Below are positions 1-64,000 of a stretch of 64,000 nt of DNA, piece by piece. Where the stretch lies: assembly GCF_019059575.1 (NCBI RefSeq), contig NW_024882756.1, positions 124,001 through 188,000 on the forward strand, given 5' to 3'. This DNA comes from Amphibalanus amphitrite. Lineage: Eukaryota > Arthropoda > Thecostraca > Balanomorpha > Balanidae. The first letter of the stretch is position 1. Every line of letters starts with the position of its first letter. The translations under genes and the position numbers were made by a program. Under the pieces are notes generated by a model. It had not been told where the DNA came from and did not search any database. It saw nothing but the letters and a program-made list of their open reading frames with translations.

Positions 1-1551
1 GCTCATTGGTGATCGAAATACTTGATCGATACCTAGTACCTAACGTCAAACGCCTATAAGCTTTGGTGGTGGTTGAATGATCCATACATCCTTACAATTT
101 GTTCCATACCATTTTGATTTCTGATAAAAAAGATGGTTGATTTCAGTATTACGCAGGTCACACCCTAACTCCCAGTCCCATCAAGCTTGTTCTGTCCAAC
201 AGAGTCAGAAACTAAGTCGCATTTGCTTCAATCGCCAGAGTAAGACCGGTTTTAGGCTTTTTGAATGTCCCATCCGTTCCAATGCAGGTAACTTTCTACC
301 ATAGCTTGATTTTACCTCGTAACGCCCCGCGATCTGACCTGCTGTACGTTGCTTGTTGCAGATAGTTGTTTTTCACCTCAGTCGTCTCACACACAGAAGT
401 CACACATGTTGATGGAAAATGAGCCGGTAAGTAGCTGAAGTGTCTCACTGCTAGCCTCGTAGTTGTGATGTGAATGGAATGACGGTATGATTTACCTGCC
501 GGTTGTGTCACGAACAAAATTGAAAGGTTACCTCAACAGTTAAGTAAAACTGTCTAGCAGGTGGCAACTAGATTCATATGTTGAAACATCCGTTTATCCG
601 CTCTATTCGGCGTGTGCGCATCAGTCAAGTTATCGCAGAACCTAATCACTCATCATGCCTTGTCCTGCACGTCTTGTCAGTTTCTCACTGACAACTGACT
701 GACTGACACTGACTTCTAGTTCTACTCTGGCTAGAAGTTTACGACGATGACATCATATTCCGTTCTGCCACTATGTCGTTGTCAGTCGCCGTTTCCTGTA
801 TTGCCAGTTTTCGACGTCGCTCTCTGCGTTGGTAGTTCCCGACCTCGTAGTATCGATTCCTCGCTCCTTTTCTGTATTAGAAGTTTCTGACAGTGTTTCT
901 TCTATTGGCAGTTTCTGACGGCTCTGACGCTGATGTTCTATGATGGCCGGTCAAAAGGCGCCGTCACTGTCACCATGAAACGATGTAAGCTCGCCTCTTA
1001 GCAGCTGCTCTGCTACCTCTATCCTGTTCTATTATGAGAAAACAGCGCACTGCATTGTAAAATGCAGATCAAACTCAATTTTGTTATTTTAAATATGGCA
1101 TTCCTTTGTCAAGCTTTAAATGTGTTAATGTGATTCGCATGCTGTTCCTTATGACAGTGTGCAAATATTGTTTGAATAGTCTGTTTGCCCTCCGTTGTCT
1201 TAATGGACTGCATTTACATGATAGAATAAGGCGTAGCTCCGTCAGAAGCTCACGCTCAGGCTTTTACGTTTTCTTCTCGTTGATGTTGCATAATATTTCG
1301 GAACATCGCTAAAACTGCCCCATCCTCTATTGTTTGTTTAAATATCTCAGACCGACGAAATATGTCACTTCTGAACTGTAGGAAATCCTTATGTGTGCAT
1401 GGAGGGAAGTATTGACATAAAACGCGCTGCTAACTGAGTGGGAGGAGGACAAACTCATTCTGATGGTAGGTTCTCATAATGGGGTGGGTTTCCGTTTGCT
1501 TTGTACCTATTTTATATTTCCTTGCTTGATTCTGTGTTTCTTTCCTGTCAG
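1..1551. other. Non-coding sequence upstream of the first visible SRP14 exon
   Basis: I see no convincing exon here. I looked for the N-terminal SRP14 coding part on the + strand and did not find it, so this is most likely intron (or includes a 5' exon I could not recognise). It contains a short run of CTGACTGACTGACA-like simple sequence near 680-715. The last bases, TTTCCTGTCAG ending at 1551, form a good splice acceptor for the exon that follows. Confidence 0.5.
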
Positions 1552-1679
1552 ATGACGGCCGGAATCGTCCAGAGCCGCGGCCGGGCACCAAGAACGCTGC
1601 CAAAAACCCGCTGCCCAAGCCCGAGCAATACCAGTGCCTCGTCCGGGCGCGGCTCCGACAAAAGAAGATCAGCACCGTG
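1552..1679 (+). CDS. SRP14: SRP14, penultimate coding exon (signal recognition particle 14 kDa subunit)
   Basis: SRP14 pairs with SRP9 and binds the Alu domain of the cytosolic SRP RNA, where it supports elongation arrest during targeting of secretory proteins to the ER. The exon follows a pyrimidine-rich acceptor (TTTCCTGTCAG) and ends at a donor (GTG|GTGAGTAG). It opens with the last two bases of a codon (AT, fitting a split Tyr) and then 42 codons, starting DGRNRPEPRPG and ending with the segment YQCLVRARLRQKKISTV. This matches the family pattern in which a Y-D-G-R segment, a basic loop, C-L-[LV]-R-A and K-K-I-S-T-V-V follow in order. The DGRNRP loop is the basic RNA-binding part of the fold. 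The start is set by the acceptor, not by an ATG. The N-terminal third of the protein is not in view. Recognition is from memory of the family, and the match continues correctly into the next exon. Confidence 0.88.
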
Positions 1680-2948
1680 GTGAGTAGTTTCCCAGCTGAT
1701 CGTCTGGTGGCGCTGTATTCGCACCGATAGGCAGCGGTGGGGTCTGTCATTCTCCGACCACAGTGCCATTGCGCGTCCCTGCCTACCTTCAGAGTTCAAT
1801 GGTCGCCCTGTCACACGACACACGTACGGGAGGCAGTTCGTGACGCCGGTAGTTACTCGGGTGTAGTGCGCTGCGCGTGCTGAGGACCTGCACAGCACTA
1901 CGTGCCGGTTAATGTCGCTAAACTGAGGGTCGCTAGACTCTGTCGAGTAATCGACGCCGGCACGGAGCTGCGGCGGGGGCGTGCCAGGCGCCGCCGCCCC
2001 GCTCCCGCCCCGCTCCTCCCGCCCGGGCGGTACTGGTGGACGGTTTCGCGGAAGTGACCGTTTTCGCGGCTCGGTGCCGGGCGCGGATGGGGTGCAGTCG
2101 TGCCAGACGGGGCGCTGAGGGTAATAAATGGCGACACCGGACGACTGCCGCTGACATGACGCCCGTTTGGGTACATCAAGGGGTGGCGACATGAATGGGG
2201 TGACTGGGGTTTATCATCAGAGCCAACGGTGGCGTGGGATAGTGTTTCCGCTCGTCCAGACAGCCTCATGATCTGTATGTGCACTCTTCGGACTACGACT
2301 GATTTGCTGGGTTTTGTGAATCATCTCATGATACAGTTGTTATAATTTATCGTGCCAGTGAGGTTGCCCCCGGCTCACCACCCAGAACTGATATTCAGTG
2401 GCAGAAATATAATGTTTTAAGAAGTTACTTTAGATATTAAAGGTAGTGTGCCAGCTTTCTTGGACCGTATGGAGTTAATGGCCCAGATAAGGAGAACCGG
2501 ATTTTTAGAACTTATCCATACCTTCAAAACTCATGGAAACGTCTTAAATTCTTCAAATTTTGAGTACCCCAGTGCGAAATTCGCCCCGACGGGTTGTCGG
2601 TCGTACCCCAACCACATTTCACACCACTATGAACAATAAATGCACACACTGAAATCGCTATTACCGATATGCTCATCCAATCAAGTTTCGATAAACCCGT
2701 TCATCATCATCTCCTGCGGTTTCGAACACGCCTGTTAGGTGGCTTCTGATGCTCGTCGAGGTCGGAATTTCCAAATACGCGTGGTGCGTCGGGCCGCGCG
2801 CTCTGACTTCGGCCAAGAAAAATGCGTCAGCTGATCATTGTCATTTCTGCCACTTGCGTGTGGTGAAATGGGGTCATAACTTATAAGACGGCTTTTTCAT
2901 ATCAATTATTTTATTGAATGGTGTGAAACGTTTTTTTGAGCATGATTA

Positions 2949-3382
2949 TGATTATAATGGAAATCAGATGGATTAGTAACCTTTTGCTCATAACTAATGT
3001 AAGCCAAAAACAAATCCAAAATATATTTTCGGTGCTGGACCTTCTTCAGTGGAATGACAAAAACACGAAAGAGTGACACATTTTAAATCATGATAAGTAA
3101 GTACGCACTCGCAACGCTAATAAAGCTACTTCCGAGAAAACGCATCACATTCATATGAAACATCCAGATTTTTGAAGGCATCAAACATAAGACATTAGAT
3201 ACTGGAAAACTTTGGACAGCATAATATCAAATCGCTATGATATATGGTACATACATATGTATCACGTACAGGTCTAAATGAGCGATATCAGTTTGTAGCA
3301 GACACACGGTACCTAACAAGTAAAGATCATTCACATACGTTAGTATCAAACACTTCGTAAATGGTGTGTAGTGCATACAAAA
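2949..3382 (+). repeat. Left inverted arm of the Penelope-like element
   Basis: This 434 bp arm reads as the reverse complement of 4505-4938, and I found no difference in the stretches I compared. The first 22 bases of the GIY-YIG ORF, including its ATG at 3361, lie inside the arm, so the apparent start codon of the ORF comes from duplicated, inverted sequence. Near-identity of the arms points to a recent event or to gene conversion. Confidence 0.85.
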
Positions 3383-4308
3383 CATCATCTGCTAGTTTTG
3401 TACCCACGCAGTTGCGAGAACAAATCCCATTTTTGGACACCTTGATCCGCTTGGAAGATAATGGCTCCCTCACCACAGAACTATTCATCAAACCCATGGC
3501 CGCTCCGATCATCCTCCCATTTGATTCAGCCCACCCGTTCCAAACCAAAAGATCAGTGCTATACGCACAACTTCTGAGAGCTAAGCGCTTGGGAAGCTCC
3601 GTCGCAGCTCAAGAAAGGGGAATGAACAAAATCGAAGCCCTATTCATGTCAAACGGTTATCCTACTAAGCTGATAAGAAAGACAAAATTCACAGTCAAAA
3701 CTCGTAACCGTAGGAAAGAAGATCAGGGACATCAACAACCCTCTGCCAAAAGTGACACTACCTACATAAGTCTCCCCTATGTTGATGACAGTCTGTCAAA
3801 CAAAATTAACAGCATAGTTAAGCGCTCAAAACTCCCGGTGCGCATAGCTTGGAAAAGCGGCCCAACCCTGGCTGAAAAGTTGACGAACTCAGCCCTGGAG
3901 AGCCCACCATGCCCATCAGGCAACAAAAAGTGTCAATGCTGTATGTCAGGAGTAAAGGGAAAATGTCACACTAGGAACGCTGTGTACATGGTAACATGCC
4001 TACTGTGTAACACAGAGACTTTCTACATCGGGGAAAGCAAGCGTAGTGTGAGACTTCGATTTAACGAACATCTCCGAGATGCAAAAAACAAAACTAAAAA
4101 CACACCATTTGGAGAGCATTTCACCCGAGCGCACCCAAACGTTCAAGTGACGGAAGGCGCCCTTTCCATTTCGATTCTCCAGGTCTGCAAAGACATGGCA
4201 GAGCTAAAGATCACTGAATCCTTAGAAATTCGCAATCGCAAACCGGCGCTCAACATTATGACATCATCTTGGACGCTGATCAAACCTGTGCCCTACTCTG
4301 AACTATGA
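3361..4308 (+). CDS. Penelope-like element protein, C-terminal part: RT tail plus GIY-YIG endonuclease (315 aa)
   Basis: This is the C-terminal half of a Penelope-like polyprotein. Residues 12-75 (IPFLDTLIRL ... FIKP ... SAHPFQTKRSVLYA) match the segment that normally follows the reverse transcriptase fingers and palm. Residues 138-175 (LPYVDDSLSNKI ... TLAEKL) match the linker. Residues 184-202 carry a Cys/His cluster (CPSGNKKCQCC ... CH). The GIY-YIG nuclease spans about 207-300: VYMVTC at 208-213 in place of GIY, an intact YIG at 222-224, R231 and R233, and a Glu within TESLEIRNRKPALN near 286-299. The RT motifs with catalytic aspartates are absent. The ATG at 3361 lies in the inverted arm, so it is probably not the native start. 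Family assignment is firm; activity is unlikely. Confidence 0.85.
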   Translation: MVCSAYKTSSASFVPTQLREQIPFLDTLIRLEDNGSLTTELFIKPMAAPIILPFDSAHPFQTKRSVLYAQLLRAKRLGSSVAAQERGMNKIEALFMSNGYPTKLIRKTKFTVKTRNRRKEDQGHQQPSAKSDTTYISLPYVDDSLSNKINSIVKRSKLPVRIAWKSGPTLAEKLTNSALESPPCPSGNKKCQCCMSGVKGKCHTRNAVYMVTCLLCNTETFYIGESKRSVRLRFNEHLRDAKNKTKNTPFGEHFTRAHPNVQVTEGALSISILQVCKDMAELKITESLEIRNRKPALNIMTSSWTLIKPVPYSEL

Positions 4309-4328
4309 GTACATAGTAAATGCCACCT

Positions 4329-4400
4329 TCACACACATACACACCCACACCCACACCCACCTATACACTTGCACCCCCCCACACACACACACAAACACAT
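4329..4400. repeat. CA-rich microsatellite in the 3' untranslated part of the Penelope-like element
   Basis: Imperfect CACACA and CCCACA units follow the stop codon of the GIY-YIG ORF by about 20 bases. It is simple sequence with no coding sense. Confidence 0.8.
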
Positions 4401-4504
4401 TCAGTTGCGCAAACAGGCATGAACTTGAACATATTTATTTACACTTGAACACACACACAGGGCCCACTCTTTATGTTAGGCCCATTGAAGAGTACGTGTC
4501 TGTA

Positions 4505-4938
4505 TTTTGTATGCACTACACACCATTTACGAAGTGTTTGATACTAACGTATGTGAATGATCTTTACTTGTTAGGTACCGTGTGTCTGCTACAAACTGAT
4601 ATCGCTCATTTAGACCTGTACGTGATACATATGTATGTACCATATATCATAGCGATTTGATATTATGCTGTCCAAAGTTTTCCAGTATCTAATGTCTTAT
4701 GTTTGATGCCTTCAAAAATCTGGATGTTTCATATGAATGTGATGCGTTTTCTCGGAAGTAGCTTTATTAGCGTTGCGAGTGCGTACTTACTTATCATGAT
4801 TTAAAATGTGTCACTCTTTCGTGTTTTTGTCATTCCACTGAAGAAGGTCCAGCACCGAAAATATATTTTGGATTTGTTTTTGGCTTACATTAGTTATGAG
4901 CAAAAGGTTACTAATCCATCTGATTTCCATTATAATCA
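4505..4938 (-). repeat. Right inverted arm of the Penelope-like element
   Basis: This is the reverse complement of 2949-3382. Together the arms could fold into a long stem with a loop of about 1.1 kb carrying the ORF, which would produce double-stranded RNA if transcribed through. Confidence 0.85.
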
Positions 4939-5974
4939 ATTATTTTACATAAAATCATATTTCAAACCATAAATAATGTTCGACAGCCAAATAAAAGAAA
5001 CAATACAATACGGGCTTACAGTTTAAGGCTCGACATTGTGTTGTCTACGATTAGACAGCTGATAACTCATTCCCGTACGTCGTATGGTCGTAACACTATA
5101 ATGACCTTTGCTTATTGTCACAAGTGCGCCGCAATCGCGATTGTTGCCCGACGCCTGTTTGCAGGTGAGCCCACTACAGTTATTATACATATCTAAAAAC
5201 TGAAAAAACTTTTAGGCGAAAAAGGCACTATTCCAGTATTCCAGGCCCATTTTTGATTTTTTTGCGATATTAGGTAAAAACAGAAGCTTCTTATCCTAGG
5301 AAAAATAAAATGGGAAATCTTTCAAAGGTGGCACACTACCTTTAATGAACCACTAACTGTTCTGGAAATTTCCATGTGAGGTCATGCAGTCACCTTGCAC
5401 TCAGTAATTAAACACGTCTAAATGTGTGCACTGGTAGGCGTACACTGTACAGGGACTTCCATTCAAGGAACACCCATGAGGCCGGCGCGCTGAAACCCCG
5501 GGTGTCGCTGATAGCGTGGGTCGACACCCGCCCCCGGTTTCCGTTTGCTGTCGGTTAAACAGAGTGTGAGCGAACGCCCACCTCCAAGCTCCGACAGTGT
5601 GTTTTAAAGTGGGATCATCTAAGTGTCCCGTGTCGAGAGGCATGGCGCGGAAAGAGTTCGAAGGAGAGACACTGAATACTTAACAGCATTGGGCAAAAGC
5701 TGGAAGAAGAGCAGTCGCCGATGACTTAGCGACTATCTGCAGACGTGCTAATTCGGCTGCCGTCTTACTCTACGATACGTCTTTCCCCTCCTCTTCCCTA
5801 TGGAGTATTCCACACTCCCGAGCACCGGGTCGGACCGCTTGGAATGGCGGTTCCTCCGGCGGCGGCGGCGGAATATTTGATCAGCAGCAGGCAGATCGAC
5901 CGTCCTGGCCGACAGAGGAGTCCGCCGGGAGCCACCCCGGCGCCCGCCCGACGCCGTCGAGCCGTCGGGCATCT

Positions 5975-6667
5975 GTCATTTCCAGGGTTGGCAGGGGGTG
6001 GCAAAAACTGGTTTTTGCCAGTGGTTTTAACCGGTTTAAACCGGCTGGCAGAAACCCCGGTGGCAAAAACTGGCAAAAACTGGATAAAACTCAGGTGGCC
6101 CAAACCACAACTTTTCTAGTTAGGAATGGATCTGAAATGTACAAATGCATTTCTGGATGTTATAGAGGTGCACCAAACATTCTGAAGTTTGCCTCATTAC
6201 TTAATACCCTGCTTAAAATGTCTATGCATGTCGGTAGACATCCACAACGGAATGTATTTCCATGAAGGGGAGAGTGGGGCAAGGCGGCCACGGTAAGTAG
6301 GGTGCCGTGCGCATATCAGTGGCAGATACCCCTTCGCACTTCTGATTGTGCAGGACTCACCCTTGCACTGGCTCATTTGTCAACCCCAAAATGCATCTTA
6401 CCTTATACCATCCTTATGGAAAGCCCATGAAAGCGTTTTTGAATTATACAACACTTCAATGGTCAATGTCACTTCTGTTTGAAAGCATAAGGCTTTCACC
6501 GAATTCTCCTTGCAATGTTTCATGTTCAAATCCATGTCTAGGCATATCATTGTGATGGTTTAGAGTTTTTGCCAGTTTTTGCCAGTTTTTGCCGGTTAAA
6601 ACCGGTTTAAACCGGCAAATGGCATAAACTAGTTTTTGCCGGCAAAAATGCCAACCCTGGTCATTTC
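5975..6667. mobile_element. hAT-like MITE (677 bp) with 8 bp target duplication
   Basis: The element runs 5983-6659. The flanks GTCATTTC at 5975-5982 and 6660-6667 are identical 8 bp duplications, the length typical of hAT transposases. The ends are CAGGGTTGGCA on the left and TGCCAACCCTG on the right. Inside each end are inverted stretches of TGGCAAAAACTGG and GGTTTAAACCGG units. No ORF resembles a transposase. It sits in the SRP14 intron. Confidence 0.85.
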
Positions 6668-7939
6668 AAGGCCGGCGGCGGCTGGGTCTCCCGTGCCGAC
6701 CTGTGGGCTGCGGTCTGGGCTGCGGTTCTCTGTAACCGAGCGCGGCGGTTTCACGGGCGCGGTCAATACCCATTACCTGGTGGAGATATGCCGCCGAGAG
6801 ACTGGCTGGCGGCAGCCGGTGCTTGCGTGCGGCGCATGAGATCGTGCAGGAGCCCCGTTTCAGTGAAGACAAGCCTGCGATAGCGGCTATCGGTTGTGCC
6901 TGGGAGGATTATTCTTGGATCGAACTGATCGCTTTGAAGCGGGCTGCCTTGATGTAAGCGCGCCTTATTGAGTGAGTTAATTAGGGCGTGCGATCGCTGC
7001 CTCAATTCAGCTAATTCTGCTCCTGCGCAGCGGTAGCGGAAGTAGTGTTATGGGGTCTCCAAACTCTAGCCAGGTGATTGTACTGGCTGCCTTGCTGACC
7101 TCTCTGGGTTCATCCCTTGATTTACCACGTCTCCAAGGTTAGACATAGTCATTAGTTAGCCCGTTATGCGTCAGCAACGTTCACTGAATGTCCGACGGTC
7201 TCTTGCGCACTTCCTCATAATTACCGTTTCGCCGTATGACTTCTGGAGATAAATGGTAAAAGACCAGTCTCATTCCCGGATTGTTCCCGTCGCAATATTG
7301 TCGCTCACTTCCAATTTACGTCCGTTTCGGTAATCCTTGTGCATTTAGTTCCGTACACAATATTGGCTTGTCCCGTAATCAGGGGCGCTGCTGAATTATC
7401 TCGATGCAGTTACGCGCCTCTGCTGGCAGCTGCCTGCCACCCCGCTCCTGGAGCGTGATGTGCTTTGACACGGCGCCCGGCGCGCGACTAATTGTTTGGC
7501 GTCCGCCGTCCGATGGGTGGGACGCGCCGTCGTCGCTCTATGTGTGTCTACGGAAGGTAGCGACAGGCCTGTGTACACCAGCCCCGGGCCGGCGGTCTGT
7601 GCAGTATGTGTGTATGGGACACCCCGCCGAGTGACCCCAATGAATGTGTGTGCGATGTATGCCGATGTGTCGGGCTGCTTGTGTAGGCAAGCGTGCAGTG
7701 CAGGGCTTTGGCTTCGTGGCTTTCAATAGGTTCAAGAAGTTGATGGCAATGAATAGAGCCTGTTCCAACATCTTCATTGATGTTACAGCAGCTACTACTG
7801 CACCTCACGCTGGAAGATAAGTTATTGGCGTCATATAACCCTCAGAGGTTGGACACGCCACAAAACCCAATCATCATCTACATTGATATTCCTTCGTCTA
7901 CATTGATTCTATGAATTAACCTTATCGTTTTGTCGCCAG

Positions 7940-8053
7940 GTCTCCGGCCAGAACGTGGAAAAGTTCCAGGAGGCCTACTCGAAGCTGATGCTCTCCAGCA
8001 TGGACTCCCTGAAGCGGGTAAAGAAGGCGAAAACGGCGCGGATGGCGCAGTAG
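7940..8053 (+). CDS. SRP14: SRP14, last coding exon with stop codon
   Basis: After the acceptor TTGTCGCCAG the frame gives 37 codons and a TAG at 8051-8053: VSGQNVEKFQEAYSKL, then MLSSMDSLKRVKK and AKTARMAQ. Joined in phase 0 to the previous exon this gives KKISTV-VS..., the C-terminal motif of SRP14, followed by the conserved helix (K-F-Q-x-A-Y-S-x-L ... M-D-x-L-K). The lysine-rich end is short. The long Ala/Thr-rich tail known in primate SRP14 is absent, as is usual outside primates. The two exons give 79 residues of a protein usually near 110. No clear AATAAA follows within the next several hundred bases, so the 3' end of the transcript is not fixed. Confidence 0.9.
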   Translation, partial: VSGQNVEKFQEAYSKLMLSSMDSLKRVKKAKTARMAQ

Positions 8054-9011
8054 CGCTGACGCATCACTGCCATCTGTTGGGGGCGGCTGGAACTAGGTCT
8101 GCGGAGCGGCCGTCCGGTCGTTGTCTCTGAAGAGCGGCGCCGGCCGGCTGACTCGATGGACCTCTGGCCACCATTGGGGCGGGGCGGGGCCGTGAAACGG
8201 ACTTTCCTGAGGCGCGCGCCTTGCTGTGATCTCGGGTTGGCCCTGCGCGCCGGTGGCTTCACATTCCTCTGGCGGCTGGGACGGTGTGTGTCGCGCGTAC
8301 CGTCCGCCGCTGGCCGCCGCGACACCTGCCGAGCGGTGCCGACTCGCGCTCAGATACAATATATCTATCGGTTCTTAGCGGGCTGTTTGACATGTGTATG
8401 TCGCTGGAGGAGAGAGGTAGACACAGAGGGTCGGAAGTAGGTCGCGCACAGGTCGGTGACCCGTCTGCTCTTCGTGACCGTTGTGTGCGTGTGAGCGCAC
8501 GTGCGCCCGTAGATCACGCGCTATGAACTGAATTTCCGTGGCAGCTAATGCAGCACTGACGCCGACTTAATTCACTCGGGCGTTTTATCGTGGCGCTGCG
8601 TCTCCGTGCGACAATGGGCGCCGCAAGACAATGAATGGCCATAATGATTCGCGAAAGTAATTGAGTGCGAGACTTTAACTGGGGGCCGTTTGTATGGAGG
8701 CCGGCCGGCCGGACGGCGGATCGGCCGATAGTACTGGGCCATTGTTGTGCCTAACGAGGACAGTGGGCTTCGTAAGCACCGCGCCGGGCGGCGGCTGGCG
8801 GCGGCCGCCCGGCGCCCTTTAAAGGCAATGGCCGCCACGGGGCGCAGCCGGCATAATGCGGCACCGAGCACCGCCTGGGTCGCTAAATGATGACGCTGTT
8901 ACCGTACCTGTCTCTATTCGGCACTCAACCTGTCGGCAGATTCGGTAATGTGCCCCTAGGTTTGGTGGATGGGAGTGGCGCCCCTAATCCACATTTGCTG
9001 CTCGCGTGCCA
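8054..9011. other. SRP14 3' flank, GC-rich, no further gene seen
   Basis: This stretch must contain the SRP14 3' UTR and polyadenylation site, but I find no clear AATAAA. The open frames here are short and lack family resemblance; the high G+C leaves many frames open by chance. Confidence 0.4.
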
Positions 9012-9508
9012 TTAAAGGGGCCCTCCCACCTTAACATTAGTTTTGAGTTGAGATAGCCAAATTGCTGGCCATGGCCCGCAAATACCGGTTTGGGCACTCA
9101 CAACATCGAGAAATGCTTTAATTCGAAGATATGGAATTTCAAACTTGCAGTTTTCGGATTCTAAGGGGCTAATGCATTGGTATGCCCCCTTAGAATTTGT
9201 GACGTCAGCGGAGATCTAACGATTTTTTAATCTTAGACTAAAACCATCGTTAACACGTGGTGGTATACGCTGCTTTGCGCGCAACGTCTGCCGCACTTTA
9301 AGGCTGCCAAATTATTGCTTCCAAATAAAGTCGCTAGTAACAGGGAGATCCCAAAAAAGTAAACAAAAGTAAAAGCCTAATATCTTGAAAACCAGTGAAT
9401 ATTTTTCGGTGAAATTTGGTAGATATTCGTTTTCGCTCTTTCTGAACCAAGGGACATCACTTTCATGCCAATTCATTAACTTTTTTGAAGGTGGGAGGGT
9501 CCCTTTAA
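9012..9508. mobile_element. TTAA-flanked MITE (489 bp)
   Basis: TTAA lies at 9012-9015 and 9505-9508. The ends of the element (9016-9504) are AGGGGCCCTCCCACCTT and, reverse-complemented, AGGGACCCTCCCACCTT: 17 bp with one mismatch. No ORF. Like the 2441-5341 element it begins AGG, which differs from the CCC-starting TTAA elements elsewhere in the window. Confidence 0.85.
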
Positions 9509-10379
9509 ACGTGTTTAGGACGCAGCTGGGCGAATACGTTACTCCTTAAAAATCAGAGTTCTGGGGTCGCTAAAAAATGATCGCTGGCTGACCTGCTTTA
9601 CTTTATTGAAAAGAACCGGTTCATTTAGCCGATATTCATCTGAAGGCTGCTATGTGTCGCTTTAGTTGGTCGACCATCCTCCCGCTATACAACTCTGGAT
9701 CAAAAGGACTTTATAGGCTGACGAGAGGAGATCATGCCAAGCCGCTCTTTCGGCTCTACATAGTTGTTCATTTGGTCTGGAGATATAGTCATGTGAAGTG
9801 GGAACGTTCTAGCTAAAGATGTTTTGTGAATTGGGAAAGTTTTTAGTTGTCTCTTTTTCCAATGAAACTACTGTTTTCCCTTTAACCCATTTATGCCCAG
9901 GAATATTGACCATCATGAAAATCGACGAAATCAAAATATGTTATGCTCCTACCAGGGCCTTGCATGGAATCGAAGATAATTTTTACCTGCAGCAAAAGTT
10001 TTTCGAGAGAAACGTAAAAAACATGCGTTGCGAAATCGCAACGAAGGGCACACCGGGCGCCATCAGCGTTGCGAAAACGCAACGACGGGCACATCAGACG
10101 GACATAAAGTACACTGAATGGCCGTATATGCTAATATGTTTTGACAAAACATCAATCAACCGTCGACAACTATTGCTTGAAAATGCGGAACCCACATCCC
10201 GTCATGCTCTATAACCCGCCTAAGAGCCTCAGTGATGGCATAACTTCATGATTCGCGAACGGGGAGATGGCAACACGGTCATTATCAACCATTTACTTTG
10301 TCCTTGCTGTTCATTTAAAGTTGTGGTCGACACGTATCCAGGGTGGTGCTTTCTTTTTGGAAGCTAGACAGAGCCATTA

Positions 10380-10866
10380 CCCCCACCCAGGGGCGGATCC
10401 AGAAAATCTCCAAGGGAGGGGCCATTAGAAACCAGGAGGCCCCCCCATAATCCCACCTGTTGGAGGCCCCATCTTCCCACTTGTTGGGGCCCCCCAAAAA
10501 AAAACTGCGTCTATTGAGCTTATCTAGCTGTTCAGGCAACATCTCAACATCTGTGCAGGCTTGGAGGCCCTCTGTGCAGGTTAGGAGGCCCTGTAAAAGT
10601 GGTCATCTCTGTGAGTATAAGAGACCTCCAAGTTATGAAAAGCTTTACCAATCTTCTAACAAAGAAGTCTTCTCAGCTAGTCTTCTAAGAAATAACTAAG
10701 TGGGTAGGTTAAAAAAAACTCATCGGATTTCGGCCACTTTATTTTCAGGAGGCCCCCTTTTCAGCTTTTTAACTTTTTAACTTTTTATTTTATTTTTGAA
10801 AAAAATCGGCCAAGGGGGGGGCCATGGCCCCCATGGCCCCCCCTTGTATCCGCGCCTGCCCCCACC
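10380..10866. mobile_element. hAT-like MITE (471 bp), family A of GGGGCGGATCC ends
   Basis: The element runs 10388-10858 with flanks CCCCCACC at 10380-10387 and 10859-10866. It begins CAGGGGCGGATCCAG and ends GTATCCGCGCCTG, with GGGGCCAT / ATGGCCCC further inside. The same ends occur on the 18440-20277 element, so both are one family. No coding capacity. Confidence 0.85.
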
Positions 10867-12255
10867 TATCAGACCCCACACTGAATACAATTAAACGGAG
10901 GATTGGGAGTAAACCAGTGCCTCACGTATGCGCGTATATCCGCAATCATTCTTAACCACCCTCCTAGGAGTAAAGTTAAATTCCATTGCAGGTTAGTCGT
11001 ACCCACTCTCAGCAAAAAGAAAAAAAGACCGATCCGGCTCTAACAAATTGCCCGCGTAAGGCGTAGCGCATCACAACAAATCGACTCCCAGCTTATCATG
11101 TTTACACCTAATCCAAAATTGTCATGGCCCCACTCTCAGTGACCTTCACGTGTAACCTCTTTCTCGAGACAATGCCAGGACAGAATGGTGATTCGATGTC
11201 AATCCGTCCTTCCCATCTTCCGGATAGTTGAATCCTCCTCCACGCCTCAACCCCCTGTTCCGGGCTGGACCGGCAACGTATATCGCAATCGGGCAGCTCA
11301 CATAGGAGCGCGCCTGTAGCCGGGTGCAGTGAGTACTTGGGAGGGGGAAGGGGGTGGGTCATGGGTGGCCTGCCCACTGGCTGGGCTCAGTCTCCAGTCT
11401 ACGATTGACCGTGTCCGCTCAGACAAATGTCTCCCCTAATTCCAATAATCCTGCTAGCTCTAAAAATGGTCTAATTAGATAAAAGCCTATCAAAGTAAGA
11501 AAACAAGCGTATACTCCACATCAAGCAGCTTATGAATCTATGCGAGTTATGAATCCTAAAAATATTTTTTTCCCAGACGCCCTCATTACCCCTGCCGAAG
11601 GGCTCAGCTACCCCCAGAGGGGACCCACTATTTTCCGACCCTCAGTTATCTTTTCTAACGTACAGTTACGTACAGTTATCTTTGTAAATGTTGGTAGTCA
11701 GCAGATTCTATCCAGAGAATGGCGATGCCTATCTGTCGCCTGATACCAGAATACATCCCCGTTATTCATTATATATGCACAATGTACATAGTAGATCCAA
11801 TTTCCAAAGGACCTAATTATCTCTCAGCTCCGTTACCATCACCGATTGTTTGATGCATGGGTCCTTTTCCTACCATGCGATTTTCAGATGCATGGGAACA
11901 CATTGCTTAGTGAACGAACAGCCCGAGGCCGATAATCTGCGAGAGAAAAAGAAAGGAGTTTTTGTGCCTGTTTGAGCCAGCAGATATGAAATGTGTCGCA
12001 ACATTTTACGTGCGAACGCACCTTGCACTTAACATACCTATACACGTCCCTCATGGCATAGGCGGGGGACCGGGGGGGGGAGGGGGCACCGGGACACCGT
12101 GCCCCCTTGATTTTGCCATTTTAACATTATCCCTATATGTAGGCGTTGCATGGAAATGGAAATGGAAAGAATGGGACCAAAAGTCGGCAGTGCTCCCCCC
12201 CCCCTTAATTGAAGATGTTCCACGGCTACAGCCTCATGGCTACAAAATGAGAGAA

Positions 12256-12258
<3 letters not shown>

Positions 12259-12325
<67 letters not shown>

Positions 12326-12342
12326 AGGGAGGGAGGGAGGGA
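12259..12342. repeat. GA microsatellite followed by GGGA repeats
   Basis: About 60 bases of (GA)n run into five GGGA units. Arg/Glu-repeat and Ser/Leu-repeat frames over this tract are artefacts. Confidence 0.95.
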
Positions 12343-12900
12343 GTTGGGGAACGAGGAGGAGAGGGAGGAAGATGGGGGAGAGAAAGAGAGAACCCATAGC
12401 GTATCACGAGTGAAGTCTATTGTTGATATTCATACTTCCGCTACCCTGCCAATGTGCCCATCGTTGCGTTTTCGCAACACCGCTGTCTTTCCCATGTGCC
12501 CTTCGTTGCGTTCCCGCAACGCGACCGTAGTCATATTTGAAAATAGTCACAAACCCTTTTTGCAGCATTATTTCTTAACAAAATGCATATCTACGCTATT
12601 GTAGGGACTCTGCAGAATATGTTTGCACAATTTTCATTACGATATTATTAAGCACTTAGCCTACTTATCTTCTTTTTCGTGACGTCATCACTCACAAAAC
12701 CTTCGACTTCACTCTGGGAGCTCTAGGCAGTAACTTACCGGCCGCACAGACTTGTAACTGCGTAGCATCATGCGCACAACCATGCCACACACGCTGAAAC
12801 TTGTCTCATCGGTGAGTCTCTTTTACACACTTCTCAAGCTTCGATCACGTCGACGCTTGCTTGCGTTGCGAAAACGCAACGAAGGGCGTAAATGGGTTAA

Positions 12901-14739
12901 CTATTACCAAGTCGCCTCCTGCTATGTCCCTGTAATCTCATACGCCTAAAATCAACTCCGTCACCTCGTCCGTCTGAAATGACCACTGGTGACCCCGTGA
13001 CTGACCCGGCGCTCCCCTGGCATCTGACCCCCGGCCCACCCCCGGCACACCCCGCTCGCCGCCGCCAGCCGATCCAATTTGGTGCGCCGCCGGGCCGGCC
13101 CGGTCACCCGTCTACTGTTGTTAATACGAACGATCGCAATAACGCGCGCTGCCGCCGTGGCACGGCCGGTCGGGGGCGAGAAATGGACAGCAGTGCGGCA
13201 GTGTCGATAGCGGCTGCGGCCACCGCCGCCGATCGGCGCTCTAAAGACACGGCGCCACCGACAAAGGCAACTGATCGTCGCCGCCCGATGGATCACCAGA
13301 AATGGCTGCCGCGGGCTGACCTTAGCTGCGGGAACAGCCAGATTGCAGCTCGGCACCAGCGCGATACATTTCCAGCCATGTGCTCAATACTTATCGCCGG
13401 CAGTTTGTTTTGCTTTAGATAAACTATTTGATTTTGAACGGTTGATATTGCGTCAGACTGCATAAAAAAACAGGTAGTGTCATAAGATGGCAAGATCAGG
13501 ACAGATAGGATACAGGTCTGGCATCATATGTTCCGAAATGTCCAAGCGCTGGAAAGAAAAGTGATTTTAGTAAGGAGCTGCATTATATTCAGTGCCTAGT
13601 AGGAATCCCATATTTTTGTATTTGCATTACATATCTATAAAGTTCTCGGTTACCAGCCAACCAAGGGCTTGCCATTTACTGTACTGTGTGATAGCGGCGT
13701 TCAAATCCCATTATTCACCCTTCACATTCACATCCTTCTTGGCCAGTCTGTCGCCGGCCCGACAATGAATTAGGAGAGCGACGGCGATTCGGAAGGCCGC
13801 GCGCTGACGGAACGGCGGCTTATTATCTTGCCACTAGATGGCAGCAGCGGTGGACGCCTGACAGGCTAGGCTGTGCCGCTGAACATGAAACCAAGGACCG
13901 CGCGGCGCGGTGGCCACGAGAGTGCCCTCGCATACGCTTTCGCGGAGTATACCTACCTACTCCAGCCGAAAGGGGATTTTCAATGCCAGGAGAAGCTAAC
14001 GCAGTTATGTAGGGGCGTTTACTGCTGGTCGATTTGTATCAGAAATAGCTTACGTGAAGTAGAATGAACGAAGTTCCACTAGCAAGAATAAATGGTGAAA
14101 GCTATTTAACGTTCTGGCGTATTATTCGGAAAATAACCGCAGGTCGAGACCTATTGTAACAGTGCCTTTTGTTTTCACTGCGTGATTACTGATTGAAGCC
14201 ATGGGTTCCTACCCATCGAGCATTGCATCTTTTTTTCCAAATCCATTTTAGTCCACAATTTAGGTCACAATTCTACGGCTCCGATATTTTCGGCGAGCTG
14301 TCGAATCATTTAGTCTGCTCGGCAGTAGTTGGAATCATTAATAGATGGATTTCCTGCGAACCTCACCGTCCGTGGACTCACATCAACGTCAGTGGAACGC
14401 GACTGCTCAACCTCATTACTAATTGTCGGTATATCCATCAATTAAGGGACAATTTAGTCGCAGCATTTTAGGCTTTGATGATATTCTGAGCCTGCCAGTT
14501 AGATGTTCTGTCAATCCTGTCATATGATGAGCATGATGCGATATGTTTCCCATGCGTTGGTGAGCACGGCAACTCCGGGACAATGCTGACATCTAATATA
14601 ATTATTTTATAGGCTGTTATCTTGGTTTTCCGGCTCCGTTATTCGGCATGCATATTGCATATAAAACAAGAAGCGTTATGAAGACAGTTATCTAAAGTAG
14701 AAAAAAAATCATCATAACACATTTCGAGGTTTTACCTCG
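12901..14739. other. Unassigned sequence, no gene seen
   Basis: The first 500 bases are GC-rich, the rest mixed. Open frames such as the one around 12979-13422 are Arg/Pro/Ala-rich and look like chance frames in GC-rich DNA. No TIR pair, target duplication or RNA gene was recognised. Confidence 0.4.
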
Positions 14740-14740
14740 A

Positions 14741-14831
14741 AGCATTTACCTACAGTCAGTATGATCAGTCGCTCAATAATAGTACCTCTAAGCATTTACA
14801 GTCAGTATTTGATCAGTCGCTCAATAATAGT
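14741..14831 (+). repeat. Two-copy tandem duplication, about 48 bp unit
   Basis: The segment AGCATTTAC...AGTCAGTAT...GATCAGTCGCTCAATAATAGTA occurs twice in a row (about 14741-14783 and 14791-14831) with small indels. It is a simple local duplication. Confidence 0.8.
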
Positions 14832-15496
14832 AAACGCGGCCCCAGCCATCCGTTTGCCGGTCATCATACGCGGGACCTACTGTGCGTCCGTTCCCGCAGT
14901 CTTTGCGACTTGTGTAGGTGAGGTGAATGGCCTCAGCCTTTGTTGACCGCGATCCTGACGGCAGCGGTGATATTGTCAGGGGAATACTGTCGGCCATATG
15001 GCGGAGCCTGCGAGCTACAATATCCTGTATAGTGAACACTGAACAGCGCAGGATAACCCAATACTCACCCGCATGCCTCTTCGTCCGCGTACAGCTGTGT
15101 CCTTGCCTTCTAGTTCTGTTCTCTGCTCTGGCCTTTAATGCCTCCTTTCTGCCCAAGTTTTACCATAGGTACTGGTACCCATTTTGCTCTGTGTCGCTGT
15201 ACCTCTGTACCATCCCTGCCTCTTTGAAAAAGACATTCTTCCTGACTCTCTGTGCGTTAATGTCTATCTGTTTCCTTTCTATACTGTCTCTGTCTGTCTC
15301 CCTCTATCCACTCTACTATCCGCTCGCCATCTATCCACCGATGTCCGATGCGTGTCCATCGGCCTCCCCGGTCGCTGTCGAGTCACATCTCTCGCGGTCG
15401 TTACGGTGCCGCCTCAGCCGCCCGCCTTAGCGTCGGCCCGCTGCGAACGTGCGTGGGGTGCCACCGCTCCTCGCCCTCGGTCAGTGGTGGACCCCC

Positions 15497-15570
15497 GCCC
15501 GACCGCATCCGACCGAGTCCGACCGAATCCGACCGCGGGCGACCGCATCCGACCGCGTTCGACCTCGGGC
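15497..15570 (+). repeat. Short tandem array of a CCGACCGxxT-type 10-mer
   Basis: Units such as CCGACCGCAT, CCGACCGAGT and CCGACCGAAT follow each other about seven times with a few changes. Confidence 0.75.
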
Positions 15571-15639
15571 GGCGGCAGACGGAGTCGGCAATCGACAACA
15601 CGACTAACGAGCTACAACGGCGGCGGCGGAGCGGACGTG

Positions 15640-15990
15640 CTCAGCGCTCCGTCAGTCGGTCGGTGGATTGGTCTGTCAGTCTCTCTAGCGGAAGTTGTTT
15701 GTGAATCGGTGGGTCGGCGAGTCGGTCTGACGGATTTGTCAGTCAGTCGGTGACTCGGTCCGTCTGTCGTGCGGCCTTGTATGCCAGTCGGTAGCTTGGT
15801 GTTTCTGTCTGATGGGTCTGTTTGTCAGCCAGTGTATGGGTCTGTCTGTTTGTCTGACGAGTTGGTCAGTAGGTCGGTGCGTCGGCCGGTCAACATTGAC
15901 TTGTTTGTCAGTCGATTGATTGCTTGATGGTCTACCGAACTGCTTGACCGGTGGATTGGTCCATTGCTCTGCGTCTCAGCTGTTTGGTCT
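15640..15990 (+). repeat. Degenerate GTCGGT / GTCTGT low-complexity region
   Basis: The strand is rich in short units GTCG, GTCT and GTCAG in irregular order, for example GTCAGTCGGTCGGTGG. It is probably a decayed tetranucleotide satellite. No gene. Confidence 0.6.
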
Positions 15991-18431
15991 GTCGATTTGC
16001 CAGACGCTTGTTATGTCATGAAGCAGCTGGTATTTCGTTTGCGGGTCGGATTGTATAATATTGTCATAATGGGCTGAGGCTTCAGAACACGTATATATAG
16101 GTACTATCAGTGCAAGCTCGCCACGTCAACAAGGTGATTAAAGCCTACCTCCGGTCTCAAAGTCGCACCGCCGTTGGCCGCATTCAGTACCATACTCTGC
16201 CCAAACTCTGTCCCTGTCCCGTTCCAGACCATCAGCTCCCCTCCCCACCGGGGGAAGGGGACTCCCCTCTCACAACTATCCGGCAGTTTGTCTGTATAAC
16301 GCTGGAGGCTAACCGCAGCTGCCCGGGCAGACCCAGTGCTCTCCGTCAAACTTGCAGCGGACGAGCGAACACGAGTGCTGTTCCGGGTCCGTAAACTCGC
16401 CAGGGGAGTGGAGGGAGGAGAGGAGGGGAGGAGGATGAGGGGCGGCGTTGATGATGATGATGATGCAAATACATCCTCCCACAGCTCAGATCCCATCCAT
16501 CAAACGTTACACTCCATTTCTCTCCACACGCGGAGCTGCGCGGCGCTCGCGGAGAGCACGCCGCTCGCCGGGTGCGTGCGGCGCGCCAGAACTGTCGCCG
16601 CGGCGTCTGATTGCGCGCCGGTGACGCTATTGGCGCACTGTCCGCGGCAGCCGGCTGCGCCAGACAGCCCGATGAATAATCGACATCTGGTGCAGCCCCG
16701 CACCTTCCAGAGGACTGGGTGGTAATCGGCGAGAGACGTTACTGGGCGTCAGGATCGTCTCTGTTGCGGCACGACCGTCACTGTTACGAGACTGTCCCTG
16801 GTGAATTACTACTATACCTAAATATACATGGTGCAGGAGACGAAACACTGCTTCACCTGGCCATGGATACCTGGCTAACTGCCGCAACATCTGGAGCATC
16901 GCGACGCCTGGGTGGATAAGGGCGAAACAACATGTGGCCTCGCTCTTGGATTAGTCGGAGAATGGCAGGCTATCCCAAGTTACAGGTGTCTAGAAACACT
17001 AATCTCGTTATCTGGATGTCGACGTAAAGCCTTCTGGCACAGAGCACACCTTGTAAAGCGATGGGATAGCGTGGGAGCCTCATGGCGTGCAGCAAGTCAC
17101 TGTTTGCGAAGAGGCGTCAGCACTGCTCAGGGCAGGCAGCTGGCCGCTCGGCTACAACGGCCCAGCGAGCTTCTATGAATAGTGACGAGCCGGGCGCCAC
17201 CAAAGTGCAAAGCCAATGGTTTAGTATGCTAATGTTTGCAAACAATCTGATGGCTTAATAACGATTAACGAGTTTAGCACCATGAATATGCAGATGTGGA
17301 TAAAATTTGAATAGGCTCAAAACCTAGAGATCAAGGTGAAAGATACATTTGCTTCAAATTTTCACTGGAAACTGAACCGTCATTTTTCACTATCGCTTTC
17401 ATCACGCTATTAGCACACGGTGCAGATCAATCTGCGCCCGGCGCGCTGATGGGTCTTCAGCAGTGATAAATACCCAACTAATTATGCCTCGACAGCCTAA
17501 ATTTATGGTTGAGCTTCGAGGAAACGCCCCTGTCTGCTAAAAGCACCTGCGCCGTTGCGTACCCGGCGGTTACCGCTGACTTTTGGAAATCGGATGAAGG
17601 CTATTGTTGGTTCCAGCATGGCTGGCAGGTCTACGCAAACAAATAATTGCTGGGTCTGATTAAATAACCGAAAAAATGTACATGTCCCGGCCATAATCCC
17701 ACCATTGTCAAAATATTATTTTTTTTACGAAAGTATGGCATGCGCTTTATTGTGCATCAAGACATGCTAAAATCTTGTTTTAACTCACAACAGCTGATAT
17801 GCTATTTTGCAGACCTGTGTAACACACGTGCTTACCAATTTGGTGTCCTTTTTGCATGAAACCCAGGACAATGGTACTCAATAGTTCGTTATAAAGATGG
17901 CACATGATGATCTTTTACAATACATCTAACTTGCGAAGCGTTGACAAGCCACACGGCCGCTACAGCCGTGCGAAAAGACTCATTTCTTTCGCTCCACCAT
18001 AATCTATACCTCCGTGGCAGTTGGTGCAGCTGGTATGGTATTTACTCTACTGTCGTCGACTAGAGCGCGAGCCGGCGAGCTGCCATCGGCCGCGACACTC
18101 CCACAAACGCCCGGTGGCGTTGCATTCATTGCATGGACCGACTGCACGCGCTGAGGCCGTGCCGAAGCGGACCGGTCGTAAGGGCAGCCCCGGGCGTGAC
18201 AGGCCGTGTGAACCACAGAGACGTGGCCACCGCAATTAAAGCCCGATCAATGGCCAACGACTTGCCCCATTTGTAAATTGGAGCCACGAAAGGAGCCAGG
18301 CGTTGAACGGTTCCGTTGAGTGGTGACCTGGAGCTGTTTCGCGTAAATGGTGTGTGCGATGTAACTACATATTCAGCGGAAAAGGCAACGAAATGGCTGC
18401 GACAGACTGACCTCTGACAATAGTTATGTGA
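15991..18431. other. Unassigned sequence, no gene seen
   Basis: It holds a purine-rich patch with GATGATGATGATGATG near 16450, a CpG-rich stretch at 16500-16720, and otherwise unique-looking DNA. I see no exon pair with good splice sites and recognisable protein, and no transposon ends. Confidence 0.4.
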
Positions 18432-20285
18432 AACTGGACCAGGGGCGGATCCAAGGGGGGGGGTTCACATGGGTCATGGCCCCCCCTTGAGGCCCGGGGG
18501 CCCAAAGACCTTCCAGGGGCACCACCGGCCTATCAGGGGTATCACAGTCCTGACAGGGGCACCACAGGACCGCCAGGGGCACGACAGGCCTAGCAGGGAC
18601 ACCACGGGCCTGGTGCCCCTGGGCCCTGACAGGACTGTAACGCCCCTGACAAGCCTGAAGTGTCCCCGGCAGGCACGTGGTGCCCCTGACAGGCCTGAGG
18701 CGCCCCTGCAAGGCCGGTGGTGCCCCTGGCAGGCCTGTGGTGTCCATGGCAGGCCTGTGGTGCCCTTGCTAGGCCTCTGGTGCCCCTGACAGGCTTGTAA
18801 TGCCCCTGGAAGGACTGTGGTGCCCCTGGGCCCTGACAAGCCTGAGGTGCCCCTGACAGGCCAGAGGTGCCCTTGCTAGGCCTGTGGTGCCCCTGGCAGG
18901 CCTCTGGTGCCCCTGACAGGCTTGCGGTGCCCTTGGAAGGACTGTGGTGTCCCTGGGCCCTGACAAGCCTGAGGTGCCTCTGACAAGCCTGAGGTGCCCC
19001 TGACAGGCCCGTGGTGCCCTTGTTAGGCCTGTGGTGCCCCTGGCAGGCCTCTGGTGCCCTTGCTAGGCCGCTGGTGCCCCTGGCAGGCCTCTGGTGCCCT
19101 TGCTAGGCCGCTGGTGCCCCTGGCAGGCCTCTGGTGCCCCTGCGCCCGGAGAGGACTGGTGCCCCTGAAAAGTCTGAAGTGCCCCTCGGCAGGCCCGTCG
19201 TGCCCCTGACAGGCCCAAGGTGCCCCTGCGAGGTCGGTGGTGCCCCTGGCAGGCCTCTGGTGCCCCTGGCAGGTCTGTGGTGCCCCTGGCAGGTCTGTGG
19301 CGCCCCTGGCAGACCTGTGTTGACTGGTGCCCCTGCTAGGTCGCTGGTGCCCCTCACAGACCTGTGGTGCCCCTGGGCCTTGACAAGCCTGAGATGCCTG
19401 GCTATGACAGGCTCGTGGTGCCCCTGATAGACCAGTGGTGCCCTTGCTAGGCCTGTAGTGCCCCTGGCAGGCCTCTGGTGCCCCTGCTACCCCTGCGCCC
19501 TGAGAGGACTATGGTGCCCCTGAAAAGCCTGAAGTGCCTCTCGACAGGCCCGTGGTGCCCCTGGGCCCTGACAGGCCCAAGTTACCCCTGTGAGGTCGGT
19601 GGTGCTCCTGGCAGGCCTCTGGTGCCCCTGGCAGGTCTGTGGTGCCCCTGGCAGGCCTGTGTTGACTGGTGCCCCTGCTAGGCCGCTGGTGCCCCTCACA
19701 GGCCTGCGGTGCCCCTGGAAGGACTGTGGTGCCCCTGCCCCTAGGGGTGCTCATGGGCCCAACAGGCCCGTTGTGCCCCTGACAGGCCTGTCGTGTATAC
19801 TTGCTAGACCTGTGGTGCCCCTGCTTCCTGGCAGGCCTGTGGTGCCCCTGGCGGGCCTGTGGCGCCCCTACAAGGCCGTAGGGCCCCTGACAGGTTTGTT
19901 GTGTCCCTGGAAGAACTTTGGTGCCCCTGACAAGCCTGAAGTGTCAAGGATAGACCCTTTAGACGCCAGGGTCAAGTTCGTCGGACTGACAACGATTTGC
20001 TTACCTGATAACGTTCCTGGTAAGTACTCATTACTCAGCGTCCACAACATATATACACATAGCACATTCATATATACTTGCTTACAATTGGTAAATGTGG
20101 TTGTGGCTAAGAGGTAAGATACTGACTAAAAATAAAAAATAAAAATAAAAAACTGAAAATGGGGGCACCACCAAAATGAAGTGGACGAAATCCGTTGAGT
20201 TTTTAATTTTGGGTATAGGTAGGGGCACCACTTCGATTCATGACCCTCCCCTTGGAGTTTTCCTGGATCCGCCCCTGAACTGGAC
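18432..20285. mobile_element. hAT-like element (1838 bp) whose interior is a minisatellite
   Basis: The element runs 18440-20277. Flanks AACTGGAC at 18432-18439 and 20278-20285 are identical 8 bp target duplications. Ends are CAGGGGCGGATCCAAG on the left and CTGGATCCGCCCCTG on the right, followed inwards by GTCATGGCCCC and its inverted partner. The ends match the 471 bp MITE at 10388-10858. Nearly the whole interior is an array of 20-bp units, so the element is a carrier of a minisatellite and has no transposase. Confidence 0.88.
18495..19945 (+). repeat. 20-bp minisatellite, roughly 70 units
   Basis: The consensus unit is about TGGTGCCCCTGGCAGGCCTG. Units vary at the CCCTG[GA][CA]AGG part, and a longer variant with GGGCCCTGACAAGCCTGAGG recurs every few units, so there is higher-order structure. 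Because 20 is not a multiple of 3, frames across it encode rotating Gly/Ala/Pro/Cys/Trp repeats in both directions that are not genes. Confidence 0.95.
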
Positions 20286-20542
20286 AGCGCTTCCCATACA
20301 AGACGTTCCGGAAACTCGGTGTCAATATGGGTCTTGTAGCTGTCCGGTTGTCATGCCATTGCAATATCAAGACGCCAGGAATGCAGTACCTACTGCATAT
20401 GGTCACTGAGTGTCGAGTGGTCATGCTGGGCAGTGTGAGTTGTGAGAAACAGACTCTCATAAATGAAATCAGTCCGTATTTAGGAACGCGAGCACGGCCG
20501 TAACACCTGAAGAAAAAATGCACTTTCCCATGTTTTTAGTTA
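20286..20542. other. Spacer between two transposons, nothing recognised
   Basis: About 260 bases of unique-looking sequence between the minisatellite-bearing hAT element and the first AGGTCA-type element. Confidence 0.4.
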
Positions 20543-21475
20543 TTAACCCGCGAGTTGCTGGGGGGGGGGGGGGGGGCGTTAAACGCCCCCACTTTTTTCG
20601 CCGGGCCATAGCATAAAAATGGAGCGCCACAGGCGCGCCAAAATTTGGGTACCTGTAGGGAATGTCTATTTTGACGAAATTTCAAAAAAAAAAATCGGTC
20701 GGAAAAATTTTGAGATATCGAGGTTTTAGTGACGTCATGATTTCTGAGTTTTCGACCAAAAACGGTATATGTTCAAAAAATCATATAAAATCACAGAATA
20801 GACATACAGACATGCCGTAAACGGCATTAGACTGCCAATACCATAAACAATCAAATGGCTATCTTCGATTATTGATTATCGTTTCGCATTTGCCAAAATC
20901 TTAATCTGAATCTTGGCAATTTCTCGTGACTACTTCACGACCATGATACATACATTTCTTAAATTGAACTTTTTGAGCCAAACACGTACACATATGATGA
21001 AATGAATGTCACCATCGTGTTCTACGCCCCAAATTACTCATAAAACATGTGTCACAGGCTGCGAATATCAGTTTTGATTTTCGGGGATATGTGCCTACTG
21101 CCTACCCGGTTGACCTGACCTTGACCCTGACCTATGTTTTACTGACCCCTACATGGGGCTGACACTCTTGTAGGCCTTATATGATGGATTGTGCACCGTT
21201 TTGACAGAGTTTATGACGAGAGGCGCTCATTGCGAAGTCCTGAAGTCCATGCTACTGAAAGCCCGATTTCAGGTGTTTGACCTGACATTGACCCGACCTG
21301 TGACCTCGAAATTCAACTTTAAAGTACTCATCTGAAGCGTCTCGTCGCGTTCTTTCGTTTGCCGCCTCGTGCGTTTCGCTGCGCCTATTGGTTCTCGAGT
21401 TATCAGCTGGGAGCGTTTAACGCCCTCCCCCAGCAAACGGTGGGTGGCAAAATACCCCAGCAACTGCCGGGTTAA
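20543..21475. mobile_element. AGGTCA-rich TTAA element, subfamily 1 (925 bp)
   Basis: TTAA at 20543-20546 and 21472-21475. Ends: CCCGCGAGTTGCTGGGG and, reverse-complemented, CCCGGCAGTTGCTGGGG. Just inside are a long G run with CGTTAAACGCCCC on the left and GGGAGCGTTTAACGCCCTCCC on the right, so both ends can form a stem with loop TTAA or similar. The interior has several TGACCT hexamers near 21110-21310. No ORF. Confidence 0.82.
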
Positions 21476-22654
21476 CCCGGCCGGGCCCGGGGGGTAATCC
21501 CAACCACCGCAGCCCGGGGGGGGGGCCGTTTTTCGCCCCCCTGTCTAACTCCGTAAATAAGGGAGCTACGGAAACAAAAGCGATACCAAACGAAAACGAG
21601 ACGATTCTAATGCACCAAAAATTTTGACCTCAGGTCAATTTTCAAGGTCAGAGGTCAAGGTCAAAGGCAAAAACCGCCACATGTGTAGTGATCCCAAAGT
21701 AAGCCTTCTAGAGGACGGCAGGCTGCATCAAACCGGCAAAATTGGGTGTCAAACGAAAGAAGAGAATCTAAGGATTCTGAAAATGTGCTCAAAGTGAAAG
21801 GTCAAGGTCAAGGTCACGCTCAAAATTGACCTCAAACTTGGCACTTTTTCGCATATCTTGCGTGCTAACTTCCAAGATGTTTTGAAATGTTTTGAGGCTT
21901 ATCAGTTCCCTATTTGTGGTTCATCTTACGATACAAGGCTGCTCAAAGGTCAAGGTCACAGAAGAGTATCCCTGCTAGAGGCTATTTCACTGATTCAAGT
22001 TAGTAATAATAAATAAGACAACTTTGCAATCCGGAAGCTCTAAATGAAGGCTTAGAGGAAAATAGATGCCAGATTCGTGATCAGCGGGTACAAATCCATC
22101 ATAAACGACCTTTCATGTGTCAAGGTCAACCAGAGGTCATTCGAGGTCACATGAGGTCAACATAAAATTTGACCTTTTCCGAACAAAATATATATCATTC
22201 GACGCGGCTTGACAAGGCGAATGCGATGGTACCACTGCCGTAGCTCTAGGACCATTTTTATCGAAGTTATTTGCGAAAAACTAAAACCACATTTCGGGGT
22301 CGTTGACCTGACCACTGACCTCAGGTCACCAAAACTATTTTTCTACTTTTCTCCAGGTCAAACGCTACACAACCGTGCTCGTAATTTGTCTTTATCTCTA
22401 AAACTCTATTTTTAGCAGCTATTTGAAGTTTGCGTCTGTGACGCCGAAGTTTGCCGTGCAGGGGTCTAGAAAAATGGACCTTGTGACGTCATCAAGGGGG
22501 CTAGGTCCAAATTTTTTACTTCAGAAGATGTCAAATTGATGGGAGAAAAGGTACTGAAAGTTTCGTCTTCCTATCCCTAAGCGTTCGGGAGCTATCGCAA
22601 ATATTCGCCAGGGGGGGGGGGGCGAAAAACGCCCCCCGGGCCCGCGAGGGTTAA
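21472..22654 (+). mobile_element. AGGTCA-rich TTAA element, subfamily 2 (1175 bp)
   Basis: The element runs 21476-22650. It shares its left TTAA with the right TTAA of the previous element, and its right TTAA is at 22651-22654. Ends: CCCGGCCGGGCCCGGGGG and, reverse-complemented, CCCTCGCGGGCCCGGGGG. Subterminal hairpins are GGGGGCCGTTTTTCGCCCCC on the left and GGGGCGAAAAACGCCCC on the right. AGGTCA/TGACCT hexamers cluster at 21630-21680, 21800-21835 and 22110-22170. A near-identical inverted copy is at 53100-54288. Confidence 0.88.
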
Positions 22655-22659
22655 ACCCA

Positions 22660-25600
22660 CCCGCTCCGGGCCGATATCTCGGCGCCAACCGTGCCAGGCC
22701 GGATAACCTCCTCCCCCCGTCTAAATCGGCTCCTGGGCCACGTAGCGACACGCGGTAAGCGATATTCGAAAGAACATCCAAAACAAGGAAGAAAACATTT
22801 CAGTTACTTTTTAGGTCAGGTCAAAAGACAGGTCACCAGAGGTCAAATGTTTTCAACATTTCACTTTTTTCATAATTCATGACATAACATTTTTCGAAAT
22901 TCGAAACATTGGCACAGACCTCGGGAACAAATAGAGCTATATAGCGCCGCGGAAAAGAGCATCCGATAGCCCCTTTGACTTCTTTCTGCAATGAGTCCTC
23001 AAGTTGACCTCATGCCAACGGTTTAGCCTCCAGAGTGTAAAAACATGCAAAGTTAAGATTGTTTACGATTTTACGAAAATAATGATTTTCTTCAACAATT
23101 TTTGACTCAAGAGAGTCACGACATTACTTTTGACAGCATAGTGTTCCTCTCGTCGAGACGCGCCGAATGATATATTGTTTTCTGTTGATTATTATATAAG
23201 TTGATCTTGGAAGGCTAACTTGAAAATGTGACCTGAAGTCTAGGTCATGACCTGACCGGGAAAGGCCAGGATGCATATCAGTCGATTCGTATCGTAGAGC
23301 CGAACACATGTGGCGTTTTCATCGCTATATACCTAGCATGCGTCTATCAGAAGTTATGACCGAAAACTGTCAGATACCTACCTTTTCGTGACCTGAGATG
23401 ACCTCAGGGACATGACGAGGGGTCACGTGTGGTGTGTCATTTTCCAGTTCAGTGTGCCATGTTTACTTGTAATTCTGTGTTTCAACGTGATTAGAATGTC
23501 GTTCGTCCAAAAGAATAGCTTCCAATTTTCTCCCGTCGGCTTACAATGGAGAGGTCGAAAAATTGACCTTACCTTAGGTCACCGGTATCAAATTTCCGAT
23601 ATGTAAATTTTATAGATACTGTCACTCGTATATCAATCGTTGAAATACAATCGCTTAGTAAATGTAGCTATGCATGAGGAGCATTCTAAGTTTTTTTCTG
23701 AGGTGAGGTCACTGGGAGTGACCGTGACCTGACCTTTACACGACCTGGTTCTGAAATTTTTACAACATGTGCGGAACAGATGCATGAGCAGCGGTGCCAA
23801 AACGGTTGCGCGGAATTCCGCCGTTTTTGAGACATCTGGGGCATTCCACGTCAAATCAAACACCGAAATCCGTCATCCCCTTCGATTTTTCTGAAAATTT
23901 GTAGGCAGACTGGGCATGGTTCAAAACTGAGTTACGTATAATATTTTCGAAATTTGATAACGTATCGCTAAGATATAGGTCATCGAATATAGCGAAAAAT
24001 GCCACACATCAATTTTTTAAATGGCTATAACTCTGGTTCCTTTTCTGGTATCAAAATGATATTAACAGGGTCTTATAGGCAATTGATAAGGCTTTGATTT
24101 TTAATTATAAAATTAAATTGAAGTGACCTTGAAATGCATTTGACCTTGAATTAAAACAGAAAAATTTAAATAGCAAAAACACGTCACCTTCGATTTGGGT
24201 AATTTTTACATATTATGTCCGTCACAATGTTCCTAACCATCTGTGAAAAAATTGGAGTGGGCCATTCATAACTTTCGCGGCAAACGCCGTTTTCATGCAT
24301 CAACATCACGCAACCGCGCGTGACCTTGAAAGACAGAGTCGAGACATGCTTGCTTGTGTACACTTTCTGAAATGAATGATTGCTGATTAGTGATATCCCA
24401 AACTCTACGAGAATGGAAATGCATAGTCATCGTAGTCAAGCATTCACGTTCCATAGTAAAGGTGTCTCAGGCAAACGGTATTTTGCGGTGAATTTTGAGC
24501 CGTGTGGAAATGCATCATGAAGTAAATTCAACGAAAACATTATCACGCAACGATATCTTCACGTCTTTTGATCTTCACTATACGAAAGAACATACATTGT
24601 TTTGTATGTATGGGGAATTTCTAGTTAATCCAATAATAAATATGGCAGTTAGAGGCCTGCTAAGAGTAACATGTCGCCGGCTGAGGCGGGCTCGGCCGAT
24701 GCGGAAAACGCAGCAATCACAATTTTGTGTTTACACGTTCATATTTTAATTGTTTACCAACCGATTTTCAAAATTCTTTCACCATAAGATTGCCTGTACA
24801 TTGCTTAGTCTTCTCACAAAATTTGACGCGAATCGAACGTAATCAGCGGTAGGGAGCGCGATGTAAAGACGGAACCGTTCCGTTCCGTCCCGGCACAGTC
24901 TACAATTCAGGCGGCGCGTAGCGGTCGGCGCCAGCTGCCGAGTCGCCGCGTCGCTGCGGCGACAGGATGTTCACTTTACACCGCTATTACTAGAACAGTT
25001 GTGAACCGATTTTCTTATTGCTTGCACGATGAGATGTCCAATTCAATTCTTGACAGGTAGCCATAATAAATTTCGCATTAATCTTATGAGATATTGGCGA
25101 AAAACAGGAGGGGTGGGCGAAATTCGCTCTTCCCCCTCCACTGCGCGTGCTAACATACGTTTGCATATGTGCAATTTTCTTCAAAACTTATGAATGGCCC
25201 ACTCCAATTTTTTCACAGGTTGTTAAGAATATGGTAAGCAATAAAATATATGAAAATGAGCCAAATCGAAGGTGACGTGTTTTTTGCTATTTCAATATTT
25301 GTGCTTAAGAACAGAGTTAAGCAAATTTCAAGGTCATATATTTAAGTAGGTGCAATTCTAAACAAATGCTTAAGAAATTACCTAAACAGTAAGGTTTATT
25401 TCATTCAAATCAAACAAGTACAACCAAAGTTATGGTCGTTCAAAAATATAAAGATGCAACATTTTGTAAAAATTTGATGCCCTATATTTAGAAGACCTGT
25501 GGTCAGAATGTGCAAAAAACATCAATGTAATGTCCGGGGCCACACAGGAACTCGCTCACAAATTTATAATGAAATCGCTGATGGTAAGGTGCAAAACAGC

Positions 25601-25687
25601 CGATTTTTGTTCGATTTGACGTGGAATGCCCCATCTGTGGAAAACCACAGGCGTGGTGTCCGAACACAAACCCCGGCCCGGCGCGGG
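22660..25687 (-). mobile_element. AGGTCA-rich element, subfamily 3 (about 1.2 kb), interrupted by a 1.8 kb insertion
   Basis: Read on the minus strand, this resembles the 34487-35663 element along its whole length: the end GGCCCGGCGCGGG at 25687, the CGCGTGTCGCTACGTGGCCC block (here reversed near 22735-22755), and the conserved AAGGTCACC and ATCATTCG blocks. An unrelated element sits at 23838-25632 within it. The left boundary CCCGCTCCGGGCC at 22660 is five bases after the TTAA that ends the previous element. A matching target duplication is not evident (CCCA versus CTAG), so the exact ends are uncertain. Confidence 0.75.
23834..25636. mobile_element. Diverged foldback-type transposon inserted in the AGGTCA element
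   Basis: The element runs 23838-25632 with ATCT on both sides (23834-23837 and 25633-25636). Ends: GGGGCATTCCACGTCAAATC and its exact inverse. A second inverted block of roughly 110 bp lies about 440 bp inside each end (near 24160-24277 and 25188-25310), including AAAAAATTGGAGTGGGCC, so the arms align over about 440 bp but are diverged in between. Removing the insertion restores continuity with the related element at 34.5 kb. No transposase ORF. Confidence 0.82.
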
Positions 25688-28600
25688 CTAGCATATATCC
25701 ACCTTGTCAACCAATTTCATCTTGCGCCATATGTGCTTCTTGCAAACTAGAACTTCACAGACAAAATTTTATCCGTATTGCTGGCATTACGCTGAGTTTT
25801 TTTTCGAGACTCAGGCCAACTTACCAGCTACTTAGAGAAACTTTTACTACCGCTTCTGAGGGAGGACGAAGTTTGAGTGTCATATCTACTGACAAACATG
25901 GTTAGAGCTGACAGCACGGTGAAAGGGTAGTGGTCGGCTCACTGGTCATGTTAACCACTTAACTAATGAGGTGTAAAGGCGTGCCCAGCGATGAAGCGTA
26001 TTCCTCTCGGCAGAAACCCCATATCACCGCCTGCGACGATATGGATACTTTTTTATCTTTGGTTTATTATCCCGACCATAGACCTGGAACAGAAGACCAA
26101 AAACGTTATTCTAAGTGCGGTCAGATAATGTTCAGGAGGTTGCGTGCATAAAGCAGCACTCTAGCACTAATGTCTAACACATCTTTCTTACAATCTCTCA
26201 CGTCTCCAGTCCTTAGATGAAAGTTAGAATTTTGTAATATGCACACCAGAATCTCTGGTAGGTTGGTTCACATTCATCTAATGCGTAACAGAAGTTGGAG
26301 ATAAACATCTAAAGCCGAAACGGTCAGTCCCGCTGCCGTGGAATAAGGTGCATGGAAAGAAAAGTTAATTTCTTCTCATAGAAATGTTCCTTTGCAATAA
26401 TATTTTTCGATGGTTCGATATTTTACTGAAGAAGCGTGAAATGCGACATTTTGACTCATCGCAATAATAAGTCACATTCCTTTGAAAGGAAAGTAAATTG
26501 ATTGTGGAGATTGAGTTTGTGCTCTTTGGAAGACTCATAATTCTTTCAACTACTTGCGAAAGCGAGGCCAATGAACGTCGGGCATGGTATTCTTTCGCCG
26601 AAGCCAGCCAGTTTCATCCATCAAACACATTTTGAAATGACGGAACTTCGAACGCATGTCACGCGCCCCAGTTGACGAGGCTCTTCGATCTCTTTTGCAA
26701 GTCGAATGGCTCTCGAATGACGCAAAGTGGCGCGGCTCGGCTACGTGTGCCCACTTAGCGGATCACGTTCAAATAATGGAAAACTTATCCATGCATTTCT
26801 GAGCAGCACGAAACCATTTCCCCGGGGTGTGTGCATCTCGGCGAGGGCACCTCTGCGGCGTGCAGCCATTCCAGGCGAGCTCTCCGTCCTCTAGCCTGGC
26901 TCAGCGGACCCATGTGCCAAATTAATAAAACAGCACCTCAGCAAATCCGCCGCGTGTCTCGGCGGCTGGCCGCGGGCGCCGGCGGTGAGCTGATGGATCA
27001 CTGCCGGAGGTGCCGGCGAGCCACTGCTCCGTCACAGCGCCGGCTCCGCCGAGTTATCAGCGTAATGATCGCGCCGGTCGATAACCTTGCGCTGTCGTGG
27101 ACGACGCCACGTCACGCACAGTCGCCGCCGTCGCCGCCGCCAGCCGCCCGCCGGCACGCGCGTCGTAAAGCGCGACCGTCCGCGTCCGTTGAACGGCCCT
27201 CCGCGCCGGCCGGACCGTTCGGTGCGCCGTTTTCGCCACCGGCGCGCCGTTACGATCATGTTTCAATCACGGCACAGGTGACGAAGAGCGCTGGAATCGC
27301 ACCAAGTGCGCGGCAGACGTCTCATCAAAACGCGTGGGATTTATTTTACTGAGACGCGGAGTGAAAGGAAATGCGTGCGTTGCCCAAAGAGAGTGCCTTT
27401 CTAGCAGTATCGGAACAACTTTGAATTTATTGCTGAAATTTAACACTGTGGGTATGCATACGCACTAAGCAACATAATACATTTGTAGGTTATAGTGGTT
27501 AAGTGCTTTGTCTTGTTTACCCTTCAATAAGCGAGTCTTCTCTCAAAACCTAATAAAAAGCAAACAAGTCCGTACCGTCCCACAGGATAAGCGCTACCGC
27601 AGCTCCCATTCCCAACTTTAGTTTCACTGCCGTCAATTTCCAGACACTCATGTAACATGAATCATGTTGATGGCTGTTGCTTTATTTTTATTTGGCTCGT
27701 TTCCTCACCACTGACTTCTAAAAGGTATTCCCCGGCTGCCAGACTTTGTCTTAGACCATCCATGTCGTGTAGGTCATGAGGCTTCACTACAGTATCGCCA
27801 CTGCCACTGCCTCCGCAGTGGCGAGCAGCCCGAAATGCATTCCAGTTCCGCGTTGGCCGACTCGAGCACATGCGACGCCACCATTACTCGACATGGCCAG
27901 CGCCAGACGGGCCGACCGCCGCCATCGACCATGCCGTAATGTCTCCTTTAGTGTCACGTGACCAGCGACATCGGCGGCGACGGCGCCGTCTGTCCTGTCT
28001 AGAGGTCAGGGACAGTGTCCCTGCGGGAGGTGGGGTCGACCGCCGGGTGGGCGCTCTACAGGCGGCTGAGACTCCGACAGTTCGTCAGACCGTGAAGTGC
28101 ACGGTTACCGGCGTTCAAAGGCGAGTCGGTTCACCGACCGGGGGCGCCGCGGGCCTGCCGTGCATGGGCACGCCGATCCGTAACTAGGCTAATGATGCGA
28201 GCCATGGCAGCGTTCATAGCGTGGCGTTGGCGGTGGTGCGCAGCGGCCTGTCGAGCCAGGTGGAGGTCGGGTTTTGGGCATATATCGGTGTACCGACGGC
28301 GCATACGGGGCAGGTGGCCGCCTGAGGGACTGTGTTTGACCGACACGGGGGATTAGATAGGTGGTATGTGTGTTTTGCTGTCACGCTCTGATTGTTTATG
28401 CCGCTGTTGCATTTTCAAAGGAAGACGAGACGAGAAAGCGTCTCTAACTATCGACCTGGGCGCATACACGATACCAACCGCGGCCGCCGCCTCCTTTTAT
28501 TCGGGCAGCTGCCACAAATCACACAGAGCCCATGTAAGCTCCTGCTCACTTCCCAGCGTACCGCGGGCCGTGTTATTGTGACTGGTGGTCCGACCGGGGA

Positions 28601-31116
28601 ATGCAAACCAGCCGCACTCAGTTCCTGATTAATGGTAGGACCTGGAGGCCCAGTTGGGCTACCCAGCACAACAGCTCGCTCACGACTGGTGGCGCAGACA
28701 GCCCGCTTCGCTCTGCATACTGATCTTGTGTCAAACGCTGACACACTGTCCTGAAGGAAGGGCGACAAGGCGGCGGCTCCGTGACTGGCGACAGCTTACC
28801 GGACGTTACCTAGGGTCATTTCATGGACATTTTCAATTTCCGCAGTGATTTGCATTCGTATTACCGTTATTACTCGGCGGCATGTATAGGCTGCGCAAAT
28901 CGCCGGCCATTTTAACGACCGTCATTGAAGTTTCGATACTGTCGGAGGCTGTTGCTCTACGTTTGAATGGCTGTCGTACACGCCCCAGGCCCATCAGTCA
29001 TCCGTGAGCTACAGCCAGCTAAAAATGCCGCGCCAATGCAGTGGCCCAATGGACGCTGAAGGACTTGTGACACGAACAGTAACCGCCTGCGCCGCGCGTG
29101 CTCCGAGACAAATTGCCCCTTTTCACCGCTCCTCGGGGCGCCCGTTCGCTGACTTCGCCATCACCAAACAAAAACTCGCATGATCGCGCAGCTCCACCCT
29201 CGCACGCAGCGTCGATCGGCATCGGGCTCTCGCTGCAGTGTGAAGTGAGGCGGCGCGGTCGAGCAGGATGTCGCTCCGCCTCGCCGACGGCCCCGCGCGT
29301 CGTCCATCATGGCTGCATCCGGGGGCGCTTTTGTCCGCGCGGCGCGGGTCCCACCTGCTCCGGGCCGCCGTCTGAGAGCCGCCCTGTGCCGCCTTACATG
29401 TGATGATGGATCTACGGGGCCTCAGCAGAGGAAGACGCCGCCCCTGCCGCCGGTCGGGTCGTCTGGCGGGGATGGTGTGGGACGAGAGATAGTGTAGGCA
29501 GAGCATGTCGGAATCGGTGGTGATGTGGGCCTCACAAGGATGTGGTGATATTCAAACTCTCATCGCTGACAGCAAACTGAGCTATTTTGGACGTGGCCTT
29601 TACTATATTTGTGCGATATCCTGACTATTTCATCCCACAAATATTGCGTCACTATCAATTTAACCGTGTCTATGGTACTTATGGTGCAACTGTGCTCTAA
29701 AATCTTATCATGATGTCGCAAGACAATATTATCTGAAGCTGCTATGTCGTCAGGAGCTTGTTGTTGTATTTATCCAAATACCAAAACATCTACCTACTTC
29801 TAAGGCAAGGTCCTTGGTCCAGATATGGGCTCGCTGCTTGCCATACCGATCATGATGAGGAATTTGGCCTGATCGACCGGCTAATGCTCTGAAATTGGCG
29901 GAACGTGTAGCATAAACAGTCTATTTCTGTAGCTTGCGCTATGATTGAATTCAAGTAAGGGTGACGTGTCTAGAAACGTAACACGCCCCACGTAACACTT
30001 CAGGTATATGGTATCGGTATGCTATAGGTATCTGTTACTTTCGGCTCTGCTTTTTGCGTCGTGTGTCATACGAAGCATGATTGCATCCTGTCACCGTTGA
30101 CGCGGGAACACATTTCTGTGTTCTGTTCTGTTCCATAATTACCGGAATTCCTCCACGAGAACGCAAACAAGCAAGAGCATTAGCATCCAATCAGAAGACC
30201 ATGGGCTTCCAGGAGCATACCCCTTATTCAGTGTTGCCATAGAAACCAAATAGAAACAAGGGACAACTAGCGCTGATGCAAGGACTTGACTGTTCTCATC
30301 CGAAAGTAAAGCATGGCGACGTGGAGATCTATAGCCTTGGGCGACGAGCACCTATGAGACGAATACAGGGAAAGAATAAAAACAATATATTGCATTCACT
30401 ACAGTTGAGAAGCATATTAAATTGTCAATCGTTTGCTGAGGTTAGCAATGACAAAAGGGAAAATGTCGTTTAATCACGAGTTTTTTTCTACATCCATACA
30501 ACGAATTCTGACTCTGATTCTGGCGAGGAATTATATGAGAGTTGATGAAGCACGAACAAACATATTTTCTAAGAATTTGTAAGAGGAAGCACTCCAAAAG
30601 TATTTTCTAAAGCGGATATTTCACGACACTGCGAACCTCTTACCTAGCTCAGTGATCTAGCCAGCTGGCCGCCGCGGCGGTGGACCAATGTCACAGTCTA
30701 CTATATTCGGGCACTCGCCTTCGGTGACAAGCTCAAAGGTATTAGGGGCTGGTCGACGCGCCTGACTTATTCAGGGCGTGTAATTGCCGGGTTTGACTAC
30801 TGCCGCCGCTCGCTACACTGACAGCGGCAGTGGAGGTCGATACATTTCACAGTGACCGCTACCGGGTCCGGGCCAGGTCACCTGACACGACCCAGACACG
30901 ACTGGTACTGCCGATAAGGTGTCGGGGACCTCACAGAGCAATGACGGTCAGTAAATTGAAGACTGGTGTTTGTTAGAGAACGGACACGTGTAGTAGCCGT
31001 GATACAATCACGTAAATTGCAGGTAATGTGCTGCAGCCACTGCTGTGTATTTATTGTGTTTGTGTTTATGTTGCTTGTGTTTTTGTTTGTGTTTTGTGTT
31101 TGAGTATTTACTGTGT
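25688..31116. other. 5.4 kb unassigned sequence, no gene seen
   Basis: GC-rich blocks with many CpG occur at about 26830-27270, 27870-28190 and 29090-29480, separated by AT-richer DNA. Open frames in the GC-rich blocks are Arg/Pro/Ala-rich on both strands and resemble nothing I know. I found no TIR pair with target duplication. Unrecognised host exons or regulatory islands are possible. Confidence 0.4.
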
Positions 31117-31142
31117 TTTGAACTTACCATGGTAAGTTCAAA
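31117..31142. repeat. Perfect 26 bp palindrome
   Basis: TTTGAACTTACCAT is followed immediately by its exact inverse, with no spacer. It sits next to a TGTGTTT-rich simple-sequence stretch (31040-31115). Function unknown. Confidence 0.85.
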
Positions 31143-33946
<2,804 letters not shown>

Positions 33947-34087
33947 GAGAGAGGGAGGAGGGAAAGGAAGATAGAAAGGAAGAGAGGAGAAAAAGCCGGA
34001 GAAAACGACAAAAACAGAGAGAAAATAAGAGCATATTATCAATTTGCGACTATGGCAGGCTCAGGTCTTACAAAAAAAGGCTCAAGT

Positions 34088-34135
34088 ATCACAACATGTA
34101 ATCGACAACCATAGTTGTCGATTACATGTTGTGAT
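34088..34135. repeat. Perfect hairpin: 22 bp stem, 4-base loop
   Basis: The arm 34088-34109 (ATCACAACATGTAATCGACA plus AC) is the exact reverse complement of 34114-34135, with CATA between. A second short inverted pair, CAAAGG / CCTTTG, follows at 34140-34157. Such perfect short snap-backs usually come from replication template switching or from the end of a small foldback element; a microRNA precursor normally has a longer, imperfect stem. Confidence 0.9.
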
Positions 34136-34482
34136 TTTCAAAGGTTGCACCCTTTGAAACTCGGCTACATATGACCCTTGGGTCAGCGAAAATACCCGTG
34201 TGAGCTCAACATACACCAGATGAACTCGAAAGAGTCCTTTCAGAGCTCTAATTACCCGCCGAACCTTGTGCCCGGCTGGCTATTCAGCAGCTCTGTCCGG
34301 AAAATCCATCTTTCCTCTGATGAAGACGGTGATGGGATCAAAAGAGAGCGAACGGATATCACCGGATACGCGGGATTGAAAATGTCACTAAACGTCGCCC
34401 TGGACATCTCGGCCTTTAGCAGTGATGTTGAAAACACGAGCACGATTAGTTTAGGCCTTTGCTATTATATGGTATTTTTGCG
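34136..34482. other. Short unassigned stretch before an AGGTCA element
   Basis: A 111-residue open frame starts at 34178 but runs on into the transposon at 34487, and its protein is not recognisable, so I do not call it a gene. Confidence 0.4.
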
Positions 34483-35667
34483 ATATCCCGCGCCGGGCCG
34501 GGGGGGTGTTTGAACATCCCCCCTGCGGTTTTTCGCAGATATCTCAAAAACGGCGGCGCGGAGCGCCGCCGTTTTTGGCACACCTGTTGGTACATCTTTT
34601 CCGCACATGTTGTGAAAATTTCAGACCCAGGTCGCCTTAGGTCAGGTCACCAGGTCACGCCAAGTGACCTCACCTCAGAAAAAATAAGAATGCTCGTCAT
34701 AGCTACACCGATTGATCGATTGCCTTGAAACTTTCAGCGATTGATTAGAGCAACAGTATCTACAAAATGTATATCTCAGAATTTCGATATCGGTGACCTA
34801 AGGTCAGGTCAATTTTGCGGCCTCTCCATTATAAGTCAATGGGAGAAAATTGAAAAGCGTCTGTTTTGCACGAACGCCATTCTAGACACTCTCAAACATC
34901 GAGATGTAGGTAAAATTGACACACTGAACCAGAAAATGGCAACTGTGACCCCTCGTTATGTCCCCGAGGTCATCTCAGGTCACGAACAGAATCTAACAGT
35001 TTTTCGCTAATAACTTCTGATAGAGGCGTCCTAGAGCGCTGAAAACGCCTTAGATGTGTTCGGCTCGACGTTGCGGATCGATTGATATGCAACATGACCT
35101 TTTCCGGTCAGGTTATGACCTTGACCTGAGGTCAAATTTTCAAGTTGACCTTTCAAGGTCAACTTATAGTTCACTCGACGCGTCTCGACGAGAGGAACAC
35201 GATGCTGGCAAAAGTAATGTCATGGCTCTTTTGAGTCAAAAGTTATCGCCGAAAAACCGATTTTCGTAAAAACGGTTATTTTTTGAGTTTTTGTCCTCTG
35301 GAGGCTAAACCGTTGACCTGAGGTCAAATCTGAGAACATTATTCAGAAAGGCCTGTAAAAGGGCTATCGAATGCGCTTTTCCGCGGCGCTGTAGCTCTAT
35401 CGGTTCCCGAGATAGCCGTTGGCAGTTTCCAAAATGTTGAAATAGTCAACATTTTACCTTTGGTGACCTCTGGTGACCTGACCTTTGACCTGACCCAAAA
35501 AATGACCGAAGTGTTTTCGTCCTTATTTTGGACGTTCTTTCGATTGCCGCTTACCGCGTGTCGCTACGTGGCCCAGGAGCCGAGTTAGAAGGGGGGGGGG
35601 GTGTTCAGACACCCCCCCCCCCCCGGCCCGGCGCGGAATCTCAGAGCACCGGCCCGGCGCGGGATAT
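34483..35667 (+). mobile_element. AGGTCA-rich element, subfamily 3 (1177 bp), with ATAT flanks
   Basis: The element runs 34487-35663. The flanks are ATAT (34483-34486 and 35664-35667), not TTAA. Ends: CCCGCGCCGGGCCGG and its inverse. The right end carries a second, partial copy of the GGCCCGGCGCGG terminus. Subterminal hairpins are GGGTGTTTGAACATCCC on the left and a G run-TGTTCAGACA-C run on the right. The perfect palindrome GGCGGCGCGGAGCGCCGCC lies near 34549. AGGTCA/TGACCT hexamers recur at 34620-34680, 34795-34815, 34960-34985, 35085-35165 and 35450-35500. Confidence 0.85.
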
Positions 35668-37620
35668 AAATGCCTTGTAACTGTTGGTACCTAACTAGCA
35701 ACATTCCCTCATTTTTGAATGATTTTTAACCTGCACTTTTTGAGAACTAACACTCCCCATGCCCATGATATCAGTTCCGTCCGATCTGATCAATGCTAAT
35801 TGCTCGCAACTCAGCAGCGGAAAACTTGATCCCCGGCTCCTGCGTGGCGCAATGCCATCTCGCACTAAGTAGTTGTGTTACCAACTGATCCGCGCCTGGT
35901 GTCTACCTGCTGATGAGTTTCCGGGGATTGTGCAACACGGCAGTGCGCGGGATGGTCGCTCAGGGATTGTCAGCTGAATCGACACGGTCGGACACCTGGA
36001 GAACAAGTGCATCACTAACACGGAGAGATGATTGTGAAACTTTCAGGGACGCCGATTGAGCCCAATAAGTTTGAACAGCGGACACGCTTAGTGCAAGCAT
36101 AACATTGTGCGATGGGTAATGAAATTAGGTCAGTCGGTGCCACGTAATCTAACCGTGTTTCATGTGTTTCGAAACTAACAGCACCTGTCTCCGTTACGAG
36201 CTAATACAGATGAATTGAAAGCTTAGTTTCATCATTAGCTGATGTCAATTGTCATCTTAGTATTGTCCTCCAACTTTGCTGCGCGAACTTGAGAAACGGC
36301 TCGGAAAACGAACAGTTTTTAAAAACTTACGCACTAAAGTGCGTGGGCTTTATGCTGCAAAATCATAAATATAAAATCATAAAAAATCATCATATAAAAT
36401 CATCATAAAAATCAAAATCATAAAATCATAAATATTGCGCAAACCATGAACGGCTACCTAAACGTATTATAATTGCGTTACTTAGTGTTATCCAGGCAGA
36501 AACCATACTGAAGTCCTGAACGAAGGCATATAATTACTTTTAATTTATTTCGGTTACAGGGGCTATTGCCAGGCGCTGATGACACAATACTGATGAAGCT
36601 ACCTAGAGGCTTATTTACGAACGCCGAAATTCCCCGAGGAGAAGACGGCACACCCGTAAAGTTCATCCCTTTAATTAACGTCCGTGACCCGTGGGGTCCA
36701 GTCCGGCCAAATGACTTCATCAACGAGTCTAACTTTCGGCGGAATAAATTTCCTGCCGTGAGATGCGAGCGGTGCATGCCCGAGCCCTGCAGCCGTTCCG
36801 TGGCCGGAGGAGAGCTGTGAATAGAAACTTGGGGTCTCGATCAACTGAGCCCCAGTTTGACGGTTATATAAGCGACCTGAAAATCGCATTAAATTCTCTT
36901 CTGCTCGTGACGCAGTTAGCAGAGCAATCTTTGAGACAACAAAGACAATCCCGTTCTGAAGACTGTTCAAAGTTTCCAGACGATGGTGAACGGACGCCAC
37001 ACCTTGTGTTTCACATGCTATCGTCTCTCGTTCCTTGCTCAACCACTGATTCAGCGACCCTGGAAACAAAGTCTGGCGGCCAGGTTTTGCATGCCTCAGC
37101 GTTTCAAGCATGCAAGCCAGCTCAGTTTAGCCAAACTGTCGACCCGTCGGCCAAGAATGCCGCACCATAAGGGTCACATAGCCTGGAAGACGGCTGCGAC
37201 TAACGGTTATTCACATCGACTCATCTTCGCTAAGGTCATTGACCCGCTCCTGATGTCGGCGGATATTTTTGAAATGCACATCTGACCCAGTCCTCATTTT
37301 GTGGAAAGGTCGCAGATCAGCCTCCGGGGCGGGACGGGTCACATTTCGGCACCGCCGCGGGCCGGACGATTGCTCAGGTCGCCTTTGGGAGCGGCCCACG
37401 GCCAACGTCGTCACCAATGGCCGTCGATTCACCTCACGCCGATGCTGGATCGAAATCACAGCAGTCTGAGGGATGGCGCCGGACACTGATCGTATCGCCG
37501 CTGACGGCGAACGCCGACGCTGATGGCGATGGGCGGCAGCGGCGGCGGCGGCGGCGGCGGACCCAAGAGGCAGGACGGCGCCGGACGGAGGGAGACCCGG
37601 GGGGCTGAGTGGTGCCGTGG
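35668..37620. other. Unassigned sequence with an AT-rich AAATCATA patch and a possible orphan exon
   Basis: Near 36360-36440 the sequence is an irregular array of AAAATCATAA-type units. Around 36560-36757 an open frame is bounded by an acceptor-like and a donor-like site but the protein is unknown to me. A (CGG)n run lies at about 37535-37560. No other gene seen. Confidence 0.4.
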
Positions 37621-37719
37621 GGCAGACTTGTGCCAAGGTCCCAAAAAGGTCCGAGATCCAGGGTTCGCAGAGTCCAAGGTCTGGGACCTTGATGGATCCT
37701 GGACCTTGCATTGTCATTT

Positions 37720-38030
37720 TTGTCGTGAGACCTTGGAAACCCAGGACCTTAAAACATCCATGTGCCGCGAGACCTTGGAATCCCAGGACCTCAACATTTG
37801 CATATGTCGCGAGACCTTGGAATCCCAGGACCTCAACATTTGCATATGCCGCGAGACCTTGGAATCCCAGGACCTCAACATTTGCATATGTCGCGAGACC
37901 TTGGAATCCCAGGACCTCAACATTTGCATATGCCGCGAGACCTTGGAATCCCAGGACATCAACATTTCATGTGACATCAACATGAGAGGCCTTATAGAAA
38001 CCCAGGACCTCAACATTTCATATCCGTGAA
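37720..38030 (+). repeat. 42-bp minisatellite, about six units
   Basis: The core GAGACCTTGGAATCCCAGGA recurs at 37811, 37853 and 37895 and further, spacing exactly 42 bases; outer units are diverged. Because 42 is divisible by 3, all six frames stay open and give repeated 14-residue peptides on both strands, which explains the overlapping long ORFs. There is no sign that any is a gene. Confidence 0.92.
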
Positions 38031-38715
38031 ACCATGGAAACCCTGAAACCAGGGAAACCCAGGGGGGTCTGGACCTCAAAATTTTGATATGCAGCAAGAC
38101 CCTGCAGAATGCAGACCTTCAGTCCCAGTTTTATTATTTGTCATGGGATCTTAGGAGAAGGGTCTGGATCTACACCATCATTTTCTTGAGGGACCTCAAG
38201 AATCCTGGAAGCTGGACCATGAGGTTTATGTTGCACATGGCCACTAAGGACCCTGCACTAGGTTTTGTCTGTAAACACTTCAATAAATATCTATGGTTGA
38301 GCCGCTGAGCGACCAGCTGCAAGGGGCTAAGATAGACACATGAAGAGAAAATGAACCAGACTGTGTAGACATATACAGAGCCAAATCATTGTCATGGCTG
38401 TGAGGCAGAACTGGAACAAGAGACCCGGTAGCTTTTTACATTATCAATGTTATGGATTATGAAACTGTCAAACAGTGGACAGTGGTGGTTTGGAAAGTTC
38501 TTTTCTAATCTCACCTCACATATTTTCTGGGCCTTGTTTTCTGGGTTGTGATATGCCGGGCTTGAAGCTACTTGGAAGCTACCCTGACCCACTGACCAAG
38601 TAAGTGTCAAACTTATTTGATTTGCAAGTCATCAAATCACCATTGCGCAATGAGCATCCAATATAAGCAATGATTCCATGACAGTTCAACTTTTCCGTTT
38701 AGCAGGTTTTCGTCG

Positions 38716-38962
38716 GACAATTTTTCGTCTGCAGATTTTCGTCCGCAGACTTTCGTCTATGCATTTTTCGCCTGTGCATTTTTAAGCCCGCGGATTTTTT
38801 TCGTAAGGACATTTTCCGCCCCGTCCAGACGAAAAAAAATGCCGGACAGTAAAATACTCCGACGAAAAATGCACCAAATTAATTCGTACAGACGAATAAA
38901 TGCAAGACGAAAAAGTCGGACGAAAATCTGCCGACGAAGAACCGTCTGACGAAAAAATTGTC
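38716..38962. repeat. Small foldback built of TTTTCGTC units
   Basis: The left half is rich in TTTTCGTC and the right half in GACGAAAA. Outer ends are GACAATTTTTCGTCTG and CTGACGAAAAAATTGTC. The pairing is imperfect along 247 bp, so it is either a degenerate palindromic satellite or a small foldback transposon. Confidence 0.7.
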
Positions 38963-39116
38963 AGATGGAATTTTGTTCAGAGCCTTCAAGCTAATGTGAA
39001 TGAACAGTAAGTAAGGTTTGCGCTCGCTGATACTCTAATTCTATTGGCTTAATCGATCAGTTTTTTTCTGTGAGCGCTCGCGCAAACAAGACTTAGAACA
39101 TATTTAAGTTTTTATC

Positions 39117-39312
39117 CAGGGCCCTGCTCGGTCGCTGTTTTTATATCAGCGTGCTGTCGATTATTGCTGGCGCGGCTTGGCCTCTCATTGGTCTAACGAA
39201 TAGACCACTTGAATTCGACCAATGAGGAGCCAAGAAGTTAGCAGCATGGTCGTTGCCTGCTGATAACTAAAGGGGCTGCGAACAGAGCTCTTCTAGGTAT
39301 TATGCAAGGCCC
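39117..39312. repeat. Diverged palindromic element, about 195 bp
   Basis: The left end starts CAGGGCCCTGC and the right end finishes GCAAGGCCCT. Near the centre TTGGCCTCTCATTGGTC pairs with GACCAATGAGGAGCCAA. It looks like an old foldback MITE. No target duplication was established. Confidence 0.5.
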
Positions 39313-39779
39313 TATATACCGTATTATGTAACTGAATGTGCAGAAAATTTGAAAGCATATACCTATCCAATTCAATTTTTCAACTTTTATGAATCCTGTA
39401 GGTTTTATTTCTGGTTTTTATCTTGCCTGAAAGAATACTTGGATTTCTGTCTTCAATAACTGCAATGTGCTATCCTACATTCCTAATGATCAGGTAAGAT
39501 TGATGTGAAAGGAACATGACAATACAAAATGCAAGGTACCTATTACCTACCTATATTTTTATGAATTTGTCCGGCTAAAGAAGGAGAGATTGATATCATG
39601 ATTCATCTTTAACTTTGACTTGTGTTGAAGCTCCCCCTACCTATGTAGTATGTTGGTAAATGATAAAACCACCACAGGTTTGCATAGGTTCTGCCCCTTT
39701 CAATGTTGCTGGGCATCTGTTGGCAGAATATTTAGAGGTAAGCCTGCTCATCAGAATGTTAGTTTAAGTTCTTGTTGTG

Positions 39780-40316
39780 GGACCCTGAATACTTTGGATC
39801 CTGAGATGTATTCTTGCCGTGGGACCTTGAGGACTGTGGACCCTGAACTCTGAAGTGTATACTTATCATGGGACCTTGGGGACTGTGGATCCTGAAATTC
39901 ACGCTTGTCGTGGGACCCTAGGGACTGTGGATCCTGCAATGCATTCTTGTCGTGGGACCTTGGGGACTGTGGATCCTGCAATGTATATTGCCGTGGGACC
40001 TTGGAAACCTTGGATTCTAGAAATTGAATTTGCCGTGGGACCTTGGAAACCTTGATTCTAGAAATTGAATTTGCCGTGGGACCTTGGAAACCTTGATTCT
40101 AGAAATTGAATTTGCCGTGGGACCTTGGAAACCTTGGATTCTAGAAATTGAATTTGCCGTGGGACCTTGGAAACCTTGGATTCTAGAAATTGAATTTGCT
40201 GTGGGACCTTGGAAACCTTGGATTCTAGAAATTGAATTTTCCGTGGGACCTTGGAAACCTTGGATTCTAGAAATTGAATTTGCCGTGGGACCTTGAGGAT
40301 CCTGGATCTTGATTTT
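39780..40316 (+). repeat. 41-42 bp minisatellite, about 12 units
   Basis: Units contain GCCGTGGGACCTTGG followed by AAACCTTGGATTCTAGAAAT in the right half, and GACTGTGGATCCTG in the left half. Unit starts at 40031, 40072, 40113 and 40155 show the 41-42 bp period. It shares the GGACCTTGGA core and the period with the array at 37720-38030. Confidence 0.9.
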
Positions 40317-40337
40317 TGGTCACGGCACAAGTCTGCC

Positions 40338-41711
<1,374 letters not shown>

Positions 41712-42487
41712 TAGAGACGGACCGACGGATATACCAACATGCGGAGAAACGGTAAAAGACGGACAAAATAGAAGTGCAGATAAGAGATTGAATAAAAGAC
41801 GAGAGGAAATTATAGGGAGACTTTTGATCTTGAATGGTATGCATTTTACTGAGCTCAGGTCATCAAGTGTCGCAATGGCAGCTGTCAACACCCTACCCTC
41901 AAGTTTGAATAGGTAACTTATACCAGCGAATAATGCCAGCCTGCTCAGTACTCAGGCCAGCCAGCTCTCCGATAATCCCAGGCGGAGTCAGCAAATTCTG
42001 TCGATCACAGAGGTCAGGGATCAGTACATAATATCAATAGCGGTCTTCCCGCCTGGACCCTCTGACCCCACTATACCAGCCGCTGACCAGTGTCAGAGGC
42101 CAGACAACGGAGGCGGTTCGCAAGACGCCGGGTACTGTCCACTAGCCGCCAACTCCGGTCGAATTCGGCACTGACAGCGAGGAGGTCAGTGGGGGTCAGT
42201 GTGGGAGCAGACAGCTCACCACCTAGCAGCGCTGTTTATTCAAACCCAGACCTTTCCTATCCTATTCCATGTTATACAGATCGGACTGTTGACTTATGAC
42301 TGGATGTACGTAAAATAAACCTGTTTTCCAGAAATGTATTCGATTTCATTATATAAATGGTTGCTTGTAAATCAGTTGCTAAAAAATAATGCATTTTAGC
42401 TATGGCTTTTTGATACCATTCGTCGAAGGCATATCTACAAATAGTCTCTGAACAGTAAACTAATGACTGAATTGCATTTTACAATCA
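41712..42487. other. Unassigned sequence, no gene seen
   Basis: No recognisable exon, TIR pair or RNA gene between the GA tract and the next AGGTCA element. Confidence 0.4.
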
Positions 42488-43496
42488 TTAACCCGCGCAC
42501 CGACGGGGGGGGGGCGGATATCCGCCCCCCCTGAGGTTTTTCGCGAATAGCGGGAAAACCGCGGCGCGTAGCGCCGCGAAATTTGGTATGACTATTCCCT
42601 TATCAATTTTACACATGGTGTGCAAGTTTGAACCTCCTACCTTTCAAGGTCAGGTCACCAGGTCACTTTGAATGACCCAACCTCAAGTCACTTTTTTGCA
42701 ACTTTGTCACCGTGCCAGAGCTACAGTAGATGTCGGAGGCCTTTGAAAGTCGCAGGATGTTATTAGGTCATTAGTAGCTACAATTTGTATATCTCGGAAT
42801 TTTGATATCGGTGACCTAAGGTCAGGTCAAGTTTCGCGACCTCCCCATTATAAGTCAATGGGGGAAAAATCAACTCCCTGTTTTTACCACTAAAACGGGT
42901 CGGAATGGCCCCATATACCATACATGACCTCATATACGATCAACCTTCACTACCTTGAGGTCTGTTTTGCTGTTGGGCAGCTGTGAGGTCATGTGACGTC
43001 ATCAAAGGTCACCAAAGGTTTTTGGCCAATAACTCCGTACAGGAACAAGATACAGACGCGTGGATGGTCTCATTGTGTTCAGCTCGTCAAGACGCATCGA
43101 ATGATATACATGATGACCTCGAGGTCACGTGACCTGAGGTCAACCTTTGACCTTGACCTTTCGAGGTCAACATATATATCATTCGATGCGGATTGACGAG
43201 AGGATCACGATGATGCCCTTAGTTTGTTCCTATCTTGACTAATTCGAAAGTTATTCGAGAAAAACTCTCTCCATATCTAGCGCCGCCATTTTGACTTTTT
43301 CGACCCCTGTGACGTCATCTTTGACCTGACCTGAAAATGACCTAGTAAAAATTGTAGATCTTGACCGTGCGTATCCGATGCCGTTTACCGCTTGTCGCTA
43401 TCTTGCTTCGTTCTCGAGATCTCAGGGGGGGGGCGGTCATCCGCCCCCCCCCGTCGGTACTAAGTTGGCGCAGACCCCCGTCGGTGCGCGGGTTAA
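42488..43496 (+). mobile_element. AGGTCA-rich TTAA element, subfamily 4 (1001 bp)
   Basis: The element runs 42492-43492. TTAA at 42488-42491 and 43493-43496. Ends are CCCGCGCACCGACGGGGG and its perfect inverse at the right. Subterminal hairpins are GGGGCGGATATCCGCCCC on the left and GGGGCGGTCATCCGCCCC on the right. The palindrome GCGGCGCGTAGCGCCGC follows the left hairpin. AGGTCA hexamers cluster at 42645-42690, 42820-42840, 43105-43170 and 43320-43345. An inverted pair of ATCATTCGATGCG-type blocks flanks the 43105-43170 cluster. No ORF. Confidence 0.88.
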
Positions 43497-43550
43497 TATG
43501 CATTTAAATCAATAATCTACCCAGTTTAGCTCAGTGGCGCATTGACATTA

Positions 43551-43587
43551 GGCCTGTACACATTCAGCTGCTGTGCTGTTGTCAGCC
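43551..43587 (-). repeat. Dispersed repeat fragment, copy 1 (inverse of 54437-54474)
   Basis: GGCCTGTACACATTCAGCTG and the following CTGTGCTGTTGTCAGC match the inverse of 54437-54474 with one or two changes. In both places the fragment lies near an AGGTCA element: just after 43492 here, and about 150 bases after 54288 there. I cannot name the family. Confidence 0.7.
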
Positions 43588-43620
43588 GAAAATCACTCAC
43601 ACTATTGGCTGAAAAATTGA

Positions 43621-43652
43621 TGACGTCATGTTGCACATGCAACATGACGTCA
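43621..43652. repeat. 32 bp palindrome containing two CRE-type TGACGTCA sites
   Basis: TGACGTCATGTTGCA, two bases (CA), then the exact inverse. Each outer 8-mer is the consensus cAMP-response element recognised by CREB/ATF bZIP proteins. It could be a regulatory site or a remnant of a transposon end. Confidence 0.85.
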
Positions 43653-43776
43653 CCTCTCTGCTGCCGGCAGCATGGGCTGACGGGCTGTGCTGCTACGAGA
43701 AAGTAAGTGCAGAGATGCCGAGCCGTCAGCAAAAGCCATAAATGACGCATTTAGACACTGGTAGTGGCGCATGAAA

Positions 43777-43852
43777 GCAAATCACGTGCCAGATTTTTAT
43801 TGGCACGTGATTTTTATAGGACGTGTTTTGTGCCAGCAGTCACAAAACACGT
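43777..43852. repeat. Two adjacent hairpins with CACGTG-like stems
   Basis: The first pairs AAATCACGTGCCA with TGGCACGTGATTT around ATTTTTAT-type loop sequence (about 43779-43813). The second pairs ACGTGTTTTGTG (43821-43832) with CACAAAACACGT (43841-43852) around CCAGCAGT. They lie 400 bases upstream of the first retrotransposon ORF. Confidence 0.8.
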
Positions 43853-44258
43853 CTCGTAGGGTACGGACGTGTTTAGGAGTGGTCTATAATCTAGCATATT
43901 GTAGCGTGACTGCTGGCTTTCCATAATGGTGATATGCATCAAAATGTTGCTATTTAAACGTAGATTCTTGAGATATTGAATGTAACTTGCAAATATTTTG
44001 AATTAAGGAAAAATTAGCTCCCAAAATACATGATTTTTTAAACTGAAAGAGGAAAAGTTAGTCCAACAATACCATCGACTATGCATTGAAATTTCATTGT
44101 AAGCACGTGCAAGATGCCATGCTAGAATCTCCGTGTTCGTAACTTCAGCTACGTACCTACGACATCCTGACAACTGGTAGCAATTGGTGGAAATATCATT
44201 TCTCAAAGAAGACGTGTAGTGATATTGAATCGGATACAAATTTAAACGAGGATAAAAA

Positions 44259-45251
44259 ATGGAAGATATGGAAACAACGCAAAGTAAGGAAACAAGCATT
44301 AGAGAAGAACTACAAAGCATGAGGATGGAAATATCTGAATTAAAGCAAAGCGTAGAAGAAATGAAAAAGGCAATGAATGAGGTATGCGCCTTGTGTGCTG
44401 CGTCTCTAGTTGCCTCAGGAACCAAAATACAAGAGGGATTAAAAAATGGAGAACAGAAAGACAAAACACAGAAAAGCACGGAAGAAAACCAGGAAGACGA
44501 AGGAAAAAAAGGAAGTGAAGATGGTAGAGGAAGAGAGTTAAAAAACTCAGGAGACCGAACACCAAACAAGCAACAAAAGCAGACAAAAAGTACAGACCAA
44601 ATAGCAAGAAACGGGAAAGCTAGCGGAGCAGGATCGGATGAGAAGGCTCATTACCCTGAAGAAGATAGAAAGGAATGGAAAATAGCCAACAAGAAGAAAC
44701 GTAACACAAGAAGGAAAAACAGAGGAGCAGTGGTCATTGGCGGACCCAACGTGAGGAGGGTGGCATTTGCAACATGGGAACAATTTTCATCAGACAAATC
44801 GGTGATTTTTGAGTCTATCCCAGACGGAACTATCCCAGATGTATTGGGCAGCATGAGCACCGCAATCGAGAGATGTGAAGCTGAGAACGTTGACTTGGTA
44901 GTGCAAATAGGAGAGGAAGACATACTGGACTTCAGCCCAGATTATGTGGTAGATGGAATAGCAGCCATCATACAAGAGGGAAAAGCAAACAAAAAAGTCA
45001 AGAAAATTACCGTTTGTTCGGTAGTAGAAAAACAAGATCTAGAGAGACCGGGCCACGGAAAAGTTTCACAGCTCAATGAGTACATAGAAGAGCAGTGTGC
45101 AGTGGATGGAGCTGCATTCCTAGACCTCAGACCAGGTCTCATGGCCTGTAAATTCAACGGACTAAATAGAACTGAATACCTGTGCACTGCGGAGGGAGCA
45201 CGAAGTATCTCCAAAAATCTCTCAGAAGATGTACCAGGATTTTTCGGATAA
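44259..45251 (+). CDS. Retrotransposon 1 ORF1: coiled coil plus SGNH-hydrolase-like domain (330 aa)
   Basis: ORF1 proteins of non-LTR elements bind the element RNA; several clades carry an esterase (SGNH) domain there. Residues 12-45 form a heptad-like coiled coil (IREELQSMRMEISELKQSVE). Residues 60-155 are a charged Lys/Glu/Gln-rich linker with a basic patch (KKKRNTRRKNR). Residues 157-330 look like an SGNH fold: VVIGGPNVRRV (158-168) at block I, VVQIGEEDIL (214-223) at block III, and TEYLCTAEGARSI (305-317) at block V. The catalytic Ser of GDS is replaced (GGP), the GxND Asn is replaced (GEED), and no D-x-x-H is visible at the end, so hydrolase activity is unlikely. The start ATG has AAAAA before it and G after it. 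The domain call rests on motif spacing only. Confidence 0.72.
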   Translation: MEDMETTQSKETSIREELQSMRMEISELKQSVEEMKKAMNEVCALCAASLVASGTKIQEGLKNGEQKDKTQKSTEENQEDEGKKGSEDGRGRELKNSGDRTPNKQQKQTKSTDQIARNGKASGAGSDEKAHYPEEDRKEWKIANKKKRNTRRKNRGAVVIGGPNVRRVAFATWEQFSSDKSVIFESIPDGTIPDVLGSMSTAIERCEAENVDLVVQIGEEDILDFSPDYVVDGIAAIIQEGKANKKVKKITVCSVVEKQDLERPGHGKVSQLNEYIEEQCAVDGAAFLDLRPGLMACKFNGLNRTEYLCTAEGARSISKNLSEDVPGFFG

Positions 45252-45562
45252 ATGGGAAAGGCTCGGAAGAAGAAAAGAAGGAAGAGACAGATGATGTAGA
45301 GGCAAAAACTTCAAACAGTACAAATAAAACAAAATTTGAAACATTTAAATCTAGCACAAAGTCGCTGAATGCACAGAACCAAAACCAAGCGAGGACCTTA
45401 GATTTTGAAGACGTAGAAAATAAGCAGGCAGTGTTTGGCATCACGAAAACACAGCATTGTCAAGGAAGTACGATCACTTCACGCACAGACAGAACAGAAT
45501 GTAAAAAACACAAACAGGGAAAACAAACCGTAAATTACAATGATACAAGAAGATGCAGTCAT

Positions 45563-48500
45563 ATGCAAATAGATACACAAAGAAGGGGTATCTCTGCAGA
45601 AGCTTCTGAACCAACAATGTGTTCGAAAACGGAAGAATGTAAAAAGATGAAAAAAGAAGATGGCAGGGAACAAAAGAAAATAGCAACAACTACACAAACA
45701 CAAATTCGCAGAGGTGGTGAAGGCTGTGTTATTTTGGGAATCATCAACATACAAGGCTTTACAAATGCCAAGCTAATTGAGGTGGAACAACTGATAGAAA
45801 ACAAATATGATATATTTTGCATCACGGAAACCCAACAAAAACATGATAAATTTGTGTTCTCTGACGGCATTAAATATTGCCAGAAAATGAGAGAACTGCA
45901 TGACAAAAAAGGTGGAGGATTGTTGACACTTTTCAAAGAGAAGGAGCTAGATGTGTCCCAAAAGAAAACGAGGAATGCAGACATGATGCATATGGAAGTA
46001 AAGAAAAAAGGGAAACATTTCCAACTGATATTAGTATACATGTCTGTCGACAACAGGACTGAGGATAAAGAACGAAACATCAACATCATGGAAGAAATTG
46101 GGACAATAATCGAGGAGGCAGAAAGAACAAATGAAGCACTCATTGTGGCAGGAGACTTCAATGGACACCTACAAGGCTTAGGCTATCAAAAACAAGACAG
46201 AAATGGGGACATGGTAGCAAATTTGCTCACCAACAGTAATATGATTTTAGTAAATTATCAGCACGAATGTGAGGGCATGTACACATGGCAAAGAGGGGAT
46301 CAACGAAGTGCAATAGACTTCGTGCTTACCAACAGAGCAGGTTATGGGATGTGCAAGAAGATGCATATAGATGAAGAAAGAGAAATAATGGATATAACAG
46401 ACCACAATCTCATAACTCTAACACTGAGAATGCAAAGAGAACAAGAAAACTTCAACAGAGCCGTGACAAAAGTGACTACATATTACAGAACAGATGAAGA
46501 AGCAATGCATGTTTTTGGAGAGGAATTGAAAAAGGAGCTAGAAAAAGAATCGGTAAAAACAATTACAGAACTAGACAAGCTGATGAAGACAAAGGCGGAT
46601 GAAATACTTCTTTGTCACTATAAGAAGAAATGCAATAAGGGAAAAATGGAGCGTCCTTGGGTAACAAGTGAAATAAGAAAAGAAATAAAGAAGAGAAAAA
46701 GCATTAACAGAGCGAAGAGAAACGCAAGGGAAGAACAAGAGCGAGAATTCTTGGAAGAGGAATACAAGAGTCAGAAGAAAAAGATACAATGCATGGTCAA
46801 AGAGGCAATCACAACCAACGAAAAGAAAATTACAAAAGAGATTCGACAGAGTGAAAACAATAGCAAAACATTATGGAAGAATATCAATAAACTCAGAAAC
46901 ATTGAAAAGAAACCAGATGAAGTACACTTATATGGATTGGATGGCAAACCACTTAGCTCCGAAGAAGAAAAAACAACGCTATTGCAATATTGGACATCCA
47001 TTTATCAGCAACATGATAATGAAATAAGCATGGTATGGGACATACAAAAGCAAGAGGAATATACAAAACAACTTGCTGAAGAAAACACCAGCTATCCAAT
47101 ACACTTAAGAGAACAATTGGACATGGAAAGAGTCATTGAGCAAGAAATAAGTCCAATGGAAAAACCAGATGTGACAGGAGAGGAAGTTAAGACTCAGATT
47201 TTAAAAATGAAACCTAAAAAGGCAGCTGGATCTGATGGATTAAAAGCAGAACTATATAAGGCTCTGGTGAAAACACAAAGAGGTCTCGATACAATAACAA
47301 ACTGCCTAAAAAATGAGCTGAATGCGAAAGAAAAGCCAGACAGTTGGAGAATATCAAACACTAGGATGATCCCAAAAAACACGAAACCAAGTGTTAAAGA
47401 ACTAAGGCCACTAGCTCTTACCAACTGTTCATATAAGTTGTTCATGAGCATAATTAAGGAAAACATTGAAGAACACTTGAAAGAAAATGGACAGGTCCTA
47501 GAAAATCAAGCTGGTTTTACTAAAGGTGGAAAGATAGAAGACAATATTTTTCTTTTGAACTACTGCATAGAAGACAGCATAAAAAAGAAAAAGCCACTGT
47601 ATGTAACATCAATAGATTTCTCAAAGGCATTTGACTCGGTGAAAAGAATGGCACTAATCGAAGCCATGAAAAACTACAAGATACATCCAGATGTGATAAA
47701 CAGTGTGGCAAATGTATACAAAGATGATGTGACATACATACGACTGAATAGCCAAACCGAACAGCGGATACCAATCACAAGTGGCATAAGGCAGGGGTGT
47801 ACTGGTTCCACCGTTCTTTTCAAAATTGTCACATACATAATCATACAAGAACTTCTGGAAACCAAACTGGGTTTTCGGAACAGGAAGATATACCTCCCAT
47901 TGCTGTTCTTCGCAGATGATGGGCTAGTACTGACACAATCAAAAAATGAAATGGAAGAACTGATAAAAAAGTTGATAACAACAAGTAGCAAATATGGGCT
48001 GAAATTAAACAAGGACAAATCAAGAATCCTAATATACAACATGCGAGAAGAACCACTGGAAAACAATATTCAAGGCATAAAGATAGAAAAAGAAATGAAG
48101 TACCTAGGTGTGAAAATTTGCAATGAAAGAGATATGTTCAAAGAACAAAGAAAAAACGCCATTTACAAGGCACAAAGACTTGCAAACATGACATTTAGCG
48201 TAATAAAGAAGAGCTGCAACAAGCTGCTAATAGGAAAAACTTTTTGGAAGTCGGTTGCGCTGCCATCCATTTTGTATGCAGCAAAGGTAACAACAACACC
48301 CAAAAATGATGTACAAAAGCTGCAAAAAATTGAAAATTCAGTCTATAGACAGATTCTAGGGGCTCCTCTATATGCTCCGACGTGTACATTACGGGGCGAT
48401 GTTGGATCATCCCTCATGGAGACCAGAATAATTGAGGGACACTTACAATATATACGGAAATCATTACAAGGAAACAACAACTTACTGAAAGAAATCATCA

Positions 48501-49051
48501 GACTGCAACTTGAAGAAAAAGTGACAAGATGGGAAAAGATAACAACGAAATATCTACAAGAAGCAGACTTGAATATAGCAAGACTTGAAGGAATGACGAA
48601 ACAAGAACTGAAGGATAAACTGAAAAAATATGATAAAAAGAAGTGGGAAGACGAGAAAGAACAAAAGGCAAGCATTTCATTATATCGAAAGTGTAAAACT
48701 GAGATAAGGGAAGAAAAAGTATATGATAACACACCTGCGTCTGTATGCCTGTACAGGGCAAGATCGAACACATTACAAATAAAAAGCAGACAATTCCAAT
48801 CAATCAACCAATCAAACAGCCTATGCGATCTCTGCAGACGAGAATCAGAAGATTTGGAACATTTTTTCTTAAGATGCGAAGCGCTCAATGATGTGAGATC
48901 TGCAATTGAGCCGTTGCAACGACCACATGTGGAAGACAGCACCGAAATATTGGCAAACCTTTTATTTAGTAATGATGAAAAGCAAATGGAGAAAAATAAA
49001 CATAGTGTTTACAAGATGTGGGAAGCAAGAAGAAAAAGGATGAGGCAGTGA
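45563..49051 (+). CDS. Retrotransposon 1 ORF2: endonuclease, reverse transcriptase, zinc knuckle
   Basis: ORF2 cuts target DNA and primes reverse transcription there. From the first ATG at 45563 it has 1162 residues, but the frame is open back to about 45182, overlapping ORF1 by some 70 bases, so translation by a -1 shift is possible. The apurinic-type endonuclease is at about 56-288: NIQG, TETQ, VYMSV, GDFN (197-200), SAIDFVL and TDHN. The RT core lies at about 540-800: KKAAGSDG, RPLAL, an IDFSKAFD block with catalytic Asp near 685, SGIRQGC, and FADD at 783-786 in place of YADD. A Cys/His knuckle CDLCRRESEDLEHFFLRC is near 1087-1104. Length and order fit a complete ORF2, and no key residue is missing. 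The AT-rich codon use differs from retrotransposon 2. Confidence 0.92.
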   Translation: MQIDTQRRGISAEASEPTMCSKTEECKKMKKEDGREQKKIATTTQTQIRRGGEGCVILGIINIQGFTNAKLIEVEQLIENKYDIFCITETQQKHDKFVFSDGIKYCQKMRELHDKKGGGLLTLFKEKELDVSQKKTRNADMMHMEVKKKGKHFQLILVYMSVDNRTEDKERNINIMEEIGTIIEEAERTNEALIVAGDFNGHLQGLGYQKQDRNGDMVANLLTNSNMILVNYQHECEGMYTWQRGDQRSAIDFVLTNRAGYGMCKKMHIDEEREIMDITDHNLITLTLRMQREQENFNRAVTKVTTYYRTDEEAMHVFGEELKKELEKESVKTITELDKLMKTKADEILLCHYKKKCNKGKMERPWVTSEIRKEIKKRKSINRAKRNAREEQEREFLEEEYKSQKKKIQCMVKEAITTNEKKITKEIRQSENNSKTLWKNINKLRNIEKKPDEVHLYGLDGKPLSSEEEKTTLLQYWTSIYQQHDNEISMVWDIQKQEEYTKQLAEENTSYPIHLREQLDMERVIEQEISPMEKPDVTGEEVKTQILKMKPKKAAGSDGLKAELYKALVKTQRGLDTITNCLKNELNAKEKPDSWRISNTRMIPKNTKPSVKELRPLALTNCSYKLFMSIIKENIEEHLKENGQVLENQAGFTKGGKIEDNIFLLNYCIEDSIKKKKPLYVTSIDFSKAFDSVKRMALIEAMKNYKIHPDVINSVANVYKDDVTYIRLNSQTEQRIPITSGIRQGCTGSTVLFKIVTYIIIQELLETKLGFRNRKIYLPLLFFADDGLVLTQSKNEMEELIKKLITTSSKYGLKLNKDKSRILIYNMREEPLENNIQGIKIEKEMKYLGVKICNERDMFKEQRKNAIYKAQRLANMTFSVIKKSCNKLLIGKTFWKSVALPSILYAAKVTTTPKNDVQKLQKIENSVYRQILGAPLYAPTCTLRGDVGSSLMETRIIEGHLQYIRKSLQGNNNLLKEIIRLQLEEKVTRWEKITTKYLQEADLNIARLEGMTKQELKDKLKKYDKKKWEDEKEQKASISLYRKCKTEIREEKVYDNTPASVCLYRARSNTLQIKSRQFQSINQSNSLCDLCRRESEDLEHFFLRCEALNDVRSAIEPLQRPHVEDSTEILANLLFSNDEKQMEKNKHSVYKMWEARRKRMRQ

Positions 49052-49338
49052 AGTGTCAGCAAATCAGTGCAACTATGAAAATTTAAAACCATGAAAATGA
49101 TGACAAAGAATGAAAAGAAAAAGATTATGAAAACAATATTTCAATTAAAGCCAACTAAAGGGAAATAACATGAAACAAAACAAACCGAGAAAAACATCAC
49201 TGAAAATGTCATATAGGTACTTGATACCTACGTTGTAGTATGTGTTCGTGTTCGTGATGGTCGTGTCATGTAAAACTGTTGTGTTTGTGGGGGCCGCTGC
49301 AAAGGCATTACCCAAATAAACGTCACGTCACGTCACGT

Positions 49339-49587
49339 TTATTGAGCACTGCAGATAAATGAAATTTGGGCACCATGTTGGCGCTATTCACATATATTTG
49401 GTTTCATAATTAATTGTCGATACAAGAAAAATACTTATTACTTTCGCACATTGTCAGTAAATATTTTGATAATATATCTGGTGGTGGCGCTGGCATCGCT
49501 GCGCCTGGACGCCATGCTGCGGCGCTCCGTTATTTTAGTATTTTTATAAGTTTTTAATCGAGTGTTGGCCAAGTGATTGTTTTCAAG
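49339..49587 (+). other. Spacer between the two retrotransposons, probably 5' UTR of the second
   Basis: It follows the CGTCA tail of element 1 and leads to the ATG of element 2. The right half is GC-richer, like element 2. No promoter motif is identifiable with confidence. Confidence 0.4.
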
Positions 49588-52500
49588 ATGTGCATAAGTG
49601 CTCTGTGGAGGTGGTGCTTTGCTCTTCTGGTGTCTTTCCTCCCCCTCGGACTTACCAGCCCCGCTGAGGTGTCTCTGCCTGACGCGCCACAAATGTCTCG
49701 CCAGGATTTTGTTTACACGGCAGACGCGGCGGCTGGGGGTGCGGCGCCGCGAGTGACCTTGAACTTTCGGTCAGCTGATGCTCGGTCAGCTGGGGCTCTG
49801 GCGTCGGTCGCGCCGGCCGAGTCGGGCCGTCTGCGAATCGGCCCCGCTACTGGTGGCGTCATCTACACACGCCAGTATCTACTAGAGCTTCGGCGGTTCA
49901 CCGACACTCCACTGAGTGGCGCTACAGTCGCGCTGCTGCGTCGGCTCGGGCTGCGGAGACGTCGGCGGGGAGTTCGAGCTGGCCGCAAGTCTCGTCGCCC
50001 GATACGAGTTCGTGTAACCGAGCGACCGCCGCCCGGCCCCGCGGAGCGAGTGGGAGCTGCTGCTACTGCTGCTGGCGGCCTATGTCTCGCTCGGCCGCCG
50101 CGCCTGACGCTCCGGCAGACCCGACAGGCCGAGATCCAGGCAGTGGCGGCCGAGCGCGCCGCACTGAGCGTGGGACACCTCAACGTGCGCTCTCTGATGG
50201 CACATATCGACGATGTGAATCACCTACTGTTGTCCCAGCGACTCCACGTGCTTTGTGTCACTGAGACGTGGCTGACGGACGCAGTGGACACTCGGATGCT
50301 ACATTTCCCCGGCTACGTCATCAGCCGGCGTGACAGACGGGGAGGACGGTCTGGCGGCGGCGTTGCCATCATCTACCGCAACTCCATCACTGCTGACACA
50401 CTGCGTGTCCCGGCTGCATCGTCCGCCCTCGAGAGTCTCTGGCTGCGGCTCACACTCAAGTCACCGATCGTCGTCGGCGCAGTCTACCGGCCACCATCGA
50501 GTCCGATGACACCCGCCCTCGATGACATGCACAACCAGCTGACGAGCGTACTCGGCCGTGACCTGCCAGTCTACTTGCTCGGAGACACCAACATCGACGT
50601 CTCTCGGCCGGAGAAGCAGGGTGTGACGTCATACCTGCAGCAGCTGAGTGACCTGTCGCTGACACAGCTCATCACCGCACCAACTCGCCCCGGACAGAAT
50701 CCTACGCTGATAGACCACTTCATCACGAACAAGCCAGAACTAACTTCAAACGCGCGAGTCGTGTCGTGCAACATCAGCGACCACGACCTCATCGCCGCGA
50801 CGGTCTCTGTCGTCAAGACGCGCCACGTGGTGAACACCATCAACGTGCGGTCCACCAGGCGCGTCAACACAGACGCCCTGTGTCTGGACCTGCTCCAAGC
50901 AGACTGGTCACCGCTGTACGGCGCCAACTCCACGTCTGACAAGTGGAGCTGCTTCCTGAGCACATGGAGCCCCATTATCGACGCCCATATGCCGATGCGT
51001 GTAATCAAGCTGAAGCACAGACCGTACCCGTGGTTGCAAGACGACGACGTCAGAGAGGCGATGGCTGCGCGTGACCAGGCGCGTGTGGACCGCCAGCTGA
51101 CTCCATGTGACGCCACCGAGGCCGAGTTTCGGTTACGCCGAAACGCCGTCAAGGTGGTACTAAACCGGGCGTGCGCTTCATACTTCCAGACATCATTCAG
51201 GAACTCGAGATCGAAGACATGGCGTGATATCCGTCAATTTCTCGTCTCATCAGGGAAGGCAGCGCCCCGGGCAAGCACCGAATCGGGCAAGGACTCGGAA
51301 TGGAACAGCCGTCTTAACAGCTTCTTCGCGTCAGTGGGGGGAGACGTGGCGAGGTCGCTGGCGGCCGCCGACACCGGGGAGCCACTGCCGCCGCGCCCGC
51401 CGCGGGTTTGCAGTGACGCGTTCTCGCCGCGGCCTGCCCAGCTACCGGAACTGTCTGCCGCGCTGCGACAGATGAGCTCGTCCCGCGCGAGTGGCCCCGA
51501 CGGCATAACTGTCGATATGCTGAGGAAGACGTTTGCTGTTGTGGGGCCCCATCTGCTACACCTGATTAACTCTTGCGTCACTAAATGCGACATGCCTGAC
51601 CAGTGGAAGTCTGCCGTCATCATCCCGCTGTATAAGAAGGGCGACCGGCAGGACCCGAGCAACTACCGGCCGATATCTATCATTCCTGTTGTTGCCAAGT
51701 TGTGTGAGCGCGTGGTATGTTCCCAGTTGACGTCGTACCTAGACCGCAACGCTCTGCTCTGCCCGCAGCAGTATGGCTTCAGGCCCGGCATGTCCACGGG
51801 GGCGGCTATGCTTGACGTTGTCACGTATGTCACTGACAATATCGACAAAGGCCTCGTGACGTCACTCGTGACAGCCGATACGTCCAAGGCGTTCGACAGC
51901 GTCGAGCATGGCCGCCTCCTGGACAAGCTGGGCTGGTACGGGATTCGAACTGACTGGTTTTCTGACTGGTTGAGTGGGCGCAGTCAGGCTATCGGGTCGT
52001 GTCCGCTGAGCGTGACGCACGGCGTGATACAGGGGTCCATTTTGGGACCGAGCCTGTATTTGCTTTTCACCAACGACCTGGCCCAACATCTGTCAAATGT
52101 CAAACTAGTGATGTACGCTGATGATGTCCAGATCCTTGACGCTGACACTCCCAGTAACGTCTTGGCTATCAAAAACCGCATCGAAAGTGACCTATCTGTA
52201 CTCGTGCAGTGGTTCACTCAGAACCGGCTGAAAATTAACCCATCCAAAACTGAAATGACCATTTTGAAATCCAGTCGTCAAAAAACTAACACCAGTTTCT
52301 CGATCCACTTTGGCGGTGACGTAGTTTCACCTTCACCGAGCGTCAAGGTTCTGGGCATCACCATCGACTCTCACCTGACGTGGGATTCACATGTCACGTC
52401 TGTCGTCCAGCGCTGCAACATGATACTTGTTAGCCTAGCGAGAATGCGGAACAGGCTGCCGACGGAGACTAAGCGCCTGCTTATCGAAGCGTTAGTGTTT

Positions 52501-52899
52501 CCGCACATACAATACTGTATTAGCGTATGGGGTGCCTGCTGCATCGCTCAGAGGAAACGCATCCAAAAGGTGCTGAATTTCGGCGCACGTGTCGTGTCTG
52601 GCCTCAGCCGAAGAGATCACGTGACTCCTGTGCTTAACGAGCTGGGTTGGAAGTGTGTGGACGACTTGATTCGTGACAGTGACGTAGCTGTGGTTAGTCG
52701 CCTACTTACTTCGGACAGTGCACCACAAATCCTGCGGAGCAAGTTGGTGCTCAGCTCCGACGAGTCAGCTCGCACCACGCGTGCGACCGAGCGGGGACAG
52801 CTGCGTCTGCCCCGAGTCCGAACCGAGTTCGGCCGTCGTGGATTTTTGTTTCGCGCCAGCCAGCACTGGAACGAGTCCTCAGGAGCGCGTCAACAGTAG
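49588..52899 (+). CDS. Retrotransposon 2 ORF: endonuclease and reverse transcriptase (1103 aa)
   Basis: I take the ATG at 49588; the frame is open a few codons further upstream without another ATG. Residues 6-24 are hydrophobic (LWRWCFALLVSFLPLGL), resembling a signal peptide, followed by a region of low similarity with a basic patch (RRRRRGVRAGRKSRR) up to about 190. The apurinic-type endonuclease starts near 192: HLNVRSL, VTETW, VYRPP, GDTNID, TLIDHF and ISDHD. The RT has RASGPDG, NYRPIS, QYGFRPG, a TADTSKAFDS block with catalytic Asp near 764, GVIQGS and YADD near 843-846. The C-terminal part (LGITIDSHLTWDSH and onward) fits the thumb and C-terminal domain of jockey/CR1-type proteins; no zinc knuckle is obvious. 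All catalytic motifs are intact. Confidence 0.93.
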   Translation: MCISALWRWCFALLVSFLPLGLTSPAEVSLPDAPQMSRQDFVYTADAAAGGAAPRVTLNFRSADARSAGALASVAPAESGRLRIGPATGGVIYTRQYLLELRRFTDTPLSGATVALLRRLGLRRRRRGVRAGRKSRRPIRVRVTERPPPGPAERVGAAATAAGGLCLARPPRLTLRQTRQAEIQAVAAERAALSVGHLNVRSLMAHIDDVNHLLLSQRLHVLCVTETWLTDAVDTRMLHFPGYVISRRDRRGGRSGGGVAIIYRNSITADTLRVPAASSALESLWLRLTLKSPIVVGAVYRPPSSPMTPALDDMHNQLTSVLGRDLPVYLLGDTNIDVSRPEKQGVTSYLQQLSDLSLTQLITAPTRPGQNPTLIDHFITNKPELTSNARVVSCNISDHDLIAATVSVVKTRHVVNTINVRSTRRVNTDALCLDLLQADWSPLYGANSTSDKWSCFLSTWSPIIDAHMPMRVIKLKHRPYPWLQDDDVREAMAARDQARVDRQLTPCDATEAEFRLRRNAVKVVLNRACASYFQTSFRNSRSKTWRDIRQFLVSSGKAAPRASTESGKDSEWNSRLNSFFASVGGDVARSLAAADTGEPLPPRPPRVCSDAFSPRPAQLPELSAALRQMSSSRASGPDGITVDMLRKTFAVVGPHLLHLINSCVTKCDMPDQWKSAVIIPLYKKGDRQDPSNYRPISIIPVVAKLCERVVCSQLTSYLDRNALLCPQQYGFRPGMSTGAAMLDVVTYVTDNIDKGLVTSLVTADTSKAFDSVEHGRLLDKLGWYGIRTDWFSDWLSGRSQAIGSCPLSVTHGVIQGSILGPSLYLLFTNDLAQHLSNVKLVMYADDVQILDADTPSNVLAIKNRIESDLSVLVQWFTQNRLKINPSKTEMTILKSSRQKTNTSFSIHFGGDVVSPSPSVKVLGITIDSHLTWDSHVTSVVQRCNMILVSLARMRNRLPTETKRLLIEALVFPHIQYCISVWGACCIAQRKRIQKVLNFGARVVSGLSRRDHVTPVLNELGWKCVDDLIRDSDVAVVSRLLTSDSAPQILRSKLVLSSDESARTTRATERGQLRLPRVRTEFGRRGFLFRASQHWNESSGARQQ

Positions 52900-53087
52900 G
52901 TGTGGTCGACTGGTTAGTGTACCGGAAGATGTCTTAGATGTGTATTTTACTCTGTGGTTTCACTTCTATCCGGTTTTACTGCAGTGTTTTATCCAGATGT
53001 GTTTTCGCATGTATACGACGTGGTCACCACGAAACCCATGTAATGGAGGGACCTAATAAAATTGTATTGTATTGTATTGTATTGTAT
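49588..53087 (+). mobile_element. Non-LTR retrotransposon 2 (GC-rich, single ORF, ATTGT tail)
   Basis: The element has one uninterrupted 1103-residue ORF, a short 3' UTR, AATAAA at about 53055, and a tail of five ATTGT units (53061-53087). Short tandem tails of this type are common in CR1/L2/jockey-like elements. No ORF1 is seen upstream; either the copy lacks it or the family has one ORF. The 5' end is not defined. It stops about 10 bases before the TTAA of the next AGGTCA element. Confidence 0.88.
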
Positions 53088-53095
53088 CTAACTGC

Positions 53096-54292
53096 TTAAC
53101 CCTCGCGGGCCCGGGGGGGGGGGGCGTTTTTCGCCCCCCCTGGCGAATATTTGCGATAGCTCCCGAACGCTTAGGGATAGGAAAGCGAAACTTTCAGTAC
53201 CTTTTCTCCCATCAATTTGGCATCTTCTGAAGTAAAAAATTTGGACCTAGCCCCCTTGATGACGTCACAAGGTCCATTTTTCTAGACCCCTGCACGGCAA
53301 ACTTCGGCGTCACAGACGCAAACTTCAAATAGCTGCTAAAAATAGAGTTTTAGAGATAAAGACAAATTACGAGCACGGTTGTGTAGCGTTTGACCTAGAG
53401 AAAAATAGAAAAATAGTTTTGGTGACCTCAGGTCAGAGGTCAGGTCAACGACCCCGAAATGTGGTTTTAGTTTTTCGCAAATAACTTCGACAAAAATGGT
53501 CCTGGAGCTACGGCAGTGGTACCATCGCATTCGCCTTGTCAAGCCGCGTCGAATGATATATATTTTGTTCGGAAAAGGTCAAGTTTTATGTTGACCTCAT
53601 GTGACCTCGAATGACCTCTGGTTGACCTTGACACGTGAAAGGTCGTTTATGATGGATTTGTACCCGCTGATCACGAATCTTGCATCTATTTTCCTCTAAG
53701 CCTTCATTTAGAGCTTCCAGATGGCAAAATTGTCTTATTTATTATTACTAACTTGAATTAGTGAAATAGCCTCTAGCAGGGATACTCTTCAGTGACCTTG
53801 ACCTTTGACCAGCCTTGTATCGTAAGAGGAACCACAAATAGGGAACTGATAAGCCTCAAAACATTTCATAACATCCTGAAAGTTAGCACGCAAGATGTGC
53901 GAAATAGTGCCAAGTTTGAGGTCAATTTTGAGCGTGACCTTGACCTTGACCTTTAAATTTGAGCACATTTTCGGAATCCTCAGATTCTCTTCTTTCGTTT
54001 GACACCCAATTTTGCCGGTTTGATGCCGCCTGCCGTCCTCTAGAAGGCTTACTTTGAGATCACTACACATGTGCCGGTTTTTGCCTTTGACCTTGACCTC
54101 TGACCTTGAAAATTGACCTGAGGTCAAAAATTTTAGGTGCTTTAGAATCGTCTCGTAAGGACCTTTCGTTTGGTATCGCTTTTGTTTCCGTAGCTCCCTT
54201 AGTTACGGAGTTAGACAGGGGGGGGGGGCGAAAAACGCCCCCCCCCCCGGGCTGCGGTGGTTGGGATTACCCCCCGGGCCCGGCCGGGTTAA
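53096..54292 (-). mobile_element. AGGTCA-rich TTAA element, subfamily 2, inverted copy (1189 bp)
   Basis: The element runs 53100-54288. TTAA at 53096-53099 and 54289-54292. On the minus strand it matches 21476-22650 almost base for base, including hairpins with GCGAAAAACGC, the ATATATCATTCGACGCGGCT block (near 53545-53570) and both ends. The few small differences I saw (for example CCAGATGG versus CCGGAAG near 53715) indicate recent common origin. Confidence 0.9.
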
Positions 54293-56060
54293 GTATTGTA
54301 TTAATAAAGAACATGAAGATGAGACGAAATATTTGTTTACAACGCCATATTTGTAAACAGTCAGCCAGTGCTGACATTTCTCATCAGCCAAATGTATACA
54401 GTTCCGTCAGCCAGAAGCGGTGGGCGGAGCCTGTTTCAGCTGACAACAGCACAACAGCTGAATGTGTACAGGCCTATTAACTCATCAAGAACGACTATTT
54501 TCAGTCCGGCATCGACCATGCCCTGATAATGGCTCTGGAGCCATTGTGAAGCAGACACCCTGGACCAAGGGAGCGGGATCATCAGTGTCGGTGCCGTCGC
54601 CGGGTGTGTCCAGAACTGTCGGAGCGTGCAACACGAGTCGCCGCGACACGACTAGCGCGTGAGCCGGCACGGCCAGCCGGGTCGAAAATAACAGGGTCAG
54701 GTCCGGCGAACATCATCCGGACGTCTTACCGGGCTATTTCTAGCCATAGCCGTCAGAAAGTTAGAGGAGGACAACTGATTTCAGGTGCATCCTCTTTGAA
54801 ACATGTATTTCTAAGGGTGACTGTGCTTCGAGAGTAATTCACCGTAAAACCGACATGTTTTATACGTTAATTCAGCCGTATTTGTGTGGACGTAACAATT
54901 CAGATGATAGAACGTTTAGCATGAAAACAACTGTCCGACAACGGCCGTAAGAGGTATGCTGGCAGTTTAATACAGTAAGCATAAATCCGGACGGTTCGTC
55001 TCTGCACCTAGCAACACTGTTACTCACAGTTTATACAAACTCGCTTCCACACACCCTACCTGGTACACCTCATTCTATCTGGAAAGCGGACGCAGTCGCC
55101 CCATGGTCCCACCATCTACAGCCGTAACCGGCACCGGCAAACTCAGCACGTAGCCAGCCATTATCCGTGCGTGTCGGGACCCCCGAGCGGGTCATAGTTT
55201 GGCTCACGGCTGCCGCTGGTCCCATCTCGACGCGGAAGAGCCTGCTGCGGTGTCCAGAGAGGTCCAGGAGCGGCGCGGCGGGGACTACCGTGTCTTCCTC
55301 ACATCCGGGGTCGGTGGGAAGCGGTTACTGCGTGGAATCGGGTGGTTTACCTGTAACCGGCACAGTGCACACTGTGATGGGGTTGGCCTGGCGGCGGGGT
55401 CGGGGGAGGGGACGAAAGGGCACTTGGTGACACTAGGGGCGGTAGAGTGAGTGTGGGGACTGGGGACATCAGACTGGATGGTAAACTAGGCAGAGTTAGG
55501 CCAGAAACATATTGCTGTGTTTGTTATATTCGATGACCATGATTCAAAATCGATAAGTCACTGTCAACTATCTCCATAATTTGTGTTTAGATCGCACTTT
55601 TCCATTGTTTTAAATTTTACCTGTCGTGCTATGGATGCTTCCAAAATGCGGATTTTTTAAAAGGTAATATTTGAACAGTCTGCGTCGTTTCACATCTTGC
55701 CATAAATATCACCTACCAGCCACTCCGAGCTTTGAACTACAAGCAAGGTTACTTTGCAAATGAAACTCCTAACAACGCAGCACCTACTCATGCAAATGTC
55801 TCTGAGTGACATCCCGGTAGAGCTCTCTGTACCAAAGGGCCGGCTGATGGGTCGTGCCCTGCCACCCCTGTGTCAAGGACGACCCCGGAAGGGTAGCACA
55901 CCTAATCCAGGCGTGATTAGACTGGCGGGCGCCCTGAGGACCCGTACCCGGGCACCGCGGTGCTCCCGCCGAACTCAGTACGCGTCCCAGCCCAACGGTT
56001 CATCCGACTGCCGGTTTATGTGTTCGCGCTTGCTTCGAGACAGCTGTGCCCCGCAGGTAG
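54293..56060. other. Unassigned sequence with one dispersed-repeat fragment
   Basis: Apart from the fragment at 54437-54474 I see no element. The open frame ending in the GA tract near 55754-56056 is Arg/Pro-rich and not recognisable. Confidence 0.4.
54437..54474 (+). repeat. Dispersed repeat fragment, copy 2 (inverse of 43551-43587)
   Basis: It starts CAGCTGACAACAGCACAACA and ends in GAATGTGTACAGGCC, matching the inverse of the copy at 43551. Confidence 0.7.
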
Positions 56061-56062
56061 GA

Positions 56063-56149
<87 letters not shown>
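56061..56149. repeat. GA microsatellite
   Basis: About 85 bases of nearly pure (GA)n. Confidence 0.96.
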
Positions 56150-56153
<4 letters not shown>

Positions 56154-58776
56154 TAGTGGAAGGAGGAAGAGCTGCCATGGGCTTGGAACCGTATGAAGAA
56201 GGGGCGGACGGCTGTTGCGTTCGTATGGTAGTTTTTGTGAGGGTGATATCGTGCTGAGCAGAACGCTTATGAGATTGGAGTTGACACGGTGGTTAATGGA
56301 ACGATGATATCTAATAGGTTCGATGAAGATATAAAAAATAATACGAGGAAGATGAGGATAGGGAAACCAGGAACGGTACTGGAAAATGAATAGAACGCAA
56401 ACTAAGCGAAAATAAACTAGTTCAGAACAGTTCATGCAAAACTGTTTTATCAAACATGATGATAAAACCATTTAGCGCGAGTGTTGAGGTGATAAGACTC
56501 ACCAGCACGTGTCACTTAGGGCAGCAACACTTTTCCCTCCCCAACTCTGGCACGAACATTGTCATTCCAGCATAATAACACGGAATTCAGCACGCAACCA
56601 ACGAACATAACAACTCCAGCCACTCGTCTGTGTCCTTCAGCCGTTACGGGCCTGTCTCTAACGACAGTGGCTGAGTATGGTGTAACTAAATACCTCAATT
56701 ATGCTGCTACTGGTTTCAGTTTGCACAAATCTGCACCTTTGCAAAGTAGGTAGAGCTCATTGTCACTACATATTCAATGGTGATAACAACCATTGAACAG
56801 CATAGAACATGCTCTTATAGAATCTACTACATTATCTTGATCCTTCCTTTTGTGAAATAATGCGTATTTAGTTCCCTCATGCGGGAGCTTTGCCGCAATA
56901 TTCCACAGATTCGAAGTTTTTATCACTGGAGATTTTCGGATTACCGCCAATTCAGCCCGTGATCTCAGTTATATGCGGCTATCTTCCTCCATATTTCCTG
57001 GCCGGCAGCGGTCGGCAGTTCGGCCCTCATGTGTGACATATTCCATCACGTGACATGCGTCAATCGGCTCTCCGGCTATCGTCCCGGCGGGGCCGCAGCG
57101 TGGTAATAGTCCCGTTTCTGAGGTCGGGCGCGTTAAATCCGTTAGGACGTCGTTGAGTGATTTCTGATATGTCCGATCTGTCATAAAGACGATGATTTAG
57201 AAAAACTCCACGCCAGGACACTATAACTAGGACTGCACTGGTCAGGCTGACCTGTGAAGAGGCTGGCCTCGGTCGCTCTAGAGAGCTGTTTTAGTAACAT
57301 CAGTGGAATTCCACGGCGGGTCTCTGCTGGCGGTATCCCTGCCAGGGGGCGGAGAATCACTGCTTCCAGCCGGGTCAGGCATACACAATGAGCCCAGGTG
57401 AGTTACGGGCGCTTATCAGCGCTACTGCTGAATACAGCCACACTCGTGGGAGGCTAGGCAAGATAGCCCAGCTAAATACAACGCCGCCCAGAAATAGGGT
57501 TTAGCAGGCCTCTTAGCTGCCTAAAAACATCTTTTCTGTCGGTTGGCTTGTTAGGAAACCATGACATGAGTTGGCATTTCAGCTTCTAACTATTGTTTAT
57601 CGGTGGGTAATTGTTCGGATGGCCTTCCCATTAATAATTCCTTAGTCATGATTTGTGTCAGCGGAACTATGGATGCAGGCCCCACGTCGTAAGCATTATG
57701 CATTTGTCGACGTAATCCGCAGTGCAGCATGACATAAAGCAAGCTCAGTGGGGACCGATAATCAAATGAATTCCGATGGTTATGTAACATAAGTCGTCCT
57801 AAAGGGCAGCACAATACAGGAGATTCTTGCGACTTGTTCTACCTCTACTGTGACCTGTAAAACATAAAGCTGAACGTCGTCCACGGATTTGGCGAAACCA
57901 AAGCTGGCACGATCCGTGAACACAGGGCAAATAGCGATACTCCTTAATTCGAAATGAAACTGTGCGACGCTGAAAACTCAGTCAATGATGTCTGTTGTTT
58001 ATTATTTGCTAGAGCCCAATGCAGATTTTACATTCATAAAAATTAGGTATAATAATTGGTCGAATTTACTGTACCTTTCCGTAAAGTTTTTTTTTTCGCT
58101 TTTCACTGCATAAACTAAGCATTGAAGACCGTACGCATACAACTGTAGCCATGGTGTAATAAAAAAGCACCACGCAGCTATTGTTGTTTATGTACACTAT
58201 GCTATCTATTATGCTATGCAGTTGCCTAAATAATGCGGATTTGACACCTCCCACAAGGAAACATGCTAAGTTCAATGGCTGGTTCCTCTTTGGTCCTGAA
58301 TAATAGAACAGCAAAAGTTTGACAGGGATATTCTTCATCTTCCGTTTCAGGAAACCGGGAGCAAACTATAATTTCATTACCTAGACGATGAAATTTAATG
58401 CAGACTTCCATTAGATGCCGAGCAAAACTGTGGCTGTAAAACTTTGCACGGTATGCCAATTTTTACCTGGCGGTATTTCAAATAAAAAATATTTGTGTCG
58501 TGGGATTTGAAAGTTGTAACGAAATTCGTTGCACTGAGGACACATCCCCGGCCCCCTGGTACCAATTACCTTCGAGTCCCCCAAACAGTTTCAATCAGCT
58601 GCATACTTTAGAGGTACAATCTGTCAAAGAGAATCAACAAAGGTGGGTGAGCTGGGATCAGTTCAGTTATGATCATTTTCATTGATTGTCCAGATGCTAC
58701 AGAATACAGAGCATAGGCCGGTATGGTTATTTGGGAAATTGAATGATGTTGTCACTGAGTCTGCGTGAAAAAACGT
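56150..58776. other. Unassigned sequence, no gene seen
   Basis: Mixed, mostly AT-richer DNA. Short open frames only. No transposon ends, exon pairs or RNA genes were recognised. Confidence 0.4.
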
Positions 58777-59696
58777 TTAACCCTCGCCCGTAAACGGTGT
58801 TTTGCCACCTTCGCCCATGCAGGGGGGGTTGGTGCGACCCCCCCTGGCGTTTGAAAACGGAGCGTCGTAGAGCTTAGCGGAAAAGACCAACGGATTGCTC
58901 TCAACAAGATTTCGCGATTGGTGGTATATTTTTTTTGGTCCTAGGTCAACATTTGACCTACTTATGACCGGTCAAAGGTCAAAGTTTCGGAAAAATCTAA
59001 CTTTTTCAGATTTCCGCGCCGATTGTGGCAAAACGGTAAGAGATATCGACTTGAAACCTTCACTATCGTGATCCTTGATCAATTCTCTATCGTTTGGTGT
59101 GTATTTCGATGTCATAACTCTAAAAATGATGCGTTGGGAGCATCGGAAGTCTGCAAGGTCATTTGTGCATTGGGTCACGTCAGGCGTGTGACGTCACTGA
59201 CCTGACCCTGACCCAAAATGAACTACAAGAAACAACCGACGATGCCTGAAATGGATAGCAAATTCGAATTCAGGGCATCAAAATACCCCGAAAAGGCATA
59301 CAAGTGCAAGAAGTCATTACAGGTCAACCGAGGTCACTGACCTGACCTTGACCTTTAGTAACCTTGAAAAGGTCAACGGACATTGTGCCAATGTCAAATC
59401 AGCCAGTTATGATTCTAAAACAATCCATCATTGTGTCAGGTCAGTCGGCATTTATACCAATGTGAAGCAATCTCCAATTTAGCGTAAATCTGGCCGGAGG
59501 TTGTTCCCTTTATGACGTCATAACTCCGTGACCTGACATGACCTTGACAATTTTTTTTACCAAAAGTTGCGCAAAGGATGCCCCAAAGGGTACTGAAAAT
59601 TTGAGCAGGCTATCTGAAACGGTTCGGCGTGTAGCTAAGAAAAACCTCAGGGGGGGGGGTGCACCAACCCCCCCCCCCTACATGGGCGAGGGTTAA
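58777..59696 (+). mobile_element. AGGTCA-rich TTAA element, subfamily 5 (912 bp)
   Basis: The element runs 58781-59692. TTAA at 58777-58780 and 59693-59696. Ends CCCTCGCCC and its inverse, followed inwards by a CCATG / CATGG pair. Subterminal hairpins are GGGGGTTGGTGCGACCCCC on the left and a G run-TGCACCA-C run on the right. TGACCT/AGGTCA hexamers occur at 58945-58980, 59155-59215, 59320-59370 and 59525-59545. No ORF. Confidence 0.85.
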
Positions 59697-61186
59697 ATTG
59701 ACACACGGATCAGTGTAAGTCAGCTGATATTCTATCGACTGCGTTCATATACATAGTGCCAGTCACATAAGGGTCTGCAGAGTTTTGCGACCTCCCCCTG
59801 TCCCCCCGGGACGCAGGCGATGAGCGCCGCGTCACATCCTTAGGGAGCTAGCGGGAACAATACAGCACTGATGGTCCGGAGCCAGGCCCGGTCTGCGCAC
59901 AGTCCGAGCGGCCACAATAACCGGTCCGGACCGACCAAATATTGCCGCGGGCTGACATCACCCGACGGGTGCTGATCCCAGCGACCCGATCGGCGACCCA
60001 GATTCGGACAGGGCGCGCATAACTAACGACGCCCCGTGATCCAGTGGTGGACTATTGGGTCCGGTGCTGATCCCAGTGCGCTCCGGAAACGAATACAGAA
60101 TACAGCCGGTCATAAATGTATGTAATGTGAAAGATATAGTGGCTATGTGGAGGCACATTCAACCAGGAAGGCATAATAAAGCAAACATTACATTTGCGCT
60201 GTTGGAGTCACCAGGATTGCTTATGGTTTCGAACCACGTCGAATCAGACCCGGAGTCATCAGAATGGCAGCCGGTCTCGTTAATGACCACTGCCACTTGA
60301 CATTACACAAGTTTCGCCAGACCTCATTTTGATGTCCGAAGGAATCGTTAGATAATTTGTAACAGAGCGTCTGATTGCGATTGTGTATTTCGTCCTTAAT
60401 TTTCCATGAATATTATTAACACGGACTTGGCACTTGCCGTTCTGTCGCCAGTGAGCTAGACTAGAACTATAAAGCTCGGTTGCACGCCTGGAAATCGAAA
60501 AGACATGGAATATGTCATATGGAATTTCCTCTGAAAAGTCCCTGCTCAAATTGGCACGCTATGGTTTAGCTTTGCCATGACCATCGCAAGGGCCAGACAT
60601 TTGAGGCGCATCCCTGACCAGTGAGGGACATCTCATACCTTCCCAGTCATGTTCTCTCAATAATACACCAGACTGTCTCATGCACTGCTGGGCACGGCGA
60701 ACCAATCTCGCCATGAACTGGCCGGTAAATCGCCCTGACTCAACTGTCTCACTCCTCACGGATCCGTACCGGACCGCGGCCTGGCACGGCCGGCTTCCGC
60801 TGTCCCTCTGCAGACGTTGGCTTGCTCCGCGCGGCCCATGACGACCCGTCCCGCCGCGCTGGGTGTCAATAGTCCCCCGCCGCGGCGGCCCGCGCCCACA
60901 GACGGTAACCTTATTACGGCCAGCGGCGGCCGGGAATCAGCACGCTGACATGTTTACACTGGCCAGCCGCAAATGAACCATGAAAGGCGATTCATTGCTC
61001 ATCGGCACAATGAGCTTGGGGACGGCAGCTCCCAGCGGTGGCGGTGCTGGCGGGAATACTGACTCTCCTGCAGCTCCGGCTCCCCTCTTTCCATCTTGGT
61101 CCCCTCTCTTCTCTTTGGCCTCCCCTCCCGGCTCCATGCTCCTTTCCTCTCCTCGATCTCCTCTGTTCCCCCTCTCTCTCTGTATG
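59697..61186. other. Unassigned sequence, no gene seen
   Basis: GC-rich at 59790-60060 and 60740-61140. No recognisable protein and no transposon ends. Confidence 0.4.
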
Positions 61187-61335
61187 TCTTTATCTCTCTC
61201 TTCCTCTCTTTCTCTCTTTCAGCCTCTCCCTCTCCTCCCTGTCTCTCTCTCTCTGCTCTCTCTTCTCTCTCTTACCCTATTTACATGAGTCATTCAGCGA
61301 TTCAGAGAGATTCTCTCTCCCTCTCTCTCTCTCTC

Positions 61336-61420
<85 letters not shown>

Positions 61421-61428
61421 TCACTTAC
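61187..61428. repeat. CT-rich region with a long CT microsatellite
   Basis: Irregular CTCTC sequence from 61187 leads to nearly pure (CT)n at about 61315-61425. It is the same repeat as the GA tracts, in the other orientation. Confidence 0.95.
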
Positions 61429-62202
61429 ACACACGCGCGGGTTTACCTCACATATCATGTAACACGCGTCTCTTCACCCGTATTATACAGTTTGAAGGAC
61501 TTCTTGACAGAGATAGATGACCGTTGACATAATTCATACATGGGTTACGGAAAGTTTCGATTTCTCATACAAATGGGCGTCTACTAAATTTCCTCTTTAG
61601 TTTTTTTTTATACATCCACTCCACGGGCTTAGGATGACAAATAACCAACATTTTACTTGAGCAATTGATTGGACATTGATTATGTACGACATCTCATGCA
61701 GAACATTTCCGATCATTTGGTAACGAGTGCAATGATTTGCATTTTGCACCTATTCCACCACACCAATGCAAGTCATCTCGTTATACGGAGCTTTGTCCTT
61801 TGCACTCATCCACGTACAGCGTTGCACACTTCTACTGCATTTTCCTAGCACAACGCTTTTTGTGTACCTATGTAGTTTGCTGTCAGGTCTCTGGAGGCCC
61901 AGTTATGTAAGCTTCTATTTTTCGGCAAAGGCAGTTGCAGTGTTATGCCGAGCCCAAGCTACAATGACTTGTGCATTCCCGCCTGTGTAATGGTACAGAC
62001 AGTGCTTACAAAACTTATATAATGGCAAATAATACAGACACAAGTTTCAGTGTTCCTAGCATACAATGCTGCACTTAGACGTATGGCAATCGAGGCGGTA
62101 TGTGCTACATATTACCACTGCCTTGTTGAAAAGAGCTGTGACAAGCGAGAATGTGATGCATATCAGTGTGTTGGCTCGTGTCGCGCCGTCGCGGTCACTG
62201 GG
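61429..62202. other. Unassigned sequence, no gene seen
   Basis: AT-richer DNA with short frames only. Confidence 0.4.
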
Positions 62203-62285
62203 CCATTTTCGCCGAACTCTGAGTCCGTGCCGCCGATCTCTGGGTCCCTGCCGCCGAACTCTGGCCCCTTTTCGCCGAACTCTTA
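62203..62285 (+). repeat. 21-bp tandem repeat, about four units
   Basis: Units of the type GCCGAACTCTGGGTCCCTGCC follow each other with changes, ending at the TTAA that starts the next element. The GCCGAA word is also frequent inside that element. Confidence 0.75.
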
Positions 62286-63308
62286 AGGCCGTGTTACACT
62301 GCCGAATTTTGGCCACGATCCTGTCGCCGAATCACGTCGTGTAGGAAATCGGCGAACAGTTCACCGACAGAGGCGAACAGTTCGCCGACAGAGCCCGATT
62401 TGCAGAAAACGGGTGGGGGGCCCCCCAAGCCCTTGTTACACTGCCGAATTTTGGTACACGAATGTGCACGAATATGCAAGTCATCCTATGTCGCGGACCG
62501 ATTCGGGATCTTTCTTCCACGGTCTTGGCATTTCGCAGACAAGTCGGTGCCCACCGCGCGACTTTTACGGTTCGTCACGACCGCCACGAATATTTCATGA
62601 AAAATGAAAATTTCGTGGCCGTTCGCCGAACTTATAATAAACGAACATGATCGCCAAACACTCGCCGAGTCACCGCCGACATGTCGCTACGAGCGCCGAC
62701 TTGTTGCCAAGGTATCGGCGACTATTCGCAACAGATTCGCCATTCATTCGCGATGTTCGCCGAATCATGGAGGCAGCTTCGACCCGCGCACGATTAGGGG
62801 GGCCCCCCACCCGTTGTCTGCAAATCGGGCTCTGTCGGCGAACTGTTCGCCTCTGTCGGTGAATTCTTCGCCGATTTCCTACACGACGTGATTCGGCGAC
62901 AGGGTCGTGGCCAAAATTCGGCAGTGTAACACGGCCTAATCGTGCGCGGGTCGAAGCTGATCCATGATTCGGCGAACATCGCGAATGAATGGCGAATCTG
63001 TTGCGAATAGTCGGCGATACCTTGGCAACAAGTCGGCGCACGCAGCGACATCTCGGCGGCGACTCGGCGACTGTTTGGCGACCATGTTCGTTTATTATAA
63101 GTTCGGCGAACGGCCACGAAATTTTCATTTTTCATGAAATATTCGTGGCGGTCGTGACGAACCGTAAAAGTCGCGCGGTGGACAACGACTGGTCTGCGAA
63201 ATGCCAAGACCGTGGAAGAAAGATCCCGAATCGGTCCGCGACATAGGATGACTTGCATATTCGTGCACATTCGTGTACCAAAATTCGGCAGTGTAACAAG
63301 GGCTTTAA
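62283..63308. mobile_element. Interleaved double inverted repeat (S-L-S'-L'), TTAA-flanked
   Basis: TTAA lies at 62283-62286 and 63305-63308. Between them are four modules: S (62287-62426, 140 bp), L (62428-62796, 369 bp), S' (62797-62936, inverse of S) and L' (62937-63304, inverse of L). The outward end of each module carries GTTACACTGCCGAATTTTGG or its inverse, so this 20-mer occurs four times. S and S' end inwards in GGGGGGCCCCCC. Copies are nearly identical. No ORF resembles a transposase. The right TTAA is shared with the next element. Confidence 0.85.
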
Positions 63309-64000
63309 CCCGCGCCCTGGTGGGGTCTGTTTATAACGCGACCTGGTGGGGGGGGGGGGGCTATTTTTGCCCCCCTCGTATCTCCGAAACTACTGGACGG
63401 ATCCGCAAAATTCAAACGGCGTTCGAAAGGCCTGTCAAATTTGTCGAAGGAAACCAAATTTCATTGACCTCCGGGTCACCGGTGACGTCACAGGTCAGGT
63501 CAAAGATGACATGTTTCACCGTTCACGGGTCATCTAGGGAATGCGCTAAACACCGAAGAAAACGCATTTTGTCGAGAATCAGCGATAGGGCGTCAGTTGC
63601 CTAGTAGATATGTTGCTATTAGAGGTCACTGACAATACCAGGTCAGGTCACAGGTCAGGTCACCAAGGGTCACAGGTCAGGTCACATGAGCCCAACTTTA
63701 CTAAGGTTGTGTGATGCATGTTTTATGGCCAATTTTTCATTTCCAACTCAATGGTGTTGGTTATAAGACTATCAGGTATGGCTTAGGTCACTTTCTGGTG
63801 AAGTTCAGGTCAAGTTCAGGTCAAGGTCAGGCCAAAAAAGGTCAAATTTTAAAGTTGATAGTTTTGCATAAAATGGGTATTGATTCGATGCAGCTCGTCA
63901 CGGGGAGTCTAATGGTGGTCTTTGTTTTGCGTTACGGGGTCTAGAATTGCTAAAAATTGAGTTTGAAAATTTGACGTCATCAATTTTGAACAGTTTTTTT
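63305..64000 (+). mobile_element. AGGTCA-rich TTAA element, subfamily 6, cut by the window end
   Basis: TTAA at 63305-63308, then CCCGCGCCCTGGTGGGG and, after a partial second copy of the ACCTGGTGGGG end, a long G run-CTATTTTTG-C run. AGGTCA hexamers are dense at 63480-63505 and 63625-63685 (direct repeats of CAGGTCAGGTCAC) and at 63805-63845. A block GATTCGATGCAGCTCGTCAC near 63880 matches the conserved internal block of other subfamilies. The right end is beyond base 64000. Confidence 0.8.

Follow-up and report, generated by a model that had tools for sequence, protein, structure and literature searches.

The 64,000-nt window of Amphibalanus amphitrite DNA analysed here (contig NW_024882756.1, positions 124,001 to 188,000) contains eight elements, most of them with G/C palindromes near their ends. 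This raises the question of which kind of transposon they are, what recognizes the palindromes and what the interior of the elements is for. The explanation that we regard, as a whole, as probable is that of piggyBac-type MITEs with palindromes read by transposase cysteine-rich domains and with a phased interior.

Elements, end layout and relation to piggyBac

An earlier sequence-only reading had listed eight elements, had noted TTAA at the visible ends of six, and had assigned all of them to one family of TTAA-type transposons. All eight were located in the window (Table 1), TTAA was counted for six, and the assignment to one family is supported. Non-coding TTAA elements of this kind form a large group in the 807-Mb host genome, where a single subfamily accounts for 2,442 short-end matches versus 2 for the backward control. 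E6 is 95% identical to E2 in opposite orientation, and E3 matches E4 with 75% identity over 1149 nt, inverted. E3 has no clean G-palindrome and its flanks do not match each other. Its interpretation as a long autonomous element was rejected because of the nested insert. E4 is flanked on both sides by ATAT instead of TTAA.

Table 1. Features of the eight elements in window coordinates.
Feature	Position	Strand	Description
E1	20547..21471	+	925 bp; short end left, long end right; core CGTTAAACG at both ends
E1 flanks	20543-20546 and 21472-21475		TTAA
E1 short-end G/C palindrome	20560..20590
E1 long-end (right) palindrome	21409-21431		interrupted; arm GGGGGAGGG
E2	21476..22650	-	1175 bp; long end left, short end right; core CGTTTTTCG
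E2 flanks			TTAA on each side; left TTAA common to E1
E2 long-end palindrome	21516..21541
E2 AGGTCA sites	21625..22360		n = 20
E2 short-end palindrome	22611..22637
E3	22660..25687	-	decayed E4-type element, ~1.23 kb, split by nested insert
Nested insert in E3	23838..25632		1795 bp; TIR GGGGCATTCCACGTC
Nested insert TSD	23834-23837 and 25633-25636		ATCT
E4	34487..35663	+	1177 bp; short end left, long end right; cores TGTTTGAACA / TGTCTGAACA
E4 short-end palindrome	34500..34523
E4 AGGTCA sites	34639..35491		n = 21
E4 AGGTCA cluster centres	~34652, 34802, 34974, 35129, 35319, 35477		element nt 166, 316, 488, 643, 833, 991
E4 long-end palindrome	35591..35624
E5	42492..43492	+	1001 bp; short end left, long end right; cores CGGATATCCG / CGGATGACCG; TTAA on each side
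E5 short-end palindrome	42505..42531
E5 AGGTCA sites	42647..43343		n = 20
E5 long-end palindrome	43425..43452
E6	53100..54288	+	1189 bp; inverted E2 copy; short end left, long end right; TTAA on each side
E6 short-end palindrome	53113..53140
E6 long-end palindrome	54218..54248
E7	58781..59692	-	912 bp; long end left, short end right; cores TTGGTGCGA / TTGGTGCA; TTAA on each side
E7 long-end palindrome	58822..58844
E7 short-end palindrome	59650..59678
E8	63309..64000	-	cut by window end; full length 1195 bp in contig; long end left
E8 long-end palindrome	63348..63375
E8 short (right) end	503 bp past window end		TTAA, tip, core CTATTTTTTG

The palindromes are not placed just inside both ends, as had been thought. 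At the short end a tip of 13-14 nt is followed directly by the G/C palindrome. At the long end a similar tip is separated from the palindrome by ~27 nt, the last part of which repeats the inner tip motif; the palindrome here starts 39-41 nt from the tip. The same two classes appeared in a survey with no offset imposed, in which a G-palindrome was sought within 120 nt of TTAA-CCC[GT]. Among 48 such ends the offset was 12-14 nt in 23 and 39-43 nt in 22, and the remaining three had offsets of 16, 16 and 20. Three control tips combined gave only three matches, at offsets of 6, 40 and 106. When any combination of end classes was allowed, all 17 convergent end pairs joined a short to a long end; one of these pairs is spurious and one has poorly matching tips. 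Of the 16 pairs that are not spurious, 15 delimit elements of 875-1391 bp and one an element of 2164 bp. For TSDs, 22 candidate pairs of unlike ends were surveyed and four joining different elements were set apart; the other 18 comprised 16 TTAA/TTAA, one ATAT/ATAT and one TTAA/TTTT pair. The TIRs are 13-14 nt long with tips CCCG or CCCT, many of them CCCG, where CCC[GT] was imposed by the search.

Short, non-coding, present in high copy number and bounded by TIRs and TSDs, the elements have the properties of MITEs. The one element ORF examined (53792-54202) had no Pfam match, Pfam detected no piggyBac domain in 16 ORFs (six in the window, ten from 200 kb), and no known RNA families or tRNAs were found in the window at the thresholds used.

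The sequence-only reading knew of no described family with ends of this kind. In principle, however, piggyBac from T. ni (IFP2) already has them. According to published accounts, the 19-bp palindromic repeats of its two ends are identical but sit asymmetrically, at 3 and 31 bp, and it has a 13-bp TIR (14 bp in another source) whose start is quoted as CC[C/T]T; its layout is given as LE35/RE63, with a CRD dimer bound to the palindrome at bp 17-33. The elements described here have in common with it the TTAA target, a 13-bp TIR, a subterminal palindrome at both ends, and an insertion with a repeated inner motif at one end. The piggyBac-type placement of the palindrome, near one tip and ~28 bp deeper at the other, is also found here, the shift being 28 bp in piggyBac (63 minus 35, or 31 minus 3) and 26-28 bp in our elements. 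In contrast to T. ni piggyBac, the palindromes here consist of G-run, core and C-run and lie 13-14 nt from the tip without a 3-bp spacer. Many core types are present in one genome, many tips are CCCG, the interior carries a phased motif, and no transposase was seen among the ORFs examined.

Two further systems are related in part. In Myotis lucifugus piggyBat, each left-end binding unit consists of the short motif GCGGGA (first copy at bp 11-16), 3 bp and an imperfect palindrome to which a CRD dimer binds; the right end has no palindrome, whereas our elements have one at both ends. The CMITEs of the coral Acropora are piggyBac-related MITEs with TTAA and CCC tips, and comprise several families with different TIRs and common interior sequence. 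They differ from the present elements in being ~100 bp long with one conserved 75-bp block as interior, and the sections of that report at hand describe neither G/C palindromes nor a phased motif (PMC2872659). Four pattern matches on viral contigs were rejected as true piggyBac ends; they look like chance and contain none of the piggyBac palindrome or motif strings known to us.

It is highly probable that the elements are non-autonomous piggyBac-type elements, namely MITEs of mostly 0.9-1.4 kb. Kolobok and Sola3 also have TTAA targets, so the TTAA duplication by itself does not single out piggyBac, and no transposase for the elements was found among the 16 ORFs examined. Nevertheless, an origin from such another superfamily is very unlikely, because the CCC tips, the 13-nt TIR and the palindrome at both ends match piggyBac, the only superfamily whose ends were compared, and because an insertion with motif duplication at one end only is the piggyBac layout.

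Palindrome cores and their recognition

Matches to G5+ / 4-14 nt / C5+ are strongly enriched in the window, which contains 13 of them, whereas 100 shuffles that preserved dinucleotides gave 0.39 on average and never more than 3. Twelve of the 13 are located at ends of the eight elements, and palindromes as such recur genome-wide. The suggestion that they are specific to subfamilies holds. The core was also said to be kept between the two ends of an element; it is the same in E1 and in E2/E6, but in E4, E5 and E7 the two cores are 1-2 nt apart, and those of E8 are distinguished by a single T. Across 15 element types the cores of the two ends were coupled (0/20,000 permutations), scoring 0.79 against the element's own other end versus 0.36 against other ends (15 pairs). 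In one of these 15 pairs, C5_98073, the ends match poorly.

Homogenizing repair of the ends had been offered as one cause of this coupling. In the E5 subfamily, with GGATATCC as short core, 24 copies were examined with the short core fixed by the search and the long core left free. The long end was GGATGACC in 20/20 copies with the far end in reach. Since the two ends keep different cores in all of them, homogenizing repair is excluded for this subfamily. G-run lengths vary between copies, in E5 from 6 to 14 in 21 distinct short ends and from 7 to 15 in 18 distinct long ends, and part of this variation may be assembly error.

The palindrome is probably a site for a dimer of transposase C-terminal cysteine-rich domains (CRDs), as judged from the piggyBac structures. 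In this model a piggyBac-type transposase, provided from another locus, would contact the tip through its core domain and the palindrome through the CRD dimer. It would then join a short end to a long one in a pair and carry the element from one TTAA site to another. The short end would correspond to the left-end type and the long end to the right-end type, and by analogy with the same structures this short/long synapsis would be obligate. If each transposase lineage reads its own half-site, this may be why each subfamily has its own palindrome and why arms and ends change together. The G and C runs would then be length-unstable arms flanking the recognized core.

The other proposed cause was recognition of the hairpin itself, for instance by one transposase that serves all subfamilies and reads the palindrome as an extruded hairpin or cruciform. 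Dyad symmetry is indeed retained while the sequence changes (66/84 outer pairs versus 31.1 shuffled; 0/20,000), G-runs would favor stable stems, and PGBD5 peaks have been found to overlap with repeats that can adopt dyadic structures (PMC12324416). However, an equal-arm constraint had to be rejected, since G-arm and C-arm lengths within an end are uncorrelated (rho 0.03 and -0.13), and where the two ends of E4, E5 or E7 differ, the opposite side of the dyad shows no compensating change. Shape alone also leaves the core sequence common to both ends unexplained. In the structural work on piggyBac and piggyBat, CRD dimers recognize subterminal palindromes as double-stranded DNA. Hairpin recognition is therefore not needed, and we consider it improbable. 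Finally, the copy-to-copy variation of run lengths could point to G runs and palindromes as assembly artefacts. The 2,442 matches of one short end versus 2, the palindrome positions fixed in many subfamilies and the constant cores between the runs speak against this, and leave it with hardly any probability.

Interior AGGTCA clusters and spacers

The motif AGGTCA has a density of 13.47/kb inside the elements versus 0.52/kb outside, a 26-fold enrichment, and all 500-nt windows (100-nt steps) with at least five sites overlap one of the elements. The sites form clusters separated by spacers of ~130 bp. The cluster period is 165 bp (0/500 nulls) and, in seven chosen lineages, 170 bp (0/1000); 536 AGGTCA sites outside the 15 elements have the same spacing peaks. 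The arrangement is not uniform. AGGTCA is wholly absent from C1c, few sites are present in E1 and C5c, clusters are confined to one half in E1, E8, C1d, C1e and C5b, and there is a gap of 1131 bp in C5a. Among 21 E5 copies, shared variants avoid the motif, falling on 0/111 AGGTCA columns versus 22/594 other columns; private variants do not clearly do so (7/111 versus 61/594).

The spacers have a rhythm of A/T dinucleotides (WW) at 10-10.25 bp, with a value of 3.12 versus 1.55-1.59 in the genomic background (0/200). It is weaker, though present, in further spacers (2.13 at 10 bp, 13/200). A lesser WW excess is also seen at 7 bp. The AGGTCA-free halves of four related elements keep the 10-bp WW rhythm as well, hence motif and rhythm are separable. 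SS dinucleotides have no clear 10.25-bp rhythm, the observed value being reached by 39/100 shuffles (7/100 at 10, 1/100 at 9.5 and 0/100 at 12). Of the features of nucleosome-positioning DNA, the ~10-bp WW rhythm is thus present and the SS counterpart at 10.25 bp was not seen. GC content does not separate spacers from cluster flanks.

Tentatively, the interior may be a chromatin code. Units of ~170 bp would phase nucleosomes so that the AGGTCA clusters fall in linkers, where a nuclear receptor or another AGGTCA-reading factor would meet the sites and keep the element open; here we infer both the nucleosome occupancy and the AGGTCA-binding protein. There is also a considerable chance, if somewhat below even, that the clusters have no chromatin role and are sites of a transposon-encoded factor or the remnant of an old ~170-bp tandem repeat. 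Both have precedents, as some other DNA transposons carry motif arrays bound by element-encoded proteins and ~170 bp is a usual unit length of satellites. An old satellite is unsupported, since the spacers of an element hardly resemble one another: 78 comparisons gave a mean of 14.8 versus 14.4 shuffled, with two above the shuffled 99% level and a highest value of 40. A simple factor-binding array, in turn, does not predict the 10-bp WW rhythm.

A precedent for half-site dispersal is known from the DR2 retinoic acid response elements borne by Alu, where transposons also spread RGKTCA-type half-sites. Alu differs in being a retroelement, and 170-bp phasing is unmentioned in the accessible part of that report (PMC1785376).

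Palindrome diversity and its meaning

What sets these elements apart as new is how many palindrome types coexist, together with the G/C-run arms and the phasing of the interior; a limited literature search, with sources available in part, yielded no published report of such interior phasing. The asymmetry of the piggyBac ends has been described as enigmatic (PMC7351741). In the present elements the asymmetry is constant while the palindrome changes, with ~15 element types in one genome, and consequently evolution could reveal how CRD and palindrome are linked. Should the palindromes be specific, genome engineering would gain a series of transposon ends that exclude one another. If the interior phasing reflects nucleosomes, these transposons would encode their own chromatin state, and very many AGGTCA half-sites would have been placed in the host genome by transposition. 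More speculatively, and rather doubtful at present, this may be a very large transposon group with its own chromatin plan, in which, starting at the tips, nucleosome-length stretches with the 10-bp A/T rhythm alternate with linkers that contain clustered nuclear-receptor half-sites. Host hormone receptors or a transposon factor would open the elements and perhaps time their movement, and the many palindrome types, in at least 15 element types, would divide one common end architecture into lineages that do not cross-react.

The eight elements and their surroundings

All eight TTAA-type elements of the sequence-only reading (E1–E8) were found in the window as described; the assembly comprises 807.55 Mb. 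The G-palindrome, a G run, short core and C run, matches 13 times in the window (mean over 100 shuffles, 0.39), and 12 of these matches are ends of the eight elements. E2 and E6 are 95% identical in inverted orientation, both with TTAA on either side. E1 and E2 (20543–22654) are adjacent and have one TTAA in common, which would fit insertion of one into the TTAA of the other. E3 is an E4-type element broken up by a nested element, in which no stop-to-stop ORF of at least 110 aa was found. E4 itself is flanked by a non-TTAA duplication, ATAT at 34483–34486 and 35664–35667. Among the remaining features, the GIY-YIG ORF is perhaps a Penelope-like remnant, and no Pfam family matched the ORF at 44256–45251, which precedes the first LINE-type ORF. 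The reverse transcriptase, endonuclease and GIY-YIG domains fit a eukaryotic origin of the window.

Coordinates of elements, ORFs and tandem arrays in the window
Feature	Position	Details
TTAA-type elements E1–E8	20547–21471, 21476–22650, 22660–25687, 34487–35663, 42492–43492, 53100–54288, 58781–59692, 63309–end	
Nested element in E3	23838–25632	own TIR GGGGCATTCCACGTC; TSD ATCT; 1795 bp; internal inverted segments
LINE-type ORF, reverse transcriptase and endonuclease domains	45176–49051	Pfam; open over 1291 codons
LINE-type ORF, reverse transcriptase and endonuclease domains	49558–52899	Pfam; open over 1113 codons
ORF with GIY-YIG domain	3361–4308	Pfam; 315 codons
GC-rich tandem array	18514–19938	20-bp unit, CCCTGGCAGGCCTGTGGTGC type
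Two tandem arrays	37727–37967 and 39769–40299	42-bp period

Layout and coupling of the two ends

Followed from the tips towards the interior, all complete elements but the decayed E3 have one short and one long end. The palindrome had been placed just inside both ends. At the short end its distance from the tip is 13 or 14 nt; at the long end it starts 39–41 nt in, after an insertion whose last part repeats the inner tip motif. Since E8 has a long left end, a short far end was expected; E8 runs 503 bp beyond the window end and indeed terminates in a short end followed by TTAA, with the core of its long end except for one T. A second E8-like copy adjoins it there, with a non-TTAA duplication (TTAT) on either side.

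With the offset left free, TTAA-CCC[GT] tips with a G-palindrome within 120 nt were counted in the window, its extension and 200 kb from two other contigs. The 48 tips have offsets of 12–14 (23 tips), 39–43 (22 tips) and 16, 16 and 20, compared with 3 matches for control tips with three tetranucleotides, summed. There are 17 convergent pairs with like tips, each combining a short and a long end, among them a spurious pair joining ends of two neighbouring elements (C1 74678–77494) and one whose tips match poorly (C5 98073–99012; C1 and C5 are the two 100-kb stretches from the other contigs). With unconstrained flanks, 22 candidate pairs were obtained; after four joining different elements were set apart, the flanks were TTAA/TTAA in 16, ATAT/ATAT in one and TTAA/TTTT in one. 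The short ends of E4, E5 and E7 have TG(A/C)GGTTTTTC in common directly inside the palindrome after the C run, and several long ends TAACTC or ATCTC shortly past it. Genome-wide, one short-end pattern gave 1223 + 1219 matches versus 2 for a backward control. Extrapolating from the 12 non-spurious pairs in 200 kb outside the window, two stretches only, we roughly estimate 48,000 complete elements in the genome.

The proposed covariation of left and right cores was borne out in the 15 element types for which both ends were available: mean core similarity is 0.79 for the own partner versus 0.36 for other types (0/20,000 permutations reach this; within the CCCG class 1/20,000, n=9; within the CCCT class 27/20,000, n=6), figures that overstate the strength of the coupling because related types do not count as independent cases and the limits of the cores were set by eye. 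The partner core is the best match in 13 of the 15 types. Across the dyad, 66 of 84 outer positions pair among 28 distinct cores versus 31.1 after shuffling, an element's two cores not being independent. G arms range from 6 to 15 nt, uncorrelated with the C arm of the same end. Repair that homogenises the ends had been suggested as one source of this coupling. A search that fixed only the short core of the GGATATCC subfamily was followed up in 24 copies; in all 20 with a reachable far end the long-end core is GGATGACC. Therefore, the ends are not homogenised, each having its own version, and the suggestion fails for this subfamily.

The piggyBac ends are described as 13-bp terminal (14 bp in the last source) and 19-bp subterminal repeats, with a spacer of 3 bp at one end and 31 bp at the other (PMC2532691, PMC12324416, PMC10140906). 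According to PMC7351741, the right end has an extra insertion and a sequence duplication compared with the left, LE35/LE35 is inactive, RE63/RE63 with native enzyme supports excision but not integration, activity drops to about half when the duplicated motif is randomised or 5 bp are added, and a dimer of C-terminal cysteine-rich domains binds the palindrome. A corresponding dimer is described for piggyBat, whose palindrome is unrelated in sequence to that of piggyBac. In the barnacle elements the parts of the piggyBac ends recur in unchanged order, the long-versus-short shift being 26–28 nt. Target site, tip and end layout, rather than a protein, argue strongly for their probable membership in piggyBac.

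AGGTCA clusters and spacers

Counting both strands, the elements (10.1 kb) contain 136 AGGTCA sites and the 53.9 kb outside them 28; RGKTCA is described as the nuclear receptor half-site (PMC1785376). Every 500-nt window (100-nt steps) with at least five AGGTCA overlaps one of the eight elements. Of 31 regions of this kind in the two 100-kb stretches, 26 lie no more than 1.3 kb from a G-palindrome. The clusters have a median span of 36 bp and centres 168.5 bp apart (interquartile range 155–181, n=34). In 10/15 elements the outermost 260 nt on the left include a cluster, the first being at 146–170 nt from the tip; on the right this applies to 10/15 as well, the last cluster being at 104–172 nt. 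Exceptions are C1c, which lacks AGGTCA, and E1 and C5c, with few (C1c and C5c are elements in C1 and C5); in five elements the clusters are confined to one half.

Over the 15 elements the period is 165 bp (power 123.7 versus a null mean of 63.4; 0/500 nulls). When seven lineages having only short stretches in common are represented by a single element each, it is 170 (67.0 versus 32.9; 0/1000). The 536 AGGTCA sites outside the 15 elements in the two stretches, many of them in other copies of the same subfamilies, again peak near 170, 340, 510 and 670. Of 16 frequent hexamers, AGGTCA and overlapping words show the spacing (ratios 3.2–14.8); the others reach at most 1.3, the G run aside.

In 6/6 pairs of related element types, AGGTCA sites are more alike than the remaining sequence (identity 0.66–0.83 versus 0.59–0.77). 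Among 21 E5 copies, variants common to at least two affect 0/111 AGGTCA columns versus 22/594 others (equalled by 5/826 circular shifts of the mask), and private variants differ little (7/111 versus 61/594). The pattern is consistent with selection acting on source elements and not on individual insertions.

Of 78 comparisons between spacers belonging to the same element, two exceed the shuffled 99% level (top score 40). Since the spacers are unlike, the spacing of about 170 bp is not simply a tandem-repeat relic. In 31 non-redundant spacers, A/T-only dinucleotides (WW) show a rhythm at 10–10.25 bp of 3.12, compared with 1.55–1.59 in DNA outside the elements from the same stretches, and with about 1.63 when shuffled (0/200 for either null). 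A weaker signal is present in 28 further spacers: 2.58 at 9.5 bp (0/200), 2.13 at 10 bp (13/200 background), 2.27 at 10.25 bp (4/200) and 2.44 at 10.5 bp (0/200). WW is also in lesser excess at 7 bp. Four elements related to one another have AGGTCA-free halves, and there, too, the 10-bp WW rhythm is present (3.78 versus 1.67 at 10.5 bp; 0/300).

The 10-bp WW pattern is described as a mark of nucleosomal DNA (PMC6735720). Intrinsic curvature of the DNA is another possible source of the rhythm. A matching rhythm of G/C-only dinucleotides at 10.25 bp was not seen. The sequence-only reading did not mention the phased AGGTCA clusters or the 10-bp WW rhythm of the spacers. From the sequence we infer that the spacing of about 170 bp and the WW rhythm may reflect nucleosome positioning over the elements.
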